Positions 1-64,000 of a DNA stretch of 64,000 nucleotides are shown here, one piece after another (position 1 is the first letter of the stretch; every line of letters starts with the position of its first letter). The stretch spans positions 5,213,001-5,277,000 of the forward strand of contig NC_092677.1 of the NCBI RefSeq assembly GCF_964355755.1. Reading direction: 5' to 3'. The translations under genes and the position numbers were made by a program. The notes under the pieces were generated by a model. The model was not told the origin of the DNA. It saw only the letters and a list, made by a program, of their open reading frames with translations, and did no database searches. This stretch comes from Antedon mediterranea (taxonomy: Eukaryota > Echinodermata > Crinoidea > Comatulida > Antedonidae).

Positions 1-925
1 TGTGCCAATTTCTGATATACAACAAATCCGCAACGCTTGTTTAATGTTACAAACGATAGACCTAGATTCGCGTAGGCCTACTGTATTAATATTAGGCTTT
101 TGGGTAACAAATGTCAGCACCCAAATCCAAGTATTCGAGTCATGTGAAAGTTACTGGTACTGGTAGCGAATTGTGTACATATTTCTTTAAGGTACACTTT
201 TTATAACAACATTCATGTACTGCATACAGTATTCTTACTTTTACAACAGAAGCCATGGCCTAGGCTCAATCAGACACGATTGTCATTGCATCCAAATCCA
301 CTTTCAATTTGGGTAATTATACTGGCACTTCACCATATTCAACTTTGTGCATATTTTAAAAATATATATAACCCGCCTCATTTGTGTGTAACAATTTATT
401 AACATTCATGTACAATAAAAGTATAAATATATAAATTATGTACTAAATTGTGTATTTTTTTCTATCATTAATCAGACAGAAATGACAAACGAAAATCAAG
501 CTAGAATTGATAAGGCAATAAAGGATTTCGGAAATGTGTCGAGATACAACAACATGTACTAAACAAAATCTCATATAACCAAGAAAAAATGTTCCCTTTT
601 TAAAACTCTTTATACTCTCTCCAATCCAATGATTCCTCTTAACTGATTGAAACATTGTAGGCCTAGATTCAGTACTGAATTACTTATAATAAATAATAAG
701 TATATGTAGTTGGCATATTTGATTTGTGTTAATAAAAAACCATCATTATGTTTTTCATTGTACAATAATAATAAAAATACTGTATATATAATATATATAT
801 TTTTTTAATGTATATATTTATATGTAAAGAATTGATTATATTCTACTAAATTTATAATATAATAAGGATTGAGGGAGATACTCGTTGTGCATTATTCATA
901 TAAAGGAAGTTATGTGTTAACTTAC
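1..925. other. No gene seen; probably intron of gene C
   Basis: AT-rich sequence with no convincing coding exon. It lies downstream of the gene C Ig exon on the minus strand, so it is probably intron, with the next Ig exon beyond the left edge. The small open frame around 443-655 has no recognisable domain or good splice sites. Confidence 0.5.
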
Positions 926-1246
926 AATATACAGTTAGTATAGATGGATTTGATCTTTTAATTTCACCATCTATTGTTTGTATCTCGCACTGAAATGTTC
1001 GTTGAGAATCATCTCTGATTGGTAGTGACATCACTAAGTCTGCTTTCCCAGGTTTTATGTTTAATTTAAAACGCCCATTTACTAGCTTCTTATCATTCAC
1101 AAGGTTATATGTAGATCCATCTTCATCTAATGCATCCCATTGCATTGCAGCAGGTGTAGGAGTAACTCTTGAATGATTACAACTTAATACCACTTTAGTA
1201 TCACCTTCTTTGGCTTCCTGGTTAGATGTCAGTTGACCATGTGATT
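926..1246 (-). CDS. Gene C exon: first Ig domain (partial gene)
   Basis: This 321-bp exon encodes one V-set-like Ig domain of a cell-surface or secreted receptor. It reads ESHGQL, EAKEGDTKVVLSC (B-strand Cys), AMQWDALDEDG (C-strand Trp), GRFKLNI, QRTFQCEI (F-strand Cys) and ends LTVY. The acceptor is TTGTTAG and the donor GTAAGT, both phase 1. The same domain starts genes A (8376), B (52032) and D (37101, minus), usually as (G/H)xL...AKEGD. It is preceded on the minus strand by a signal-peptide exon at 1558-1603. The rest of the gene is outside the window, so its membrane or tail type is unknown. Confidence 0.85.
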
Positions 1247-1446
1247 CTAACAAAATAAATTGTGTTTATTATTGTTTTGGTCCGTTTATGCGAACTACAA
1301 ACATACCACGATGGTATCATTTTAAGTTGAAATTCATTCTCATTCATTCGTTCGTTCTTGTCGTCTCACATTATAAGTGGTCAACGTAATGAAGATAACG
1401 TTTTCTGGCATATGCACAACTTTACCTACCAGTTTGTCATGGTTAA

Positions 1447-1530
1447 AATTAATTAATTACAATTAATAAATAGGCATATCAATACATTAATTAATTAATT
1501 ACAATTAATAAATAGGCATATCAATACATT
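1447..1530. repeat. Tandem repeat, 42 bp x 2
   Basis: Two nearly identical adjacent 42-bp copies containing AATAAATAGGCATATCAATA, lying in the intron between the signal and Ig exons of gene C. Confidence 0.75.
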
Positions 1531-1557
1531 TAGCGTTTTATACTATAATTAATTTAC

Positions 1558-1603
1558 CGTCAAATGAATGTATAACAATTAGCAGCGTCAACCATAATGT
1601 CAT
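1558..1603 (-). CDS. Gene C signal-peptide exon
   Basis: An ATG at 1603 opens 15 codons, MTLWLTLLIVIHSFD, then one base before a GTAAAT donor (phase 1). This is a typical short hydrophobic signal peptide. The split codon joins the phase-1 acceptor of the Ig exon at 1246 to give GAA (Glu) and keeps the frame. Length and phase match the signal exons of gene D (37765-37816) and gene B (51720-51762). No promoter was identified. Confidence 0.7.
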
Positions 1604-2678
1604 CTGAAAAAAATGACGATCTGAAAATCTGAAACGATGTCTACCCTCTTTTACCGCTGCCGTCATCTTTTTCTTATGCCGACAACATCACTGTGAAATT
1701 CAAATTGTCTTTATTAATCCTTTGGAAAATTCATTTATTATATATATTTCGACAACTAGGCGTAAGTTGAGTGGCCCAACCGAATTTGAACCACTCCTTC
1801 CAACCTTTTACTTAACACCCTCCTCATCTATTCTGTTTCCCAACTGAGCTCTTAAAAGCCCCCGCTAAACGTTATTTTTTCAAATTGGCTGCTTTGCCTA
1901 CCAAACTTCCACCAATGCCGTTCCTGATAATATCAGTTGTATATTGTCAGAACTCAGCACGGAGGTGGTCTACGAAATACGCGATTTTCTACTAAAGGTA
2001 ATTAGGACAATTAAATTATTTTGTTCCTCGACCTTTCTTTCAATTTTTAAACAATGTTATAGTTAGAAAGCGCCTACGTTATACTTTAACAAAATTCCCA
2101 ATTACATAATATGTTATGTTGATATGTATAAACTCTTTTAAATTAAACTTCAACTCAAACGATTTATTGCTAGTAGATAGGCCTAAATAAGTTTTTTTTT
2201 ACCATTTTAACGATTTTATTTTATTTTTTATTTGAACAATATTTAATTTATACACTTAACTTGTTCTGAATATTTCATATTTTATGTGTTTGTATTTATA
2301 TGTTTTATGGAGGGTCCTTAATGATCAATTCCTTTACTAGAACTGGATAGGCTACCCTCATTAAAGATGGTAATAGATAAGTAAATTCAAATAATGAAAG
2401 GACGTGTGTGTAATAGTAATAATAAAAGAAATAGGCTAAACGAGACGAATGATGGCTTACATACCCTTTATAAAATAAGAATAAAAAACAACTTACATTC
2501 TTGGTCTAGGCGCAACCTATGTCTATAGCTATCATCAATTGCTTTATTATTCAACAGAGACTAACTTGATGTCGATCAGCTTTTCGGTGAAAACAAGTGG
2601 AAATTACTGAAATTTATAGAGGGCAGCAACCAAAAGTATGATCATTATTTGAGAGGTATATTCAAAGATAGTGTATTA
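1604..2678. other. Intergenic, no gene recognised
   Basis: AT-rich sequence upstream of gene C on the minus strand. It presumably holds the gene C promoter and 5' UTR, but no motif can be assigned. No coding exon was recognised. Confidence 0.4.
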
Positions 2679-5292
2679 GTCCATGGGATTTAGCTAAAAA
2701 ATGACCATTTTCTCACACAAATTGCAAGAAAAGGTTTTTTTGATGAAATGTGTTCTTTAGACCCTACTGAACACATTTATCAACGTTAGGACATTTTTCG
2801 ACAACGGGAAGTAGCCTAATTTGCATAATTAAAAATGGCCGCCATTTTTAATAACGTACTCTGTATCTTGGAAACCGCTAGTCACAGATACTTAATTATG
2901 GTGTCAAAATCGTTAAAATATATGTTTTTATATTCACTTTATTGAAAAAGTTTGTCCAAAAATGAATGGAAATGCTATTTCTAACATTATTGACCTTTGA
3001 CCTTGAATTCTCATATCTCAGCAACCACTAATCGGAGATATACAAATTAGGGCTTAAATTGTTCAGAAACTACACATTTATATCCAGTCTAATGGCATGT
3101 TTTTGCAAAAAATGGCGGATTCTAACATTATTGACCTTTGACCTTGATTTATCATATCTCAGCAACCACTAATCGGAGATATACAACTTAGGGCTTAAAT
3201 TGTTCAGAAACTACACATTTATATCCAGTCTAATGGCATGTTTTTGCAAAAAATGGCCGATTCTAACATTATTGACCTTTGAACTTTACACTACATAAAA
3301 TCGCATAACTTTGAAAATATTGTACATATGAAATTATTTTTAGTGTCAAATTGTTCAGAACATACATGTTTCTATAGAGTCCAATGACACATTATGTCCA
3401 ATAATGGCCTATTGTATGGTTATTAACATTTGAACTATATTTGAAAAGGATTTAAACCCGGAATCTTCTTCATGTGGACATCCATTAGAACATGCGATTT
3501 GGCACAAAATGTAAGAGTTGCAACGTTGACTTATTATGTTTAGTTTAAAGTAGGCCATTGGTACATTAAATTTATAAACTATTGCATTCATCCATAAACT
3601 GCCTACAAGTTTACACGTTTGTTTATTTTATTTCTTATCGTCTTCGCAGCTGAAGCTGAATTACAAGATATTTATATTAAAAGCATTAAAATTGATGGTT
3701 AAAAATGCTAAAAATTAAACCACATAGAAACATGGTACATACACAATACATTCACGTAAAAAAAGTACAAAAACAAATTATAAAAGGTTAAAAACTATAC
3801 ACCACTAGTAGTCATACTGTATATGGTTATTGAAATAATAAATAAATTCCATAAGAAACTGAGGTTTTTACTGTATACGGCGAAAATATTGCAAGTGGTG
3901 GTCAGCCTAATTATGAGTCTCGATAGCCAATTTAAACTAAACTAAATATGTTGCATTAATATCGATCTTTTAGAATTCCAGTTGTCAACAATGCGTCTAG
4001 TAGTAGAAAAGGCCTTCTTAATAAGACTATGTTTCAACCTAAAAGAATGCCCTCAAGAGTAAATATAAACTAGGGAGTTGTTATTAGACAACTCCCTGTA
4101 TAAACTAAATAATCTTTAGAAATTTGTTTGTTGAATATGCCATTTAATGCCAATTTAATTTGATCGAAAAATAAATTACTAATTTGAAAAAAACTTTAAT
4201 AAACCTGCAAAATGACATGGCCTATTTAAAGTATGTACAATATATCATTAAAAAAACGACATCTTTGTTGGCTCTGTTAATAGTGTGAACACCAACTTTC
4301 TCCTGAGTAAGATGTAAGACCTAATTTAAAATTTATTAATAATCCAAACCTATAATGTATGTATACATAGTCTAATATTTTTTTTTAAAGTGAATATTTT
4401 CAGTAACTAAATTAAATCAACTGGTTACATGCACTTTAAATTACCACCATATTCTAAACAACAAGTACGGTAGTGCCAAATCACATGTTCCAATGAATGC
4501 CTACATGAAGAAGATTCCGGGTTTAAATCCTTTTCAAATATAGTTCAAATGTTAATACCATACAATAGGCCATTATTGGACAAAATGTGTCATTGGACTC
4601 TATAGAAACATGTATGTTCTGAACAATTTGACACTAAAAATCATTTCATATGTACAATATTTTCAAAGTTATGCGATTTTATGTAGTGTAAAGTTCAAAG
4701 GTCAATAATGTTAGAATCGGCTATTTTTTGCAAAAACATGCCATTAGACTAAATATAAATGTGTTGTTTCTGAACATTTTGAGCCATATTTTGTGTCTCT
4801 CCTATTAGTGGTTGCTAAGATATGATAACTCAAGGTCAAAGGTCAATAATGTTAGAAATCCGCCATTTTTTGCAAAAACATGCCATTAGACTGGATATAA
4901 ATGTGTAGTTTTTGAACAATTTAAGCCCTAATTTGTATATCTCCGATTAGTGGTTGCTGAGATATGAGAATTCAAGGTCAAAGGTCAATAATGTTAGAAA
5001 TAGCATTTCCATTCATTTTTGGACAAACTTTTTCATTAAAGTGAATATAAATACATATATTATTCTAACGATTTTAACACCATAATTAAGTATCTGTGAC
5101 TAGCGGTTTCCAAGATACATAGTACGTTATTAAAAATGGCCGCCATTTTTAATTATGCAAATTAGGCTACTTCCCGTTGTCGAAAAATGTCCTAACGTTG
5201 ATAAATGTCTTCAGTAGGGTCTAAAGAACACATTTCATCAAAAAAACATTTTCTTGCAATTTGTGTGAGTTAAAAGTCTAAATCCCATGGAC
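2679..5292. mobile_element. Long inverted-repeat (foldback-type) element
   Basis: About 830 bp at 2679-3513 reappears inverted at about 4471-5292, around a loop of roughly 950 bp. The outer ends are GTCCATGGGATT and its complement, each flanked by TA. The 11-mer TATATTCAAAG lies just outside both ends (2657-2667 and 5293-5303), though 11 bp separate it from the left end. Inside the arms a unit of about 140 bp, with the words TGACCTTTGACCTTGA and ATCTCAGCAACCACTAATCG, is tandemly repeated. No transposase is visible, so this is a non-autonomous element. Confidence 0.75.
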
Positions 5293-5303
5293 TATATTCA
5301 AAG

Positions 5304-5734
5304 CGTCATTTCGATGACACCGCCGCCACACCCCTTAGTTACGCTTCCCCCTCCCTGCACACAGCATTGTTTGTATGATTCAACAATGTCAGAAAGAATG
5401 TGAAAAAGGCATCTGCTAGCTAGGATATTATGGCAGTAATTGGTAGTAGTAGGAGGCAGCCTTGGTCTAGGTATAAAGTGAGTGGATTATTGAACATCAT
5501 CATCATTTTATCTTTTTAGGGTGCTAGTAGGCCACTGCACTTTCGCAATCTCTCGAGCTTACCCATTTAAAAACAGGATCTCCTAAAAACATTCTGCGCG
5601 ACGGCGGTGATGATGAGAGGCGACCATGCAGAACCTCTGTTTGATAGTAGGCCTAGTCTAGAATAGGCCTTCTACTAGTACTAGGGCTAGGCTTAGCTAC
5701 GTACTAGCTAGGCTAATAGAGGGTGTGTGACCGA
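5304..5734. other. Intergenic, no gene recognised
   Basis: Mixed sequence, rich in TAGGCCTA and CTAG words near 5640-5720. No open exon with Ig or other domain similarity was seen. Confidence 0.4.
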
Positions 5735-7375
5735 AACGGCCGCCGACTGCAACGGCCGCCAACATTTTCTATGGGACGCCAATACCGCCTGGCCTATACT
5801 GACTGTATGACCGGTTGGGCCGCTGACAGGTTGAGCCGCCGCTAGTTTCTATGAAACGCCCAACGCGTCTTTTACTATATGTTATGATTCAGATACAAAC
5901 GTGCAAAAAAGTAACGTATAACATTTGGCGCCTAACATTTTATTGTTTTTCAAGGTTTTAACAGTTAATCTAATACAATCTAAATGTATAATTACATACT
6001 GTAGGCCTACTTCATTTTGTTGTTTTTATCAAAGTAAAGTATACAGGTTTATTGTTTTTACCAGTTAATCTAATACAATAAAATATATAAAATTATATAA
6101 TTAATGTACAATTTCGTTTTTTTATCATAGCAAAGTATAGTATACAATTTACAAAAAGGTTCAAATAGTTAATCTACAATCAAATACATAACTACTTAAC
6201 CTACAATTGTGTTGTTTTTATCATAGAATAATATAAATTTATTATAAATACTGTAATGATATATTATTTTTCACAATTTCTTATTTTCTAGCTACAGTAC
6301 TTTAATCATACATACAAGTTTACACAGATACACAAGTTCAAGACCTGAAGATTTTTTGTGGTATCGGTGGTACTTTAACATGTTCCAACATTTCAATTTA
6401 CAAAAGAATTGCTTTACCTGATTAGGGAACCCTAACCCTATATTGTATTTTATATATAAACATTATTTCAATTTTATTTCCACAATATAATAAAATACAT
6501 AGATAAATGCAATGAAGTGATTATGTGGGGGAGAGTCATATAACAACTTTAAGTTTGACCCACCCCGAAATATAACATTGAATACGAAAAAGAAAAAAAA
6601 TATACATAAACTAATAATAAATAAAAGAAAACAAAACTACAATTTCTATTTAAACCATATTATCCGATCTTAACTGGTCTTATAGCATTTATATATTTAA
6701 CGTTCATCATATCTTAAAAGTAAATAGTTCTTGTATACTAATTTAAATCTAAACATATTATTATGTACTTATTAGGTGTTTTCAACAATATTACGATTTT
6801 AATAAAAAATAATTAGCACCAATTAGCCTAAGAAACCTAACTAAACATAACCAAATATATTTATTTTTTACCGTATAAAATGTTAATACGTAATATTTAT
6901 TGTTTTCCGAGAACAATTTATAAAATATATGAATGAAAATAAATATATATAGGCCCTATATAAATTATCTATTATCTTATTTACAGAATTAAAATTAAAT
7001 TTAATATTTATAAATATAATGAAACAATCACGATTTTTAATCTCGTTATTTAATTTTGGTTACACAGTATTATTTTTTTTTAAATATCTCTGTACTATAC
7101 TGTATATACCGTAGTACAGTGATTTTTTTAAATTTATGTGACAAACATTAGTATTTCAATGACAAAAGTTTAAGAATATTTAATTTTAACAATTAGACAG
7201 ACCTACTTTACATACAGTACTTTCACAATGTGTCGAACATCACTATTAAACTTGTTAGGTCGTAAATTATAATATAAAACAACGAGCACCGCCGATAGCG
7301 TGCAATTGGCGTTTCATAGAAAATAACGTTATTCTGGCGGCAGCTCAACTTGGTGGCGGCTCAACTTGGCCTAAT
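5735..7375. repeat. Candidate element with GC-rich inverted ends and AT-rich core
   Basis: The left end (about 5735-5865) has GCCGCC motifs, GGTTGAGCCGCC and TTTCTATGAAACGCC. The right end (about 7308-7375) carries these inverted (GGCGTTTCATAGAAA, GGCGGCTCAACTTGG). The 1.4 kb between is very AT-rich with repeated short phrases such as GTTAATCTAATACAAT. This fits a non-autonomous TIR element. Exact ends and target duplication were not found. Confidence 0.4.
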
Positions 7376-7520
7376 CCGTCTGTAGGCCTTGGCCCTAAGG
7401 CCCACCCTAGAGTGTAATATACTGTAGGCCTGCACTACGGTACTACAAAATTACTACAAGGGCTGGCCTATAGAAACGTGTAAACTGACTGATTTTTGCA
7501 GATTAATAATTCAATAAAAC

Positions 7521-7582
7521 TGTTCTATTTCAGTGTTTTGTAGCTGTGTATTATTTTGTAATCTATTTTGGTATGGTAAATG
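7521..7582 (+). pseudogene. Degenerate copy of the gene A signal-peptide exon
   Basis: This stretch aligns with the gene B signal exon region (51739-51812): CTGTTCTATTTCAGTGTTTT against CTGTTCTTTTTCAGTACTTT, and both end AATGGTAAGTTG. In B an ATG at 51720 opens a signal peptide with a GTGTGT donor. Here the matching ATG is absent, the corresponding frame meets TAG, and the donor position is altered. An alternative exon, 7534-7582 (CFVAVYYFVIYFGMVN, phase 0 to 1), is open but has no start codon. Gene A therefore needs another first exon or has lost its signal peptide. Confidence 0.45.
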
Positions 7583-8375
7583 GTAAGTTGATTGATCATG
7601 ATTGTTATTTAAAATTTTTTTTTTTTTTAAATTTTTTTTTATGTAGAAAAAAATGTGTATTATCTATTTATCGTCACCGTCCTATACTGTACTAGTGTAA
7701 ATAGGCATTTACAAAGAATTTTGTTTCAAAATTGCTTGAAACAAATAGTTTATAGTCAACTCTATTATACACAGTAGTTAAAAAACATCCGTTAGGCAAA
7801 AACAGCTTGATGTCCGACAACCATTTTTAATGGATATAATATCTAAATTACAGACTTCTAAGGCATTTTTTCTTCAGGTTACAGTACGCCATTTATTAGT
7901 ATATTTTTGTATTAAAAATAAGTGCAATTTCCATGAACCTAGCATGGTGGGTCTGAGGTAAACACCCCATCACACCTCCAAATATTTATGATACTTTCCA
8001 AAACTGCGTGATTCGTGAACAGATTTCTACTAGAATGTAATTTACAATAAAAAAAAACAAATACCGGTAGCTAAATTAAGTAAAAACTCATTTTTCACAA
8101 GCATTTTTTCATTTATTTTCAAAAAGTAAAAATGACTTTGCATGCATAATAAGTTAAAACAGGCCAACAAAACCCAACTACAGTAATAATTAATAGTGGG
8201 TGTGCAAAATGAGCGCAGTTTGAATGAGCATTTTTTTTACTCTAAATCATAATTCTTTGCTGTTCCTAACTGTATTTTCACTCTAATTATTATTTAACAT
8301 ACCATGTACAGTAGGCAAGCCCATCAACCATCTAGAAGTGTATTGTTAAATAAACTCATGATTTGGTATTTTCAG
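7583..8375. other. Intron or upstream region of gene A, no exon recognised
   Basis: AT-rich with T-runs. No other signal-peptide exon (ATG plus hydrophobic run plus phase-1 donor) was found between here and the first Ig exon. Confidence 0.4.
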
Positions 8376-8705
8376 AAGCTCATGGTCAGTTGGTGACAAC
8401 TTCTGACCAGATAGCCAAGGAAGGTGATGCTGAAGTAGTGATAACTTGTGATTATTCACAATTTACTTCTACTGCACCACTTGCAGTACAATGGGATGAA
8501 CTAGATGAAAATGGAACAAGCACTAACATTGTAAATTATCTGAAGATAGAAAATGGCCGTTTTAAATTAAACAAAACACATGAGAAAGCCGAATTGCTGA
8601 TCTCACAGCCAATGCGATCTGATTCTAAACGAATATTTAAGTGCGAAGTACAAGAAAAATATTGGAATATTGAACCATCAAATCCAGCAACTCTAACTGT
8701 ATATT
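8376..8705 (+). CDS. Gene A exon 1 seen: Ig domain 1
   Basis: A 330-bp phase 1-1 exon (acceptor TTTTCAG, donor GTGAGT). It encodes a V-like Ig domain: EAHGQLVTTSDQ, AKEGDAEVVITC (B Cys), VQWDELDENG (C Trp), GRFKLN, KRIFKCEV (F Cys), LTVY. It is closest to the first Ig domains of genes B and D. There are N-linked sequons in the NGT and NKT words. As the N-terminal domain it is the likeliest ligand-binding module. Confidence 0.88.
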
Positions 8706-11700
8706 GTGAGTTTAACAGGTTAAATTTATATACTCGTACATTAATGACACCTATGCTTGTTTATTAATTGGTTGATTTTTTGTCTTTTTATTTTAATGTT
8801 AATTTTAGTTCCATTCTAATAGAAAAATTATCTTCAATACTTCTATCCAACATAAGCATAGAGAGCATACTCTTCATTGCTTTGTTCCATTGCCAAAATC
8901 TAAAATCTTTTGCATACATTAATTATGAGGAAATACCTCGAATAAATTTTCTTTATACATTTCATTCAGCACATACATACTGAATGTGAGTATTTAGCTG
9001 GTGTTAGAATCAAACTAAATCACTGTTAAAGTCACTGTAACAAAATAATGTATTATTTTAACTTGGTTGAAAGTTAAATAGCCTGTGAAAAACACTATAT
9101 TCAGTCGGCCAAAAACAGTACATGGCATTTTGTTACTGTATGATATCTTGCAAGGGTGAATATGTTTTTTGCACGTTAATTTATGTACAATGTTTTTCTC
9201 AGACTTAGGGCGCGTTTATACAACACACTATTACACGCATATTCAACACGCCTACGAGAAGTGTGTTGTATAACACCGAAGAGATTCCGTGTAATGAGAT
9301 TTTAATTGCAAAAAAGGCTACTTGGCTGAATCCTAAAATGTTGTGGATTCCCGGTTGCTGTTGGAAGTGTCCTCAGGGTATTGTTTTGACCTCTCGTTAA
9401 ATATAAGTATGTGCTGTGAAAATGTTGACCAAATCTAGTAGATAATTGTGCTTTTTTTGCATATTTTAACTGATTTAGCACTTAACATTAACGCTAATTA
9501 ATGTTGGCATAATTTGGAAAAATGTAGCATAGTTTTATCCTAATTCTAAAACATTATTTTTTTTATTTCAAAAGCAGATTTAAAAAATCAATAACTGAAT
9601 AAACTAAATTTTAAACGAAATCATCCATTTTATTAAAATCCTTAATAAACTAATATTAATTCATAATGCATGCGAGTATATATACATTACAACTTAGGAT
9701 TATGGTATAAATAACACGGTATTACGATTTAATGTATAACTGCAAGGTTTTTGTGGGGTTGATCTTGGCCCGTGCAACACGCTAAAAATTAAAGAAGTGT
9801 TCAACAAGCACTGTCTATGAAGGTCAATCAGTGACCTTTACCTGTAGTAAATCTGCATAAAAGAATAAATATATACATACAATGATTTAACAACATTTAT
9901 GATTTTTACTCTGGAAAATCTATTCTTAAAATACAATTTATATTTTCTTCCTTTTAATAATCAGACTTGGATCAACCACTTCTTGATGCCTCAGCAAGTA
10001 CTGTCTATGAAGGTCAATCAGTGACCTTTACCTGTAGTATACCTGATGGTGATCCTATTCCTCACATTACTTGGTATATAGATGGACAGACAGTCAACAC
10101 CAACAACCCTTCTAGATATGAGATTACCAATAACCGTACAGGGTCAATTCTTAAGATTAAATCAGTTACTGGAGAGGATGATTCAGGGAGATATACATGT
10201 AAAGCAGAAAGTGATCAGTTTAAAGGAGATGCTAAGACAAGTGTTGGAAAACAGTTGAATATAATTGTATATTGTATGTACAAAGTTAACTTTGGAGAAT
10301 AAATCAATAATTTATCAATATTAAATCAATATTATTTTCATATGAATGATACACACATGCATTATGTGGTCAATATTACTACAAAAAATGGTTTTATGAA
10401 ACATTGTTATCATATCTTTGTCTGCTATAAAACAATGATTCAATTAATGTAAAATTGTTTTAATTTATGCCTTTTTTAGATATTAATGTTACATATGAAT
10501 ATAAAAGTGGTTTAGCAACATGTACAGCAGAGGGCCATCCTAAGCCATCATCAGTATTGATATTACAAGATGGAGAAGTGGTTAAGGAAGGAAACAACAC
10601 AGCAACCATAGAAATTAATGATGAGATATGTCAAACAAATCTTATATGTTATACAGAGAATGAAAAGCTAAATAAAACAATGACACTACAGAACTGTACA
10701 GAAGGTATACCAAATGTTTTACAGATAGTTTTAGATATTTACTTTAATGTTCCTCAATTTAAAAACTAAGACAATTTTAAGATCAAGGTCTCTGACCCAT
10801 ACCATCTTTTAAATTCGTCTGCAAATAAGCTTCCGTCTAGAGGTTCAAATGTAGATCTAAGTAATATTTTCCACTGATAAAATCTCATAACATTTGAGCT
10901 TGACATAATGTGTAATTCTATTGATTCAAATATTTGTGTTAAATCATCAAATGTTAATAAGGGTAGACCCTTGCAATCTAACATGGTTGACAACAGTTTA
11001 GTTGGTAATATGGTAGCGTCAATAGTATTAGATACTTTTAGTAGTTTAAGTAAGGAATGTTAGCAATATTATTACCAAGCTTCCTAACAAGACCAGTCCC
11101 TTAGATCCCATCCCTACATGGATATGAAAGAGTTGTGCTGACGTTTTATTGCTTGCCATTTCCAAAATTTCTTTGTCGGGCTGTAATTACACCTTTGATT
11201 AAGAAATCAAAATTAAACCCAGATGTTTTAAAGAATTATCGTCCAGTCTCTGAGGCTGTGTTCGGACGTAAAATCAGTTAAATGTGTAACATTACATGTG
11301 TAGTCAGTGATCGTTCGGACGATGAACAATTTACATGCGTAAACTAACCCAGCAGGGTCATATTTCATGCATCTCTTTACACTATTAAGGTCAAATTGCT
11401 CCTTATCTTGCCGTTAATCAGCTTGTGGTTTAAGGTGTAAGTGAAAAATCCACCTCATGAAACAGCAAGTTTATCTCAAAATTTACACAACACGCGACCA
11501 TTGCACATGTAAATTTGTTCCGTCCAAACGGGCTCCAACCTTCCTACCTTAGGTAAGATTATAGAGTATCCAGCCATTTCCTGCTTTAAGAGACGCATTA
11601 AAGATAATAACCTTAATGAAACATATCACAGGCCCGTAGCCAGGGGGGGGGGGGGTTTATGGTTCGGGCGAATCCCCCCTTTACAGCGAACCCCCCTTAA

Positions 11701-14700
11701 CCAACTGCGAACCCCCATCCCCGACTGCGAACCCCCATCCCCGACATGCCCAATACCTCACCCTCATCTCCAAAAATCCTCCAAATACGTGCCCCACAGT
11801 ACAAAAAGTTGTTTGTAAATTGAAAAATTCGTAAACTTGTTCGTGAACCTTCTTCTCTGTATGAGCGTCAACTAGTGATACGTGTCTGTAAATTTCGAAA
11901 AGCTGCAAATGAATTGCCGATTTTAACCTGAAAAATAAATGTTTGGTCCCTGCATGTAACATGATATTGACGCGTCTCATAGCGAGCTGGCGCACGAACG
12001 ATTCGTACAAAGGACACCGCCAGACAACTGCGTACCTATAATTGTTTAGATCACTGGCAGTCAGGCAGCATGCATAAAGTATATAGCCTTCCGACGTACA
12101 TCAGTATTTATGTGTGACTATGAAGTATAATGTATCATAGAGGATTATAGTGAATATTAATATTTTACACTATAATATCTATGGTATCAAGTACTGACGT
12201 AGTTCACATTATGGCATCCGATTATTTTTTTCTAGACCACCAGCCGATACGTACTAAAATGTATCACTATCACCTATTTACATATTTATATTCCTCAACA
12301 AATTGCTGTAAATAAATATTATAGATAGAGCTAGCAAATAGTATTTGCCTTCACCCAGTGTGCTTTTTTCGGGGCTGCTCCTAGATATACGTTCGCATTG
12401 AACTTGAACGCAAAACAAAATACGGAGTAAATGATCAAACAATCGGCGGTTCCGCACAGAGCACGCGCATCTAACATACGGCAACAAATAGTTAACGTCA
12501 TTTAAATTATCGACGTGTTTGAGGAGGAGGAAAAAAGTATGATCTTTTTGCTCATTGGTTATATAGCATGCTGCACGAAAGTGTCTTTTCCGGCCATCTA
12601 GGGGTGTCATTTAACAAAATTCGCTTCGCATCAGGCTGGGTGAGGGGGGGGGGGTTGACCCAAATATTTAGTGTCCGAACCCCCCCTTGACAGATCCTGG
12701 CTACGGCCCTGTATCAGTCGGCATATAATCGTTTCATAGTACGGAAACTGCTCTATTACGCATTAAAAGTGACATGTTAATGGAGCTTTATAAAGGGAGA
12801 TCTATTTATTAGTTTTGCTAGATTTATCCTCTGCATTTGACACGATAGATCACAACATCAGTTGTGTGCAGAGGGAATTTGGCATTACTGGTTCTCTGCT
12901 TTAGATTGAGTAACTAGCTGAAATAACATCAGGACCGTTATAAAATAGTTTGTTTACTTGGTGAATACTCTACAAACCATGATTTGCAGTACGGTGTTCC
13001 TCATGAGTCCATTGTTGGACCTTTAATTTTCACTGTGTATGCTTAACCTATCGCTGCACTGGTTGCCTGTCTAGCAGAGAATTGAGTAAGATATTAGTGC
13101 ATGTGTGTACAATTCTCTCCATGACCTGGACCCTGACTGTGTAATTTGATCTCAAAATACCACTTTGGTATAGGATATTACTGTCTTACCATTCCTAAAA
13201 CTATGGTGGTCTTTTGGTGATAAGTCATTTTCTGTTCTGGGTCTCGATTGTGGAATTTCCTACCTGATTGGGTTCGTGAGGCTTCTATTATGTGCAATAT
13301 TTTAGGAAACAACTTAAAAACACATCTTTTTCCAAAACTTTTGTAATTTTGTATATTTTTATAGTATTTTCAATGCCAGTTGTAATATTTTTGATTATAT
13401 TTAAAATGATTGTATATAAGATTTATATTTTTGTACAGCGCTTTGGTCTCTGGGAAAAGCGCTATATAAACAAGAAAGCCACTCCGAGAGTGCATATACC
13501 TCCGCCTACCTCCTACATAAGATTTCTCAGGGCGGTAATATATATTTGTGTGTCTAATGCTGTGTGTGATTTAGGCTAATTTCACTACAAGCATTTTTAT
13601 GCGAATTTGGTGTAATGGTTATGTATCCAGCCTTTCAACTAACAATAGTATCAATTGACTAACAATAGAACAGCAACGGCAAAAACAAACGGGTGAATTT
13701 TTAAAAAAAAATAAATTAAATCAAATCAAGTTTTAAAATTACAAATCACAAATTATAACTCTTACCTACAAAAAGGAAGTTTTTAAAAGTAGTTCTCGAG
13801 AAAATGTAATTTAAGTCCTATCTTTTAACACTAGCAGGTGTGAAAATTATACTAAAAAGTGGTCCAGAATTGGGACTGTGGTCCCAAAATTTAATGGAAT
13901 GGTCATTGACCACATATCTCTCTGTATTTTCATTTGGTAAAGATCTTGAAGTTGTAATTACTTTTTGAGTAAATAATAAAATCAACCAAAAACACATTGG
14001 CTGACAATCAATTTGACTATTTTTTGCTTTAAATTACACTTTTTGAAGGTAAATAAATTTGTTTTGATTCAATTTTTGGTCAAAGTTATTATGTGAAAAG
14101 CCATATTAAAAAAAAAATTGTTTTAAGAATTATTTTTTTAGGAGGAGAATAATGGCTGTTGAATGTGTTTCACAGGCCTGGTTTGTCAGCCAAATTTGCA
14201 ATGCTAATGGGTTTTTTTTATGATTACTGGTGCAACCAACTGGCATTAAAATACATAAGTTATAATATTCTATCAAATGTATTCTTGTTCAGGACTAGTA
14301 GTATCTAGGAATTTTCTTTCCCAACAATTTTTTGTGAACTTTCGTACTATATTATAACACTTTCAATTTCTAGTAGTATAGATGTGCTTTGTCACATGCT
14401 CCACTACTGTATTACTATTAGACATTTCCAATTTGAGAAAATTTAGGAGAATAACCTATAATATTAAACCTCACTAACAATAGTGAAGTACATTACTTAC
14501 TGTAAAAGACATTACATTACATGATTCAATCATTTGTATTTGATGTTATGGGGTTTTACTTTTCTTTACTTTTTCATGGAATTTTCTTTTTTTTTCTTCC
14601 CCACCCCCTTTTTTTGTTTGTAGTTTTTTGCATTAAAACCATATTTCCTTGTTAAAAAACCTGTATTTCCTGACTTCCTTATTCAATTTCTTATGAGGTG

Positions 14701-17700
14701 AATTTACAACGGAACCTTTCACATTGTTTACAGTACATCATAGTAGGCCTAGTGTATTATTACCTCCGCCAAGGAGGTTATGTTTTCACCCTTGTGTGTT
14801 TGTGTGTGTGTCTGTGAACAGTCTGGAGGCCACAGTTTTTATCCGATTCTTACTAAATTTGGCCACAATTATCTATGCCTCAAAAGCTCGGACGAGTTCG
14901 AATTTGAGGGGAAAAGGTCATAGGTCAAGGTCACAACTAACAAAAAACTATTTTACTGCCTAGAGACCACAGTTTTTATCCAATTCTCACCAAACTTAGC
15001 CACAATGATCAATGACTCATCATATAATTGTGGTTAAATTTTGAAGGGTCAGGGTCAAAGATCAAGGTCCACAAAAAACAAAAACAAAAAAGAAATAAAA
15101 AAAATAATAATAATAAAAAAACCTCAGTGGGACTTGAACCAGCAATCTCAACTGTGAGAGGCTGGATACATAACCATTACACCAAACTCTCATCCACAAC
15201 TTTGTAGTGTGCAGTTAGCCTATTTACACTTAGAACTAATAAATAAAAAATATATATATATATAGTTCCGGGGACATTTTATGAATGGGAATTTTACAGT
15301 AGGCGGAGGTTTATACTCTCTAGTTTACAGATATTAGGCACACACTAGTAAAATACTTTTAACCAGTGTTTCAAATCATATAGTATGTATCATATAGTAC
15401 GGCAGTATGTAAATTTTTCCTTTTTTAAAATTCAAGCAATAGTTTACTTCCAAAGAAAGTTTCTTATACAATTTTAATGAATATGGTAATTGAAATGCAT
15501 ATCATAATTTATTAGGTATTTCAGAAGGTTTAGGATCATTCTACATCATCCTGATTGTTTTGGTTTGTGTTGCCTTGTTGCTATGGTTACTGCTTCTTGT
15601 TTGTAAGTAAATACTGTAGTAATTATTATTTTAATAAATTTACATCCATTTGTATTTAATTTTCTTTTTTAAGTACAAATTTATTTAATATATATTTATA
15701 ATAATTTTCATAATATTACTTTATTATAATGTTGTTAATAAGTTTTTATGATCAAAAAATAAGAATAGGTGTAGAATTATACAAATTGTACTTTTTATTT
15801 TAGATTTTATTCTTTACAAGAATATTGAGTGGAGCAATACAGATATTGATACAGTGACAGTTGAAGGTGGTAAACCAGTTGAGATGAGTTGGAAATACCG
15901 TCCAAGTATTGCAAGGTTCAAGACAGTTGAAATAAGGAAAGACAACAAGGTGCTTGGTTCAAATCAAAAGCAATTCAGTAGTTGGAAAACAGTCTGTCAG
16001 TTTGCCTGTTATTGCTGTCTTTACTTTTGTGGATTCTTTTGTATTGAATACTGTAAGAAATCATGTAAGTTATTACATATTTTTTGTTTATCCTAAAGTA
16101 TATTAATATTTTTCATACCATTTTATTTGGTTTTTTTTTCAAATCATCAGTTGAATAATTTAATTATTTTTTATTGTATTTTTTTGGACAATAAAATGAT
16201 ATGTAAATATTGATTTCTATATTCAATTTTCAATTTATTTATTCATTTTCTTTTTTACTAAAATGTTTTAGGTACTGACTGTATTTGTCCGTTTCAATAT
16301 ATTGTATTAATGCATTAACTCTTTGTTTTATTTCATAGTTGAATACAACAATAAAGATAAAAAGAAACACAGGTGAGTTTAGGTTTTTTAACCATTGTAA
16401 CATGATGATAAGAAGTTGGGTAGCCGAGTGGTTAGGACACTTGACTGTCATACAGAGAGACCTGGGTTCAATTCCCGAAAACTCCCAGTCTACTCAGCGG
16501 TAAATGAGTACCTGGTTGAAAATACTAGAGAGGATAAGGCGGCGTGGAAAGAAACTGGCCACCCTACCACATAATGCAGAGGCTTAGTAAAATGAGCTCC
16601 TAACAGCTCATTCCTGTACGTTCAGAACTGAATACTGAACTTACCTAACATGATTACATACATTATTTTTACTTTTTAAAATTTTAATCAAAGTATGAAA
16701 AACTAGTCTCACAATAAATTTTATTTCAATTTATAATAAAAAAGCTGTTTATTATGAGTGACAATAGAGGAGTGAAGAGTATCAGATGATTGTGAATGAA
16801 AGAGAATGTCCTGATGGTACAGATGGAGGTCCTTCTTGTTGTAGTTTAATATTATTATCTTGTATTATCTTAACCCTACAGCAATGGTGATAGAAGTGGT
16901 GAAGAGAGTCGCATGAACGGCAGTGAAAGAGAAGAACCTGATGGTGCAGATGTTCCTCTTGTTGTAATCAAATCCAGTTCACCAAACCAGTCTGCAGAAA
17001 CTGAAGACACTGCTGCACTTCCTAAATCTGGAGAAACATCAAAGGTTGGTACTATGAGAATAGTATCAACTAACTTGAAAAGACCATATATGAATAATCA
17101 TCTATTGTATATCATATTGGTATATCTGTCGTATATAAATATCTACTGCCAAACCTTACTCTTAAAATGCTATGTCAATAATTAATTCTACCATTATTTT
17201 GTGGCATTAAATTATGTCTAGTTATTTTGTATGTTGATATACAGTATATTGAATTTTTTTCACTTTCCTACAAATTCTAAAATAGATAAATAAATATAGC
17301 ATATGCTTACAACGTTATGCCTAGCTATCTTGCTATTTATTTAAATTTTCTGAATTTTCTATCAATCTCAAAATCATCTTATTTTACAACTGTCAAGGCA
17401 AGAAATTACCTACCACATGAAACAACCAACAATTAATAATGTTAGAAAAGAATTGAATTATTCTACGTATTTTACTGTCAATGTGTCATATTGAAAAAAA
17501 AAAATTAAATAATTGTGTCAAACATTACAGTATTTTAAAACATTCCTAAATGTAAAATCTGTTTCCTTTTTTTTATTCAAAGACAAATCCTGTTGATGAA
17601 GATAGTGAACTTTTAGCAGAACATCATGAAACATCTGGTGGGTATAAACTTTGCTATTTATTTATTTTCTTGATTACTTGTTTTAGCTTCAGGTGGAACA

Positions 17701-20700
17701 TGAATAGTTTATTTTTTACTTATTATTCATTCCAAAAAGTCCTGTTTCAAAAGAGTTGAATGTACTCTTACTTCAATCAATCAATCAATCAACTTAATTA
17801 TTTTTTTTTGGCTTAAGGGAGTAGTTAATAGGGGGCCAAACTCAATCAAGCAAACTATTCTGTCTCAGAAATTAAATCATTGTATTGTTGAAATTGCTAA
17901 TGAAGTACAGGTTTATTTATTTTTTTATTTTTTAGAAGTATTAATATTACAATATCTATGTTTGTTCTATCTTTATTTAAGGAGGACCCTTCAACATCGG
18001 TCATACAGTAAGAATCTTTGTTTAAAAACTTTAAAAGCGCAGTAGCATGCACAAAAAAATGTTTGAATATTGTTATAGCTAAGTTATGCAATCACAATTT
18101 CTATGACAATAATTGTGTAGAGATATGCATCAATTCTGAAGCATTTATAGAAAATATAATCTGTGTCTATCTAGATTCCAGTATTAAAATTAAGTTTTTT
18201 TTAAACATGTGAATATAATAATCCAAGCAATGTTGATTCAAGTGGTTATGGGCTGAGTGTAAGGCCGGTGTGCCGCAAAATAAAATATGTTCTTCATTGG
18301 TAAGAATTAGTCTTCTTGGACTGGATGTCCTGTTTACAAACCTGGTTTGTGAGAACCCAGTGCATCCCAGTAGTGGTTACCCCATTGTACTTGGCCATCT
18401 ACCCCTGTTTCACTTGTACACAATTTAGCCCAGTTACGCTGCAAGCTGGTATTTAGCACTTAGAGGTTTCATGACATCAGGCGCTTTATTAGTCCAGGAT
18501 ATTATTAAAATTTATTAAAAAGTCTCCCCAACCAAGATTTGAACCCGGACTACTGGGGCTTTTATGGTATTGTTCAAACCCCATTGGATAGCGACTCTTT
18601 CACTCTTGGTGTGGTACAGCCGAACAGCACTAGTCCTTAAATTGTACTCACCAGAGATCAAATTGATATTCCCTCATCTTTCAGTATTTTAAAGCAGGAA
18701 CAATTTTTCCATTTTTGTTCTATATAATTTTTGAGATCATGCTAATGTGTTTTCTCTTAATTTTCAGCTTTTTACTTTTAAACCTATTTATGTTGTGCAA
18801 GCTGGCTATAGTGATTCATACAGATGAACTAATATTGAATTTGTATTATTATATAGTCTGTTTTAATCATTTGTTTGTGATCAACACTTTCATGAAAACA
18901 TTTACAGTAGTACTCTTTATGGTTCTATATTTTCTAAAGGTTGTTGATTGATTGATTGAACAAAAATGTAACGTTGGTATAGAAGAAGTATAAACATAAA
19001 TTAATATATTTTTATTTATAAATTAAGATTACGTATGTATTAGGTATAGTTAAAACAAAGACAATGACCGCTCAAACTCCCAACTGTACAGTATAGTTTT
19101 GTTTTTTGCTATATACCATCATCACAGCTGTATTCTTTAAGTGTTGTATTATTTTTTATTTCATGTTCTAGCTAAAGACTTGAATGAAAGGTAATGTTTT
19201 CGGTATTTGATATTTATTTATTGGGATTCTTTTATGATAAAGATACACTTCCAGGAAAGCTTTTTTTTGTTCATATTTACCCATTTTTATTCAAAATTAC
19301 ACAAAATTAACCTTTCACTAACATATTCAACTTCATTCATTATATGAAGTACTTCATGCTATGACCAATGATTTACCACAGCCATTTCTATTTCTTTCAC
19401 TGATTTAAAACCTATCTGCTAGTTACAGTATGTACAACACATCTACATTCATGCAAAGCTAGTGAAATGCTTATAGTTTTTTTGCTATATGAGAATTGCC
19501 AAAACCTTACCTTTTATAATTTACAAGCCATGAACAATGGAGGATTTCAGATTCTTCAGATCAGCAAAAAACAAAATAACATAATGTGAATAGGATTCCT
19601 TATGCTTAATTCATGCATGCTTTTTTACAAAACATTTGATGAGCGAATGTTGAAGAACAGCCAGTGAGCAATCTATTTTTTTTCTTCTTTGGCAAACAAT
19701 TGTGTTTAGCTTTTTTGTTGTTTTTGTTTTTTGTGGCAATTTATCTTTATCGGTTTTATGGTTTGCCAGGCTAATTTGGTAGTTTACCTTTTTCCTTTCA
19801 TTATCTGCTGTCCCTACTGTACTATAATAATTTACATACTTTGCATACATCATTTTGGTTGCTTTATTTACCATAGATTATATACTGTCCTTCATTGCCT
19901 GCCTGTGTTCACCTGTTTTGTTCGTACCTTGGTTGCAGTCTTCTACAAAATACACTTAAATACATAGATATGTAGTATATATTCTTGCCATTCACTTCTC
20001 GCTGCATCTGGCCATTTATATTATTTATAATATGACTATATTGACCATATTCAGTATCATGTATCATATACATAACCTTACCAGATTATTTCTTCAATAA
20101 TTTGCCATTATTTGTATCTGTAATATTTGATTAAAAACTCATTACCATAAATTACATTGAATATTATTTTATACATTATATTACATTTTTTTTTTATAAC
20201 TTCAATTGGGTATTTTTAGCTTTGTGCATCTTTATTTTTTGAGTATTTTAAACACAAGCTTGCTTTTATCGTTTATGAATGGGGAGAATGTTTCTTGTAC
20301 CACATATTATACTAAATAGATAATGTTTAAAATATTAACTGTGTGTTTTGTAGAAAATAAATACTTAAATTTTATGTTTCACTTTATTCAATTTAACTTT
20401 TGTATGATTTCATCCATTAATTAAAGGAAACAATTTACATAGAGGAAAGTTGTTGAACGTGTATGTCAAAAGATCAGCTTATAGATTTTATTGTAATTTG
20501 CATAATAAAAATGCAATTTTGTTATATGAATTTACCACAACTTTTGATTATTAATTGATTAGTTGATTGATTGATAGTAGTCAAATTAGAATTTGTTTTG
20601 AAAAAAAAAGAGTTATATAGATCACATCACTACTTTCACTGTAAGTCCATATCTGGAATGCTACACAATTTTTTTTTTCATAAAATGTTAATATGGTACT

Positions 20701-23700
20701 AATATATTTATTATAAATTATTTATAATTATTACAAATATAAATAAATTACATTGTAGAGGGAAAGACCAATGAACTCTGATCATTTCAGCACCATTTGT
20801 AAATCCTATATTCTTTCTTAATTTTTTATAATATATGTATATTTTTTTGTTTTACAGATCTAAAACTTCTTACTCAAGTAAGTAACATGTTTTTTTTTGT
20901 GCAATTTTGTTTAACTATGTACAATAATTTATTTATCTTCTTCCTAGGACATTTATTTACATAACACATTTGCCCAAGGTATATTATTATTAAATACAAA
21001 ACATTAGATGCAAAATGAATTATTTGTTTTTTAGAAAAAAAACTGTTAAAGTAATATTTCTGGAAGCCATTAAATTAATGAATTTAGTTTTAGAAGGAAA
21101 ATTATAAAATGTCAGTGGTAAATGTAGTGATGCATTAGACAATGCCCATGGACAATGCACATTTTTATTTATTTTTACTTTCACAATTAAAAGTTGTAAA
21201 ATAAAGAAATTAAATTTTAGATGATTTCATTTAATGTTATTTTGTGTGTTTTTAAGTGTCTACTAGTGGTAGAGGAAGAATTAGCCTAACGGTTTCAAAT
21301 CCTGTGAGATATGATTCAGGAGAGTACAACTGCAGCATAGAGGACAATAGACAGCAGTATCCAGGTGTAAACAATTTATTTTTTTATTGTAAGTTTTATT
21401 TTCTATTTAAATTAAATCATTTATTAAGATGCTTAATTTTCAAATTTAAAATACTGTATCACTTCGGTAACTGTATATGTTGCTGAGTAGAATGTTTACA
21501 CATATTTTAGGAAACAGAATAGGCCTACCTCATTTATTTCTTTATCGATAGAATTTGTTATATAATTTTAAATGATTGCATTCATTTGATTGATATTTGT
21601 ACTATATTTAAATTTTTATATGAAGGGATTGAGATGATAGATCCCAAGTACTCGGCAGAACAAGGTATCAGTAATTTTGAAATGAAGTGCAGATATGAAC
21701 CAGCAGATATGCCATTAACAGGTTACAAGTGGAAGAAGATTAAGGAAGATGGCACAACAGAGATTGAGGATTGTTCTAAAGATTCTAGATTTGAAGTAAC
21801 AAGTGACCAATATAACATTCTGTCTTTGAAGATAAAGAAAGTAATACTTGGTAATGCTGGCAAGTATCAATGTGAAGTGAAGCCAATTGATGGAGACAAA
21901 ATACTGAAAGATACTACACAGCTAACAGTTAAAAGATGTAATTTTTTTTACAATTTACCTTAGCCTCTGCCCAATTGTTGTGTGATTTAGTTTTTCTTCT
22001 TAAAATGTGAAGAACAACACATTTTTAAATAATCAATCACTGTGTAGAAGACTTTGCATGTGGGTGTCTCAGTCCACCTCCACACAAGGCAGTAAAACTG
22101 ATCATTTTGTTAATCAATAGACAATTTTTTAGAATATTTATTTTGATTAATCAACTTTATGATAAGCAATTGCTTTACAGAATTATTATCTCTGTCTCTT
22201 TTCATAGATGCCATCAAAATTGATATTCCTGATGTTATTACTAATGAAAGTGTGAATGTTAAATTGTTCTTAAATCTAACATATGTTGATGATACTGCTA
22301 AAATATCCAATGTCAAGTGGTATAAGCAGGGTAAAGGTGAAACAAAGATGCTGCTGACATCATTACAACCACCATATTCAACACCAGGCTGTCAAAGCGC
22401 ATATGAGGACAAGAGTAAGGTGTACCTTAAGATCAACAATGTTGAATCGAAAGATGCAGGAAAATACGCATGCGAAGTGCAAGTTGAAGGAAGACAGAAA
22501 ATATACAGTTGTTTTGGGAGGTTAGAAGTTAAAGGTAATTTACTAGAATATTATGCCTATAGACTCCCGTAAAATGAATCAATTAGGCTGCTATAGAATG
22601 ATAAAACTTACACTTCAATAATAACCAATAACCATTTGATATGGTGGGTCTAAAATCAACTTGGTTGGGCAGGTTTGTCCACCATGTGCCCTTTTTTTAT
22701 GGCCAACGGGTGTCCCAAAGATTACACAATATGGCCAGTGAGCATTTGTGTCATTTTGTTTGTGGATGTCGTTAATGAATTATCTATTAATTTTTTATGG
22801 GGATGAAAGGTTTTTTTTTTATAGGAAAATTACCTGTTTATTTTTTTGTTTGAAACACATCCTTTGTTGACCATCTTTTATATGTTGAGATATTGTACAC
22901 TATAATTTTCAGGTTTTTTTCTTATTACAGTTTTAACAATGGAAACGAGTGAATTGCACTGTGTCGTAGGAGGAACTGCTACAATTCCTTTTTATGTGTC
23001 ACCAATACATAAACAAAATAAAGAATTTATCTTTTATAAATTTGAACTTGATAAATGGAAGAAAATTGCTGATAATAGACATACAATTATTAGCAGATTT
23101 AAAGTTAAATATAGTGAGGAAACGCTGACAGGTTTCCTTGAAATTTCTAAAGTTAAATCTTCTGATGCTGGTGACTACCGTTGCCAATGTGTGATAGAAG
23201 GAAAGGATGTTTACTCTACAACAAGCAGGTTGAAAGTTATCAAAGGCTGTAAGTATACAATATTAGGCCTAAAAATATATTTGTTAAAAGAGGAAAGGGA
23301 GTGTAAATTAAGTTACAGCCCCTCATGAAATGTCATAAAATAACAATAACAAATAATTCATCAGTTCAGTCTGTCGTTCTATGCACTCATGGGTAAGAGT
23401 GATGCAGCAATTGCAACCAACGTGTTTGGCGTTTCAGAATCTCAATGTCAGACGCATTACTGAAAATTTCTAATTATGCAATACTTTATAGACCTAATAT
23501 TATTCTGGCCCTTGATTTTCTATTCTTCCTATGTGTGTGTGTTTTAATAGAAGTGGTTCCAAGGGAGTTATAATAAAGAATTAACATCGCTTGGCTTCAT
23601 CTTGTCTTTAAATATTATTTCCAAAGTAACGCAAAGTATGAAATCTTTATTTCTGTACTAAAGAAACCAGAATGAGTATCCCTATATTTCCAAAATTCAT

Positions 23701-26700
23701 AATCAGAAATTCAAAATATTATATACTATATCTTTATTGTTAGTTTGGTTAATTTATAGAACTAGCAGTGCTAAGTTTGTTGAAATGCTGTATTTTAAAT
23801 AATTAAATACAACCGTGATACTGCGTGCAAGATGTACGGTACAAACAAAAATTATTGCCTGATAAACTTTTTTTTTGTCTGACAATAATATTAATCAATA
23901 TATTTTAATCGCCAATAAGAAATACACATTCAAATATTACTTTTATATCAAGATATTTGTTTGTTTTATTTTTTTTTCTGATGAAATGGTACTGTTGTAT
24001 ATTATTATTGTGATAGTAATTTCATCCAAAATATACTATTTTTACTTTTACTAGATATGAAACTCAATGATTGTCTTGTGATAAACGGGGAAAAGGCAGT
24101 TTTAACTTGCAAGTATGGACTTGAGAATCAAGTGAAATATGTCAATTGGTATAAGAAGACAGGGGATGAATCTCAACAGAAGAAGATAGAGAAAGTACCA
24201 GAAAGATGTAAAGTAACTCATAATAGCCTTAATCAAACAAGCCTAGAGTTCCCGGAAGTGACATTGGCTGATGATGGGGAGTACATATGTGAACTTACAA
24301 CTGCTACAGAAATAACCAAAAGCAAACTTTCAGAAATACATAGATCATCTGCACACTTGCATGTACAGTGTAAGTAAATTGTGTATTAAGCTGGTTATTT
24401 ATCAATCAAATTGTGTAAAGGTAGTACAGTAGTTTGAAGAAATATCGTTTTACCTAATAATAGTGTAATAAGATAAGATAAGATAAGATAAGATAACTTT
24501 TATTGATCCTCAAAAAGGAAATTCATTGCTCGTCATAATAACAAAGAAAACACTATAAAAACAATAGCATAAAACCATTCATATAAAAACATCTAAAAAA
24601 TTACAATATAAAATTATCTTCTTGACTTCCTGTTGTACTGGATGATACCGGAGGGAATAAAGGATTTAGCAAATCGATTTGTTTTCACACTGAGGAGCCT
24701 CAATCTACCACTTGGATTAAGTTGGTCTATGATCACTTTGTGGAGAGGATGAGAGGCATCCGACTCAATGCGTTCGAAATCTTTCTGGAGGTGTTCTAGG
24801 TGCACATCGGTAAAGGAAGGCAGTTCCAGACCAATCATTTTACCAGCCCGACGGATGAAAGTTTCAAGGCGTCCTTTATTCCCTCCGGTAACATTACCAG
24901 CCCAACAGGAGAGGCAATACGTCCAAACACTACATATAACGGATCTATAGAACGAAAGTAACATCAAATCACAGGAGTTAAATTTATATAAAGTTCTCAT
25001 ACAATACATTCTGGGACTTAATTTTTTGCTGATGAAGTCTATATGGTCTCCCCAACTCAGTTTATCATTGAAAACAATTCCTAGATACTTGTACTGGTCA
25101 ACAATTTCAATTTCTTTACCTTTGATAGTGATTGGTTGAAAATTAAATTTATGTTTAGTCCTAAAATCAATGATCATCTCCTTTGTTTTTGATGCATTTA
25201 TTTGGAGATAATTATCGTCACAAAATTTAACAAATCTTTGTATTTCGCTACGATAATTTTCATCATTGTTTGAAACTATGAGACCAATAGTACTAGTGTC
25301 ATCAGCGAATTTAACAACGGGGCAAAGCTCATCATTTAAAGATCTGTAATCCGCCGTATACAAGGAATATAATTTAGGTGCGTTGACAGTACCCTGAGGA
25401 ACACCGGTGTCAGAGGTTACGATTTCTGACTTAACACCATTAATATTAACAAATTGTTTTCTATCACAAATGAAATTTAAAACTAAACGAACAATCGGAC
25501 GGGGAAACTCCATATTCAACATTTTGTCTGCTAAGATATGGGGTTGTATGGTATTAAACGCAGATTGAAAATCAAAATACATAATACGTGCCGAGTGGCC
25601 TTTCTTTACATTAACTAGATGTGAATACAATTTATGTAATTTAAAATAAATCGCATCACTGGTACTACGGAGTGATCGGTAAGCAAATTGCAACGGGTCT
25701 AACACTTTTTCAGCATAAGGTTGCATAATTTTTAAAATAATACGTTCCAATATTTTCATCGCGACAGACGTGAGTGCAACGGGTCTCAAATCATTCATGC
25801 TGTTAATCTTAGGTTTCTTAGGTACCGGTATTATGCATGAAAGTTTCCAAATATCCGGGAACGCATGATAAGAAAGACACATATTGAAAATAAATGTAAA
25901 TATGCCATCAAGGTGAGGAGAGCAGACCTTAAGTACTCGTGGTAGGATTCTATCCGGCCCAGCAGCCTTCGATGAATTGAGTTTCATGAATTCGTTATGT
26001 ACATCAGAAATGCTTATACTAAATTTGGGATCATCTTCAGTCACCCGACACAAGCTAAATAGAGCCTCTCTTTCTTTTTTAAAATCATGAACATTAAAAC
26101 GGTTATAAAATTCATTTAACTCATTAACATATTGCACAGTAACATTCGGAATCGAGGTGGGTGTATTACCACCGTTTGTGTAACCACTCATAAGTTTCAT
26201 ACCCTGCCAAACTTGTTTCATATTATTAGACCTGAAGTTATGTTCAACTTTTTTCCTATAAATGTTCTTCTGTTTCATTATTTCAGATTTAATCTCTCTA
26301 GTCAATATTTTCATACGATTAGAGTCGCCCATCTTAAAGGCTTTACGTTTCTCACACAACAGTAATTTAACGCCTTTCGTGATCCATGGCTTGTTGTTAG
26401 GGTAGATTTTCACTTTTTTAACTGGAACGCATTTATCAATACAAAAGTTTATGTACGAGCTCACTGCATAAGTAATACTATTCAAATCTTCATCCTCCGT
26501 AAAAATATCCCAATCGGTAGATTCAAATTCCGCTATCAGGGCTTCCTCGGCTTCAGGAGACCATTTACGTACATTAATAATTTTTGGTTGGCATGTCTTA
26601 TTTAACGGGCGATATTTAGGACTGATTGGCTTTTCTCTATGCTTTGGTAATATACAGTACTGTATATTCAATTTTCTTAAATACCCAAACAATGGTAGGC

Positions 26701-29700
26701 CTACAGGCACTATTTTGTTTGGATATTCCATAATATATATTGTCATATGATTTCAAACGGTTAATAAATTCATTAATATATGTTTATATTGTAAACTGAT
26801 TTCATCAAAATACCTTTAGATATGAAAATGAGTGATTGCCTTGCAACACATGGTGATAAAGCTGTGTTAACTTGCAAGTATGGAAGTGAGAAACCAGTAA
26901 AAGCTGTCAATTGGTACAAGAAGACTGGTGATCAAGACATAATGATATTTACTTCTGATAAGTCTCAAGAGAAAAAGATAAAAAATGTGCCAGAAAGATG
27001 TAAAGCAAATTTTAAGGAAACTGAAACAAGCTTAGAGTTTGAGAAAGTGTCATTGACCAATGCTGGAGAGTACATGTGTAAAGTGAAGGAAGAACTTCCA
27101 TCACATACAGCATCAGCACACTTGCATGTACAGTGTAAGTTGCTTTCTACATATTTCTTGTCTACATGAAAATTGATATTATAATACAATTGATTGACTT
27201 GAGGAATATAGTTAAAAATACCCATTTTGGTCTAAAGGCAATATGATACCTGTCAGATGAATTACTGTAATTGTGGGGTATTGTTTGATAAATTAAATGT
27301 TGTTTCCAACTTTGATGTACTGTACTGTATAATCCACAATTAATTGTAAAGACTTGAAAAAAGTTATCAACCTCCAGATCACTAACCCGGAACTCATACC
27401 TTTCGCTCACATAGCTTACACATAATATAATCATTGTTTATGAGTTATAACAATAATTTTCTTTATTCAAGTAGGGAGTTGTAATTACAATTTAATAATG
27501 ATTTTTGAGATGTTTTCAAGAGGGGGTCGAACATGATTTAATTCCATGTTTCAAGGAAATACATACATTATTTTATTAGATTAAATTGTTATTCAATTAA
27601 TGTTGAAGGCTAGGCTGATGCAACATTTGGTACTCCCTTTTGACTGGTGGAGCAGGAAAATTCAGAACTGGGTTAGTATTGGAATTCATAACAAATTATG
27701 ACACCTAGCTTGTCATTAATTTCCATTCCCTTATTTTTATAGGCGATGTGTTTACTGAACAAGTTAAAACACACAGGTAAATTGATTTCCATTCAAAAAA
27801 ATTATTTTCTAGTCTATTTTATTTTTGAAAGTCAACATCTAGGTTTGAATTTGACTTTAAAATAACTTCTTAATTTAAGAGAATTATCTTGAAATTGTAC
27901 TAAAATTTATACATCTCTACATTTTTCTCCTTTTAGACACCCTGCAGTAGTCTTTATAAATTCTCATTTTATCATCTTTTGTGAGGAAAATAACTCAGAT
28001 GTGATAATGAGAAGAGGAAAATTGAAAGGCAAGAGTTTGATTGAATGGGAAGAAACACAAATCATTTTAAATGAAAAGGAAACAAGGTAATTAGTATTGT
28101 GTTGACCGACATTGGCAAACATTGTTTGCTGGTCATTATATTTCATACATTTAAGAAATCAATTATTAAGTTTCATTTGCTATGTTATTACCAATGACAT
28201 TAATATCTAAGAACATTTGTAAATTTTATTTAGAAACAACTACGGTACAAAAGATGTCTCCAAAAAGTGGACAATATTGATTCTAAAAATGTGAAACATT
28301 TTTTTTAATAATTCTACAAATTTACTATACAGTTTTCAGAATCTAGTACCAATTGTGACAGATAAGAAAAATGGAAAAATGATTCTAATGTGTGTTAGAC
28401 AAAATAACAACACAAAAGAGAGGAAGATAATAAGGATGAAATCTGATGATAATGGAGAGAATTGGAAAGAACCAGAAGATGTACAATTGGATTTGAAAGG
28501 CTTACCCATAGATTTTATAAGTTAGTATAAATTTGTATTGAAGTTGATATTAAATATCTGAGCTGTACATCGTGGTTTTGAATATTAGTAATATTCAAAA
28601 CCATGATTTGTGCCTCTATGTAGGTAAATTTTTTATACTTTTCTAATTTCAGTACTATTATTATTTAGATTATAAACCCATTTACTGATACCATACACAA
28701 GAAGCAACAATTGAAACAACCAGTTTTTCACAAATGTTTTATGTACTTACCAAAATACTGATTTGTTATAGGGGTTTTGTGTATGTTTTTTAAATAACAT
28801 TGTATAAAGAAAATGTTTAATTTTATCTATCTTGTTGCTTGTTGAACAATTTTAATATATATTTTTTTTACTTTATGTAGTAAACAGTATAAATGTTTGC
28901 AATTATATGAAATATGTATAAATTGTTTTTCAGGCCTTGGTCATGGTGTATGCTTACATTCAGGAAAATTGGTTGTTGCAGGAGTATGGATGCTAAAGGA
29001 TAATGAAAGCATAGAAAGTAATTTAATTAAATAATCTTATAAATTAAGGAGGTCCCCAAATATTTATTATGTACATTGGTGATCGTTGTTGAACTGTATA
29101 ATTCCTTAAATGATTATATTTGTTTTAGATATGTCAAAGATCTTTAAACTCCTCCAGTCTGCTCGCTTGAATTGTGTCATCTGTGAACCATGCATTAATT
29201 CTTAATTTGAATTCAATAATAACTCATCACAATGACCCAAGAACAGCAGTTGATCTAAACATTTGTTTCTGTTTATAAAGTCCAGTACTATATCAACCTG
29301 CATGGAGAGATAATAGTTAACACAAATGTTGCTGAGGTTTTCATGTTTATGGTTTGCCTTTTTTTTATTGGAAATTGTTGTTTATTTTTCAGAAAAACTG
29401 TGTGTGATGACAAGTACTGATGATGGTGACACCTGGGATATTGTAACAGCTGTTAAACCACAAGATGCTACTTTAGGAGAACACACACAAGTAAGAAACT
29501 TGGAAATGCCTAGGGTTTCATTTCTAATGATCATGCCATTTTGTCATATACAGTAATATGTGTGGTGTTCCACAGGGATCCATCCTTGGTCCGCTTTTAT
29601 TTCTGTTATTTATTAATGATTTAAATTATATTAGTGATTGTGCTGAAATTGTTATGTTTGCAGATGATACAAGTTTATTTATTAATCATAAGGACATCTA

Positions 29701-31512
29701 CCAAGCTATTATTTTAATGAATCAAGAACTTACTAAAATTGCAAACTGGTTAAAATCAAATAAGCTTTCGTTAAATATTAAAAAAACCAAATTTATTATT
29801 TTTCGTTCAGTTAATAAACTAATCCCCCCCAACATTCCTAAATTATATTACGGCATCAGCGAAATTGAAAGAACTAAAGCAACAACATTTCTTGGCATTT
29901 TTATTGACGAATACTTATCTTTTATTTCTCATATTAATACAATTTCATTAAAACTATCAAGAGTGGTCGGTGTCCTCAATAAACTCAAACATGCCTTGCC
30001 TTCCTCCGTTTTACTATTAATTTATAAATCACTCTTTTTGCCACATTTAATTTATGGTATAACCGTTTGGGGTTTTACTTCAAAAATTAATTTAAACCGT
30101 ATTTATATTTTGCAAAAAAGAGCTTTAAGATCAGTTTATAATGTTCATTACCTCCACCATTCTGCTCCTCTTTTTGTCTTATCTAATACACTTAATATTT
30201 ACGACTTACTTACAAAAAATGTTGCTTTATTTATGTTTAAATTCAAACATAATCAACTGCCCAGAATTTTTGATACTTATTTTCAAACTTTTAGTTCAGT
30301 TCATAATTATAATACCAGAAATAAATTTGATTATGCTTATGATTGTTTTAATACGGAGGTTGGCAAGCATGATATAACTTTTCAAGGACCAAAAATTTGG
30401 AATTCTTTACCAGATGAAATTAAAATTATTAATTTTATATCTTCATTTAAGTTCAAACTACATGAATACCTTGTTTCTACTATTATTATTTAAGTTGATC
30501 ATATATCTGTCTTAAGTCAAATAATAACTGCATTTGTTAAGTTAAATGTCTTTTTATGTTCATTATCATATATTATATTTATTTCTTACCTTACCTTACT
30601 TTTAATTATGTTGCCAGGACCCCACATTTTAAAGCTTAAGCTTCCTGTGGGGTACCCCTTTTTCTCATTTATTATCTATTATTTTTAGAAAATGTTAACT
30701 GTTTTTTTGTGTTTTTATTTGAGAAATAAAAATTATTGATTGATTGATTGATATGATTTGTTTATTAGGTTGTTGAATATGCAAATGATGATGTTTACAT
30801 CAGTTGTTCATTGGAGGAATGTAAACAGCGTTTCCATGTATACAGTGAAGAAGGATTTAAAGCGTTTGATGTCAAGACTGAGGATGCACAATTAGAGGCA
30901 AATCCAGAGTGCCAGGTATACTCTACAATCTTGTTCTATTCTACCTAAGTTATTGCGTTCTACTGCATTTATTAGCGTGTGGACGACAGGTATATAGTAT
31001 CACACGGTTTGCCTTGTGTGTAATTTAACATCGTTTTTATGCTGAAGTGGGAAATTAGTATTATAGAGGATACGCGAAACAAACATACCCCATAGTTATT
31101 TGAACATTATTTAAAGGATTTTTAAATTGCAATACTTGCAATTATTTGCTTTAACATTTATATGATGATAATATAATGTTATGTTATTTTGAATTATATT
31201 ATTATCTAGGGTGGTATTGTACGCTTAACAACAAAGACTAATAAGTTCTACCAAGTAGCAGTGACAAGTCATGGAAACGAGACAAACAAGGAGCTTACAC
31301 TTTACTTAAGTAAAGATGGTTGTAAAACCTGGTGTCAGTTTAACACACTAGGTGCAGTGAATGCAGAAGAATCTGACCTAGCTTACTACAGTGTAAAAGA
31401 AGGAGAAGAACAAGCAAAAGGAATAGTGTGTGTTTACAGTTATGGTTCAGAAACAAAGGGGTATAATATTGGAATGCAGTTGATTCCTAACAAAGAAATT
31501 ATGTTAATGTAA
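8376..31512 (+). CDS. Gene A: Ig receptor fused to a sialidase-like domain (23 exons)
   Basis: All exons keep one frame: 8376-8705, 9965-10273, 10480-10704, 15525-15602, 15804-16064, 16339-16372, 16882-17044, 17583-17637, 19172-19190, 20858-20877, 21257-21388, 21626-21937, 22208-22534, 22931-23248, 24055-24369, 26820-27134, 27743-27776, 27937-28086, 28333-28520, 28934-29017, 29393-29490, 30769-30915, 31210-31512 (TAA). That gives about 1,405 residues without a signal exon. Order: Ig x3, membrane span, half Ig plus Cys-rich hydrophobic segment, hydrophilic tail, half Ig, Ig x5, sialidase. Gene B repeats almost every exon length and phase, which supports one transcript. Membrane topology is uncertain, and a second promoter or alternative isoforms are possible. 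The individual exons are described separately. Confidence 0.65.
9805..9849 (+). pseudogene. Partial duplicate of Ig2 exon in the intron
   Basis: 45 bp (CTGTCTATGAAGGTCAATCA and flanks) repeat the Ig2 exon segment at 9995-10039 with one mismatch, 190 bp upstream of it. The sequence just after it (AGTAAATCTG) looks more like gene B and D Ig2 than gene A Ig2. It lacks an acceptor and the rest of the domain, so it is an exon relic. Confidence 0.75.
9965..10273 (+). CDS. Gene A exon: Ig domain 2 (I-set/C2-like)
   Basis: A 309-bp phase 1-1 exon (TAATCAG acceptor, GTATGT donor). Features are LDQPLLDASASTVYEGQSV, TFTCS (B Cys), ITWYIDGQTVN (C Trp), ILKIKSVTGEDDSGRYTCKA (the D-x-G-x-Y-x-C signature) and NIIVY. 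It is a strongly canonical I-set-like domain. The homologous exons are 52619-52912 (gene B) and 36089-36388 minus (gene D). Confidence 0.92.
10480..10704 (+). CDS. Gene A exon: compact Ig domain 3
   Basis: A 225-bp phase 1-1 exon, exactly the same length as in genes B and D. It encodes a short C2-type Ig domain: GLATCTAEGHPKPSSVLI, LQDGEVVKEG, TIEINDEICQTNLICYTENE, TLQNCTEG. It has several N-linked sequons (NNT, NKT, NVT, NCT). It is the membrane-proximal ectodomain in gene D, so probably here too. Confidence 0.88.
11251..11535. mobile_element. Small TIR element (MITE) inside the LINE remnant
   Basis: It interrupts the LINE reading between the RPVS and NLP motifs, which are normally adjacent in reverse transcriptases. 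The ends are imperfect inverted repeats: GGCTGTGTTCGGACG on the left and, complemented, GGAGCCCGTTTGGACG on the right. It has no coding capacity. Confidence 0.6.
11629..12711. mobile_element. TIR element with G-run ends (CAGGCCCGTAGCCAGG)
   Basis: A 1,083-bp element. The left end CAGGCCCGTAGCCAGG is followed by a G-run. The right end is CCTGGCTACGGCCCTG preceded by a C-run. Both sides are flanked by TATCA (11624-11628 and 12712-12716), a likely target duplication. It splits the LINE pseudogene, so it inserted later. Open frames inside on the minus strand (11681-12010, 12278-12610) show no recognisable domain. Confidence 0.78.
13478..14110. repeat. Dispersed repeat with tRNA-like promoter word (SINE/MITE-like)
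   Basis: It starts with CACTCCGAGAGTGCATA and holds TTCACTACAAGCATTTTTAT, TTTGGTGTAATGGTTATGTA and GGTCCAGAATTGGGACTGTG. The same phrases recur in the same order at about 57580-58080 in gene B, in a different intron. The complement of 15121-15190 also contains GGTGTAATGGTTATGTATCC, so this repeat family occurs at least three times here. Confidence 0.6.
14750..15335. repeat. Dispersed repeat bounded by inverted CCTCCGCC/GGCGGAGG
   Basis: ACCTCCGCCAAGGAGGTTATG at 14760 and GTAGGCGGAGGTTTATACTCTC near 15300 form inverted ends. Inside are two copies of a GGTCA...AGGTCA phrase next to CCACAGTTTTTATCC. A tRNA-like stretch lies on the minus strand at about 15121-15190 (A-box-like GTGTAATGGTTATG, B-box-like GGTTCAAGTCC). 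This fits a SINE or MITE composite. Confidence 0.55.
15525..15602 (+). CDS. Gene A exon: transmembrane segment
   Basis: A 78-bp phase 1-1 exon encoding EGLGSFYIILIVL followed by VCVALLLWLLLLV, one continuous hydrophobic run long enough to cross a membrane. The next exon adds YFILYKN. Gene B has the same exon at 54525-54593 (SLYIVLIVVGLLLTWLLLLV). Because both ends are phase 1 it can be skipped without breaking the frame, so membrane and non-membrane isoforms are possible. Confidence 0.85.
15804..16064 (+). CDS. Gene A exon: half Ig domain plus Cys-rich hydrophobic segment
   Basis: A 261-bp phase 1-1 exon, the same length as in gene B (54771-55031). It reads YFILYKNIEWSNTDIDTVTV, then EGGKPVEMSWKYRP and FKTVEIRKDNKVLG, which look like strands A to C' of an Ig domain with no B-strand Cys. 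Then comes CQFACYCCLYFCGFFCIEYC and KKS. The last part is either a second membrane span or a cluster of lipid-modified cysteines, followed by basic residues. The missing Ig half seems to be the exon at 21257. Unusual, but conserved in both genes. Confidence 0.82.
16339..17637 (+). CDS. Gene A exons: hydrophilic (probably cytoplasmic) tail
   Basis: Three exons: 16339-16372 (FEYNNKDKKKHR, phase 1 to 2), 16882-17044 (SERE, EPDGADVPLVVIKSSSPNQS, ETEDTAALPKSGETSK, phase 2 to 0) and 17583-17637 (TNPVDEDSELLAEHHETS, phase 0 to 1). The stretch is basic at first, then acidic. EDSELL fits the acidic dileucine sorting motif ([DE]xxxL[LI]), which is normally read by AP adaptors on the cytosolic side. Gene B keeps the motif (EDIKLL) although its neighbours differ. 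That suggests a cytosolic location for this part. Confidence 0.75.
16413..16660 (+). repeat. tRNA-derived SINE
   Basis: It begins with a tRNA-like head: A box TAGCCGAGTGGTTAGG and B box GGGTTCAATTCCC. A non-tRNA body follows, with AAAGAAACTGGCCACCCTAC and CTCCTAACAGCTCATTCC. A second copy lies at 56172-56400 with the same order. It sits in the intron between gene A exons 16372 and 16882. It is not a functional tRNA gene, because the stem pairing and length are wrong and the body is repeated elsewhere. Confidence 0.75.
17638..19171. other. Gene A intron; possible minus-strand SINE remnant at 18480-18640
   Basis: No exon recognised. On the minus strand near 18540 the words CCGGGTTCAAATC (B-box-like) and AGTCGCTATCCAATGGGG hint at a degraded tRNA-derived repeat. 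Short AATC/GATT microsatellites occur near 17775 and 18945. Confidence 0.35.
19172..20877 (+). CDS. Gene A mini-exons linking tail to distal Ig domains
   Basis: Two tiny exons: 19172-19190 (19 bp, AKDLNER, phase 1 to 2) and 20858-20877 (20 bp, SKTSYS, phase 2 to 1). Both have good splice sites (TTCTAG/GTAATG and TTACAG/GTAAGT). Gene B has the same two exons with identical lengths and phases (56005-56023 AKDSNER, 58302-58321 SKTSYS). Together their phases bridge the tail exon to the half-Ig exon. Their conservation is the main evidence that the upstream receptor half and the downstream Ig-sialidase half form one transcript. Confidence 0.75.
21257..21388 (+). CDS. Gene A exon: C-terminal half of an Ig domain
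   Basis: A 132-bp phase 1-1 exon, same length in gene B (58419-58550). It holds GRGRISLTVSNPVRYDSGEY followed by NCSI, the E to F strands with the D-x-G-x-Y-x-C signature, and then a G strand. It has no A to C strands of its own. The best partner is the half domain at 15804-16064. An N-linked sequon (NCS) lies at the F strand. Confidence 0.83.
21626..21937 (+). CDS. Gene A exon: Ig domain (IEMIDPKYS type)
   Basis: A 312-bp phase 1-1 exon. IEMIDPKYSAEQG, FEMKCRY (B Cys), YKWKKIKEDGT (C Trp), ILSLKIKKVILGNAGKYQCE (F Cys) and LTVK. It is a full Ig domain with both cysteines. Gene B 58760-59074 is a close copy, many stretches being identical, which suggests recent duplication or gene conversion. 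Confidence 0.88.
22208..22534 (+). CDS. Gene A exon: Ig domain (AIKIDIPDV type)
   Basis: A 327-bp phase 1-1 exon, identical in length to gene B 59870-60196. AIKIDIPDVITNESV, VKLFLNLTY where the B-strand Cys is not at the usual place, VKWYKQGKGE (C Trp), VYLKINNVESKDAGKYACEV (F Cys). An extra Cys (PGCQSAY) precedes the E strand. It carries an N-linked sequon (NLT), which suits a lumenal or extracellular location if used. Confidence 0.86.
22931..23248 (+). CDS. Gene A exon: Ig domain (VLTMETSEL type)
   Basis: A 318-bp phase 1-1 exon. TSELHCVVGGTATIPFYVS, with the B-strand Cys early, FIFYKFELDKWKK in the C strand, GFLEISKVKSSDAGDYRCQC (F Cys) and VIKG. The gene B partner is 61197-61517. A canonical V/I-set F-strand signature is present. 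Confidence 0.86.
24055..24369 (+). CDS. Gene A exon: Ig domain (MKLNDCL type, copy 1)
   Basis: A 315-bp phase 1-1 exon. MKLNDCLVINGEKAVLTCKY (B Cys), VNWYKKTGDE (C Trp), TSLEFPEVTLADDGEYICEL (F Cys), LHVQ. The next exon (26820-27134) is a tandem copy of the same length. Gene B has only one such exon (62125-62451). Confidence 0.88.
24471..26660 (-). mobile_element. 5'-truncated LINE (CR1/L2/Rex-like) in a gene A intron
   Basis: An antisense element. Its long frame (stop near 24614) has SSKAAGPDRILPRVLKVC, FDFQSAFNTIQP, TGVPQGTVNAP and the catalytic VKFADDTS, followed by a C-terminal thumb region. The endonuclease is missing except for a short end. The 3' end is AATAAAAG followed by a TTATC tandem tail at 24471-24500, as in LINEs that end in short repeats rather than poly(A). 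It lies between two duplicated Ig exons. The RT frame is intact, so the insertion is young. The 5' limit near 26650 is approximate. Confidence 0.85.
26820..27134 (+). CDS. Gene A exon: Ig domain (MKMSDCL type, copy 2)
   Basis: A 315-bp phase 1-1 exon, the tandem paralogue of 24055-24369. MKMSDCLATHGDKAVLTCKY, VNWYKKTGD, TSLEFEKVSLTNAGEYMCKV, LHVQ. Its middle differs, with IMIFTSDKSQEKK inserted where copy 1 has ESQQKK, while the far end is shorter, so total length is unchanged. Confidence 0.88.
27743..28086 (+). CDS. Gene A exons: start of the sialidase-like domain
   Basis: Exon 27743-27776 (DVFTEQVKTH, phase 1 to 2) and exon 27937-28086 (phase 2 to 2). Across the junction the protein reads HRHPAVVFINSHFIIFCEEN, then NSDVIMRRGKLKGKSLIEWE. 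This matches the start of animal NEU-type sialidases: the Arg-x-Pro box, the Phe/Cys-Glu-Glu strand, a possible acid/base Asp, then the RRG and xxW words. The first catalytic Arg position is kept. Gene B has the same pair (62725-62770 and 63641-63790). Confidence 0.8.
28333..28520 (+). CDS. Gene A exon: sialidase-like domain with Asp box
   Basis: A 188-bp exon (phase 2 to 1, acceptor CTATACAG, donor GTTAGT). SFQNLVPIVTDKKNGKMILM resembles the NPxP...G.L.LFF strand of NEU enzymes. IIRMKSDDNGENWKEPEDV carries an Asp box (S-x-D-x-G-x-x-W). No membrane segment or Ig feature. Confidence 0.8.
28569..28607. repeat. Intronic hairpin (18-bp arms, 3-nt loop)
   Basis: Arms ATCGTGGTTTTGAATATT (28569-28586) and AATATTCAAAACCATGAT (28590-28607) pair with a single G.T (G.U in RNA) position and an AGT loop. 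It lies 49 bp after the sialidase exon donor. Confidence 0.85.
28934..29017 (+). CDS. Gene A exon: sialidase-like GxGHG segment
   Basis: An 84-bp phase 1-1 exon reading SLGHGVCLHSGKLVVAG, then VWMLKDNESIE. It matches the highly conserved GPGHGxQLxSGRLVVPA segment of animal sialidases, with Pro lost. Confidence 0.82.
29393..29490 (+). CDS. Gene A exon: sialidase-like Asp box and Glu segment
   Basis: A 98-bp exon (phase 1 to 0). KLCVMTSTDDGDTWDIV has a perfect Asp box (STDDGDTW). The end, LGEHTQ, continues in the next exon as VVEY and lines up with the GECQVAE segment of NEU enzymes, where the catalytic Glu lies. That Glu appears to be kept. Confidence 0.82.
29550..30750 (+). mobile_element. 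5'-truncated LINE (jockey/CR1-like) in a gene A intron
   Basis: A sense-strand frame 29558-30493 starts inside the RT palm: CGVPQGSILGPLLFLLFIND, catalytic VMFADDTS, ANWLKSNKLSLNIKKTK, FLGIFIDE, and ends with the usual FQGPKIWNSLPDEI segment. A short 3' UTR leads to AATAAAAATTATTGATTGAT, a TTGA-type tandem tail ending near 30750. The whole N-terminus is missing, so it is dead on arrival. It lies 18 bp before the next sialidase exon, so its tail lies against the acceptor region. Confidence 0.85.
30769..30915 (+). CDS. Gene A exon: sialidase-like domain, divergent active-site segment
   Basis: A 147-bp phase 0-0 exon. VVEYANDDVYISCSLEECKQ aligns by eye with the NEU segment ending in N-A-R, but has I-S-C there, so the second triad Arg appears lost. 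YSEEGFKAFD is a degraded Asp box and NPECQ matches the GCQGS turn. The acceptor (TTTATTAG) sits just behind the LINE tail. Confidence 0.8.
31210..31512 (+). CDS. Gene A last exon: end of sialidase-like domain, stop TAA
   Basis: 303 bp, phase 0 at the acceptor (TATCTAG). GGIVRL, VAVTSHGNETNKELTLYLSK (the third triad Arg position seems to be Lys), SKDGCKTW (Asp-box-like), EESDLAYYS (NEU enzymes have YSDL with the nucleophile Tyr; here it is Glu), then IGMQLIPNKEIMLM and stop at 31510-31512. AATAAA words at 31761 and 31771 are likely poly(A) signals. The fold is kept, but catalysis is doubtful. Confidence 0.82.
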   Translation, partial: GGIVRLTTKTNKFYQVAVTSHGNETNKELTLYLSKDGCKTWCQFNTLGAVNAEESDLAYYSVKEGEEQAKGIVCVYSYGSETKGYNIGMQLIPNKEIMLM

Positions 31513-33815
31513 TTATGAATTAAGCTAATTTACATTGCTACACTCGGTTGATGGTTTAATAATTCTGATGTTTTATATATAATAATATGTTGCGCTTGTT
31601 ATTTTTACTTTCACTTTTTCTATGTTTTTGCTTATACAATTTTAAAACACCAACTCAGTTGGAAATTGGCTGAATCATTTGGCAGAATACATAAGAATCG
31701 CAACATAAATTTTAAAAGATAAATTTACAGTTACATTACCTTTACAAAACCTTTATACACAATAAATTTGAATAAACATAATAATACCTTGATTTGGACA
31801 GTAAAATAAAATATTTTAAAGTAAAAGATTAAACAAAAAATTATTGTGTATGCAAAATACCAATTGTACGTGGTTCAGTGCAACAGAATAGCATATAAGA
31901 TGATAGAAAATGTTTCACATTAAACACACCAATTAATATCTTGGATAGTATTAGATATTTATAGAATATCCCACATTACTATACGTCTTTTGCATTTTAG
32001 CCCAAATTTAACAAGAGCCAAATTGGTTTCTTTTATAGTTTTATAGCGCTGAATCTTCTAAGTATCGTTTTATTAAATCTATTAGTAAATAAGGTAGGAT
32101 ATACTAATAGACCATACAATCTGTATAATAAAGTTGCTTAGGTGATTGAATCAGGAATACTAATTAAATACTCGGACGTTTATAAAATAATATAGTTGTT
32201 AAAAGTCATAAAAAATATATGGGTGCATACTATGACATTTCTGATAGTACTGTTATTTTAGACTTTAGATCTACTACTTTTAAAACATTGCAACAAATTT
32301 AATTCTAAATAATACTAGTTTTGAAGTTTTACTGTTATTTTAGAAAAATTAGATATAATATTTTTAAAAGATTTTACCAAAAACTGGATAGAAAAAAAGT
32401 ACTTAAATGAAAAAATGTAATTTAACACAAAAAATACTTAAATGACTGCCGGACAGTGGTATTTTTGTGTGTTTTTATATAAAGTGAAATAATTATTTTT
32501 TTAGAGTTTCCTCTGCTTGTCATACGCATTAACTGTATGTATTTAAAACAATCTTTCAAGTTCTTTATTATTGCAGTAATATAGACATTGTTTTATTTGA
32601 AATCAGCAATGTATAAAACATTTAAATCAATATACTATTGTAAAATTAGCAAACTATGATGTTATCGTTGTTTATAGTATTTAATAATATGTATAAAATT
32701 AAATGTGTTTCCTGCCTGCAAGTGGTGGATGGTAAATCATGTCCACAGTGGTTACAAACTGCAGGTAAATATAATATGTAAGGCCTATATACAGTAGTAG
32801 GATATATGGTGGATAATTTTTTCTATAGCATGATAAAAATAAAACTCTGAAGTCGAATAAAAATACTACAAACGTAAAATTCAAGTTTATTACCTATATT
32901 ATAGTCATCTGATAACATTATTTACCACACTGTTTATTTTTCATAGTTTTTTAAAAATGGCTCTCAATACAACTTTTTTGTGTACAAAAGAATAGAGATT
33001 TACTGTGTAATTTGAACTATCCCCCACTGATAAGAAAGTGCTTATTTTCAAAACGCTCGTGTAACACAAATAAAATCCCAAACATTATGAAACATAGGGG
33101 AAACTATAGATCAATATTTATTGGAATGTATGATCAATAGAAATGTTTTGCCCGCACCTGACCTTTACCATATCGTATCAAAGCAGGGAGTTGTAACTCC
33201 CTGATCAAAGTATCTTCGATAATGGTACACACTATTAACGAAACTTAACTATTGCTATTGTATTGTTTGCATAATATTATTGTTTTCGTGTGACTCTCGT
33301 AAACAGTAAAAACTTTCTATTAGTTTACAGGTTTCTACAATTTTCTCTACCGATTTGCAAACATCTTTATTTGGAAATAAGAAATATTTCCTCTACGATT
33401 ATTACATGATATATGTAATGTAATTGGCAGATCTAAAAACATTTCTCTGCATGTAAATCATCTATAGGCCTACCTAATTACTATGGCCAATTGATGTTTT
33501 CAACTGCTTTCGTTTTACTAGACCTATTTGATTTATCTTGTTGTCTTGCATAATGGATAACTTCACTAAGCATTGTACTACAATTAAACTTTTTGGACAC
33601 CTCGTAATATAGACATTCTTCAAAGGGCACGTTAGTTCTTCCTATCTAATCAGTGCATTTGGTATCGCCGTGACCTCTCGTAAGCGGACATCTGCCAAAG
33701 CCTTTTAACTGCCATTTCCCTTTACTGTACAATTACATTTTTTGTTTGATTTACCTCACGTTGGCGGAAACATGGAAATATGTTCAACTGCTCGATGCAT
33801 ATCTGTTGACCATGA
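31513..33815. other. 3' UTR of gene A and convergent intergenic region
   Basis: Gene A (plus) and gene D (minus) end towards each other here. It contains the AATAAA words of gene A at 31761 and 31771, and a possible gene D poly(A) signal (AATAAA on the minus strand at 33366-33371). A short hairpin GGGAGTTG/TAACTCCC lies at 33186-33203. No gene was recognised. Confidence 0.45.
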
Positions 33816-33980
33816 CTATATGCCTATCTGTTTACAATAATGCGATTCTGCAACTTTTCCTTTATTGGACGTACTACTAACACCATAATGAGGCTCTTCG
33901 TAAAAGCCTACACTATTTGACGAAATCAGTCCTTGGTACTGGTGGTTTTGGGGTTCCATTTTAATTTCTTCTCTTGTTTC
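33816..33980 (-). CDS. Gene D exon 8: tail with YQGL and YEEP motifs, stop
   Basis: A 165-bp phase 0 exon (acceptor TCGTCAG). ETREEIKMEPQNHQYQGL, then SSNSVGFYEEPHYGVSS, then ESHYCKQIGI and TAG. It holds YQGL (YxxL), YEEP (YxxP) and YGVS. It resembles exon 7 (HQYQDL...YVKP) and looks like a duplicated exon module. Confidence 0.82.
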   Translation of the reverse strand, partial: ETREEIKMEPQNHQYQGLISSNSVGFYEEPHYGVSSTSNKGKVAESHYCKQIGI

Positions 33981-36900
33981 CTGACGAAACAATAATAATA
34001 TGTATCATTGTTTATGAGCAAACTTTCTTTTTTCGATCACTTGATGAAATATTAAATTTAGGTATTCATACCTTAATTAGCCACTAGACTTCGGTTACCG
34101 GGCCTAAATAATTACCTCTCTATTGTGCATAGCTTTATTGTTATTACCAAAAACATCAATATTATTAGTCAAGTAAGTACAGTGCTGAAACCTCAACACA
34201 TTGAATACGGAATGAATTAGAAATGATTCTCATTATCATGTCTTATCATCGCTTCACTAAACAGCTATATTCCTTTGGTACTGAACATTTTGGCATTCAA
34301 TTTATAAGGCTGTATTAAAAGGAGTTAAAGCTAAAATTGGGCGTTGATGAATGTCTTTTGGTAACATGGACTTTCAATTATTTTGTTTAAAATATTTACC
34401 TCTACTTTTGCAATGCATTTTAATGTATTAAACGTAGGCTTGACATATCCGTCGTCACCATCAGAGCTTCCTGAAACTTGCAGATCTTGGTACTGATGAT
34501 CTTGACGTTCGATTTTGTTTACTTCTCTCTGTACAATAATTTATGATTGACAGTTTTTATTATTATAATTTGATTTATCCGGTACTCTCTAGTAAATACC
34601 GAAACCATTTTAAACAAGCTAACGAAACCGTTCAATATAGGCCTACACATCTACTATAGCAACTGTTTATGTTATTCCATGTTGCAACTATGGCGAATTA
34701 GGTTAAACTTTTCCATGCTACAATTATTTGAATTAGTTTACAATTGTATAACAGAATATTTATTATTTTGAGTTGTATTATTAATCCGTGGCCATATAAT
34801 GTTGTTGAGAAAGTGTACCTGTATTTTTGGCCTGTATCTTGCTTCATTTGAAGCCAGATAACCCTCTTTGTAATCTCCAGCTTTTGAAGGAAATTGCAAT
34901 CCTTGATGGGGAATGTGAAATGTAAAATTGTTTTCTTTTATTCTTCTTACCTTAAAAAACAATAACGGAAAACATATCATATATGAAACGTTTATTTGTA
35001 CTTCGAATATTTCATAATTATATCCAATAAAGTCATATACGAATTAAAAGTACTTACATATATATAACGGGCTATTATAAACGTCAAGACGGAGCCGAGA
35101 ATAAGTGATAATGTTATCACTGTACCTTTAGGATATGACGGACCTATAGAAATATCAGTGTAAATAATATTGAGATAGGCCTATACATCTTTTTTTAGAA
35201 AAATCTACAAAGAAAATGTTTGCTTGACTGCTGGATAAATGGGTGCACTGTCGTGTTGTATTCATTTGTGTAAACCCGCATTGCTATTGTTATTGCAAGT
35301 GGGAGATCATGTGCTTTTCAACATTAATTTGTATTCCTTTTTTTCACCTCAGTTTTAGGTCTCTGTATAATATACAGGGTTTTAATATATAGCGATTGCA
35401 TAATATTGAAATTAATAATGTTGCCTTATGAGAAACATAAGTCATCAAAATATATTATTATAATTATTGGGCGTAACATTTTTATACAGCATGTTCGATA
35501 GGTTATCTAAGCTATCTACAAAGGTTTAACAATAACAGAATGTTTTCATGGTCAGAAAATAACAATTATTATTAAAATAGGGTATACTGAAAAAAGACTA
35601 GGAGCTGGCCTACCTGCGTTACAGTTCTGCAGCGGGACTGTATTGTTGCACTTTTCATTCTCAGCATAACACGTAAGACTTGACTGGCATATCTTGTTGT
35701 TAGTCTCTAAAGTAACTGAATTGTAACCTTCTTCAATCACTTCTTCATCTTGCAATATCAATACTGATGATAGTTTGGGATAACCCTCTGCAGTACAGGT
35801 TGCAAAACCATGTTTAGGTTTGAATGTTACAATGATGTCTATATAAGAAAGTGCAATAGAAGCTACATTATTTACAGTAATTTTGGAAGACTTTATGCAT
35901 TTTGGGATTGAAAACAAGTTCAGTATGTTTTTGTATTTATTACAAGACTGCTTATTTAAACCACAAAACACCAATCAATATATATCAATATTTTCCTCGA
36001 CGATTTTGAAAGAAATTCATTGAATCCTCATCAAATGGAAACACATGTTTAAAAATGAAATTACTAAAAGTTGCAAAATTTTAAATACGATATATATTCA
36101 GTTGTCTTCCTTCACTTGTTTTAGCATCCTCTCCTTTAAACTGATCACTTTCTGCTTTACATGTATATCTCCCACCATCTTCTTCAGTAGCTGATTTAAT
36201 CTTAAGAACTGACTCTGTACTGTTATTTGCAATCTTATATCTAGAAGGGTTGATATCTATTTTGCGCCCATCTTTATACCATGTTATGTAAGGAATAGGG
36301 TCTCCGCCAGGTTTGCTGCATGTAAATGTTACCGTTTCACCTTTGAATGTAGTGCTTGCTGAAGCTCCGAGAAGAGGTTGATCCAAGTCTGGGAAAACAT
36401 AAGAGAATAAAATATCAAAATAGTGCAGTATATCAAAGCTAATAGACAATGACTTGGGGGCACCTCTATACTAAAGGAGAGAAATACACAAAATAGAAAA
36501 TAATTACTGTATAGGCCTATTAATGTCAGATCATGTGTACTATATTATATTATTTTTTATATATTATTTTAATGTTAATAGCGTACTTTCCATAATTTTT
36601 ACAAATTCGTATTTCATTATTGAAATCGACAACAAACTTTAAATGTAAATATATAAAAATAATAACTCTACCATGGTTGTACACAAGCAGTACTTGAATG
36701 GTCCCTTTAGAATCCCATTAAACAATGTTTTACATAGACAGGGAAATATTGTTAATTTCTAAATGAACGTGTAGGTGGTAGCTACAACAAGTCTATTGTA
36801 AATTCACTCAATTGAGTCACGGTGATATTGGATAATGGTCATTCATAACTTTTGTTTATGAAGTACTGTATACTCTAACGAAACGTTTTAGATTGTCAGG

Positions 36901-37816
36901 ACAATCGCCAAAACAAACAATGGATAGAATTCATCGCGGGAATGGACTGTGAAGAACAGGCCAAGCAAGATAAAAAACAGATGGAAGGATGATGAGCATT
37001 TTCTGGAATGTTCTGGATGAGAGCTACTGCACAGGACAGGGAGGAGTTCCAATGCTGGAAATGTATTGAAATGATGATGTCAAAAGTCTAGGTTACTTAC
37101 AATAAACAGTAAGAGTAGATGGATCTGATAATTTAACAGCTCCATTTGCCTGTTGTATCTGACATTGATAACATCTTTGAGAATCATTTCTCAATGGCTT
37201 TACCATTACCAGGTCAGCTCTCCCATGCGTTATCTTCAACCTGAAACGGCCGTTTTCTTTCTTTTTATAATTCACAAAACCAATTTCAATAACCACTCCA
37301 TCTTCATTTAGTTCATTCCATTGTACTGCATTAGGTGTTGTAGAAGTAAATTGTGAATAATCACAAGTTATCACCACTTCAGCATCACCTTCTTTAGCTA
37401 TCTGGTGAGATGATGAAGTTTCTGTAAATTAAACGTGCTTGGGTTTAACTCTTTTTTTTAAAATAATAACTTTATACTTGAAAGGCAAACGTGAAACCTT
37501 TACTTATTATCACCCGATGCCAATCCGCAGCAGTTTTCAGATACAAAACGTAATGACGTCATGAATCTGCATCCTAAAAACCACTAAAAACATTATAGGA
37601 CTCGACGCTTGGCAGCACATTGATAAATATGTGCCTTGATACAATACATCCATACATTTTAGTACATTAATAAAATTAAACAAAAGTAGGCCCTATACAC
37701 TGTAGGCAAAAGCTGACAGAATGTATTTACTCAGATAATGAATTTTAAATAAAGTTGCGCTTACCGACAAGACAATGTACAACAAATAGTAGGCCTAGTA
37801 CCAAGTGTAAAGCCAT
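33816..37816 (-). CDS. Gene D: complete Ig receptor with tyrosine-motif tail (8 exons, 469 aa)
   Basis: Exons in transcript order: 37765-37816 (signal), 37101-37421 (Ig1), 36089-36388 (Ig2), 35614-35838 (Ig3), 35058-35143 (membrane span), 34819-34950, 34400-34528, 33816-33980 (tail, stop TAG). They total 1,410 bp in a single frame. It is a type I membrane receptor. Its ectodomain is homologous, exon by exon and in phase, with the first three Ig domains of genes A and B. Instead of Ig and sialidase modules it has a tail with repeated HQYQxL and YxxP motifs, which suggests SH2-based signalling. No family name was recognised. The weakest splice site is the Ig2 donor (ATC/GTATTT). Confidence 0.82.
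34400..34528 (-). CDS. Gene D exon 7: tail with YQDL and YVKP motifs
   Basis: A 129-bp phase 0-0 exon (acceptor TGTACAG, donor GTAAAT). REVNKIERQDHQYQDLQVSG followed by SSDGDDGYVKP. The YxxL-x11-YxxP spacing is reminiscent of, but not identical to, an ITAM. YVKP is a plausible SH2 docking site. Confidence 0.82.
34819..34950 (-). CDS. Gene D exon 6: membrane-proximal tail
   Basis: A 132-bp phase 0-0 exon. VRRIKENNFTFHIPHQGLQF gives the basic stop-transfer, then AGDYKEGYLASNEARYRPKI. It has a HQGLQ word in the place of HQYQxL in exons 7 and 8, plus three tyrosines. It may be the most diverged copy of the same exon module. Confidence 0.8.
35058..35143 (-). CDS. Gene D exon 5: transmembrane segment
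   Basis: An 86-bp exon (phase 1 to 0). PSYPKGTVITLSLILGS then VLTFIIARYIY is one hydrophobic span. The change from phase 1 (ectodomain) to phase 0 (tail) is consistent on both sides, which supports the model. Confidence 0.84.
35614..35838 (-). CDS. Gene D exon 4: compact Ig domain 3
   Basis: A 225-bp phase 1-1 exon, equal in length to gene A 10480-10704 and gene B 53970-54194. GFATCTAEGYPKLSSVLI, LQDEEVIEEG, CQSSLTCYAENE, PLQNCNAG. Same cysteines as its homologues. Confidence 0.88.
36089..36388 (-). CDS. Gene D exon 3: Ig domain 2
   Basis: A 300-bp phase 1-1 exon (acceptor TTCCCAG). LDQPLLGASASTTFKGETV, TFTCSKPGGDPIPYITWYKD, VLKIKSATEEDGGRYTCKAE. The donor is an unusual ATC/GTATTT. Homologues end VYY or VFY here, so the end of the exon has drifted. 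Still the only usable GT in frame. Confidence 0.86.
36890..37065 (+). pseudogene. LINE C-terminal fragment in a gene D intron
   Basis: Plus-strand words RWKDD (about 36980) and WMRATAQDREEFQCW (about 37015-37060) match the C-terminal tail common in some LINE polyproteins (RWxDD...WxRxAQDR). Frame breaks occur between them. It is short, so the family cannot be named. Confidence 0.45.
37101..37421 (-). CDS. Gene D exon 2: Ig domain 1
   Basis: A 321-bp phase 1-1 exon (acceptor TTTACAG, donor GTAAGT). HQIAKEGDAEVVITCDYSQF (B Cys), VQWNELNEDG (C Trp), GRFRLKI, CYQCQI (F Cys plus a second Cys), STLTVY. It is very close to gene A and B Ig1. Confidence 0.88.
37765..37816 (-). CDS. Gene D exon 1: start codon and signal peptide
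   Basis: ATG at 37816, MALHLVLGLLFVVHCLV plus one base before GTAAGC (phase 1). It is a classic signal peptide with a hydrophobic core. No other upstream ATG was needed. The promoter and 5' UTR presumably lie in 37817-38080 but show no motif I can name. Confidence 0.82.
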
Positions 37817-38084
37817 TAATCTGAAAGACTTAAAGGGTATTAAGTCAATTATTATCTTTATCTAGCTACTGTGATACTTTCTGTAGTCATTATGGAATAA
37901 ATACTTTCATAGCAACAATAACATTAGTTGTACGGTGTTTGTTTCGTTTTCGATTGAATTTGGTATCAAATAATAATAATTGTCGTTTTGGTATAGTGTG
38001 ATATTAGGCCTATCTAAAAGAAATTGAAATGAGAAAATCACATTTGATCATTTTTATTTTTATACTGAGAATTAATTAATACAG

Positions 38085-38295
38085 CTAAACCATGAATTTA
38101 TCAATGGGTGAATGAATAATATTAGAGATACAGTACACTAGATTACTATTTATTTTGGCATTTGTGGCGCAGCATATACGTCCCTGGGCATTGTGACGTA
38201 ATGTTAAAGAGGCCCCTAGGAGGAGTTGAGCTGCTCTCTTCGCACATGGATTAAAGAATAGAAGGATATGCATCGACGGTGACATCAAACGATTT
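38085..38295. repeat. Dispersed repeat, inverted copy split at 42.15/44.83 kb
   Basis: This stretch (words ATGGATTAAAGAATAGAAGG, ACACTAGATTACTATTTATT, TTTGGCATTTGTGGCG) reappears inverted in two pieces at about 42155-42195 and 44830-44910, on either side of the CR1 element. Confidence 0.7.
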
Positions 38296-39060
38296 TACAA
38301 CGCGCTTTCCTATACTAAAGCACTGCTGCCAATCAAACAAACACGCTCATTGAACTCCGTGTCTCTAACCGCGGCCCTCTCTAAAACGCTGCGAATCAAC
38401 TGTTACATTTTTTTAGACCAAAACGTAACCATGTAGAAATCGTATGCGCAGTCTGAATGTTCTATTGACATGTCTACGTCGATGATTAATTGACAACAAA
38501 AATATATTGCTGAATAATTCTGTTTTAGTTTAATCACAATCGGACTATGAAAAGTTCACTTTCTTACGACTGGTAATTTTAAGTAGTTGGTAATATTAAT
38601 AAAATATGCAATTTTTATATTTGAATTATCATTATTTGCCTGCCATCTTCTGTCATTAAAAATTGCGTTAATCTATAGAATATTAAATTATGCACTTGAC
38701 CATGTATGTTGTTAGCGTGGCCGGTTTTCACCCATACAACAATCGTGTTTTTAATATATGGCTAAGCAGTGGTTTCTTCATAAATCTCCTTAATTATCGA
38801 TGTGATTATATTTAAATTGTAGTGCCTGGTGATTGGCTAGTGGTTATGTCATCCACATCACATCCAATCACCGGGTCTAATTGAATGAAAACAGCGATCC
38901 CTGATCCGGGATTGGCTGGCTATGTATAGTTGCGATTCGTTACCTAGCGGTCGTTTTGAAAAGTACACGCAGGGCAAACTAATCACGAACAAACGAAGTA
39001 CCTATTATTATTCACACAAGAAGTAAGACAACGGTGAGTATATAGATCATGATTACACGT

Positions 39061-40287
39061 ATGGAACGCCTCCTCTGCCTTCAGTTCACAATGGTCATGC
39101 AGTACACACCAATCGTCATGCAGTACACTATGGAACGCCTCCTCTGCCTTCAGTTCACATTTATCATGCAGTACACACCAATCGTCATGCAGTACACACC
39201 AATCGTCATGCAGTACACACCAATGGTCATGCAGTACACACCAATCGTCATGCAGTACACACCAATCGTCATGCAGTACACACCAAACATCATGCAGTAC
39301 ACACCAATCGTCATGCAGTACACACCAATCGTCATGCAGTACACACCAATCGTCATGCAGTACACACCAATGGTCATGCAGTACACACCAATTGTCATGC
39401 AGTACACACCAATCGTCGTTCACATTTATCATGCAGTACACACCAATCGTCATGCAGTACACACCAATCGTCATGCAGTACACACCAATCATCATGCAGT
39501 ACACACCAATTGTCATGCAGTACACACCAATCGTCATGCAGTACACACCAATCGTCATGCAGTCAAATATTGCGTAATTTATACCGCCACCTATCGACAA
39601 AATCGAATATCACGTGAGGTTTATTAGACGGCTGTAAAACTAAGACTATTTAAACTTCTTTTATGGAATTCAATAATTGCAATGGCCTCCTAGCCGCGCC
39701 TGTGTCTCGCATAATAAATTATTGTATATATAAAAAACAGAGCATTCACAGAGATGTGTAGCGGTTAAAATAAGTACAGTATGTCAAACATAAAAGAAAT
39801 CTTAGAGTCGATGGCCTAGTTTTACAGCCGTCTAATAAAGGTCACGTGATATTCGATTTTGTCGATAGGTGGCGGTATAAATTAGGCAATATTTCACTGC
39901 ATGACGATTGGTGTGTACTGCATGACAATTGATGTGTACTGCATGACCATTGGTGTGTACTGCATGATGTTTGGTGTGTACTGCATGACGATTGGTGTGT
40001 ACTGCATGATGTTTGGTGTGTACTGCATGACGATTGATGTGTACTGCATGACCATTGGTGTGTACTGCATGACGATTGGTGTGTACTGCATGACGATTGG
40101 TGTGTACTGCATGACCATTGGTGTGTACTGCATGATAAATGTGAACGACGATTGGTGTGTACTGCATGACCATTGGTGTGTACTGCATGACCATTGGTGT
40201 GTACTGCATGATCATTGGTGTGTACTGCATGACGACTGGTGTGTACTGCATGACCATTGTGAACTGAAGGCAGAGGAGGCGTTCCAT
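39061..40287. mobile_element. Foldback element 1 with 21-bp subrepeats
   Basis: The terminal sequence ATGGAACGCCTCCTCTGCC begins the element and its complement ends it. Each arm is an array of a 21-bp unit (CAGTACACACCAATCGTCAT plus G, with variants). It then has a unique inner border (CCGCCACCTATCGACAAAAT) and a central spacer at about 39640-39830. Arms are inverted relative to each other. This is the classical foldback layout, as in Drosophila FB and sea-urchin TU elements. No transposase. Because the unit is 21 bp all frames stay open, so long frames here are artefacts. Confidence 0.85.
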
Positions 40288-40311
40288 AAAGGCCTACCTA
40301 GGCAGTATCAT

Positions 40312-41406
40312 ATGGAACGCCTCCTCTGCCTTCAGTTCACAATGGTCATGCAGTACACACCAATCGTCATGCAGTACACACCAATGGTCATGCAGTACAC
40401 ACCAATGGTCATGCAGTACACACCAATCGTCGTTCACATTTATCATGCAGTACACACCAATGGTCATGCAGTACACACCAATGGTCATGCAGTACACACC
40501 AATAATCATGCAGTACACACCAAACATCATGCAGTACACACCAATCGTCATGCAGTACACACCAAACATCATGCAGTACACACCAATGGTCATGCAGTAC
40601 ACACCAATTGTCATGCAGTACACACCAATCGTCATGCAGTACACACCAATCGTCATGCAGTGAAATATTGCGTAATTTATACCGCCACCTATCGACAAAA
40701 TCGAATATCACGTGACGTTTATTAGACGGCTGTAAAACTAGGCCATCGTCTCTAAGATTTCTTTTATGTTTGACATACTGTACTTATTTTAACCGCTACA
40801 CATCTCTGTGAATGCTCTGTTTTTTATATATACAATAATTTATTATGCGAGACACAGGCGCGGCTAGGAGGTCATTGCAATTATTGAATTCCATAAAAGA
40901 AGTTTAAATAGTCTTAGTTTTACAGCCGTCTAATAAACCTCACGTGATATTCGATTTTGTCGATAGGTGGCGGTATAAATTACGCAATATTTGACTGCAT
41001 GACGATTGGTGTGTACTGCATGACGATTGGTGTGTACTGCATGACAATTGGTGTGTACTGCATAATGTTTGGTGTGTACTGCATGACGATTGGTGTGTAC
41101 TGCATGACGATTGGTGTGTACTGCATGATAAATGTGAACGACGATTGGTGTGTACTGCATGACAATTGGTGTGTACTGCATGACCATTGGTGTGTACTGC
41201 ATGACGATTGGTGTGTACTGCATGACGATTGGTGTGTACTGCATGATGTTTGGTGTGTACTGCATGACGATTGGTGTGTACTGCATGACGATTGGTGTGT
41301 ACTGCATGACCATTGGTGTGTACTGCATGACGATTGGTGTGTACTGCATGACGATTGGTGTGTACTGCATAATAAATGTGAACTGAAGGCAGAGGAGGCG
41401 TTCCAT
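40312..41406. mobile_element. Foldback element 2, inverted relative to element 1
   Basis: Same ends, same 21-bp units and same spacer as element 1, but with the spacer in the opposite direction. AGTATCAT precedes the left end (40304-40311) and AGTATCAA follows the right end (41407-41414), a probable 8-bp target duplication (7 of 8). Only 24 bp separate it from element 1, so the two form a palindrome of about 2.3 kb. Confidence 0.85.
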
Positions 41407-41762
41407 AGTATCAATGTCGGCAAATCATATGGTTTACTAGTAAGCCTAGAAGGCATAGGCCTAGTATCCTTGCTGATTTTGTAATTTTACATGTATGTAG
41501 GCTGAGACAATAAATAAATAGTTATTGTCTCAGATGTAGGGCTACTACAGGTCATAAAATGCTACTTTAATGTCATAAAAACATTAGCGTAGATCAATCG
41601 CGGCAGAAACATATACTAATTACAATTATAGCATCTACAATTCTAAGCCAATAACAATATAGTATTGTTTTTATTTGGTATATTGATGAAGTAGGCCTAC
41701 ACTAGGGTCTTCACAATAACATACAATGTAATTTAACAACTGTTTTCAATAAACATTATACT

Positions 41763-41945
41763 CAGTGGCGTGAGGCACAGGCCTGAAGCCACTTGTTTGT
41801 TTAGGAAACCTAAGTGGCCCTCCAAGTTTCAAAGATCGAGGCCTCGGACGTTTTTAGCATTTTCCACATATTTTATGCCTGTTCCTCTGGGCCCCAAGCT
41901 TCGGTTTAGCCAGTGAGCGCACATAGCCGTTACGCCGCGCCACTG
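41763..41945. mobile_element. 183-bp hAT-like MITE with perfect 8-bp TSD
   Basis: The ends are CAGTGGCGTGAGGC and GCCGTTACGCCGCGCCACTG (imperfect inverted repeat around CAGTGGCG). It is flanked on both sides by ATTATACT (41755-41762 and 41946-41953). An 8-bp duplication and CAGTGGCG ends are typical of non-autonomous hAT elements. Confidence 0.9.
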
Positions 41946-42221
41946 ATTATACTGTTCAAATATGTATGAATACATACAGTGCAACAAAGAACGCGCGAAA
42001 GAAGCGTAGTCAACAAGGTTAAATGTCGTTGCACATGTGCAGTAAACAATATATTAGGCACGCGACCGTTTCGTTGTTACCATGCAGTTAATTAAACTGT
42101 AACATTTTGGGCGGTCCGCGGTCTGTCGGCGAGAGTCAAGGAACCCTTGATCTCACGTCGATGCATATCCTTCTATTCTTTAATCCATGCTTCGCACCAC
42201 CGCCAGAGTCGAGGCAAAGAT

Positions 42222-44830
42222 TGTTTACTTGTTTACTTGTTTACTTGTTTACTTGTTTCCGGAGCTCAGCAATGCTGGTCCGGAGTCGAGGCTAGGCTAT
42301 GCCTATAAGCCCCTCTTGATAATTACATCAACTCTTGAATATGGCGCAAATTTAAGAGGGTGGTTGGACCATGCCCGTTCAAGACCGGACTTAAATTGAT
42401 TGGTTGATCTTGAAGCTACTACATCCTCCGATAACGAATTCCATAATATAATAGCTTTTCGACCAAATGAGTCCCTCATCCAATTTGTGCGTGAGAACTT
42501 AAATTTTAATTTAAAAGAATGACCACGTGTTCTAACATCTTCATCACGCTCAAAAAAAGAATCAGCAGAAATACTATCCACTCCATGTAAAATTTTCAAA
42601 ATCTGTATCAAATGAGCTCTTTGCCTTCTGTATGCGAGAGTAGGTAGGTTGAGAATTTTCAGCCTTTCTGAATAAGGTAAATGACGAATGGAAAAAATAA
42701 GCTTGGTGGCACGTTCTTGGACTTTTTCCAATAGGTCTTCCTCCTTACAATGTAGCGAGTTAAAAACAACGTTGCAGTATTCCAAGGTCGGACGAATAAT
42801 AGCTTTATATAAACGAAGAAACCCATCCATATTTAAAAACTTGAAAGCTCGATATACCATGCCCAACTTCCGATTTGCTCTCATTGCTACATCTGCCACA
42901 TGTACATTAAAAACAAGTTTAGAGTCAATAGTAACACCGAGGTCTTTTTCATGATCAACTTCATTCAATAAGAAACCACGCATGGCATACAGATGTTTGT
43001 TGTTTTTCTTCCCAAAGTGCATTACTTTGCACTTACCCTCGTTAAAAGGTAATTGCCATTTGTCAGACCAGTCACATGCTTTCTCTAAATCTTCTTGTAG
43101 AACTTGAGCATCATTCACAGTGTTAACTACTCTATACAATTTAGTATCATCTGCAAACATGCGTACAGAGGAGGAAATAACAGAAGGTAAATCATTTATA
43201 AACATAATGAAAAGAACAGGTCCAACGACGCTTCCACTACGAACATCAGCCCAATCTGAAACACATCCATTGACACTAACCCGTTGTTGTCTATCGTTAA
43301 GAAATACTTGAAACCAGTTTAGAAGTTTACCTCTAATACCCAATGCACTCATTTTCAGAAGGAGTCTATGATGAGGCACACTATCGAAAGCCTTCTTGTA
43401 GTCAAGGTAGATACAATCAAAACAATCCTGATTATCAAAATAAGAAAACCAGTTTTCAAGAACATCAAGTAATTGTAAAGCACAGGAACGACCTTGCCGG
43501 AAACCAAATTGCTCATAACAAATAAGTGAGTGATGTTCAAGAAAGTCCAATAATTCCTTCCTGATAATTCTCTCCATAATTTTACCAACTACCGAAGTTA
43601 AACTCACAGGTCTATAGTTGCTTGGGTCAGACTTCACTCCTTTTTTAAAAATCGGTACCACTGTAGCCCGTTTCCAACTATTAGGGACGGCTCCTTCTTG
43701 AAACAATTTCGTAAAAATAATATGGAGGGGATAGCAAATGATATCCTTTAGTTCGACTAAGATGCGTGGGTGAATACCATCAGGTCCAGCTGTTTTAGTA
43801 ATATTCAACGTTGATAAAATATTTAAGATTTCGTCACAAGGAAAGTCAACTTGAGATAAAAAATCCTCTGAAATGTCATCAATAGCCGGTACATTCGAAA
43901 AATTTTCATCGACAAATACACTACTAAAAAACGTGTTTAGCAACTCAGCCTTATCCTTGTCATCAGACACATGCCTTCCATTACTATCAGTTAAGTTGGG
44001 TATACCAGACTTTATATTGATCTGAGAACTGAGATACCTCCAAAAAGACTTTTCATTAGATTTGATCTCAATTGCTATTTTATTTTCGAAGTCAGATTTA
44101 CTACATCGAATCAGATCTACTGTTTGATTTCTTACTTGGACAAACTTCGACCATTTTGCTGACACACATACTTTTTGTTTTCTCTTGGCCTTTACATACT
44201 GTTTCCAACATTTATTCTTTTTGGCAATCTGCTTTTCAATTTTTTTGTTCATCCAAAGAGGTTTTCTTCCGTGGCAAACCTTCCTCATCGGGATACACTC
44301 ATCAATATTCTTCGCAAGAATATGCTCGAATTCGTCCCACGATTGAATACCTGATTTGTCATTGAAAACCACATCCCAATCTACCAAACCAATTTTCTCG
44401 CGCAGCAAATCATAGTTACCATGCCTGTAACTTCGAATATTTGGTTCAATTCTGTCATCTCTTACAAGATCCAATGAAAATTGTAACACCATATGGTCGC
44501 TTTTACCCAGTGGTGGAGACTGCATAATGCCATTTATAGTATTCTCTTTGTCTGTAAAAACCAGATCCAAAACATTGGGTGTTTCGCCTTCTCTGTATCT
44601 AGAGGTTCCATAACGTGTTGAATTAAAAATAGATCGTTGATGGTGTCAAAGAAACTTCTGCTGGAATCTCCATCTTCCGAAGACACACAATTTAATTCCC
44701 AGTTAATACTTTTATAGTTAAAATCGCCGACAACGATTAAATCAGAAAAAGATGATTTATATACTTCACGGAACAATGAGTTCAGCTTGATATTATTATC
44801 CATACTACAAGTCGGGCTACGGTAAACGCC
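42222..44830 (-). mobile_element. CR1-type LINE, frameshifted and 5' truncated
   Basis: Antisense. The endonuclease end (VGDFNYKSINW) is in one frame (about 44534-44803). A second frame, 42303-44570, starts at LDLVFTDKE and carries the RT: TAGPDGIHPRILVELKDIIC, YRPVSLTSVVGKIMERI, FRQGRSCALQLLDVL, YLDYKKAFDSVPHHRLLLK and the catalytic MFADDTKLY. The frames overlap, so one small indel near 44590 breaks the protein. The SGSVVGP word replaces the usual QGSVLGP. The 3' end is an 8-bp tandem repeat (TTTACTTG on the plus strand, 42224-42256), as in CR1 elements. It disrupts a dispersed repeat also found at 38.1 kb. Confidence 0.88.
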
Positions 44831-44909
44831 GCGCCGCGCGCCACAAATGCCAAAAATAAATAGTAATCTAGTGTACTGTATCTCTAATATTATTCATTCA
44901 CCATTCTTT

Positions 44910-45910
44910 GGTGGTCGAGGTGGTGTGTACGTACTTTAGTCCTTTTATCTTCAAATTAGTTTAGTGACAATATAATGATTGGAATAAATGGGAGTAAGCA
45001 TAAAGTAAGCATTATTTTAATTTTATATATTATTGAAATAAAAAATCGCCAAAATAATATTATTCTCGCACAATTAAGCTAGGCCTAGGCGCGGCCTAGA
45101 TAGTTAGTGATAGGGAGGCTAGTGAAGTAGGTGCAAGAAGTGTACTGTAGAGTAGTAGAGAGGGAGGAGGCCGGCTACTAACTTTACTAGCTAGGCCTAC
45201 TACTGCTAGGCATAGGCCTAGGTTGTTGGGTAAGCCTACTAGAAGCCTACACTAGACTAGTAGTAGTAGGCCTAGCTGATCGTTTATAGTAGTACTTTAG
45301 TAGTAGGAGAAAGCCTGAGGAGGCAGAAAAGTCTAAAGTTCAGATTCACAGTGAATTAACAACGTATAATGTTAACTATATAGTCTATAGATAGGTTAGA
45401 TAGGGTAGATATTAACTGACGGATAATAATTCAAAAGTATCATTCGTCGTGAGGTGGTTTCCCGAATGATCGTAAAATCAAAACGGTACTGCATGACCAA
45501 CTAGCGTTCTTGTCACCAACTAGTCATCCATTCATAGAAGTACTGATGTAGTAGCCTATCTGTACGGTGACCATAGAATGTGACCCGAGACATGACTTAT
45601 GTACTCCTATCGATCACCAAGATGTCTATAAAATTCAAATATGCTTAGGTCAATAGTTCAAAGGTCAGAAGGTTTCTAAAGGAATTGAGTATTTTTCTTT
45701 CATTAGAGTGAATAGAAAGTTGGGCATTCTGAATAATTTGGGACAATTTTGAACTCTCTACGGCCAGTCGTTGATGAGATATTGAGATAATCCAAATTTA
45801 TGGTCAAAGGTCAAAACAGGCATTTCCGGTCATTTTTTTAAAAACTTCTCCATTACAGTGAATATAAATATTGGTCTTCTGAGTATTTTGACACCAAAAT
45901 TGTTTACTTA
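44910..45910. other. Intergenic, AGGCCTA-rich; no gene
   Basis: At 45080-45330 the sequence is crowded with AGGCCTA, CTAG and TAGTAG words. From about 45600 it resembles the GGTCAAAGGTCA-rich family in the 2.7-5.3 kb element. No coding exon was recognised. Confidence 0.45.
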
Positions 45911-46790
45911 TGTTATGCGCGATTTGAACGATTTGCGCAATTTGAAATTGCGCAAAAAAATCCTTGCGCAATTTGAAATTGCGCAAAGAATTCTTGCGCA
46001 ATTTAAAATTGCGCAAGGATTTTTTTGCGCAATTTCAAATTGCGCAATCAACTTGCGAAATTTCAAATTGCGCAAGAAAATCTTTGCGCAACTTTAAATT
46101 GCGCTGCACAATTTGTAAATTGCGCAAGATAGTTCTTGCGCAATATGACACCTTTGCGCAATTTGAAAACGAACTGTAAATTTTCAAATTGCGCAACAAA
46201 ATTCTACCAGACAATCGGTATTATAATAATTTATTGGAAACTAAATAACTCAAAATAAAACATAATAAATGCGAAGATAACATGTGTATAATAAATACAT
46301 AACATTTATTATTACAATTAAATAATATTATCACTGTAACTTGAAATAAATCAAAATAAATGTAAAAATTAAGTTTTTAATATTAGTTTAAGCTAGGCCA
46401 TGTAACCTAGTCGGTATCAGTAGTCCAGACCCTAGCTAGGCTAGAGTAGTATAGCCGGCCGCCCGCGCCGCGCCCGCCTGGTGGAACACCACCGCTTCGT
46501 TTTCCTTCGTCGGTTCTTCGACGGTATGCTAACTTATAACAATATTTGCACTAATAAAATAAGGAAATGCGATATTTATCTTTAATTTTGAATCATTCTT
46601 AGAAATTACTATATAAATATGGGTGTGCATGATTTCACAATCTGTCGAAAAACCTTGCGCAGTTTGCAGATTACTTGCGCAATTTAATACGTTGCTTGCG
46701 CAATTTGAAACACATGTTTCAATTCAAATTGCGCAAGGATTTTTTTTGCGCAATTTCAAATTGCGCAAATTGTTCAAATCGCGCATAACA
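45911..46790. mobile_element. TIR element packed with GCGCAATTT palindromes
   Basis: The ends TGTTATGCGCGATTTGAAC (45911) and its complement (to 46790) are flanked by CTTA on each side (45907-45910, 46791-46794). Beside each end, clusters of TTGCGCAATTT(C/G)AAATTGCGCAA-type palindromes occur, at about 45930-46200 and 46655-46765. Open frames there come from the repeat. It has no transposase. Confidence 0.8.
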
Positions 46791-47004
46791 CTTACACCTA
46801 CTGGTTGTCAAAATATGGTAAATAATGTTAAGATGGCTGCCATTTTGAAAAATGGCCCAATCAGGTTGAAGCACAACGGGGAAACCATACTTTTAGTATG
46901 TTGTTCCAGACAACATTGGGGACCTATCCTGAAAAATTGAGCTTTAGCATATTTATTTCTACCTTTGGCCCTTTTTTTGTCTAATACTCCTGGACTACTA
47001 AGTA

Positions 47005-47240
47005 TCGTAGTTTTAAATTATAAATTTTAGGCGATCTTGTCAAAGGTCAAGCGCCTATAGCCTGCCACGTTTCGATATTCAATATTGAACTTGACCTGAC
47101 GTGGTTCCATGGTATCTTTATATGAAAATGGTAGAGTGGATATAAACAAATTTAGTTTAAAAGACTCTTATGTTCGATACTAGTACGTGTGCGTAATTAC
47201 GCACACGTACTAATAGAATGAAATGCTTGCGTACGATGTG
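47005..47240. repeat. Dispersed repeat, second copy at 60.6-60.86 kb
   Basis: Shared words in order: CTTGTCAAAGGTC, CGTTTCGATATT, AATATTGAACTTGACC, ATCTTTATATGAAAATGGTA and AAATGCTTGCG. The same orientation is seen in both copies. Confidence 0.7.
47181..47212. repeat. Perfect 32-bp palindrome
   Basis: The half site TAGTACGTGTGCGTAA is followed directly by its exact complement, with no loop. It lies inside the dispersed repeat at 47005-47240; the copy at 60.6 kb does not show this palindrome. Confidence 0.9.
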
Positions 47241-47489
47241 CGTGATGTAGAGTTGTGTGAATTATTTATAAACGTGAGGTATAAGATAACAAAGACGTAT
47301 GCTAACTCAGTGTTAACTAGGTGCCGTGCCCGTGATGCAATAAAATTACTATGGATAACCAAATTATAATTATTAAAAACTTAACATTTTGCATAAGATA
47401 AAGTCATATGATTCATGGTTTTGTAGTGGAATTGCATGAAAATTACTGATAAAATGACAACAACTCAGCTTCACCATCGCGTTGCACAT

Positions 47490-50400
47490 TTAGTCAGGTG
47501 GCTTAGCAATTTTAACGTTACCGGCCGGACAAAAGTACCAAAATTGGTATGGAGTTTCCTTTTGACCTATCTATTGATTTTATCCGTGGAACCCACTTGA
47601 TCGGGTCCGATTTTCCAAGATGGCTGCCAAAATCCAAGATGGCCGCCAGAAAAAAGGAAATGCCATATATCTGGCTGTAAAACTCGTAAATCAACAAATG
47701 GGGTGTCAATTTAAGGGTTTCTGGGGTCAATGAAACAGATGCTGGTTATGCCATATTGCTCAGACCACCTATTTCCAAGATGGCGGCCAAATTTCAAAAT
47801 GGCCGCCTAAAAAAGGAAATGTTGTGTATGTCACTCTAAAAATCGGAAATGAACAAATGAGGTATTAATTCAGGGGTTTCTGGGGTCACCGAAACAGATG
47901 CTGGTCAAGCCATTTTGCTCAGGTCACCCATTTCCAAAATGGCGGCCAAATTTCCAAATGGCTTCCAAAAAAACCCCAAAAACTTAGAAATTAACAAAAA
48001 CAATGTATGAAAAAGGTTTACTTGGCTCGACTTGTTAATGGTTATTGGACTTATATAATAGCTACATTACAGTTTACAGTTAATTACAGTTGATTTACCC
48101 TATTTGTATGAACATGTGCACCGGCAAAGAGCATTTGCAGACTGTACAGGCCCTTTTGCAGCCACATTTCACAAAGTCTCTGCAAGCTTTAGATGCCACT
48201 GGAATGGTAGACCAGACAGGTTCCCATGAGTTCCCAACTTTCACTCATGCATAGTCGGTTGGACACGGATTTGTTTGTTGAGATAACATGCATGTTGTCC
48301 AGATGCCAGCTTGGTATACGGCCCTCCTAGTGTGCTGGAGTTATAGTGCATTCTGAGTAGGTGGTATCTTGTCAACAGCTTGCCGTTTCTGGCTGAACCA
48401 GTTCCATCCGAGCACTGTTAACATTCATGGCGTTACTTGTTTTGTCATAAACTACGACAACTAGTCTCTCAGAATGTAAGTGAAGATGCTCAAACGGATG
48501 TGCGGCAAGATGAAGAAAGGAGGCATCCGTAACTTCGTCATAAGCATTCCATGCCTGCCAAAACGATTTCTTCCCATTACCTCTAAACGCTGAGGTAGTA
48601 TCACATCCTGACAGGGAGTGGAACATTGGCAGGGAACGTGATTTACGTTCACCGAGATGTGCACAAATGGCGTTGATACTGTAATGAGTGTAGTTCTTTC
48701 CAGTTCCAAATGCTATCCAGAGATCAAGATCAGCATTTATCTGAGAGAGGTCATGAAACACACCGATAAGAACAACGACAACATCTGTATCCACAGTTTG
48801 CACCTGGATGGATTTTGCTCCATTTTCCAACGCGTGTTTCACGTGAACCACAATCCTAGTGTCTGATTCCTCTTGACTACAGCTGGACATTTTGAACTGC
48901 GTTCTAACACATGTAACATGCTCTCCAGCTGTGATATATACCGAACACTCAGGAGGGATGCTGCAATCCGCAACTTTTGATGAAAGGAATTCAAAAAAGT
49001 TCTTTCTTGTTGATTGGATCACGGAGGAAGTCATTCCAGTTGCCCGGCAGCTTGGTATCACCTGATACTTGTCTACGCACACCTTTGCCTCGTTTCTCTC
49101 TGGTTCCCTCCTTAAGGCTATCTGGTCGGTATTCGTCCCACACAACATCCACTCGCTTTGTGTCACGTAGCTGACGTTTCAGATGGGGTATAAACACGTT
49201 GTCAGCATATTCTTGGAATGTTGAGACATTTATTACAGGTAATGCATGTACTGTCACCGCACCATCCAGAACTTTGCAGTCATATAATACAGGTGCCTCT
49301 GTGTGGTTTGATTCGATACATTGTAACAGATGACATTTGGTACCAGACAGATTAAGCTTTCCAAACTCAGACAGGGATGGAGGATACGACTGTACTTCGT
49401 GTGCAAAGAATTCACTGATGTCACCATCTCTATTTTGTAAGGAAATGTATAACTGGCCGAAGAGTGCCACATTGTTCTCAAGCACCTTTACTTTCTTGCA
49501 ATCCTTTGATTTGACTTTGAGCTTTGTTGAGAGCAAGGGTGGTGAATTCTTTGAGATTGTATCATGTATGGTAACGACTACGATTCACGAGCACGGTCTT
49601 CACATACTCTTGATACTTCTTTGTGCCTGTATCTTCTAGTGTACGGATTGTATCCACTACTGCCTCATTCGTGCAGTTACGACTATCAAGAGTTACTAAC
49701 TCAGGGAAGTCATCTAGGAAGGGATTTCCCATCTTGCGTATTGTGTTAGATAGACTATCAACCTGTCGCTGGAAGGTTTTCTGTGCTGCAAGTCCCTGTT
49801 CATGGTGTTCAAAGTTAGCTGGGTTTTCCGGATCATTGTCATGAATATATTCATTCTCATACTGTCTCAGAAGTCTGGCAATCTCGGGTCCAGCAGTCAT
49901 CCAGCGTCTGAAGGCAACTGTTCTCTGTAAGTCCTACTACACCACCGGATGCTTTCACCACTTTATTCTCTTGCTCATGCACTTGGTCTATTGGAATCGC
50001 AGAGTATCTGTGTAACGACTTTGCGATTGTCCAGTGATTCCGAATTTCAAACTCATATTTGATCTCTTGTGGCAATGCCTTCATGTCTCTAATGTGTACA
50101 GGCAGCCACCGAGAATAGTTCACATGATCTAACGCAACGAACAATGGCACGAGTGCCTCCAATACAGAAATAGGAAGCAATAGGAAGTCTCTCCCGATGG
50201 GCTCTAACAAATATGAGAATCAGAATCTCATGGTGTGCGATCATGTTCCAGAACTTGAACGTGGGGGATTTCTTAGACAATTGTTCAAACTCTCATCAAC
50301 ATTAGATCTCTGGTTAAATGCTTCATTCAGTAGCCGCTGAAGAACAAGAACAGTGACTTGATGGGCATGTCGAGTTCTGGTAATGTGTGATACTTTCAGC

Positions 50401-51204
50401 AATGAATCAGCTGTTCCAGATGAAGCAACGTCAGATTCAGTGAGAGCCGTTGTCCAAACTGACTCATCTAATAAATCGCCAACAGTGTTCCATAGCTCCT
50501 TCTCAATGTGCAGTCCGCCCATCATAACTACGTAGACTTTCTCACCATAGAGATCTGGCCATTTCCATTTTTAAATTTGACCGTCATCTTGGAAATGAGT
50601 AACCTGAGCAAAATGGCTTGACCAGTATCTGTTTCAGTAACCTCAGATACCTCTGAATTGACACCTTATTTGTTCATTTATGATTTTTACAGCCTTATAT
50701 AATATTTCCTTTTTTTGGCAGCCATTTTGAAATTTGGCCGCCATCTTGGAATTGGGTGACCTGAGCAAAATGGCTTGACCAGCATCTATTACAGTGACCT
50801 CAGAAACCCCTGAATTGACACCTCATTTGTTAATTTCTGATTTTTACAGTCTGATATATGACATTTGATTTTTTTGGCGGCCATTTTAAAATTTGACCGC
50901 CATCTTGGAAATTGGTGGTCTGAGGAACATGACATGACCAGCTTCTGTATCAGTGACCCCCAGAAACCCTGACATTGACACCCCATTTGTTGATTTATGA
51001 GTCTTACAGCCAGATATATGGCATTTCCTTTTTTCTGGCTGCCATCTTAGATTTTGGCCGCCATCTTGGAAAATTGGACCCGATCAAGTGGGTTCCACGG
51101 AAAAAATCAATAGATAGGTCGAAAGGAAACTCCATGCCAAATTTGGTACTTTTGTCCGGCCGGTAACGTTAATCCTGAAAATTGTTGCTAAGCCACCTGA
51201 CTAA
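47490..51204 (-). mobile_element. DNA transposon with long TIRs (about 500-640 bp)
   Basis: The ends TTAGTCAGGTGGCTTAGCAA (47490) and its complement (to 51204) are followed inward by matching arms. These contain GTCCGGCCGGTAACGTTA and tandem units of about 170 bp built around CCAAGATGGCGGCC and AAACAGATGCTGGT. Flanks TTGCACAT and TTGCACTA (47482, 51205) suggest an imperfect 8-bp target duplication. The core (48370-50525, minus) carries a broken gene. The superfamily was not recognised. Confidence 0.82.
48372..50525 (-). pseudogene. Broken transposon-borne gene with XPG/FEN-like nuclease motifs
   Basis: Five collinear pieces lie in shifting frames. 50525-50241: MMGGLHIEKELW, SGTADSLLKVSHITRTRHAH. 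50210-49857: FVALDHVNYSRWLPVHIRDM, VHEQENKVVKASGGVVGLTE. 49900-49562: GNPFLDDFPELVTLD. 49536-48991: LFGQLYISLQNRDGD, RGKGVRRQVSGDTKLPGNW. 49166-48372: QEESDTRIVVH, TVDTDVVVVLIG, SLSGCDTTSAFRGNGKK. The last motifs resemble the acidic centre and GCD...GxGxK hairpin of XPG/FEN nucleases (PIN fold). I recall similar multi-copy proteins in other animal genomes but cannot name the family. At least four frame breaks make it non-functional. Confidence 0.75.
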
Positions 51205-51719
51205 TTGCACTACATACTGTATGGATAAATTGTGCAAATGTTAAAATACGATCCATAAATTGCAGTCCACCTATCTCATAAATTATGTGCCCTGACGACT
51301 GAGAATTAGACTCTTCCTGAGTAGGCAGCCTATTTATTAAATTAATAATGTTAAGGGCGGGCCAGGAGAAGTACAAGTTTAAATGCTTTTTTTTTTAATT
51401 AGCAAATTATGGTGCAGGATTTTAGTAAAAATAACACCAGGTAGTGGTAGGCCTATTTTAATAGTTATAATGGTACAAACACCCAACAACATATACTTAA
51501 GTGCGTGGCAACAAGCAAGCAATGCCTAGGTTAGGTAAGCGTTGGCCTGGGTAAGCGTAGTTAAGGGTTGGGTAGCAAGTCACCCCATACAAAGTCGCCG
51601 ATTTTGCGATGGACCGACTTGTATAATAGACCAACTTTGCAATTTAAATACCATCTGTCTAGCACATGTTATGTTTTCTTAGTGTACCATAATTATCTAG
51701 GCCTCTAAATTTACTAGGA
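51205..51719. other. Upstream region of gene B
   Basis: Non-coding sequence between the transposon and the gene B start codon, presumably holding the gene B promoter. No TATA box or other element can be assigned with confidence. Confidence 0.35.
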
Positions 51720-51762
51720 ATGGGATTCATCCCATTTCTGTTCTTTTTCAGTACTTTGTATG
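51720..51762 (+). CDS. Gene B start codon and signal-peptide exon
   Basis: ATG GGA... encodes MGFIPFLFFFSTLY plus one base before a GTGTGT donor (phase 1), like the signal exons of genes C and D. The next exon completes the codon to GGA (Gly). A competing exon, 51752-51812, is open with a better GTAAGT donor (also phase 1) but starts at an acceptor-like TTTTTCAG and has no ATG. The ATG model is preferred. Confidence 0.62.
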
Positions 51763-54700
51763 GTGTGTAAATCTACTAGTACGAATCATATTTTTGAAAA
51801 TTTTGAAAAATGGTAAGTTGCTTTTGGTCTTTTTTAAACGTACACACCTGTGGTTCAATTGTTTTCAAATCTTTATTACTGAAAGGAATAAATAATAAAA
51901 TAAAATATTCCAATTTACTGAGGAATACAATTTGAAAGGCTATTTCAGAAAAAAATACGTAAATTAGTGCAAATCACATCAATTTTACACTAAAAGTGTT
52001 ACGTAACAATTGTGTTGCTTAATTTGTATAGGAGTACATGGTGAATTAGTGACATCATTTGACCAGACAGCCAAGGAAGGTGATGCTGAAGTGGTGATAA
52101 CTTGTGATTATTCACAATTTACTTCTGCACCTGATGCAATACTTTGGGATGAACTAAATGAAGATGGAGTAAGCATTGATCCTGGTTTTGTTAATTATAA
52201 GAGGATTGAAAATAGACGTTTTACATTAAATATAACACAGTTTGGGAGAGCTGATTTGGTGATGTCATGGCCAATGAAAAATGATTCTCAACGGATATTT
52301 CGGTGCCAGATACAAAAAACAAATGGAGATACTGAAATATCAAATCCATCTATTCTTACTGTTTATTGTGAGTAACAGATTAAATTTTAACTTTGTCATT
52401 AATGATTATTTAACTACTAAAACATAGATTCTGTCAGAGAGCTAGTAAGATGATCATAGGACACACGGATCTCCAATCCACAACCTCTGGATCACTAGCC
52501 AAGGCTTCTAGAGGTATATTATAGGTTCTAGCCCATTCTAGACTATAATGACCAACAGGTAGATATGCTACAAACAACTACAGTAATTCATGCACTGTAT
52601 ATTTTTTATTTTTCTCAGACTTAGATCAACCACTTCTTGAGGCCTCAGCAAGTACTGTCTACGAAGGTCAATCTGTGACCTTTACCTGTAGTAAACCTGG
52701 AGATCCTATTCCTCACATTACTTGGTATAGAGATGGACAGACAGTCAACACCAACAATCCTAGATATGAAATTGCAAATAACAGTACAGAGTCCGTTCTT
52801 AAGATTAAATCAGCTACTAAAGGAGATGATGGGAGATATACATGTAAATCAGAAAGTGATCAGTTTATAGGAGAGGATGCTAAAACAAGTGTAAAACAGT
52901 TGATTGTATTTTGTAAGTATAATTACTTCAATTTGCATTGCTATTAACAGTTAGGGTTTTTAGTTTAGCATTATCGCCTTATTTTTTTAATATTCATTTT
53001 TGATACTAGAAACGCATACCCTTCTAAGTACCCATCCTCAATTGTTCTTTCTGTTTCTGCAACAACATTTATTTCACCTACTACATGTTAGACTAATTTT
53101 GGATTTGTCAAGATTGCTTAAAAATCTGCATGAACACTACAGGTATTTTAGAAATGTAACCATTCAGTATTATTATGGGATGGTGTGTGGAAACCTCGTT
53201 GAAAAAAGAAGAAAATGTCCTGTGCTTACAAAATATCAGCTTTTCATTTATTTTATGTTAAAATATTATCAAATCAAGTTAAGATAAGTGTTATTGTGTT
53301 TGATTTGTTTGGGTCCAGGTCAAAGTACTCCCTTTTGTTTGTTGGTTGGTGTGGCAACTTCTGTTTAATTGATGGCTATGTTTACATGACATGTCTGTAA
53401 ACACTACCAAACATTGTGGTAGCTAGAAAAATGTGTATGCCTCACTATTATTAGCAAACAGACAAGATTGTGTTTATCTGGGTTTAGATTTTAAGAACTG
53501 AAAACTCAGATAAAGAATATATTTAAAATTGTTCCTCTTTGTAACCATCCTCTTCCCCATCCCTCAACTCTAATGTTATATACAAAACACAAATTGGGTT
53601 TGTTTAAATGAGTCTAAATCAAAAACTTGGACTCATTTTGAGACAAGTTTCTCTTTTGGAAGTAATTCTCAGGGTGCTAATTTTAGTTGACTGCATAAAT
53701 CATCATGTCTATTTATTCACATCTGTAAACAACAATGTATTATAGTCCTGCGGTACGTAAATTTAAAAAAAAAAACAGTTTTTTACGCTGAAATTACTGT
53801 GTATTCGAAAACCATATGTGGGCACGACCTAGATGGTACGCGTCTACTACAATTAATGAGTAAAATGTTTATAATTAATTTAAGAAGCAATTCAAGTTAA
53901 GTCAACCTAATGTTCTACAAACAAATTCTATTACGACAATAATGCTAAATTAATTTACATCTTCTTTAGATATTGCTGTTACATTTACATCAAAAGATAG
54001 TTTAGCAACATGTACAGCAGAGGGCCATCCCAAGCCATCATCAGTATTGATATTACAAAATGGAGAAGTGGTTAAGGAAGGAGAAAATACAGCAACTATA
54101 GAAATTAATGATGAGATGTGTCAATCAAATCTTACATGTTATGCAGAAAATGGAAAGCTTAATGGCACAACAACATTAGAGAAGTGTAATACAGGTAATA
54201 CTGTACTAATTTTATTCACTGGTAGAAGAATGTAACACTCATGTACAGGATATTAGATTTCCAATTTAGCTGGAAAAGAATGACAATAAAAATCTTTCTT
54301 GCTAGTTTCTTTATCATTCCTATAAATCCCCAATTTCATTAATTGTGTAAATAAATGTTAATTTGTTTTATTTTATATTATCCATAATCAAGTACTGTAT
54401 TACTTACATTTTAGACATGGTTGTATGTTTCAGTTAAATTTTATTTTTTAATGTAAGTCAGTTGTTGTCAATTCTTACTTTTTAGTAATAATGATGATAA
54501 TAGAAATAATAACTTATTTTTTAGCTTTAGCGTCATTGTACATTGTTCTGATTGTTGTTGGTTTGTTGTTGACATGGTTACTGCTTCTTGTCTGTAAGTA
54601 AAATATCTTGGTCCAAAATTAAAATTACGTTTCTTAAATTCTCCAATTTACTTTTGTTTTATATGTATGAATAGGATGTTACAATGATTGTACAAATTAA

Positions 54701-57700
54701 TTAATATTTTTAATGTATGGATTTTTTCATGTATGATTTTCTAATATATTTTTAATGTCTGCTTTTTTAGATTTTATTCTTTACAAGAATATTGAGTGGA
54801 GCAATACAGATATTGATACAGTGACAGTTGAAGGTGGTAAACCAGTTGAAATGGGTTTTAAATACCGTCCAAGTATTGCAAGGTTCAAGAGTTTTGAAAT
54901 AAAGAAAGACAACAAAGTGCTTGGTTCAAATCAAAAGCAATTCAGTAGTTGTAAAACAGTCTGTCAGTTTGTCTGTTATTGCTGTTTTTACTTTTGTGGA
55001 TTTTTTTGCATTGAATACTGCATCAAATCATGTAAGTAATATTTTTTCAGTCTAATGAAGTTACCATATAATTATTTTTGTATGTTGATTCTGTTTTCTT
55101 TATTATTTATACAAAGTTAAATTGCACTTTTTTATTTTATAGAAGACAAAAATTGCAAAAAAACAACAACAGCAAAGAGATAATAATAATACATTAGATG
55201 AATGTTTTTTTTTATTTAATAGATCATTATAACAAAATGAAACATGGACCAAGGTGAGTTTTATTTTGTAAAATTTGGTTAATATTAATAAAATAAGTAT
55301 TTTTTTAAGGTATAGTAATTGATGACTGAAAGTTTACAAACTAGTTTACAGTAATATTATAATTTTTTTATCTTGAACACTACAGGTGTGTTGAAGAGAA
55401 TCAGATGATGGTCAGAGAAAGAGAATGGCCCGATAGTTCAGATGATCGTTTTGTTATAATCAAATCAAATAAGGATGCAGAAACTGAAGACTGGCGAAAG
55501 GTTGTTTTTTGAGCATTTTTGTTCTCAATTCTCAAAATATATTTTTTAATTTTACTCATTACTAGTAAGAATTCAACGAAATCCAACATGCTTTAAATGT
55601 TGTTGGTAATGGATAAATGAAAATTAACTACAGTATATAATATGTGTGTCTTGCTTTATTTCAAAGATAAGTCCTGAGGATGAAGATATTAAACTTTTAT
55701 CAGAACATCAAGGAACATCAGGTTAGAGCAATTTTAATATACTAAAAATAGAACAAAATACAAATTTTTGAATACCGTATAAGCCTAATATTTTAATGTT
55801 ATGTTTGTTCAGATTGTTCTTCTGAAAGAATAAACAATTATCAGTTATGCAATCGGTTGTGTGTTGGTGGTTACATTGGATTATCCTCTAATTGTGAGGT
55901 TTAATTTCTTGCTTTCAAAGGTGTCCTACTGATATTTTTATTTATATCTTGAAGTCTAAATTTGTACTGTTTATGTGTTGTATTTTGTATGTTTATTGTT
56001 TTAGCAAAAGACTCAAATGAAAGGTAAAACATTTTAATATTTTATAATCAAGCTTTCAATTAATATGCAGTTCACTTCTTTCTTAAAATATTGACAACTA
56101 TGCTTACGATTCTCTGTTGTGAACATTATCTACAAAGTACAAAAATATGTTAGAACCATGTACGATAAAAATTGGGAGTTGGATAGCCGAGTGGTTAGGA
56201 GAATTGACTGTCATACAGATAGACCCGGGTTCAATTCCCGACAACTCCCAGTCCACTCAGCTGTAAATGCTAGGGAGAAAAAAGGCGACGTGGAAAGAAA
56301 CTGGCCACTCTACCACATAATGCCAAGGCTTAGTACAATGAGTTCCTAACAGCTCATTCCCCTACGTTCAGAGAACACGGGACTCACCTCACGATGAAAA
56401 TTGAATTTCATTTCTAATTTGGGTCAGTGTTTAAATTACTTTAACTCGCAAAATCAGTTTCAGTGGCCCCAATGTAGTTTCGTACCCAACCCTTCAAATT
56501 ACTCAAAATTGTTTCAATTATATAATCATCAAACCGTCTCACGGTCTACAACATCCTGCAAGCATACAATTGTAAAAAATTGATATTTAAAAAAAATTTA
56601 TAACCCTTTTTAGTCAATAATTGAGCACCTTCATAAATCCATCGACAGCTTAGCTACGTGAAAATCATTGCTACGCTACAATATGGCGGCCGGATAACAT
56701 GTACAGTGGCGTGGGCTCGTTCACCTAGTTGTATTGTGTGGAATAGTGTAAAATTTATTTTATCAAAAAAAATTAAACCGCTTTAAAATCTAAATCAAAA
56801 ATATTCATTTACTACTACATGTAATACACTTAACAGTGATATTTATTAGGGCGTTTTACAACAACAACCCATTTTTCCCTTACTTAAATTACTCTATAGA
56901 TAGAAATTAAGTTAAAATTTCATCTCACAGTATTGTTAGATACACTTGTGAAAAACGTAATATAACAATTCTTTGTGTGTCGGCTCATTGATCAGATATT
57001 TTGCCCCACTAAGAAAAGACACCATTTTACTAGATACTCTGTACATTATGGATACTTAATTCAAAATGAATTCTTAGTTGGGACTCAAAACCACAACCTG
57101 CAATTAGTTTGCCCTCCAGATCACTAGCTTGGCATACATCTAAACCATCAACAGTCAAATGTTGTAAGATCGAAACTGGCTCTACCAAACGCTGGGCCAC
57201 ATTCAAGCTTACAACATTTTACTGTTGATACTCGCGTCTTGCCTATGTTGGTTCTTGTTATCTTTTACAAAAAAATGTTATTATTTAATTGTGTGATGTT
57301 ATTTTTTTTTCCTGTTCTTTTTAATTGCTATCTCTTACCATATAGGTATCTTCATGCTCTTACCATATATATTATATTGTTTTTAGAATCTCATATATTA
57401 TACGATTATATTATTACATATTGATCATTACAGATGTATTTGAATTTATTCATCAACATCAGTGTGAGTTATTTCAGTGGTGAGACTATAGTACAATTAC
57501 AAATATTTTGTTTTTTATGTAGTTTTAAACAGACAGACTTAATTGATATACTGTATGTAAGATATCATTTCAAAACTACTGTAGAAATCCACTCCAGGAG
57601 TGCATACCTCCACCTACTGTAAAATTCACCTACATAAGATTTCTCTGGGGAAAAAATATATATATATATTTGTGTGTCTTAATGCTGTGTGCGATTTAGG

Positions 57701-60700
57701 CTAATTTCACTACAAGAATGTGTATGCGAATTTGGTGTAAAGTTCAGTTGAGTATTAACAATAGAAGAGGAACGGCAAAGACAAACAGATGAATTTGAAA
57801 AGAAATAAAATTTAAAACTGCTCGTATCAAAAAAGCTGTAAATTAAATCAAATTATGTTTTAACATTACAAATCACAAATTATACTTGGTGCCTCTTGTA
57901 CAAAAATGACGGTTTTTGGACAAGTAGTTCTTGAGAAAAGGCAAATTCAGTTTACTTATTACTTTAAGACTGCTCGCCAGCTTTTGAAAATTCTGTCCTA
58001 TCTTTTAACACTAGCAGATCTGAAAATAATACAAAAAAGTGGTCCAGAATTGGGACTGTGGTCTTTGACTTAAATATTTTGCAATAACTTCTTGAGTAAT
58101 CCTGCTAACAAACAAACAGACAAATGTGATCGATTACATATTCCTCCTTAGTGGAGGTAAATAACATTTATCTTTTTTATCTTTTAAATTAAATGTATAA
58201 TCATAGAAAACACTTTTTTTTTAGCACTGTTTTTTAAATCCCAGATATTTCCCTGATACACTGTATTTATATAAAGTTTACTATTTTTATTTTTATTTTA
58301 GATCTAAAACTTCATACTCAAGTAAGTAATAACAGAAATATTTTCAATTTTGAATTACAGTTAATTAAGCATAATTCACACAACATACATGTTTTTTTTT
58401 TTTAATTGTGCGTTTAAGTGTCTACAAATGGTAGAGGAAGAGTCCTCCTAACAATTACAAATACTGTGAGATCTGATTCAGGGGAGTTCAACTGCAGTAT
58501 AAAAGGCAGTAGACAACAGCATCCAGGTGTCAACAATATATTTGTTTGTTGTGAGTGTAATTTTTTCCTTACAGTATTGGAACATATTATTATATTATCA
58601 CATTTTGTTTCTCTTTATACATTTTATAGTTCATTTTATTACTAAAATGTTTAATTTTTGTAATTCTATGTATAATCCCAAAAGTAAAAGTCTAATATAA
58701 TTGTAAGAAGCAAATTCCATAAATTGCATAATATTTGTATATATCATTTTATTATTTAGGGATTGAGATGACAAAACCAAAGTACTCAACAGAACATGGT
58801 ACCAGTAATTTTGAAATGAAGTGCAGATATGGACCATCAGATATGCCATTAACAGGTTACAAGTGGAAGAAGATTAAGGAAGATGGCACAACAGAGATTG
58901 TGGATTGTTCTAAAGATTCTAGATTTGAAGTAACAAGTTACCAAAAAGACAATATTCTGTCTTTGAAGATAAAGAATGTTGTACTTGGTGATGCTGGGAT
59001 GTATCAATGTGAAGTGAAGCCAGTTGATGGAGAAAACATGCTGAAAGATACTAAACAGCTAACAGTGAAGATAGGTAATTGTTATATTACTATAAATTAT
59101 GGCTTTAACATGATAATTATATTTTTAGAGTTGATGATTCACAAGATACAATAGCATCTGAATTTAATGGTTATTAATTTTGAACGAGCTTGATTGTACA
59201 ACAAAAATATTTCACCAACAAAATAGAACATTATTGTTCTTTGAATAATCAACATGTTGTTTGTAAGCACCCTGTGGTACACATTTATAATTTAACATTT
59301 ATTTGCATGGTAAAGAGAACCTGTTTTTTTAATGATGGTATAACAATTTATTTATAATTTAAGTCCAGTTGAATTAGCCTAGTAAAATATGGGAGATTAT
59401 TATTTATTATTTTTTTTATTGACTTTACACATTTGTTCTGCTTGTTGGTGGACTATTTTCTCTGTGCAATAACCATTGCCATCTGTCATCTTTTTGCTAA
59501 GTGCATGATATTTATGTCACGTCTCCTCTTGCTGGAAAAGTTGGCTAGATGCACATGTGTATTCTCGTCTCATCATTCCAAACAAGCCACATTTTGAAGA
59601 CTCTGAAAAAATATTTGTATAATATTTTTGGAACTTAAATCTATTTTTTCGATTTTTTTTCCATTCATCCTTTTTTTTTTTTTGCAATTTACATTAAAGT
59701 AAATAGAAAAGGTTTGTAATTATAGCTATCCCCCAGATGACTTTTTTTATGTTTTTCATAATAACCATAAAGCATACAGTAAGAAATTAAAAAAATACTT
59801 GAATATAGGTGAAAGTAATGTTTATTATGATCTGAATAAAATAAAAATGTAAGATGATGTTTTTTTTAGATCCTATCATAATGAATATTCCAGATGTTAC
59901 TACCAATGAGGGTGTGAATTATGTTAAATTGTTCCTAAATCTCATGTCGTTTGATAATCCTATTAAAATATCCAATATCAAATGGTATAAGCATGAAGAT
60001 GGAGCAAAGAAGCGGCTGACATCATTGCAGTCACCTGATCCAACATCACGCTATCATGTTGGAGATGTGGATGAAAGCACATGGTGTCTTGTAATTTCAA
60101 ATGTTAAATCTGAAGATGAAGGAGAATACACATGTGAAGTAGAAATTGAAGGAAAACAGAAAATGTACAGTGTTTCTGGAAGTTTAATAGTTCAAAGTAT
60201 TATGTTTAAAAGCATGATAATAATTCTTAGACCTATCAACTCTTTATCTTAAGATATTAGTGGAAGTCTGCCATTATGTTGTATATTGATATTATTTATT
60301 TTATTTATTTCTCCATGAAGTAAATTCTTGAATGATAGCAATCAAAAACTGCACAGAAGATTGAAATATTTGTTAGAGATAGAGTATACAATGTTTGATT
60401 ATATTAGTGTAGATGTGTGTATGTTTAAATGATAGCATATAGTAGATAAGAATTAGGTGAAGGTGGTAGGTGGATGTAATGATCTTGTATATCAATTAGA
60501 CTATCATGCAATAAATTGGTTAATCAATATTATATATATATTAATAAAAAATGATATTTGTTAGTATAAATTTCATAATATAAAATATTGATATAAGAAT
60601 ACTAAGTATCATAAGTTTAAATTTTAAAATTTTAGCCAATCTTGTCAAAGGTCGAGCGCCGCGTTTCGATATTTAATATTGAACTTGACCGGACGTGCTT

Positions 60701-63700
60701 TGACAATATCTTTATATGAAAATGGTAGAGTAGATAGAACATAATAAATAATTTAATATTTACCGTAAAGTGGGGTTCAACTGAATCGGTTAAAGTATGT
60801 TTGATAAAAGTGCGTATAGAATGGAAATGCTTGCGTTTCGATGTGCGTGTGTAACAAAGCGTGTAATACTATGTATATCGTATAATAGATTAAGAAGAAA
60901 ATATGATAAGTATGATGGTCAAATATGAAAAAGTAGTTTAAGATGTAGAAATAGGACATTTGCTATATATAACGTTGTGAGGTAAATTCCCATATAATCG
61001 CAATCAAAAACGATATTAGGTTTGGTTTTTTCTTTTGTTTGGTTTTTTAAATGTGTCGTTTTTCCAAAAGGATTATTAGATTATTATACAATCGATTTTA
61101 CATTTTTTCACATTATTAGGCGTATAGTAAATAAAAAAATCCAGGTGAAAATTAATTACAGTACGTTATTTAATTATTACATTTTTTCCGTTACAGTTCC
61201 AATCTTGAAAATGGAAGATAGTGTGAACTGTGTTGCAAGAGGAGATGCTATGATTCCTTTTTATGTGTCACAACCAGACCAATTTCAAAACTTTGTGTTT
61301 TATAAATATGAATCTGATGAATGGAAGAAACTTGCTGATAGTTTTACAATGTTTGGAAGATATCAAGTTAAATTTAGAAAGGAAGATCAGTCAGGTTATC
61401 TTGAAATTTCTAAAGTTAAAACTTCTGATGATGGTGAGTACCTTTGCCAATGTGTGACAGAGGAAAAGGATAGTGTAACTTACTCAGCAAGAAGCAAACT
61501 AAATGTTATTGAAGGCTGTAAGTCACTTCATGTTTTAATTCAATTCAACATTTATTTTGACCAAAACTATTGTTAATTTCTTTTCTACTGGATGGGATGA
61601 AGATTTAAACATCAAATGATGTCAAAATTTAGCCTCTATCTTGTAGATTGGAGATTGAGGTTTGTGTACGATTACGATTTTAAAATGTCATGTTTATTCA
61701 TAGCCAAATTTGTGAATGTAAGAAAGAGGTGTTGAAATTTACATACATACTGTAACTTAGTAGAACATATGCATCACTTTTGTGAATTTTCTCAGATCTG
61801 TACCTTAAGTTGGCTTTGCTGTTCCACAGAACCTATTCTGATTTTTTGTTTTAGCATGACAAATTGAAGTGTTAGTAATCTTTCAATGTTTACACATGCT
61901 CATAAAACTTCTGGAATAACTGCTTTTCAACCACATGCTGCACTAACAATTGACATTGTAAACTGTAGTTCAATTTTATTGTTATGATGGTATAGGTGGG
62001 TTATTACTTGAATTTCTCCAAGGCTCAATTTTTACACCTTTCAAGAAATGTACTAAGGTATGCAAGTGACATACTTATATGTGTATTGTGAACTGTAATT
62101 TCATCAAATTTATTCATATTTCAGATATGAAACTGAATGATTGTCATGTGATACACAAAGATAAAGCTGTTTTAACTTGCAAGTATGAAATTAAGAATGT
62201 AGTGAAAGCTGTCCATTGGTATAAGAAGACTGCTGATGGAATGCCAATAGAAAAAATGCCAGAAAGATGTAAAGCAACTTGTAAGCCTAATGAAGCAAGC
62301 TTAGAGTTTGAAAAAGTGGAATTTACTGATGCAGGAGAGTACATGTGTGAACTAAAAACAAAGAGAGATAACCTCAAAGGAAAACTTAAAGAAACAATGG
62401 AATTTTTTTTATTTTCAGGATATAAATCACAAGCACACTTGAGTGTACAATGTAAGTAAATGTACATCTATTAGGAAAAACAGTATTGACAAAAGTTAAA
62501 TGGGTTCAGCTTGTAACTAAAAACTATCAAATTTTGTAAATTGTGTAAACATGTGGTACAGAGTATAATTAAACAGTTTACACTGAAATAGTCATACAGT
62601 CTAGGTTATCATTCTTTGAACACCCGATTAAAGTTAATTATTTTGTGTATTTTGCATCTTTAACAAAATTCCAATTTTTTATCACATACATAATAGGGTA
62701 TCAATTTTTCAAATTTTGTTATAGTTGATGTGTTTACTCAAACTAGTGATAATGAAAAATGCAGCTACAGGTATTCTTTTGTTTTTATTACCAGAATGTT
62801 TTTCAAAATCTATATACAGTATAGCCAATTCTTTGTAATGTATAATTTCATTTCATTATTTGAGTATATACATAACAAATAAAACTGAAATTGGGGAGAC
62901 CAGGGTCAACCTAAGTGAACTTAATCACTGTAGCTGAGCCGGTTTACCCAACCCCAAAGTCAGTTTACACATAAAAGACAAAGACAAAATACAGTTACAG
63001 CGAATCAAAATGAATGTGAACTTTTTTAATGAAGGCTGATGGGCTTTCTAGGACTGCAGCATCTGTCAACGGTCTGGGAACCTGGTCCTGGTCCATCATT
63101 GTGATGGGTATTTATTAAAATACAGTCATGATTGCTGCAGTCCAGAACCTTAAAACAAAATATAATAAGAAATTTATGTCTTCTAACGGACAAAGATGAA
63201 ACCAGTTTAACCAGTTATATGCACATTCTGTAGTACAGTGCAATGTATCACATGTGATGTCTGTTATAAGCCATTGAGAAACACATTCACCACATGTGAT
63301 ACTTGTGAAACTAACATATAGAATTTGTTTATGATACTGGCCATATGAAGAGACACAGTACAGATTATCTGGTATGGTGTAAATCCTTTTGTGTAGGAAT
63401 GGTTTTATTTATGTGGTTTTGTTGTGCCTGTTTTTGCCATACAACTATTTTTTTTAAATAGATGCAAGGTTTGTCTTAGAAATAAATAATTTGAGATATA
63501 GTATATATTTAAAGCTATTTCAAGCATTAAATCTTTTTATACTGTAAGTTGTGTTAGAATGTGCAATTATTGTGTATAGATACTTTATAACTTTTTAAGT
63601 TTCACTCTGTGTAATCAAATCATATATTTTTATTTCATAGACATCCTGCAGTGATCTTCATAAATTCTCATTTTATCATATTTTGTGAGAAAAACAACTC

Positions 63701-63790
63701 AGATGTGATAATGAGAAGAGGAAAATTGAATGGAAAGAGTATGATTGAATGGGAAGAACCAAGAATGATTTTGCAAGAAAAGGATACAAG
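51720..63790 (+). CDS. Gene B: paralogue of gene A, runs off the right edge
   Basis: Exons: 51720-51762, 52032-52367, 52619-52912, 53970-54194, 54525-54593, 54771-55031, 55223-55253, 55386-55500, 55667-55721, 56005-56023, 58302-58321, 58419-58550, 58760-59074, 59870-60196, 61197-61517, 62125-62451, 62725-62770, 63641-63790, continuing. They give 1,028 codons in one frame. Layout: signal peptide, Ig x3, membrane span, half Ig plus Cys-rich segment, tail, half Ig, Ig x4, start of the sialidase-like domain. It differs from gene A by having a single MKLNDC-type Ig exon and a shorter tail. The rest of the sialidase domain lies outside the window. Confidence 0.68.
52032..52367 (+). CDS. Gene B exon: Ig domain 1
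   Basis: A 336-bp phase 1-1 exon. GVHGELVTSFDQTAKEGDAE, VVITCDYSQF (B Cys), ILWDELNEDG (C Trp), RRFTLNI, RIFRCQI (F Cys), ILTVY. Homologous with gene A 8376-8705 and gene D 37101-37421. Confidence 0.88.
52619..52912 (+). CDS. Gene B exon: Ig domain 2
   Basis: A 294-bp phase 1-1 exon. LDQPLLEASASTVYEGQSV, TFTCSKPGDPIPHITWYRDG, VLKIKSATKGDDGRYTCKSE, QLIVF. The I-set-like signature is complete. Confidence 0.9.
52913..53969. other. Gene B intron, no exon recognised
   Basis: About 1 kb between Ig2 and Ig3 exons. The open frame at 53000-53287 has no domain or paired splice sites. Nothing else stands out. Confidence 0.45.
53970..54194 (+). CDS. Gene B exon: compact Ig domain 3
   Basis: A 225-bp phase 1-1 exon (acceptor TCTTTAG, donor GTAATA). 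LATCTAEGHPKPSSVLILQN, GEVVKEGENTATIEINDEMC, LTCYAENGKLNGTTTLEKC. Sequons NTA-type are absent, but NLT and NGT are present. Confidence 0.88.
54525..54593 (+). CDS. Gene B exon: transmembrane segment
   Basis: A 69-bp phase 1-1 exon, three codons shorter than in gene A. ALASLYIVLIVVGLLLTW then LLLLV, a single hydrophobic span. Confidence 0.84.
54771..55031 (+). CDS. Gene B exon: half Ig domain plus Cys-rich segment
   Basis: A 261-bp phase 1-1 exon, same length as gene A. EGGKPVEMGFKYRPSIARFK, IKKDNKVLGSNQKQFSS, CKTVCQFVCYCCFYFCGFFC, IEYCIKS. It is very similar to gene A, one of the best conserved exons of the pair, although it looks like only half a domain. Confidence 0.82.
55223..55721 (+). 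CDS. Gene B exons: hydrophilic tail with dileucine motif
   Basis: Exons 55223-55253 (YHYNKMKHGPR), 55386-55500 (CVEENQMMVREREWPDSSDD, FVIIKSNKDAETEDWRK) and 55667-55721 (ISPEDEDIKLLSEHQGTS). The middle exon is 16 codons shorter than in gene A. EDIKLL keeps the acidic dileucine pattern seen in A (EDSELL). Confidence 0.74.
56005..56023 (+). CDS. Gene B mini-exon (AKDSNER)
   Basis: A 19-bp exon, phase 1 to 2, between GTTTTAG and GTAAAA. It matches gene A 19172-19190 in length, phase and sequence (AKDLNER). Confidence 0.72.
56172..56400 (+). repeat. tRNA-derived SINE (second copy)
   Basis: A box TAGCCGAGTGGTTAGG, B box GGGTTCAATTCCC, then GTGGAAAGAAACTGGCCACT and TTCCTAACAGCTCATTCCC as at 16413. 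It is in a different intron from the gene A copy, so it is an independent insertion. Confidence 0.75.
57580..58165. repeat. Dispersed repeat with inverted ends (MITE-like), copy of the 13.5 kb family
   Basis: It starts CCACTCCAGGAGTGCATACC and ends near CCTCCTTAGTGGAGGTAA. It shares internal phrases with 13478-14110, including GGTCCAGAATTGGGACTGTG. It lies in the intron before the second gene B mini-exon. Confidence 0.6.
58302..58321 (+). CDS. Gene B mini-exon (SKTSYS)
   Basis: A 20-bp exon, phase 2 to 1, between TATTTTAG and GTAAGT. Identical in length, phase and protein to gene A 20858-20877. Confidence 0.74.
58419..58550 (+). CDS. Gene B exon: C-terminal half of an Ig domain
   Basis: A 132-bp phase 1-1 exon. 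GRGRVLLTITNTVRSDSGEF then NCSIKG, E to F strands only. Same boundaries as gene A 21257-21388. Confidence 0.83.
58760..59074 (+). CDS. Gene B exon: Ig domain (IEMTKPKYS type)
   Basis: A 315-bp phase 1-1 exon. IEMTKPKYSTEHG, FEMKCRYGPSDMPLTGYKWK, ILSLKIKNVVLGDAGMYQCE, LTVK. It is nearly identical to gene A 21626-21937 over long stretches. Confidence 0.88.
59870..60196 (+). CDS. Gene B exon: Ig domain (IIMNIPDV type)
   Basis: A 327-bp phase 1-1 exon, the same length as gene A 22208-22534. IIMNIPDVTTNEGVN, VKLFLNLMSF, IKWYKHEDGAKK, CLVISNVKSEDEGEYTCEVE. No Cys at the usual B-strand place, as in A. The donor is GTATTA. Confidence 0.85.
60605..60860. repeat. Dispersed repeat, copy of 47005-47240
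   Basis: Contains CTTGTCAAAGGTC, GCGTTTCGATAT, AATATTGAACTTGACC and ATCTTTATATGAAAATGGTA in the same order. It lies in a gene B intron. Confidence 0.7.
61197..61517 (+). CDS. Gene B exon: Ig domain (ILKMEDSV type)
   Basis: A 321-bp phase 1-1 exon. KMEDSVNCVARGDAMIPFYV, FVFYKYESDEWKK, GYLEISKVKTSDDGEYLCQC. The partner of gene A 22931-23248. Confidence 0.86.
62125..62451 (+). CDS. Gene B exon: Ig domain (MKLNDCH type, single copy)
   Basis: A 327-bp phase 1-1 exon. MKLNDCHVIHKDKAVLTCKY, VHWYKKTADG, ASLEFEKVEFTDAGEYMCEL, LSVQ. Near its end a T-rich tract followed by TTTTCAG (62402-62418) looks like a splice acceptor inside the exon. It is read through in frame here (MEFFLFSGYKS), but gene A has no such insert. 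Confidence 0.84.
62725..63790 (+). CDS. Gene B exons: start of the sialidase-like domain
   Basis: Exon 62725-62770 (DVFTQTSDNEKCSY, phase 1 to 2) and exon 63641-63790 (phase 2 to 2). Across the junction: SYRHPAVIFINSHFIIFCEK, NSDVIMRRGKLNGKSMIEWE. The Y-R-x-P word matches the first catalytic Arg region of animal NEU sialidases better than in gene A (H-R-H-P). The remaining exons lie outside the window. Confidence 0.8.
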
Positions 63791-64000
63791 GTATGAATTA
63801 AAGATATAGCAATAGTAATCTAATCTGACCTCGATTATTAATCTGCAATGACGTCCACTAGTTTTACTATCAAAAAAATAAGAAAATGGGTAAACTAGAA
63901 TTAAATTGTCACTTTCACGAGTTTAGATTAATCTCGCAAATGCAATGTGCACATACGTTGAAATATGAACACAAAAAGTAAATGTTTACAATGATGAATG
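63791..64000. other. Gene B intron at the right edge
   Basis: Non-coding sequence after the GTATGA donor. The next sialidase exon is expected beyond the window. Confidence 0.5.

Follow-up and report, generated by a model that had tools for sequence, protein, structure and literature searches.

The 64,000-nucleotide stretch of the crinoid Antedon mediterranea analysed here (the window; C8:5213001-5277000 in a genome of 354 Mb and 18 contigs) carries on its plus strand a long immunoglobulin (Ig) gene, gene A (8376 to 31512), and a second one, gene B, that continues beyond the right end, together with two short Ig genes on the minus strand. Gene A has 23 conserved exons and one doubtful 18-base candidate. 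Its AG/GT borders and splice phases chain into a single frame of 1412 codons, closed by a TAA at 31510-31512. The frame encodes three Ig domains, followed by a membrane exon, the very conserved exon 5 and a tail; half an Ig domain (exon 12) and five more Ig domains then lead to the terminal sialidase-like domain. This agrees with the original prediction, in which 23 phase-matched exons between 8376 and 31512 joined Ig domains, a membrane exon and a tail to more Ig domains and a NEU-like domain ending in a stop: all the exons named there exist with AG/GT borders, the number is 23 once the candidate at 17982-17999 is dropped, and the splice chain to the TAA and the Pfam matches to Ig and BNR_2 follow the same order. 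When the translated exons were searched against Pfam, the Ig exons matched V-set, I-set and Ig_3 well above cut-off and the distal part matched BNR_2. Neither a fibrinogen nor a chitin-binding domain was found by Pfam beside the Ig domains in the parts of gene A searched.

The first half of gene A, like the rest of it on the plus strand, begins with three Ig exons of phase 1-1. Exon 1 (8376..8705) has proper splice borders and belongs to a type matched 50 times in the genome, with 47 of the matches in the 4.70-5.80 Mb region of C8. Exon 2 (9965..10273) matches Ig_3 with an E value of 9.5e-23, and the third Ig-like exon (10480..10704), which gave no strong Pfam match when taken singly, has homologous exons in gene B, in a unit on C3 and in other units; Pfam recognises Ig domains over exons 1-3 combined. 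A partial copy of exon 2, about 50 bases long, lies upstream of the real exon at 9801-9855. Exon 4 (15525..15602, phase 1-1) encodes the transmembrane segment, with a hydropathy of 3.57 over 19 residues, and an equivalent exon with AG and gtaagt borders was present at 17 of the 19 exon-5 loci searched. Exon 5 itself (15804..16064, phase 1-1) is extremely conserved, its 19 genomic copies having 64-89% relative score, and finishes in a cysteine-rich hydrophobic end (TVCQFACYCCLYFCGFFCI) whose hydropathy is 1.75 in gene A and 0.93-2.00 across the copies. The tail follows with a lysine-rich mini-exon (exon 6, 16339..16372, phase 1-2) that has counterparts in other units, exon 7 (16882..17044, phase 2-0), with splice borders and copies in other units, and exon 8 (17583..17637, phase 0-1), which contains an acidic di-leucine-like motif, EDSELL, and retains its GT donor in every copy where the exon was found. 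No ITIM was seen by eye in exons 6-8. The 18 bases at 17982..17999 were considered as an internal or terminal exon and rejected, with their weak donor (gtcata) and no counterpart in gene B; they are probably no exon.

The second half starts with two mini-exons: exon 10, of 19 bases (19172..19190, phase 1-2), is found with its splice sites in gene B and in units u4762, u5690, u4899 and u5079, with a weaker 19-base counterpart in u5650, and exon 11, of 20 bases (20858..20877, phase 2-1), differs by at most one base in gene B, u4762, u5690 and u4899 and has a 20-base homologue in the C3 unit. Exon 12 (21257..21388) encodes the second half of an Ig domain, including the motif DSGEYNC, and has counterparts at about 20 places. 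The five Ig exons 13 to 17 (21626..21937, 22208..22534, 22931..23248, 24055..24369 and 26820..27134) are supported by splice borders, phase and Pfam, which finds V-set in five stretches. The sialidase-like domain begins with a 34-base exon 18 (27743..27776), retained in u4887 and u4781, and continues through exons 19 (27937..28086), 20 (28333..28520), 21 (28934..29017) and 22 (29393..29490), all supported by splice borders, phase and the comparison of copies, to exon 23 (30769..30915), placed by the alignment of copies, and exon 24 (31210..31512; 18 copies compared), which contains the stop. Two reverse-transcriptase-like open frames, LINE-like in character, lie within introns of gene A (24614-26752 on the minus strand and 29531-30493 on the plus strand).

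Exons 1-5 and 12-17 are each symmetric (phase 1-1), and exons 6-8 and exons 10-11 form symmetric blocks with phase 1 in and phase 1 out, so that skipping any of these exons or blocks leaves the frame intact. As exon 1 starts in phase 1, a signal-peptide exon must exist upstream of it; a scan of the upstream DNA revealed no convincing one for gene A, gene B or the C3 unit, and a similar scan does detect the signal peptides of the two short minus-strand Ig genes.

Gene B (52032..64000, plus strand) was aligned with gene A and has the same exon order: Ig1 at 52032, Ig2 at 52619, Ig3 at 53970, the transmembrane exon at 54525, exon 5 at 54771, exon 8 at 55667, mini-exons at 56005 and 58302, exon 12 at 58419, Ig exons at 58760-62451 and a first sialidase-like exon at 63641. 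Its sialidase-like part crosses the end of the window and reaches a stop at C8:5,278,967. The earlier claim that gene B repeats the order with the same mini-exons thus holds for the chain from 52032, mini-exons included, and fails for the 34-base exon 18, whose counterpart was not found in gene B. Between the two genes many exons have a dN/dS below 1 and some distal exons reach values close to or over 1 (exon 15, 0.26/0.26; exon 21, 0.41/0.22), although these exons are short and the values have a wide error. The slowest-evolving exon overall is exon 5, where dN (0.06) and dS (0.13) are both low, possibly through gene conversion or a constraint at the DNA level. Unusually few synonymous differences among paralogues are likewise seen in exon 5 when the copy at 15804-16064 is taken with the 18 others.

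Whole-genome searches with the distal and middle parts of gene A showed that C8 holds about 18 units within 4.75-5.79 Mb, a 1-megabase cluster of duplicated genes. In this region exon 5 is present 17 times and the last sialidase exon about 18 times; copies of exon 12 lie between them, order and strand are consistent, and exon 5, exon 12 and the sialidase end are co-linear in most units, which were read in selected pieces. Outside C8 there are two further units. The one on C3 has a chain of Ig1, Ig2, Ig3, transmembrane exon, exon 5, exon 8, exon 11, exon 12, Ig exons and sialidase exons, with a few exons of the chain not found; the one on C4 has Ig1, transmembrane exon, exon 5, exon 7, exon 12 and several Ig exons, and showed no sialidase exon in the sequence read, which extends about 4 kb past the last Ig match. 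The many ordered copies on C8 and the copy on C3 argue that the exon chain of gene A is not due to chance. Two copies, L017 and L021, are damaged, the end of their last exon being disturbed.

Of the 16 long units checked, 14 are arranged head-to-head with a second Ig gene, in most cases a short, receptor-like gene. For plus-strand long units with Ig1 the nearest upstream neighbour is a minus-strand Ig1 in 12 of 12 cases, and the mirror-image pairing was found for two of the four minus-strand long units, the partner here being identified only as an Ig1 copy. Upstream of gene B and divergent from it, exon matches and the signal-peptide scan define a short receptor gene on the minus strand (34819..37816) with a signal peptide at 37816-37765, Ig exons at 37421-37101, 36388-36089 and 35838-35614, a transmembrane exon at 35143-35058 and a tail exon at 34950-34819 that contains several tyrosines (GDYKEGYLASNEARYRPKIQ), possibly signalling motifs. 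The start of the second short gene, divergent from gene A, lies at 926..1603 on the minus strand (signal peptide about 1603-1558, Ig1 at 1246-926) and the gene extends to the left of the window with Ig2, a transmembrane exon similar to that of the gene B partner and a related tail exon, giving a signal peptide and at least two Ig domains. The repeated occurrence of this divergent arrangement suggests that the two genes share regulatory control or function as a pair.

Several lines of evidence place the distal domain, as far as its sequence goes, in the sialidase family by fold. Exons 18-24 match BNR_2 with 74.5 bits and an E value of 1.2e-20 (cut-off 31.4), a PDB search with this part returned bacterial sialidases, a profile of six family copies matched PDB sialidases with an E value of 1.4e-7, and Asp boxes can be read directly in exon 20 (SDDNGENW), exon 22 (STDDGDTW) and exon 24 (SKDGCKTW). 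In characterised sialidases an arginine triad orients the carboxylate of sialic acid and a tyrosine is the nucleophile (PMC4646021). Seven copies from C8 and the one from C3 were aligned (MAFFT) with three canonical NEU1-like proteins encoded on C5, and the position of arginine 3 was compared in 18 copies. The NEU1-like sialidases of C5 (L001-L004) are canonical exons of the same genome with signal-peptide-like N termini, and as internal controls they retain the triad arginines and the glutamate of YE. In the gene A family, arginine 1 (YRIP in sialidases, here RHP) is retained in most copies and is the only arginine of the triad left, its split codon AG|A being completed by the first codon of exon 19; the glutamate of VVE is also retained. 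Arginine 2 (NAR in the C5 controls), in exon 23, is S or C in all readable copies, a loss also seen in the profile alignment to NanJ from the PDB. Arginine 3 (ARKNITL in C5a), in exon 24, is absent from 18 of 18 copies, being N in gene A and N, T, K, D, E or similar in the family, and the partner glutamate of YE is changed to S (YS) in nearly all copies. The position of the nucleophilic tyrosine depends on the alignment: it is Glu in a gapless alignment from the last Asp box and Tyr in the MAFFT alignment, which has a five-residue gap.

An active sialidase, in a receptor that would read or trim sialic acid, has in its favour a sequence clearly of the sialidase family, one retained triad arginine and the VVE glutamate. 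The substrate is also likely to be present: the GT29 sialyltransferase family is greatly expanded in this genome, with at least 150 exon matches over C1-C11 and several tandem arrays, so sialic acid is probably abundant in this animal. Sialic acids occur mainly in the deuterostome lineage (PMC3431349), which the wealth of GT29 matches would suit. Against an active sialidase stand the missing arginine 3, the loss of arginine 2 and the changed YE glutamate, and we give very little credence to an active enzyme. With two triad arginines gone and the glutamate changed, canonical sialidase activity or sialic-acid binding by the distal domain seems unlikely; the complete triad of enzyme-type sialidases is lacking and the domain would fall outside that group. 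Probably it binds or props instead of cutting sialic acid. The earlier claim that sialic-acid recognition is built into the protein is thus not supported: arginines 2 and 3 are absent wherever their positions are readable, and the C5 sialidases retain both.

Whether the two halves belong to one gene cannot be read from their co-linearity by itself, as segmental duplication could move two neighbouring genes jointly. Two adjacent, co-duplicated genes, a three-Ig membrane receptor stopping after exon 8 and a secreted Ig/sialidase-like protein starting near exon 12 or 13, would remove the topology problem discussed below; they would also suit the large distance that separates exons 12-13 from exon 8 in certain units, exceeding 8 kb in u5690 and 12 kb in the C3 unit, and the C4 unit, which retains the first part and several Ig exons and has no detected sialidase part. 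However, exon 8 retains a splice donor instead of a stop; exon 12, as half a domain, cannot be a normal protein start; and the mini-exons between the halves, conserved with their phases, fit only as internal exons. Indeed, phases 1-2 (19 bases) and 2-1 (20 bases) make sense only within a transcript that links a phase-1 exon to exon 12. The original prediction had taken a separate start between 17.6 and 21.3 kb as a sign of two genes; no conserved start or signal-peptide exon was seen between exons 8 and 12, in a scan of low power that is also silent upstream of genes A and B. Furthermore, the introns of genes A and B between tail and exon 12 do not align, and around mini-exon 10 and mini-exon 11 there are aligned stretches of 66 bases (80%) and 42 bases (90%), respectively. 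This conservation of the mini-exons, in sequence, length and splice sites, where the introns have diverged favours one gene, u4762 and u5690 being less independent as evidence because their introns still resemble those of gene A. From these sequence features it appears probable to us that both halves belong to one gene, whose full exon chain a single transcript may carry, and the two-gene explanation appears unlikely.

A single chain raises a problem of topology. Cysteine-paired Ig domains lie on either side of the membrane exon, so one membrane crossing cannot satisfy the topology: a full chain with only the certain crossing would place the distal Ig domains and the propeller in the cytosol. 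One solution would be a two-pass protein in which the membrane exon leads into the cell and the cysteine-rich stretch of exon 5 leads out again, making all the Ig domains of both arms, and the propeller, extracellular within one chain. The place of exon 5, hydrophobic stretch included, among the best conserved exons speaks for it, but the hydrophobicity of the stretch is marginal, as is its candidacy for a membrane segment, and the lysine-rich mini-exon straight after it would be outside, contrary to the positive-inside tendency. We consider this main alternative decidedly unlikely. A wider proposal, which we hold to be quite unlikely, is that of a two-ended surface protein encoded by a multi-copy locus. 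Its Ig arm and its Ig-propeller arm would both face outwards, joined by a membrane hairpin whose inner loop is extremely conserved, and each long gene would lie head-to-head with a short receptor with a tyrosine tail; the whole would make up a diversified recognition system with a retired sialidase at its base.

The reading we prefer is alternative splicing: the symmetric phase-1 exons around the membrane segment mean that splicing could give membrane-bound and secreted forms, and skipping the membrane exon and tail would leave the Ig domains of both sides extracellular. Exon 12 together with the mini-exons resembles the second half of an Ig domain, for which no missing half was identified with significance. 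A profile that fuses exon 5, cut at an alternative internal donor, with exons 10-12 gives an alignment of 71 columns, crossing the junction, with the Ig domain that follows. The exon-5 half alone scored 17.2, and shuffled profiles reached 20.6; as it falls inside the shuffled range, an alternative donor within exon 5 that completes the Ig domain with exons 10-12 was not established, and exon 5 as the source of the missing half is suggestive only.

Taken as a whole, the data are best explained, with a probability that we put at about 60%, by gene A being one unit in a family of recognition genes of the immunoglobulin superfamily that evolve fast and are duplicated in tandem; one chain would carry a non-canonical sialidase propeller with a binding or scaffold role and be made in different splice forms. 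The protein would have three N-terminal Ig domains, the membrane segment, the very conserved exon and the tail, followed by an Ig array capped by the sialidase-fold propeller. Most probably its Ig domains would bind a variable partner and the propeller would act as a binding or scaffold module, with recognition as the putative function of the family.

Siglecs bind sialic acid through a conserved Arg of their N-terminal V-set domain and have an ITIM-type tail. They are likewise Ig-superfamily membrane proteins with a cytoplasmic tail but, unlike gene A, have no sialidase fold. Metazoan NEU sialidases (GH33; NEU1-5) share the sialidase-family propeller sequence and the Asp boxes with gene A, whose domain differs from them in the loss of two triad arginines and the YE glutamate and in being joined to Ig domains and a membrane segment; a survey of metazoan sialidases contains no mention of immunoglobulin domains (PMC3431349). 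Invertebrates have repeatedly formed diversified recognition families from Ig domains and a second domain, such as the FREPs of snails, with fibrinogen (PMC7588048), and the VCBPs of amphioxus, with a chitin-binding domain (PMC2632668). Gene A resembles these families in pairing Ig with a second domain type and differs from them in the partner domain and in its far larger number of Ig domains. For the Alr genes of the Hydractinia allorecognition complex, in contrast to gene A, no sialidase-like domain has been reported. A membrane exon is not known to be typical of FREPs or VCBPs. A literature search of partial coverage, in which absence is weak evidence, found no animal Ig-sialidase gene, and the combination of Ig and sialidase-like domains is probably new. 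Of the undescribed receptor class proposed originally, the Ig-membrane-Ig-sialidase-like exon chain is supported and the built-in sialic-acid recognition is not. The family is best described as real, unusual and multi-copy, of the diversified Ig-plus-partner type with a probable pseudo-sialidase. A sialidase-fold partner that lacks catalytic residues and is present, accompanied by short receptors, in some 18 linked copies would add a new type of Ig partner, here in a genome with very many sialyltransferases, and the locus offers a defined place to test self/non-self or pathogen recognition.

Elsewhere in the window, a minisatellite of 21-base units occupies 39040-41490, its blocks alternating in orientation and leaving several frames open, and a third reverse-transcriptase-like open frame (LINE-like element) lies at 42303-44645 on the minus strand.
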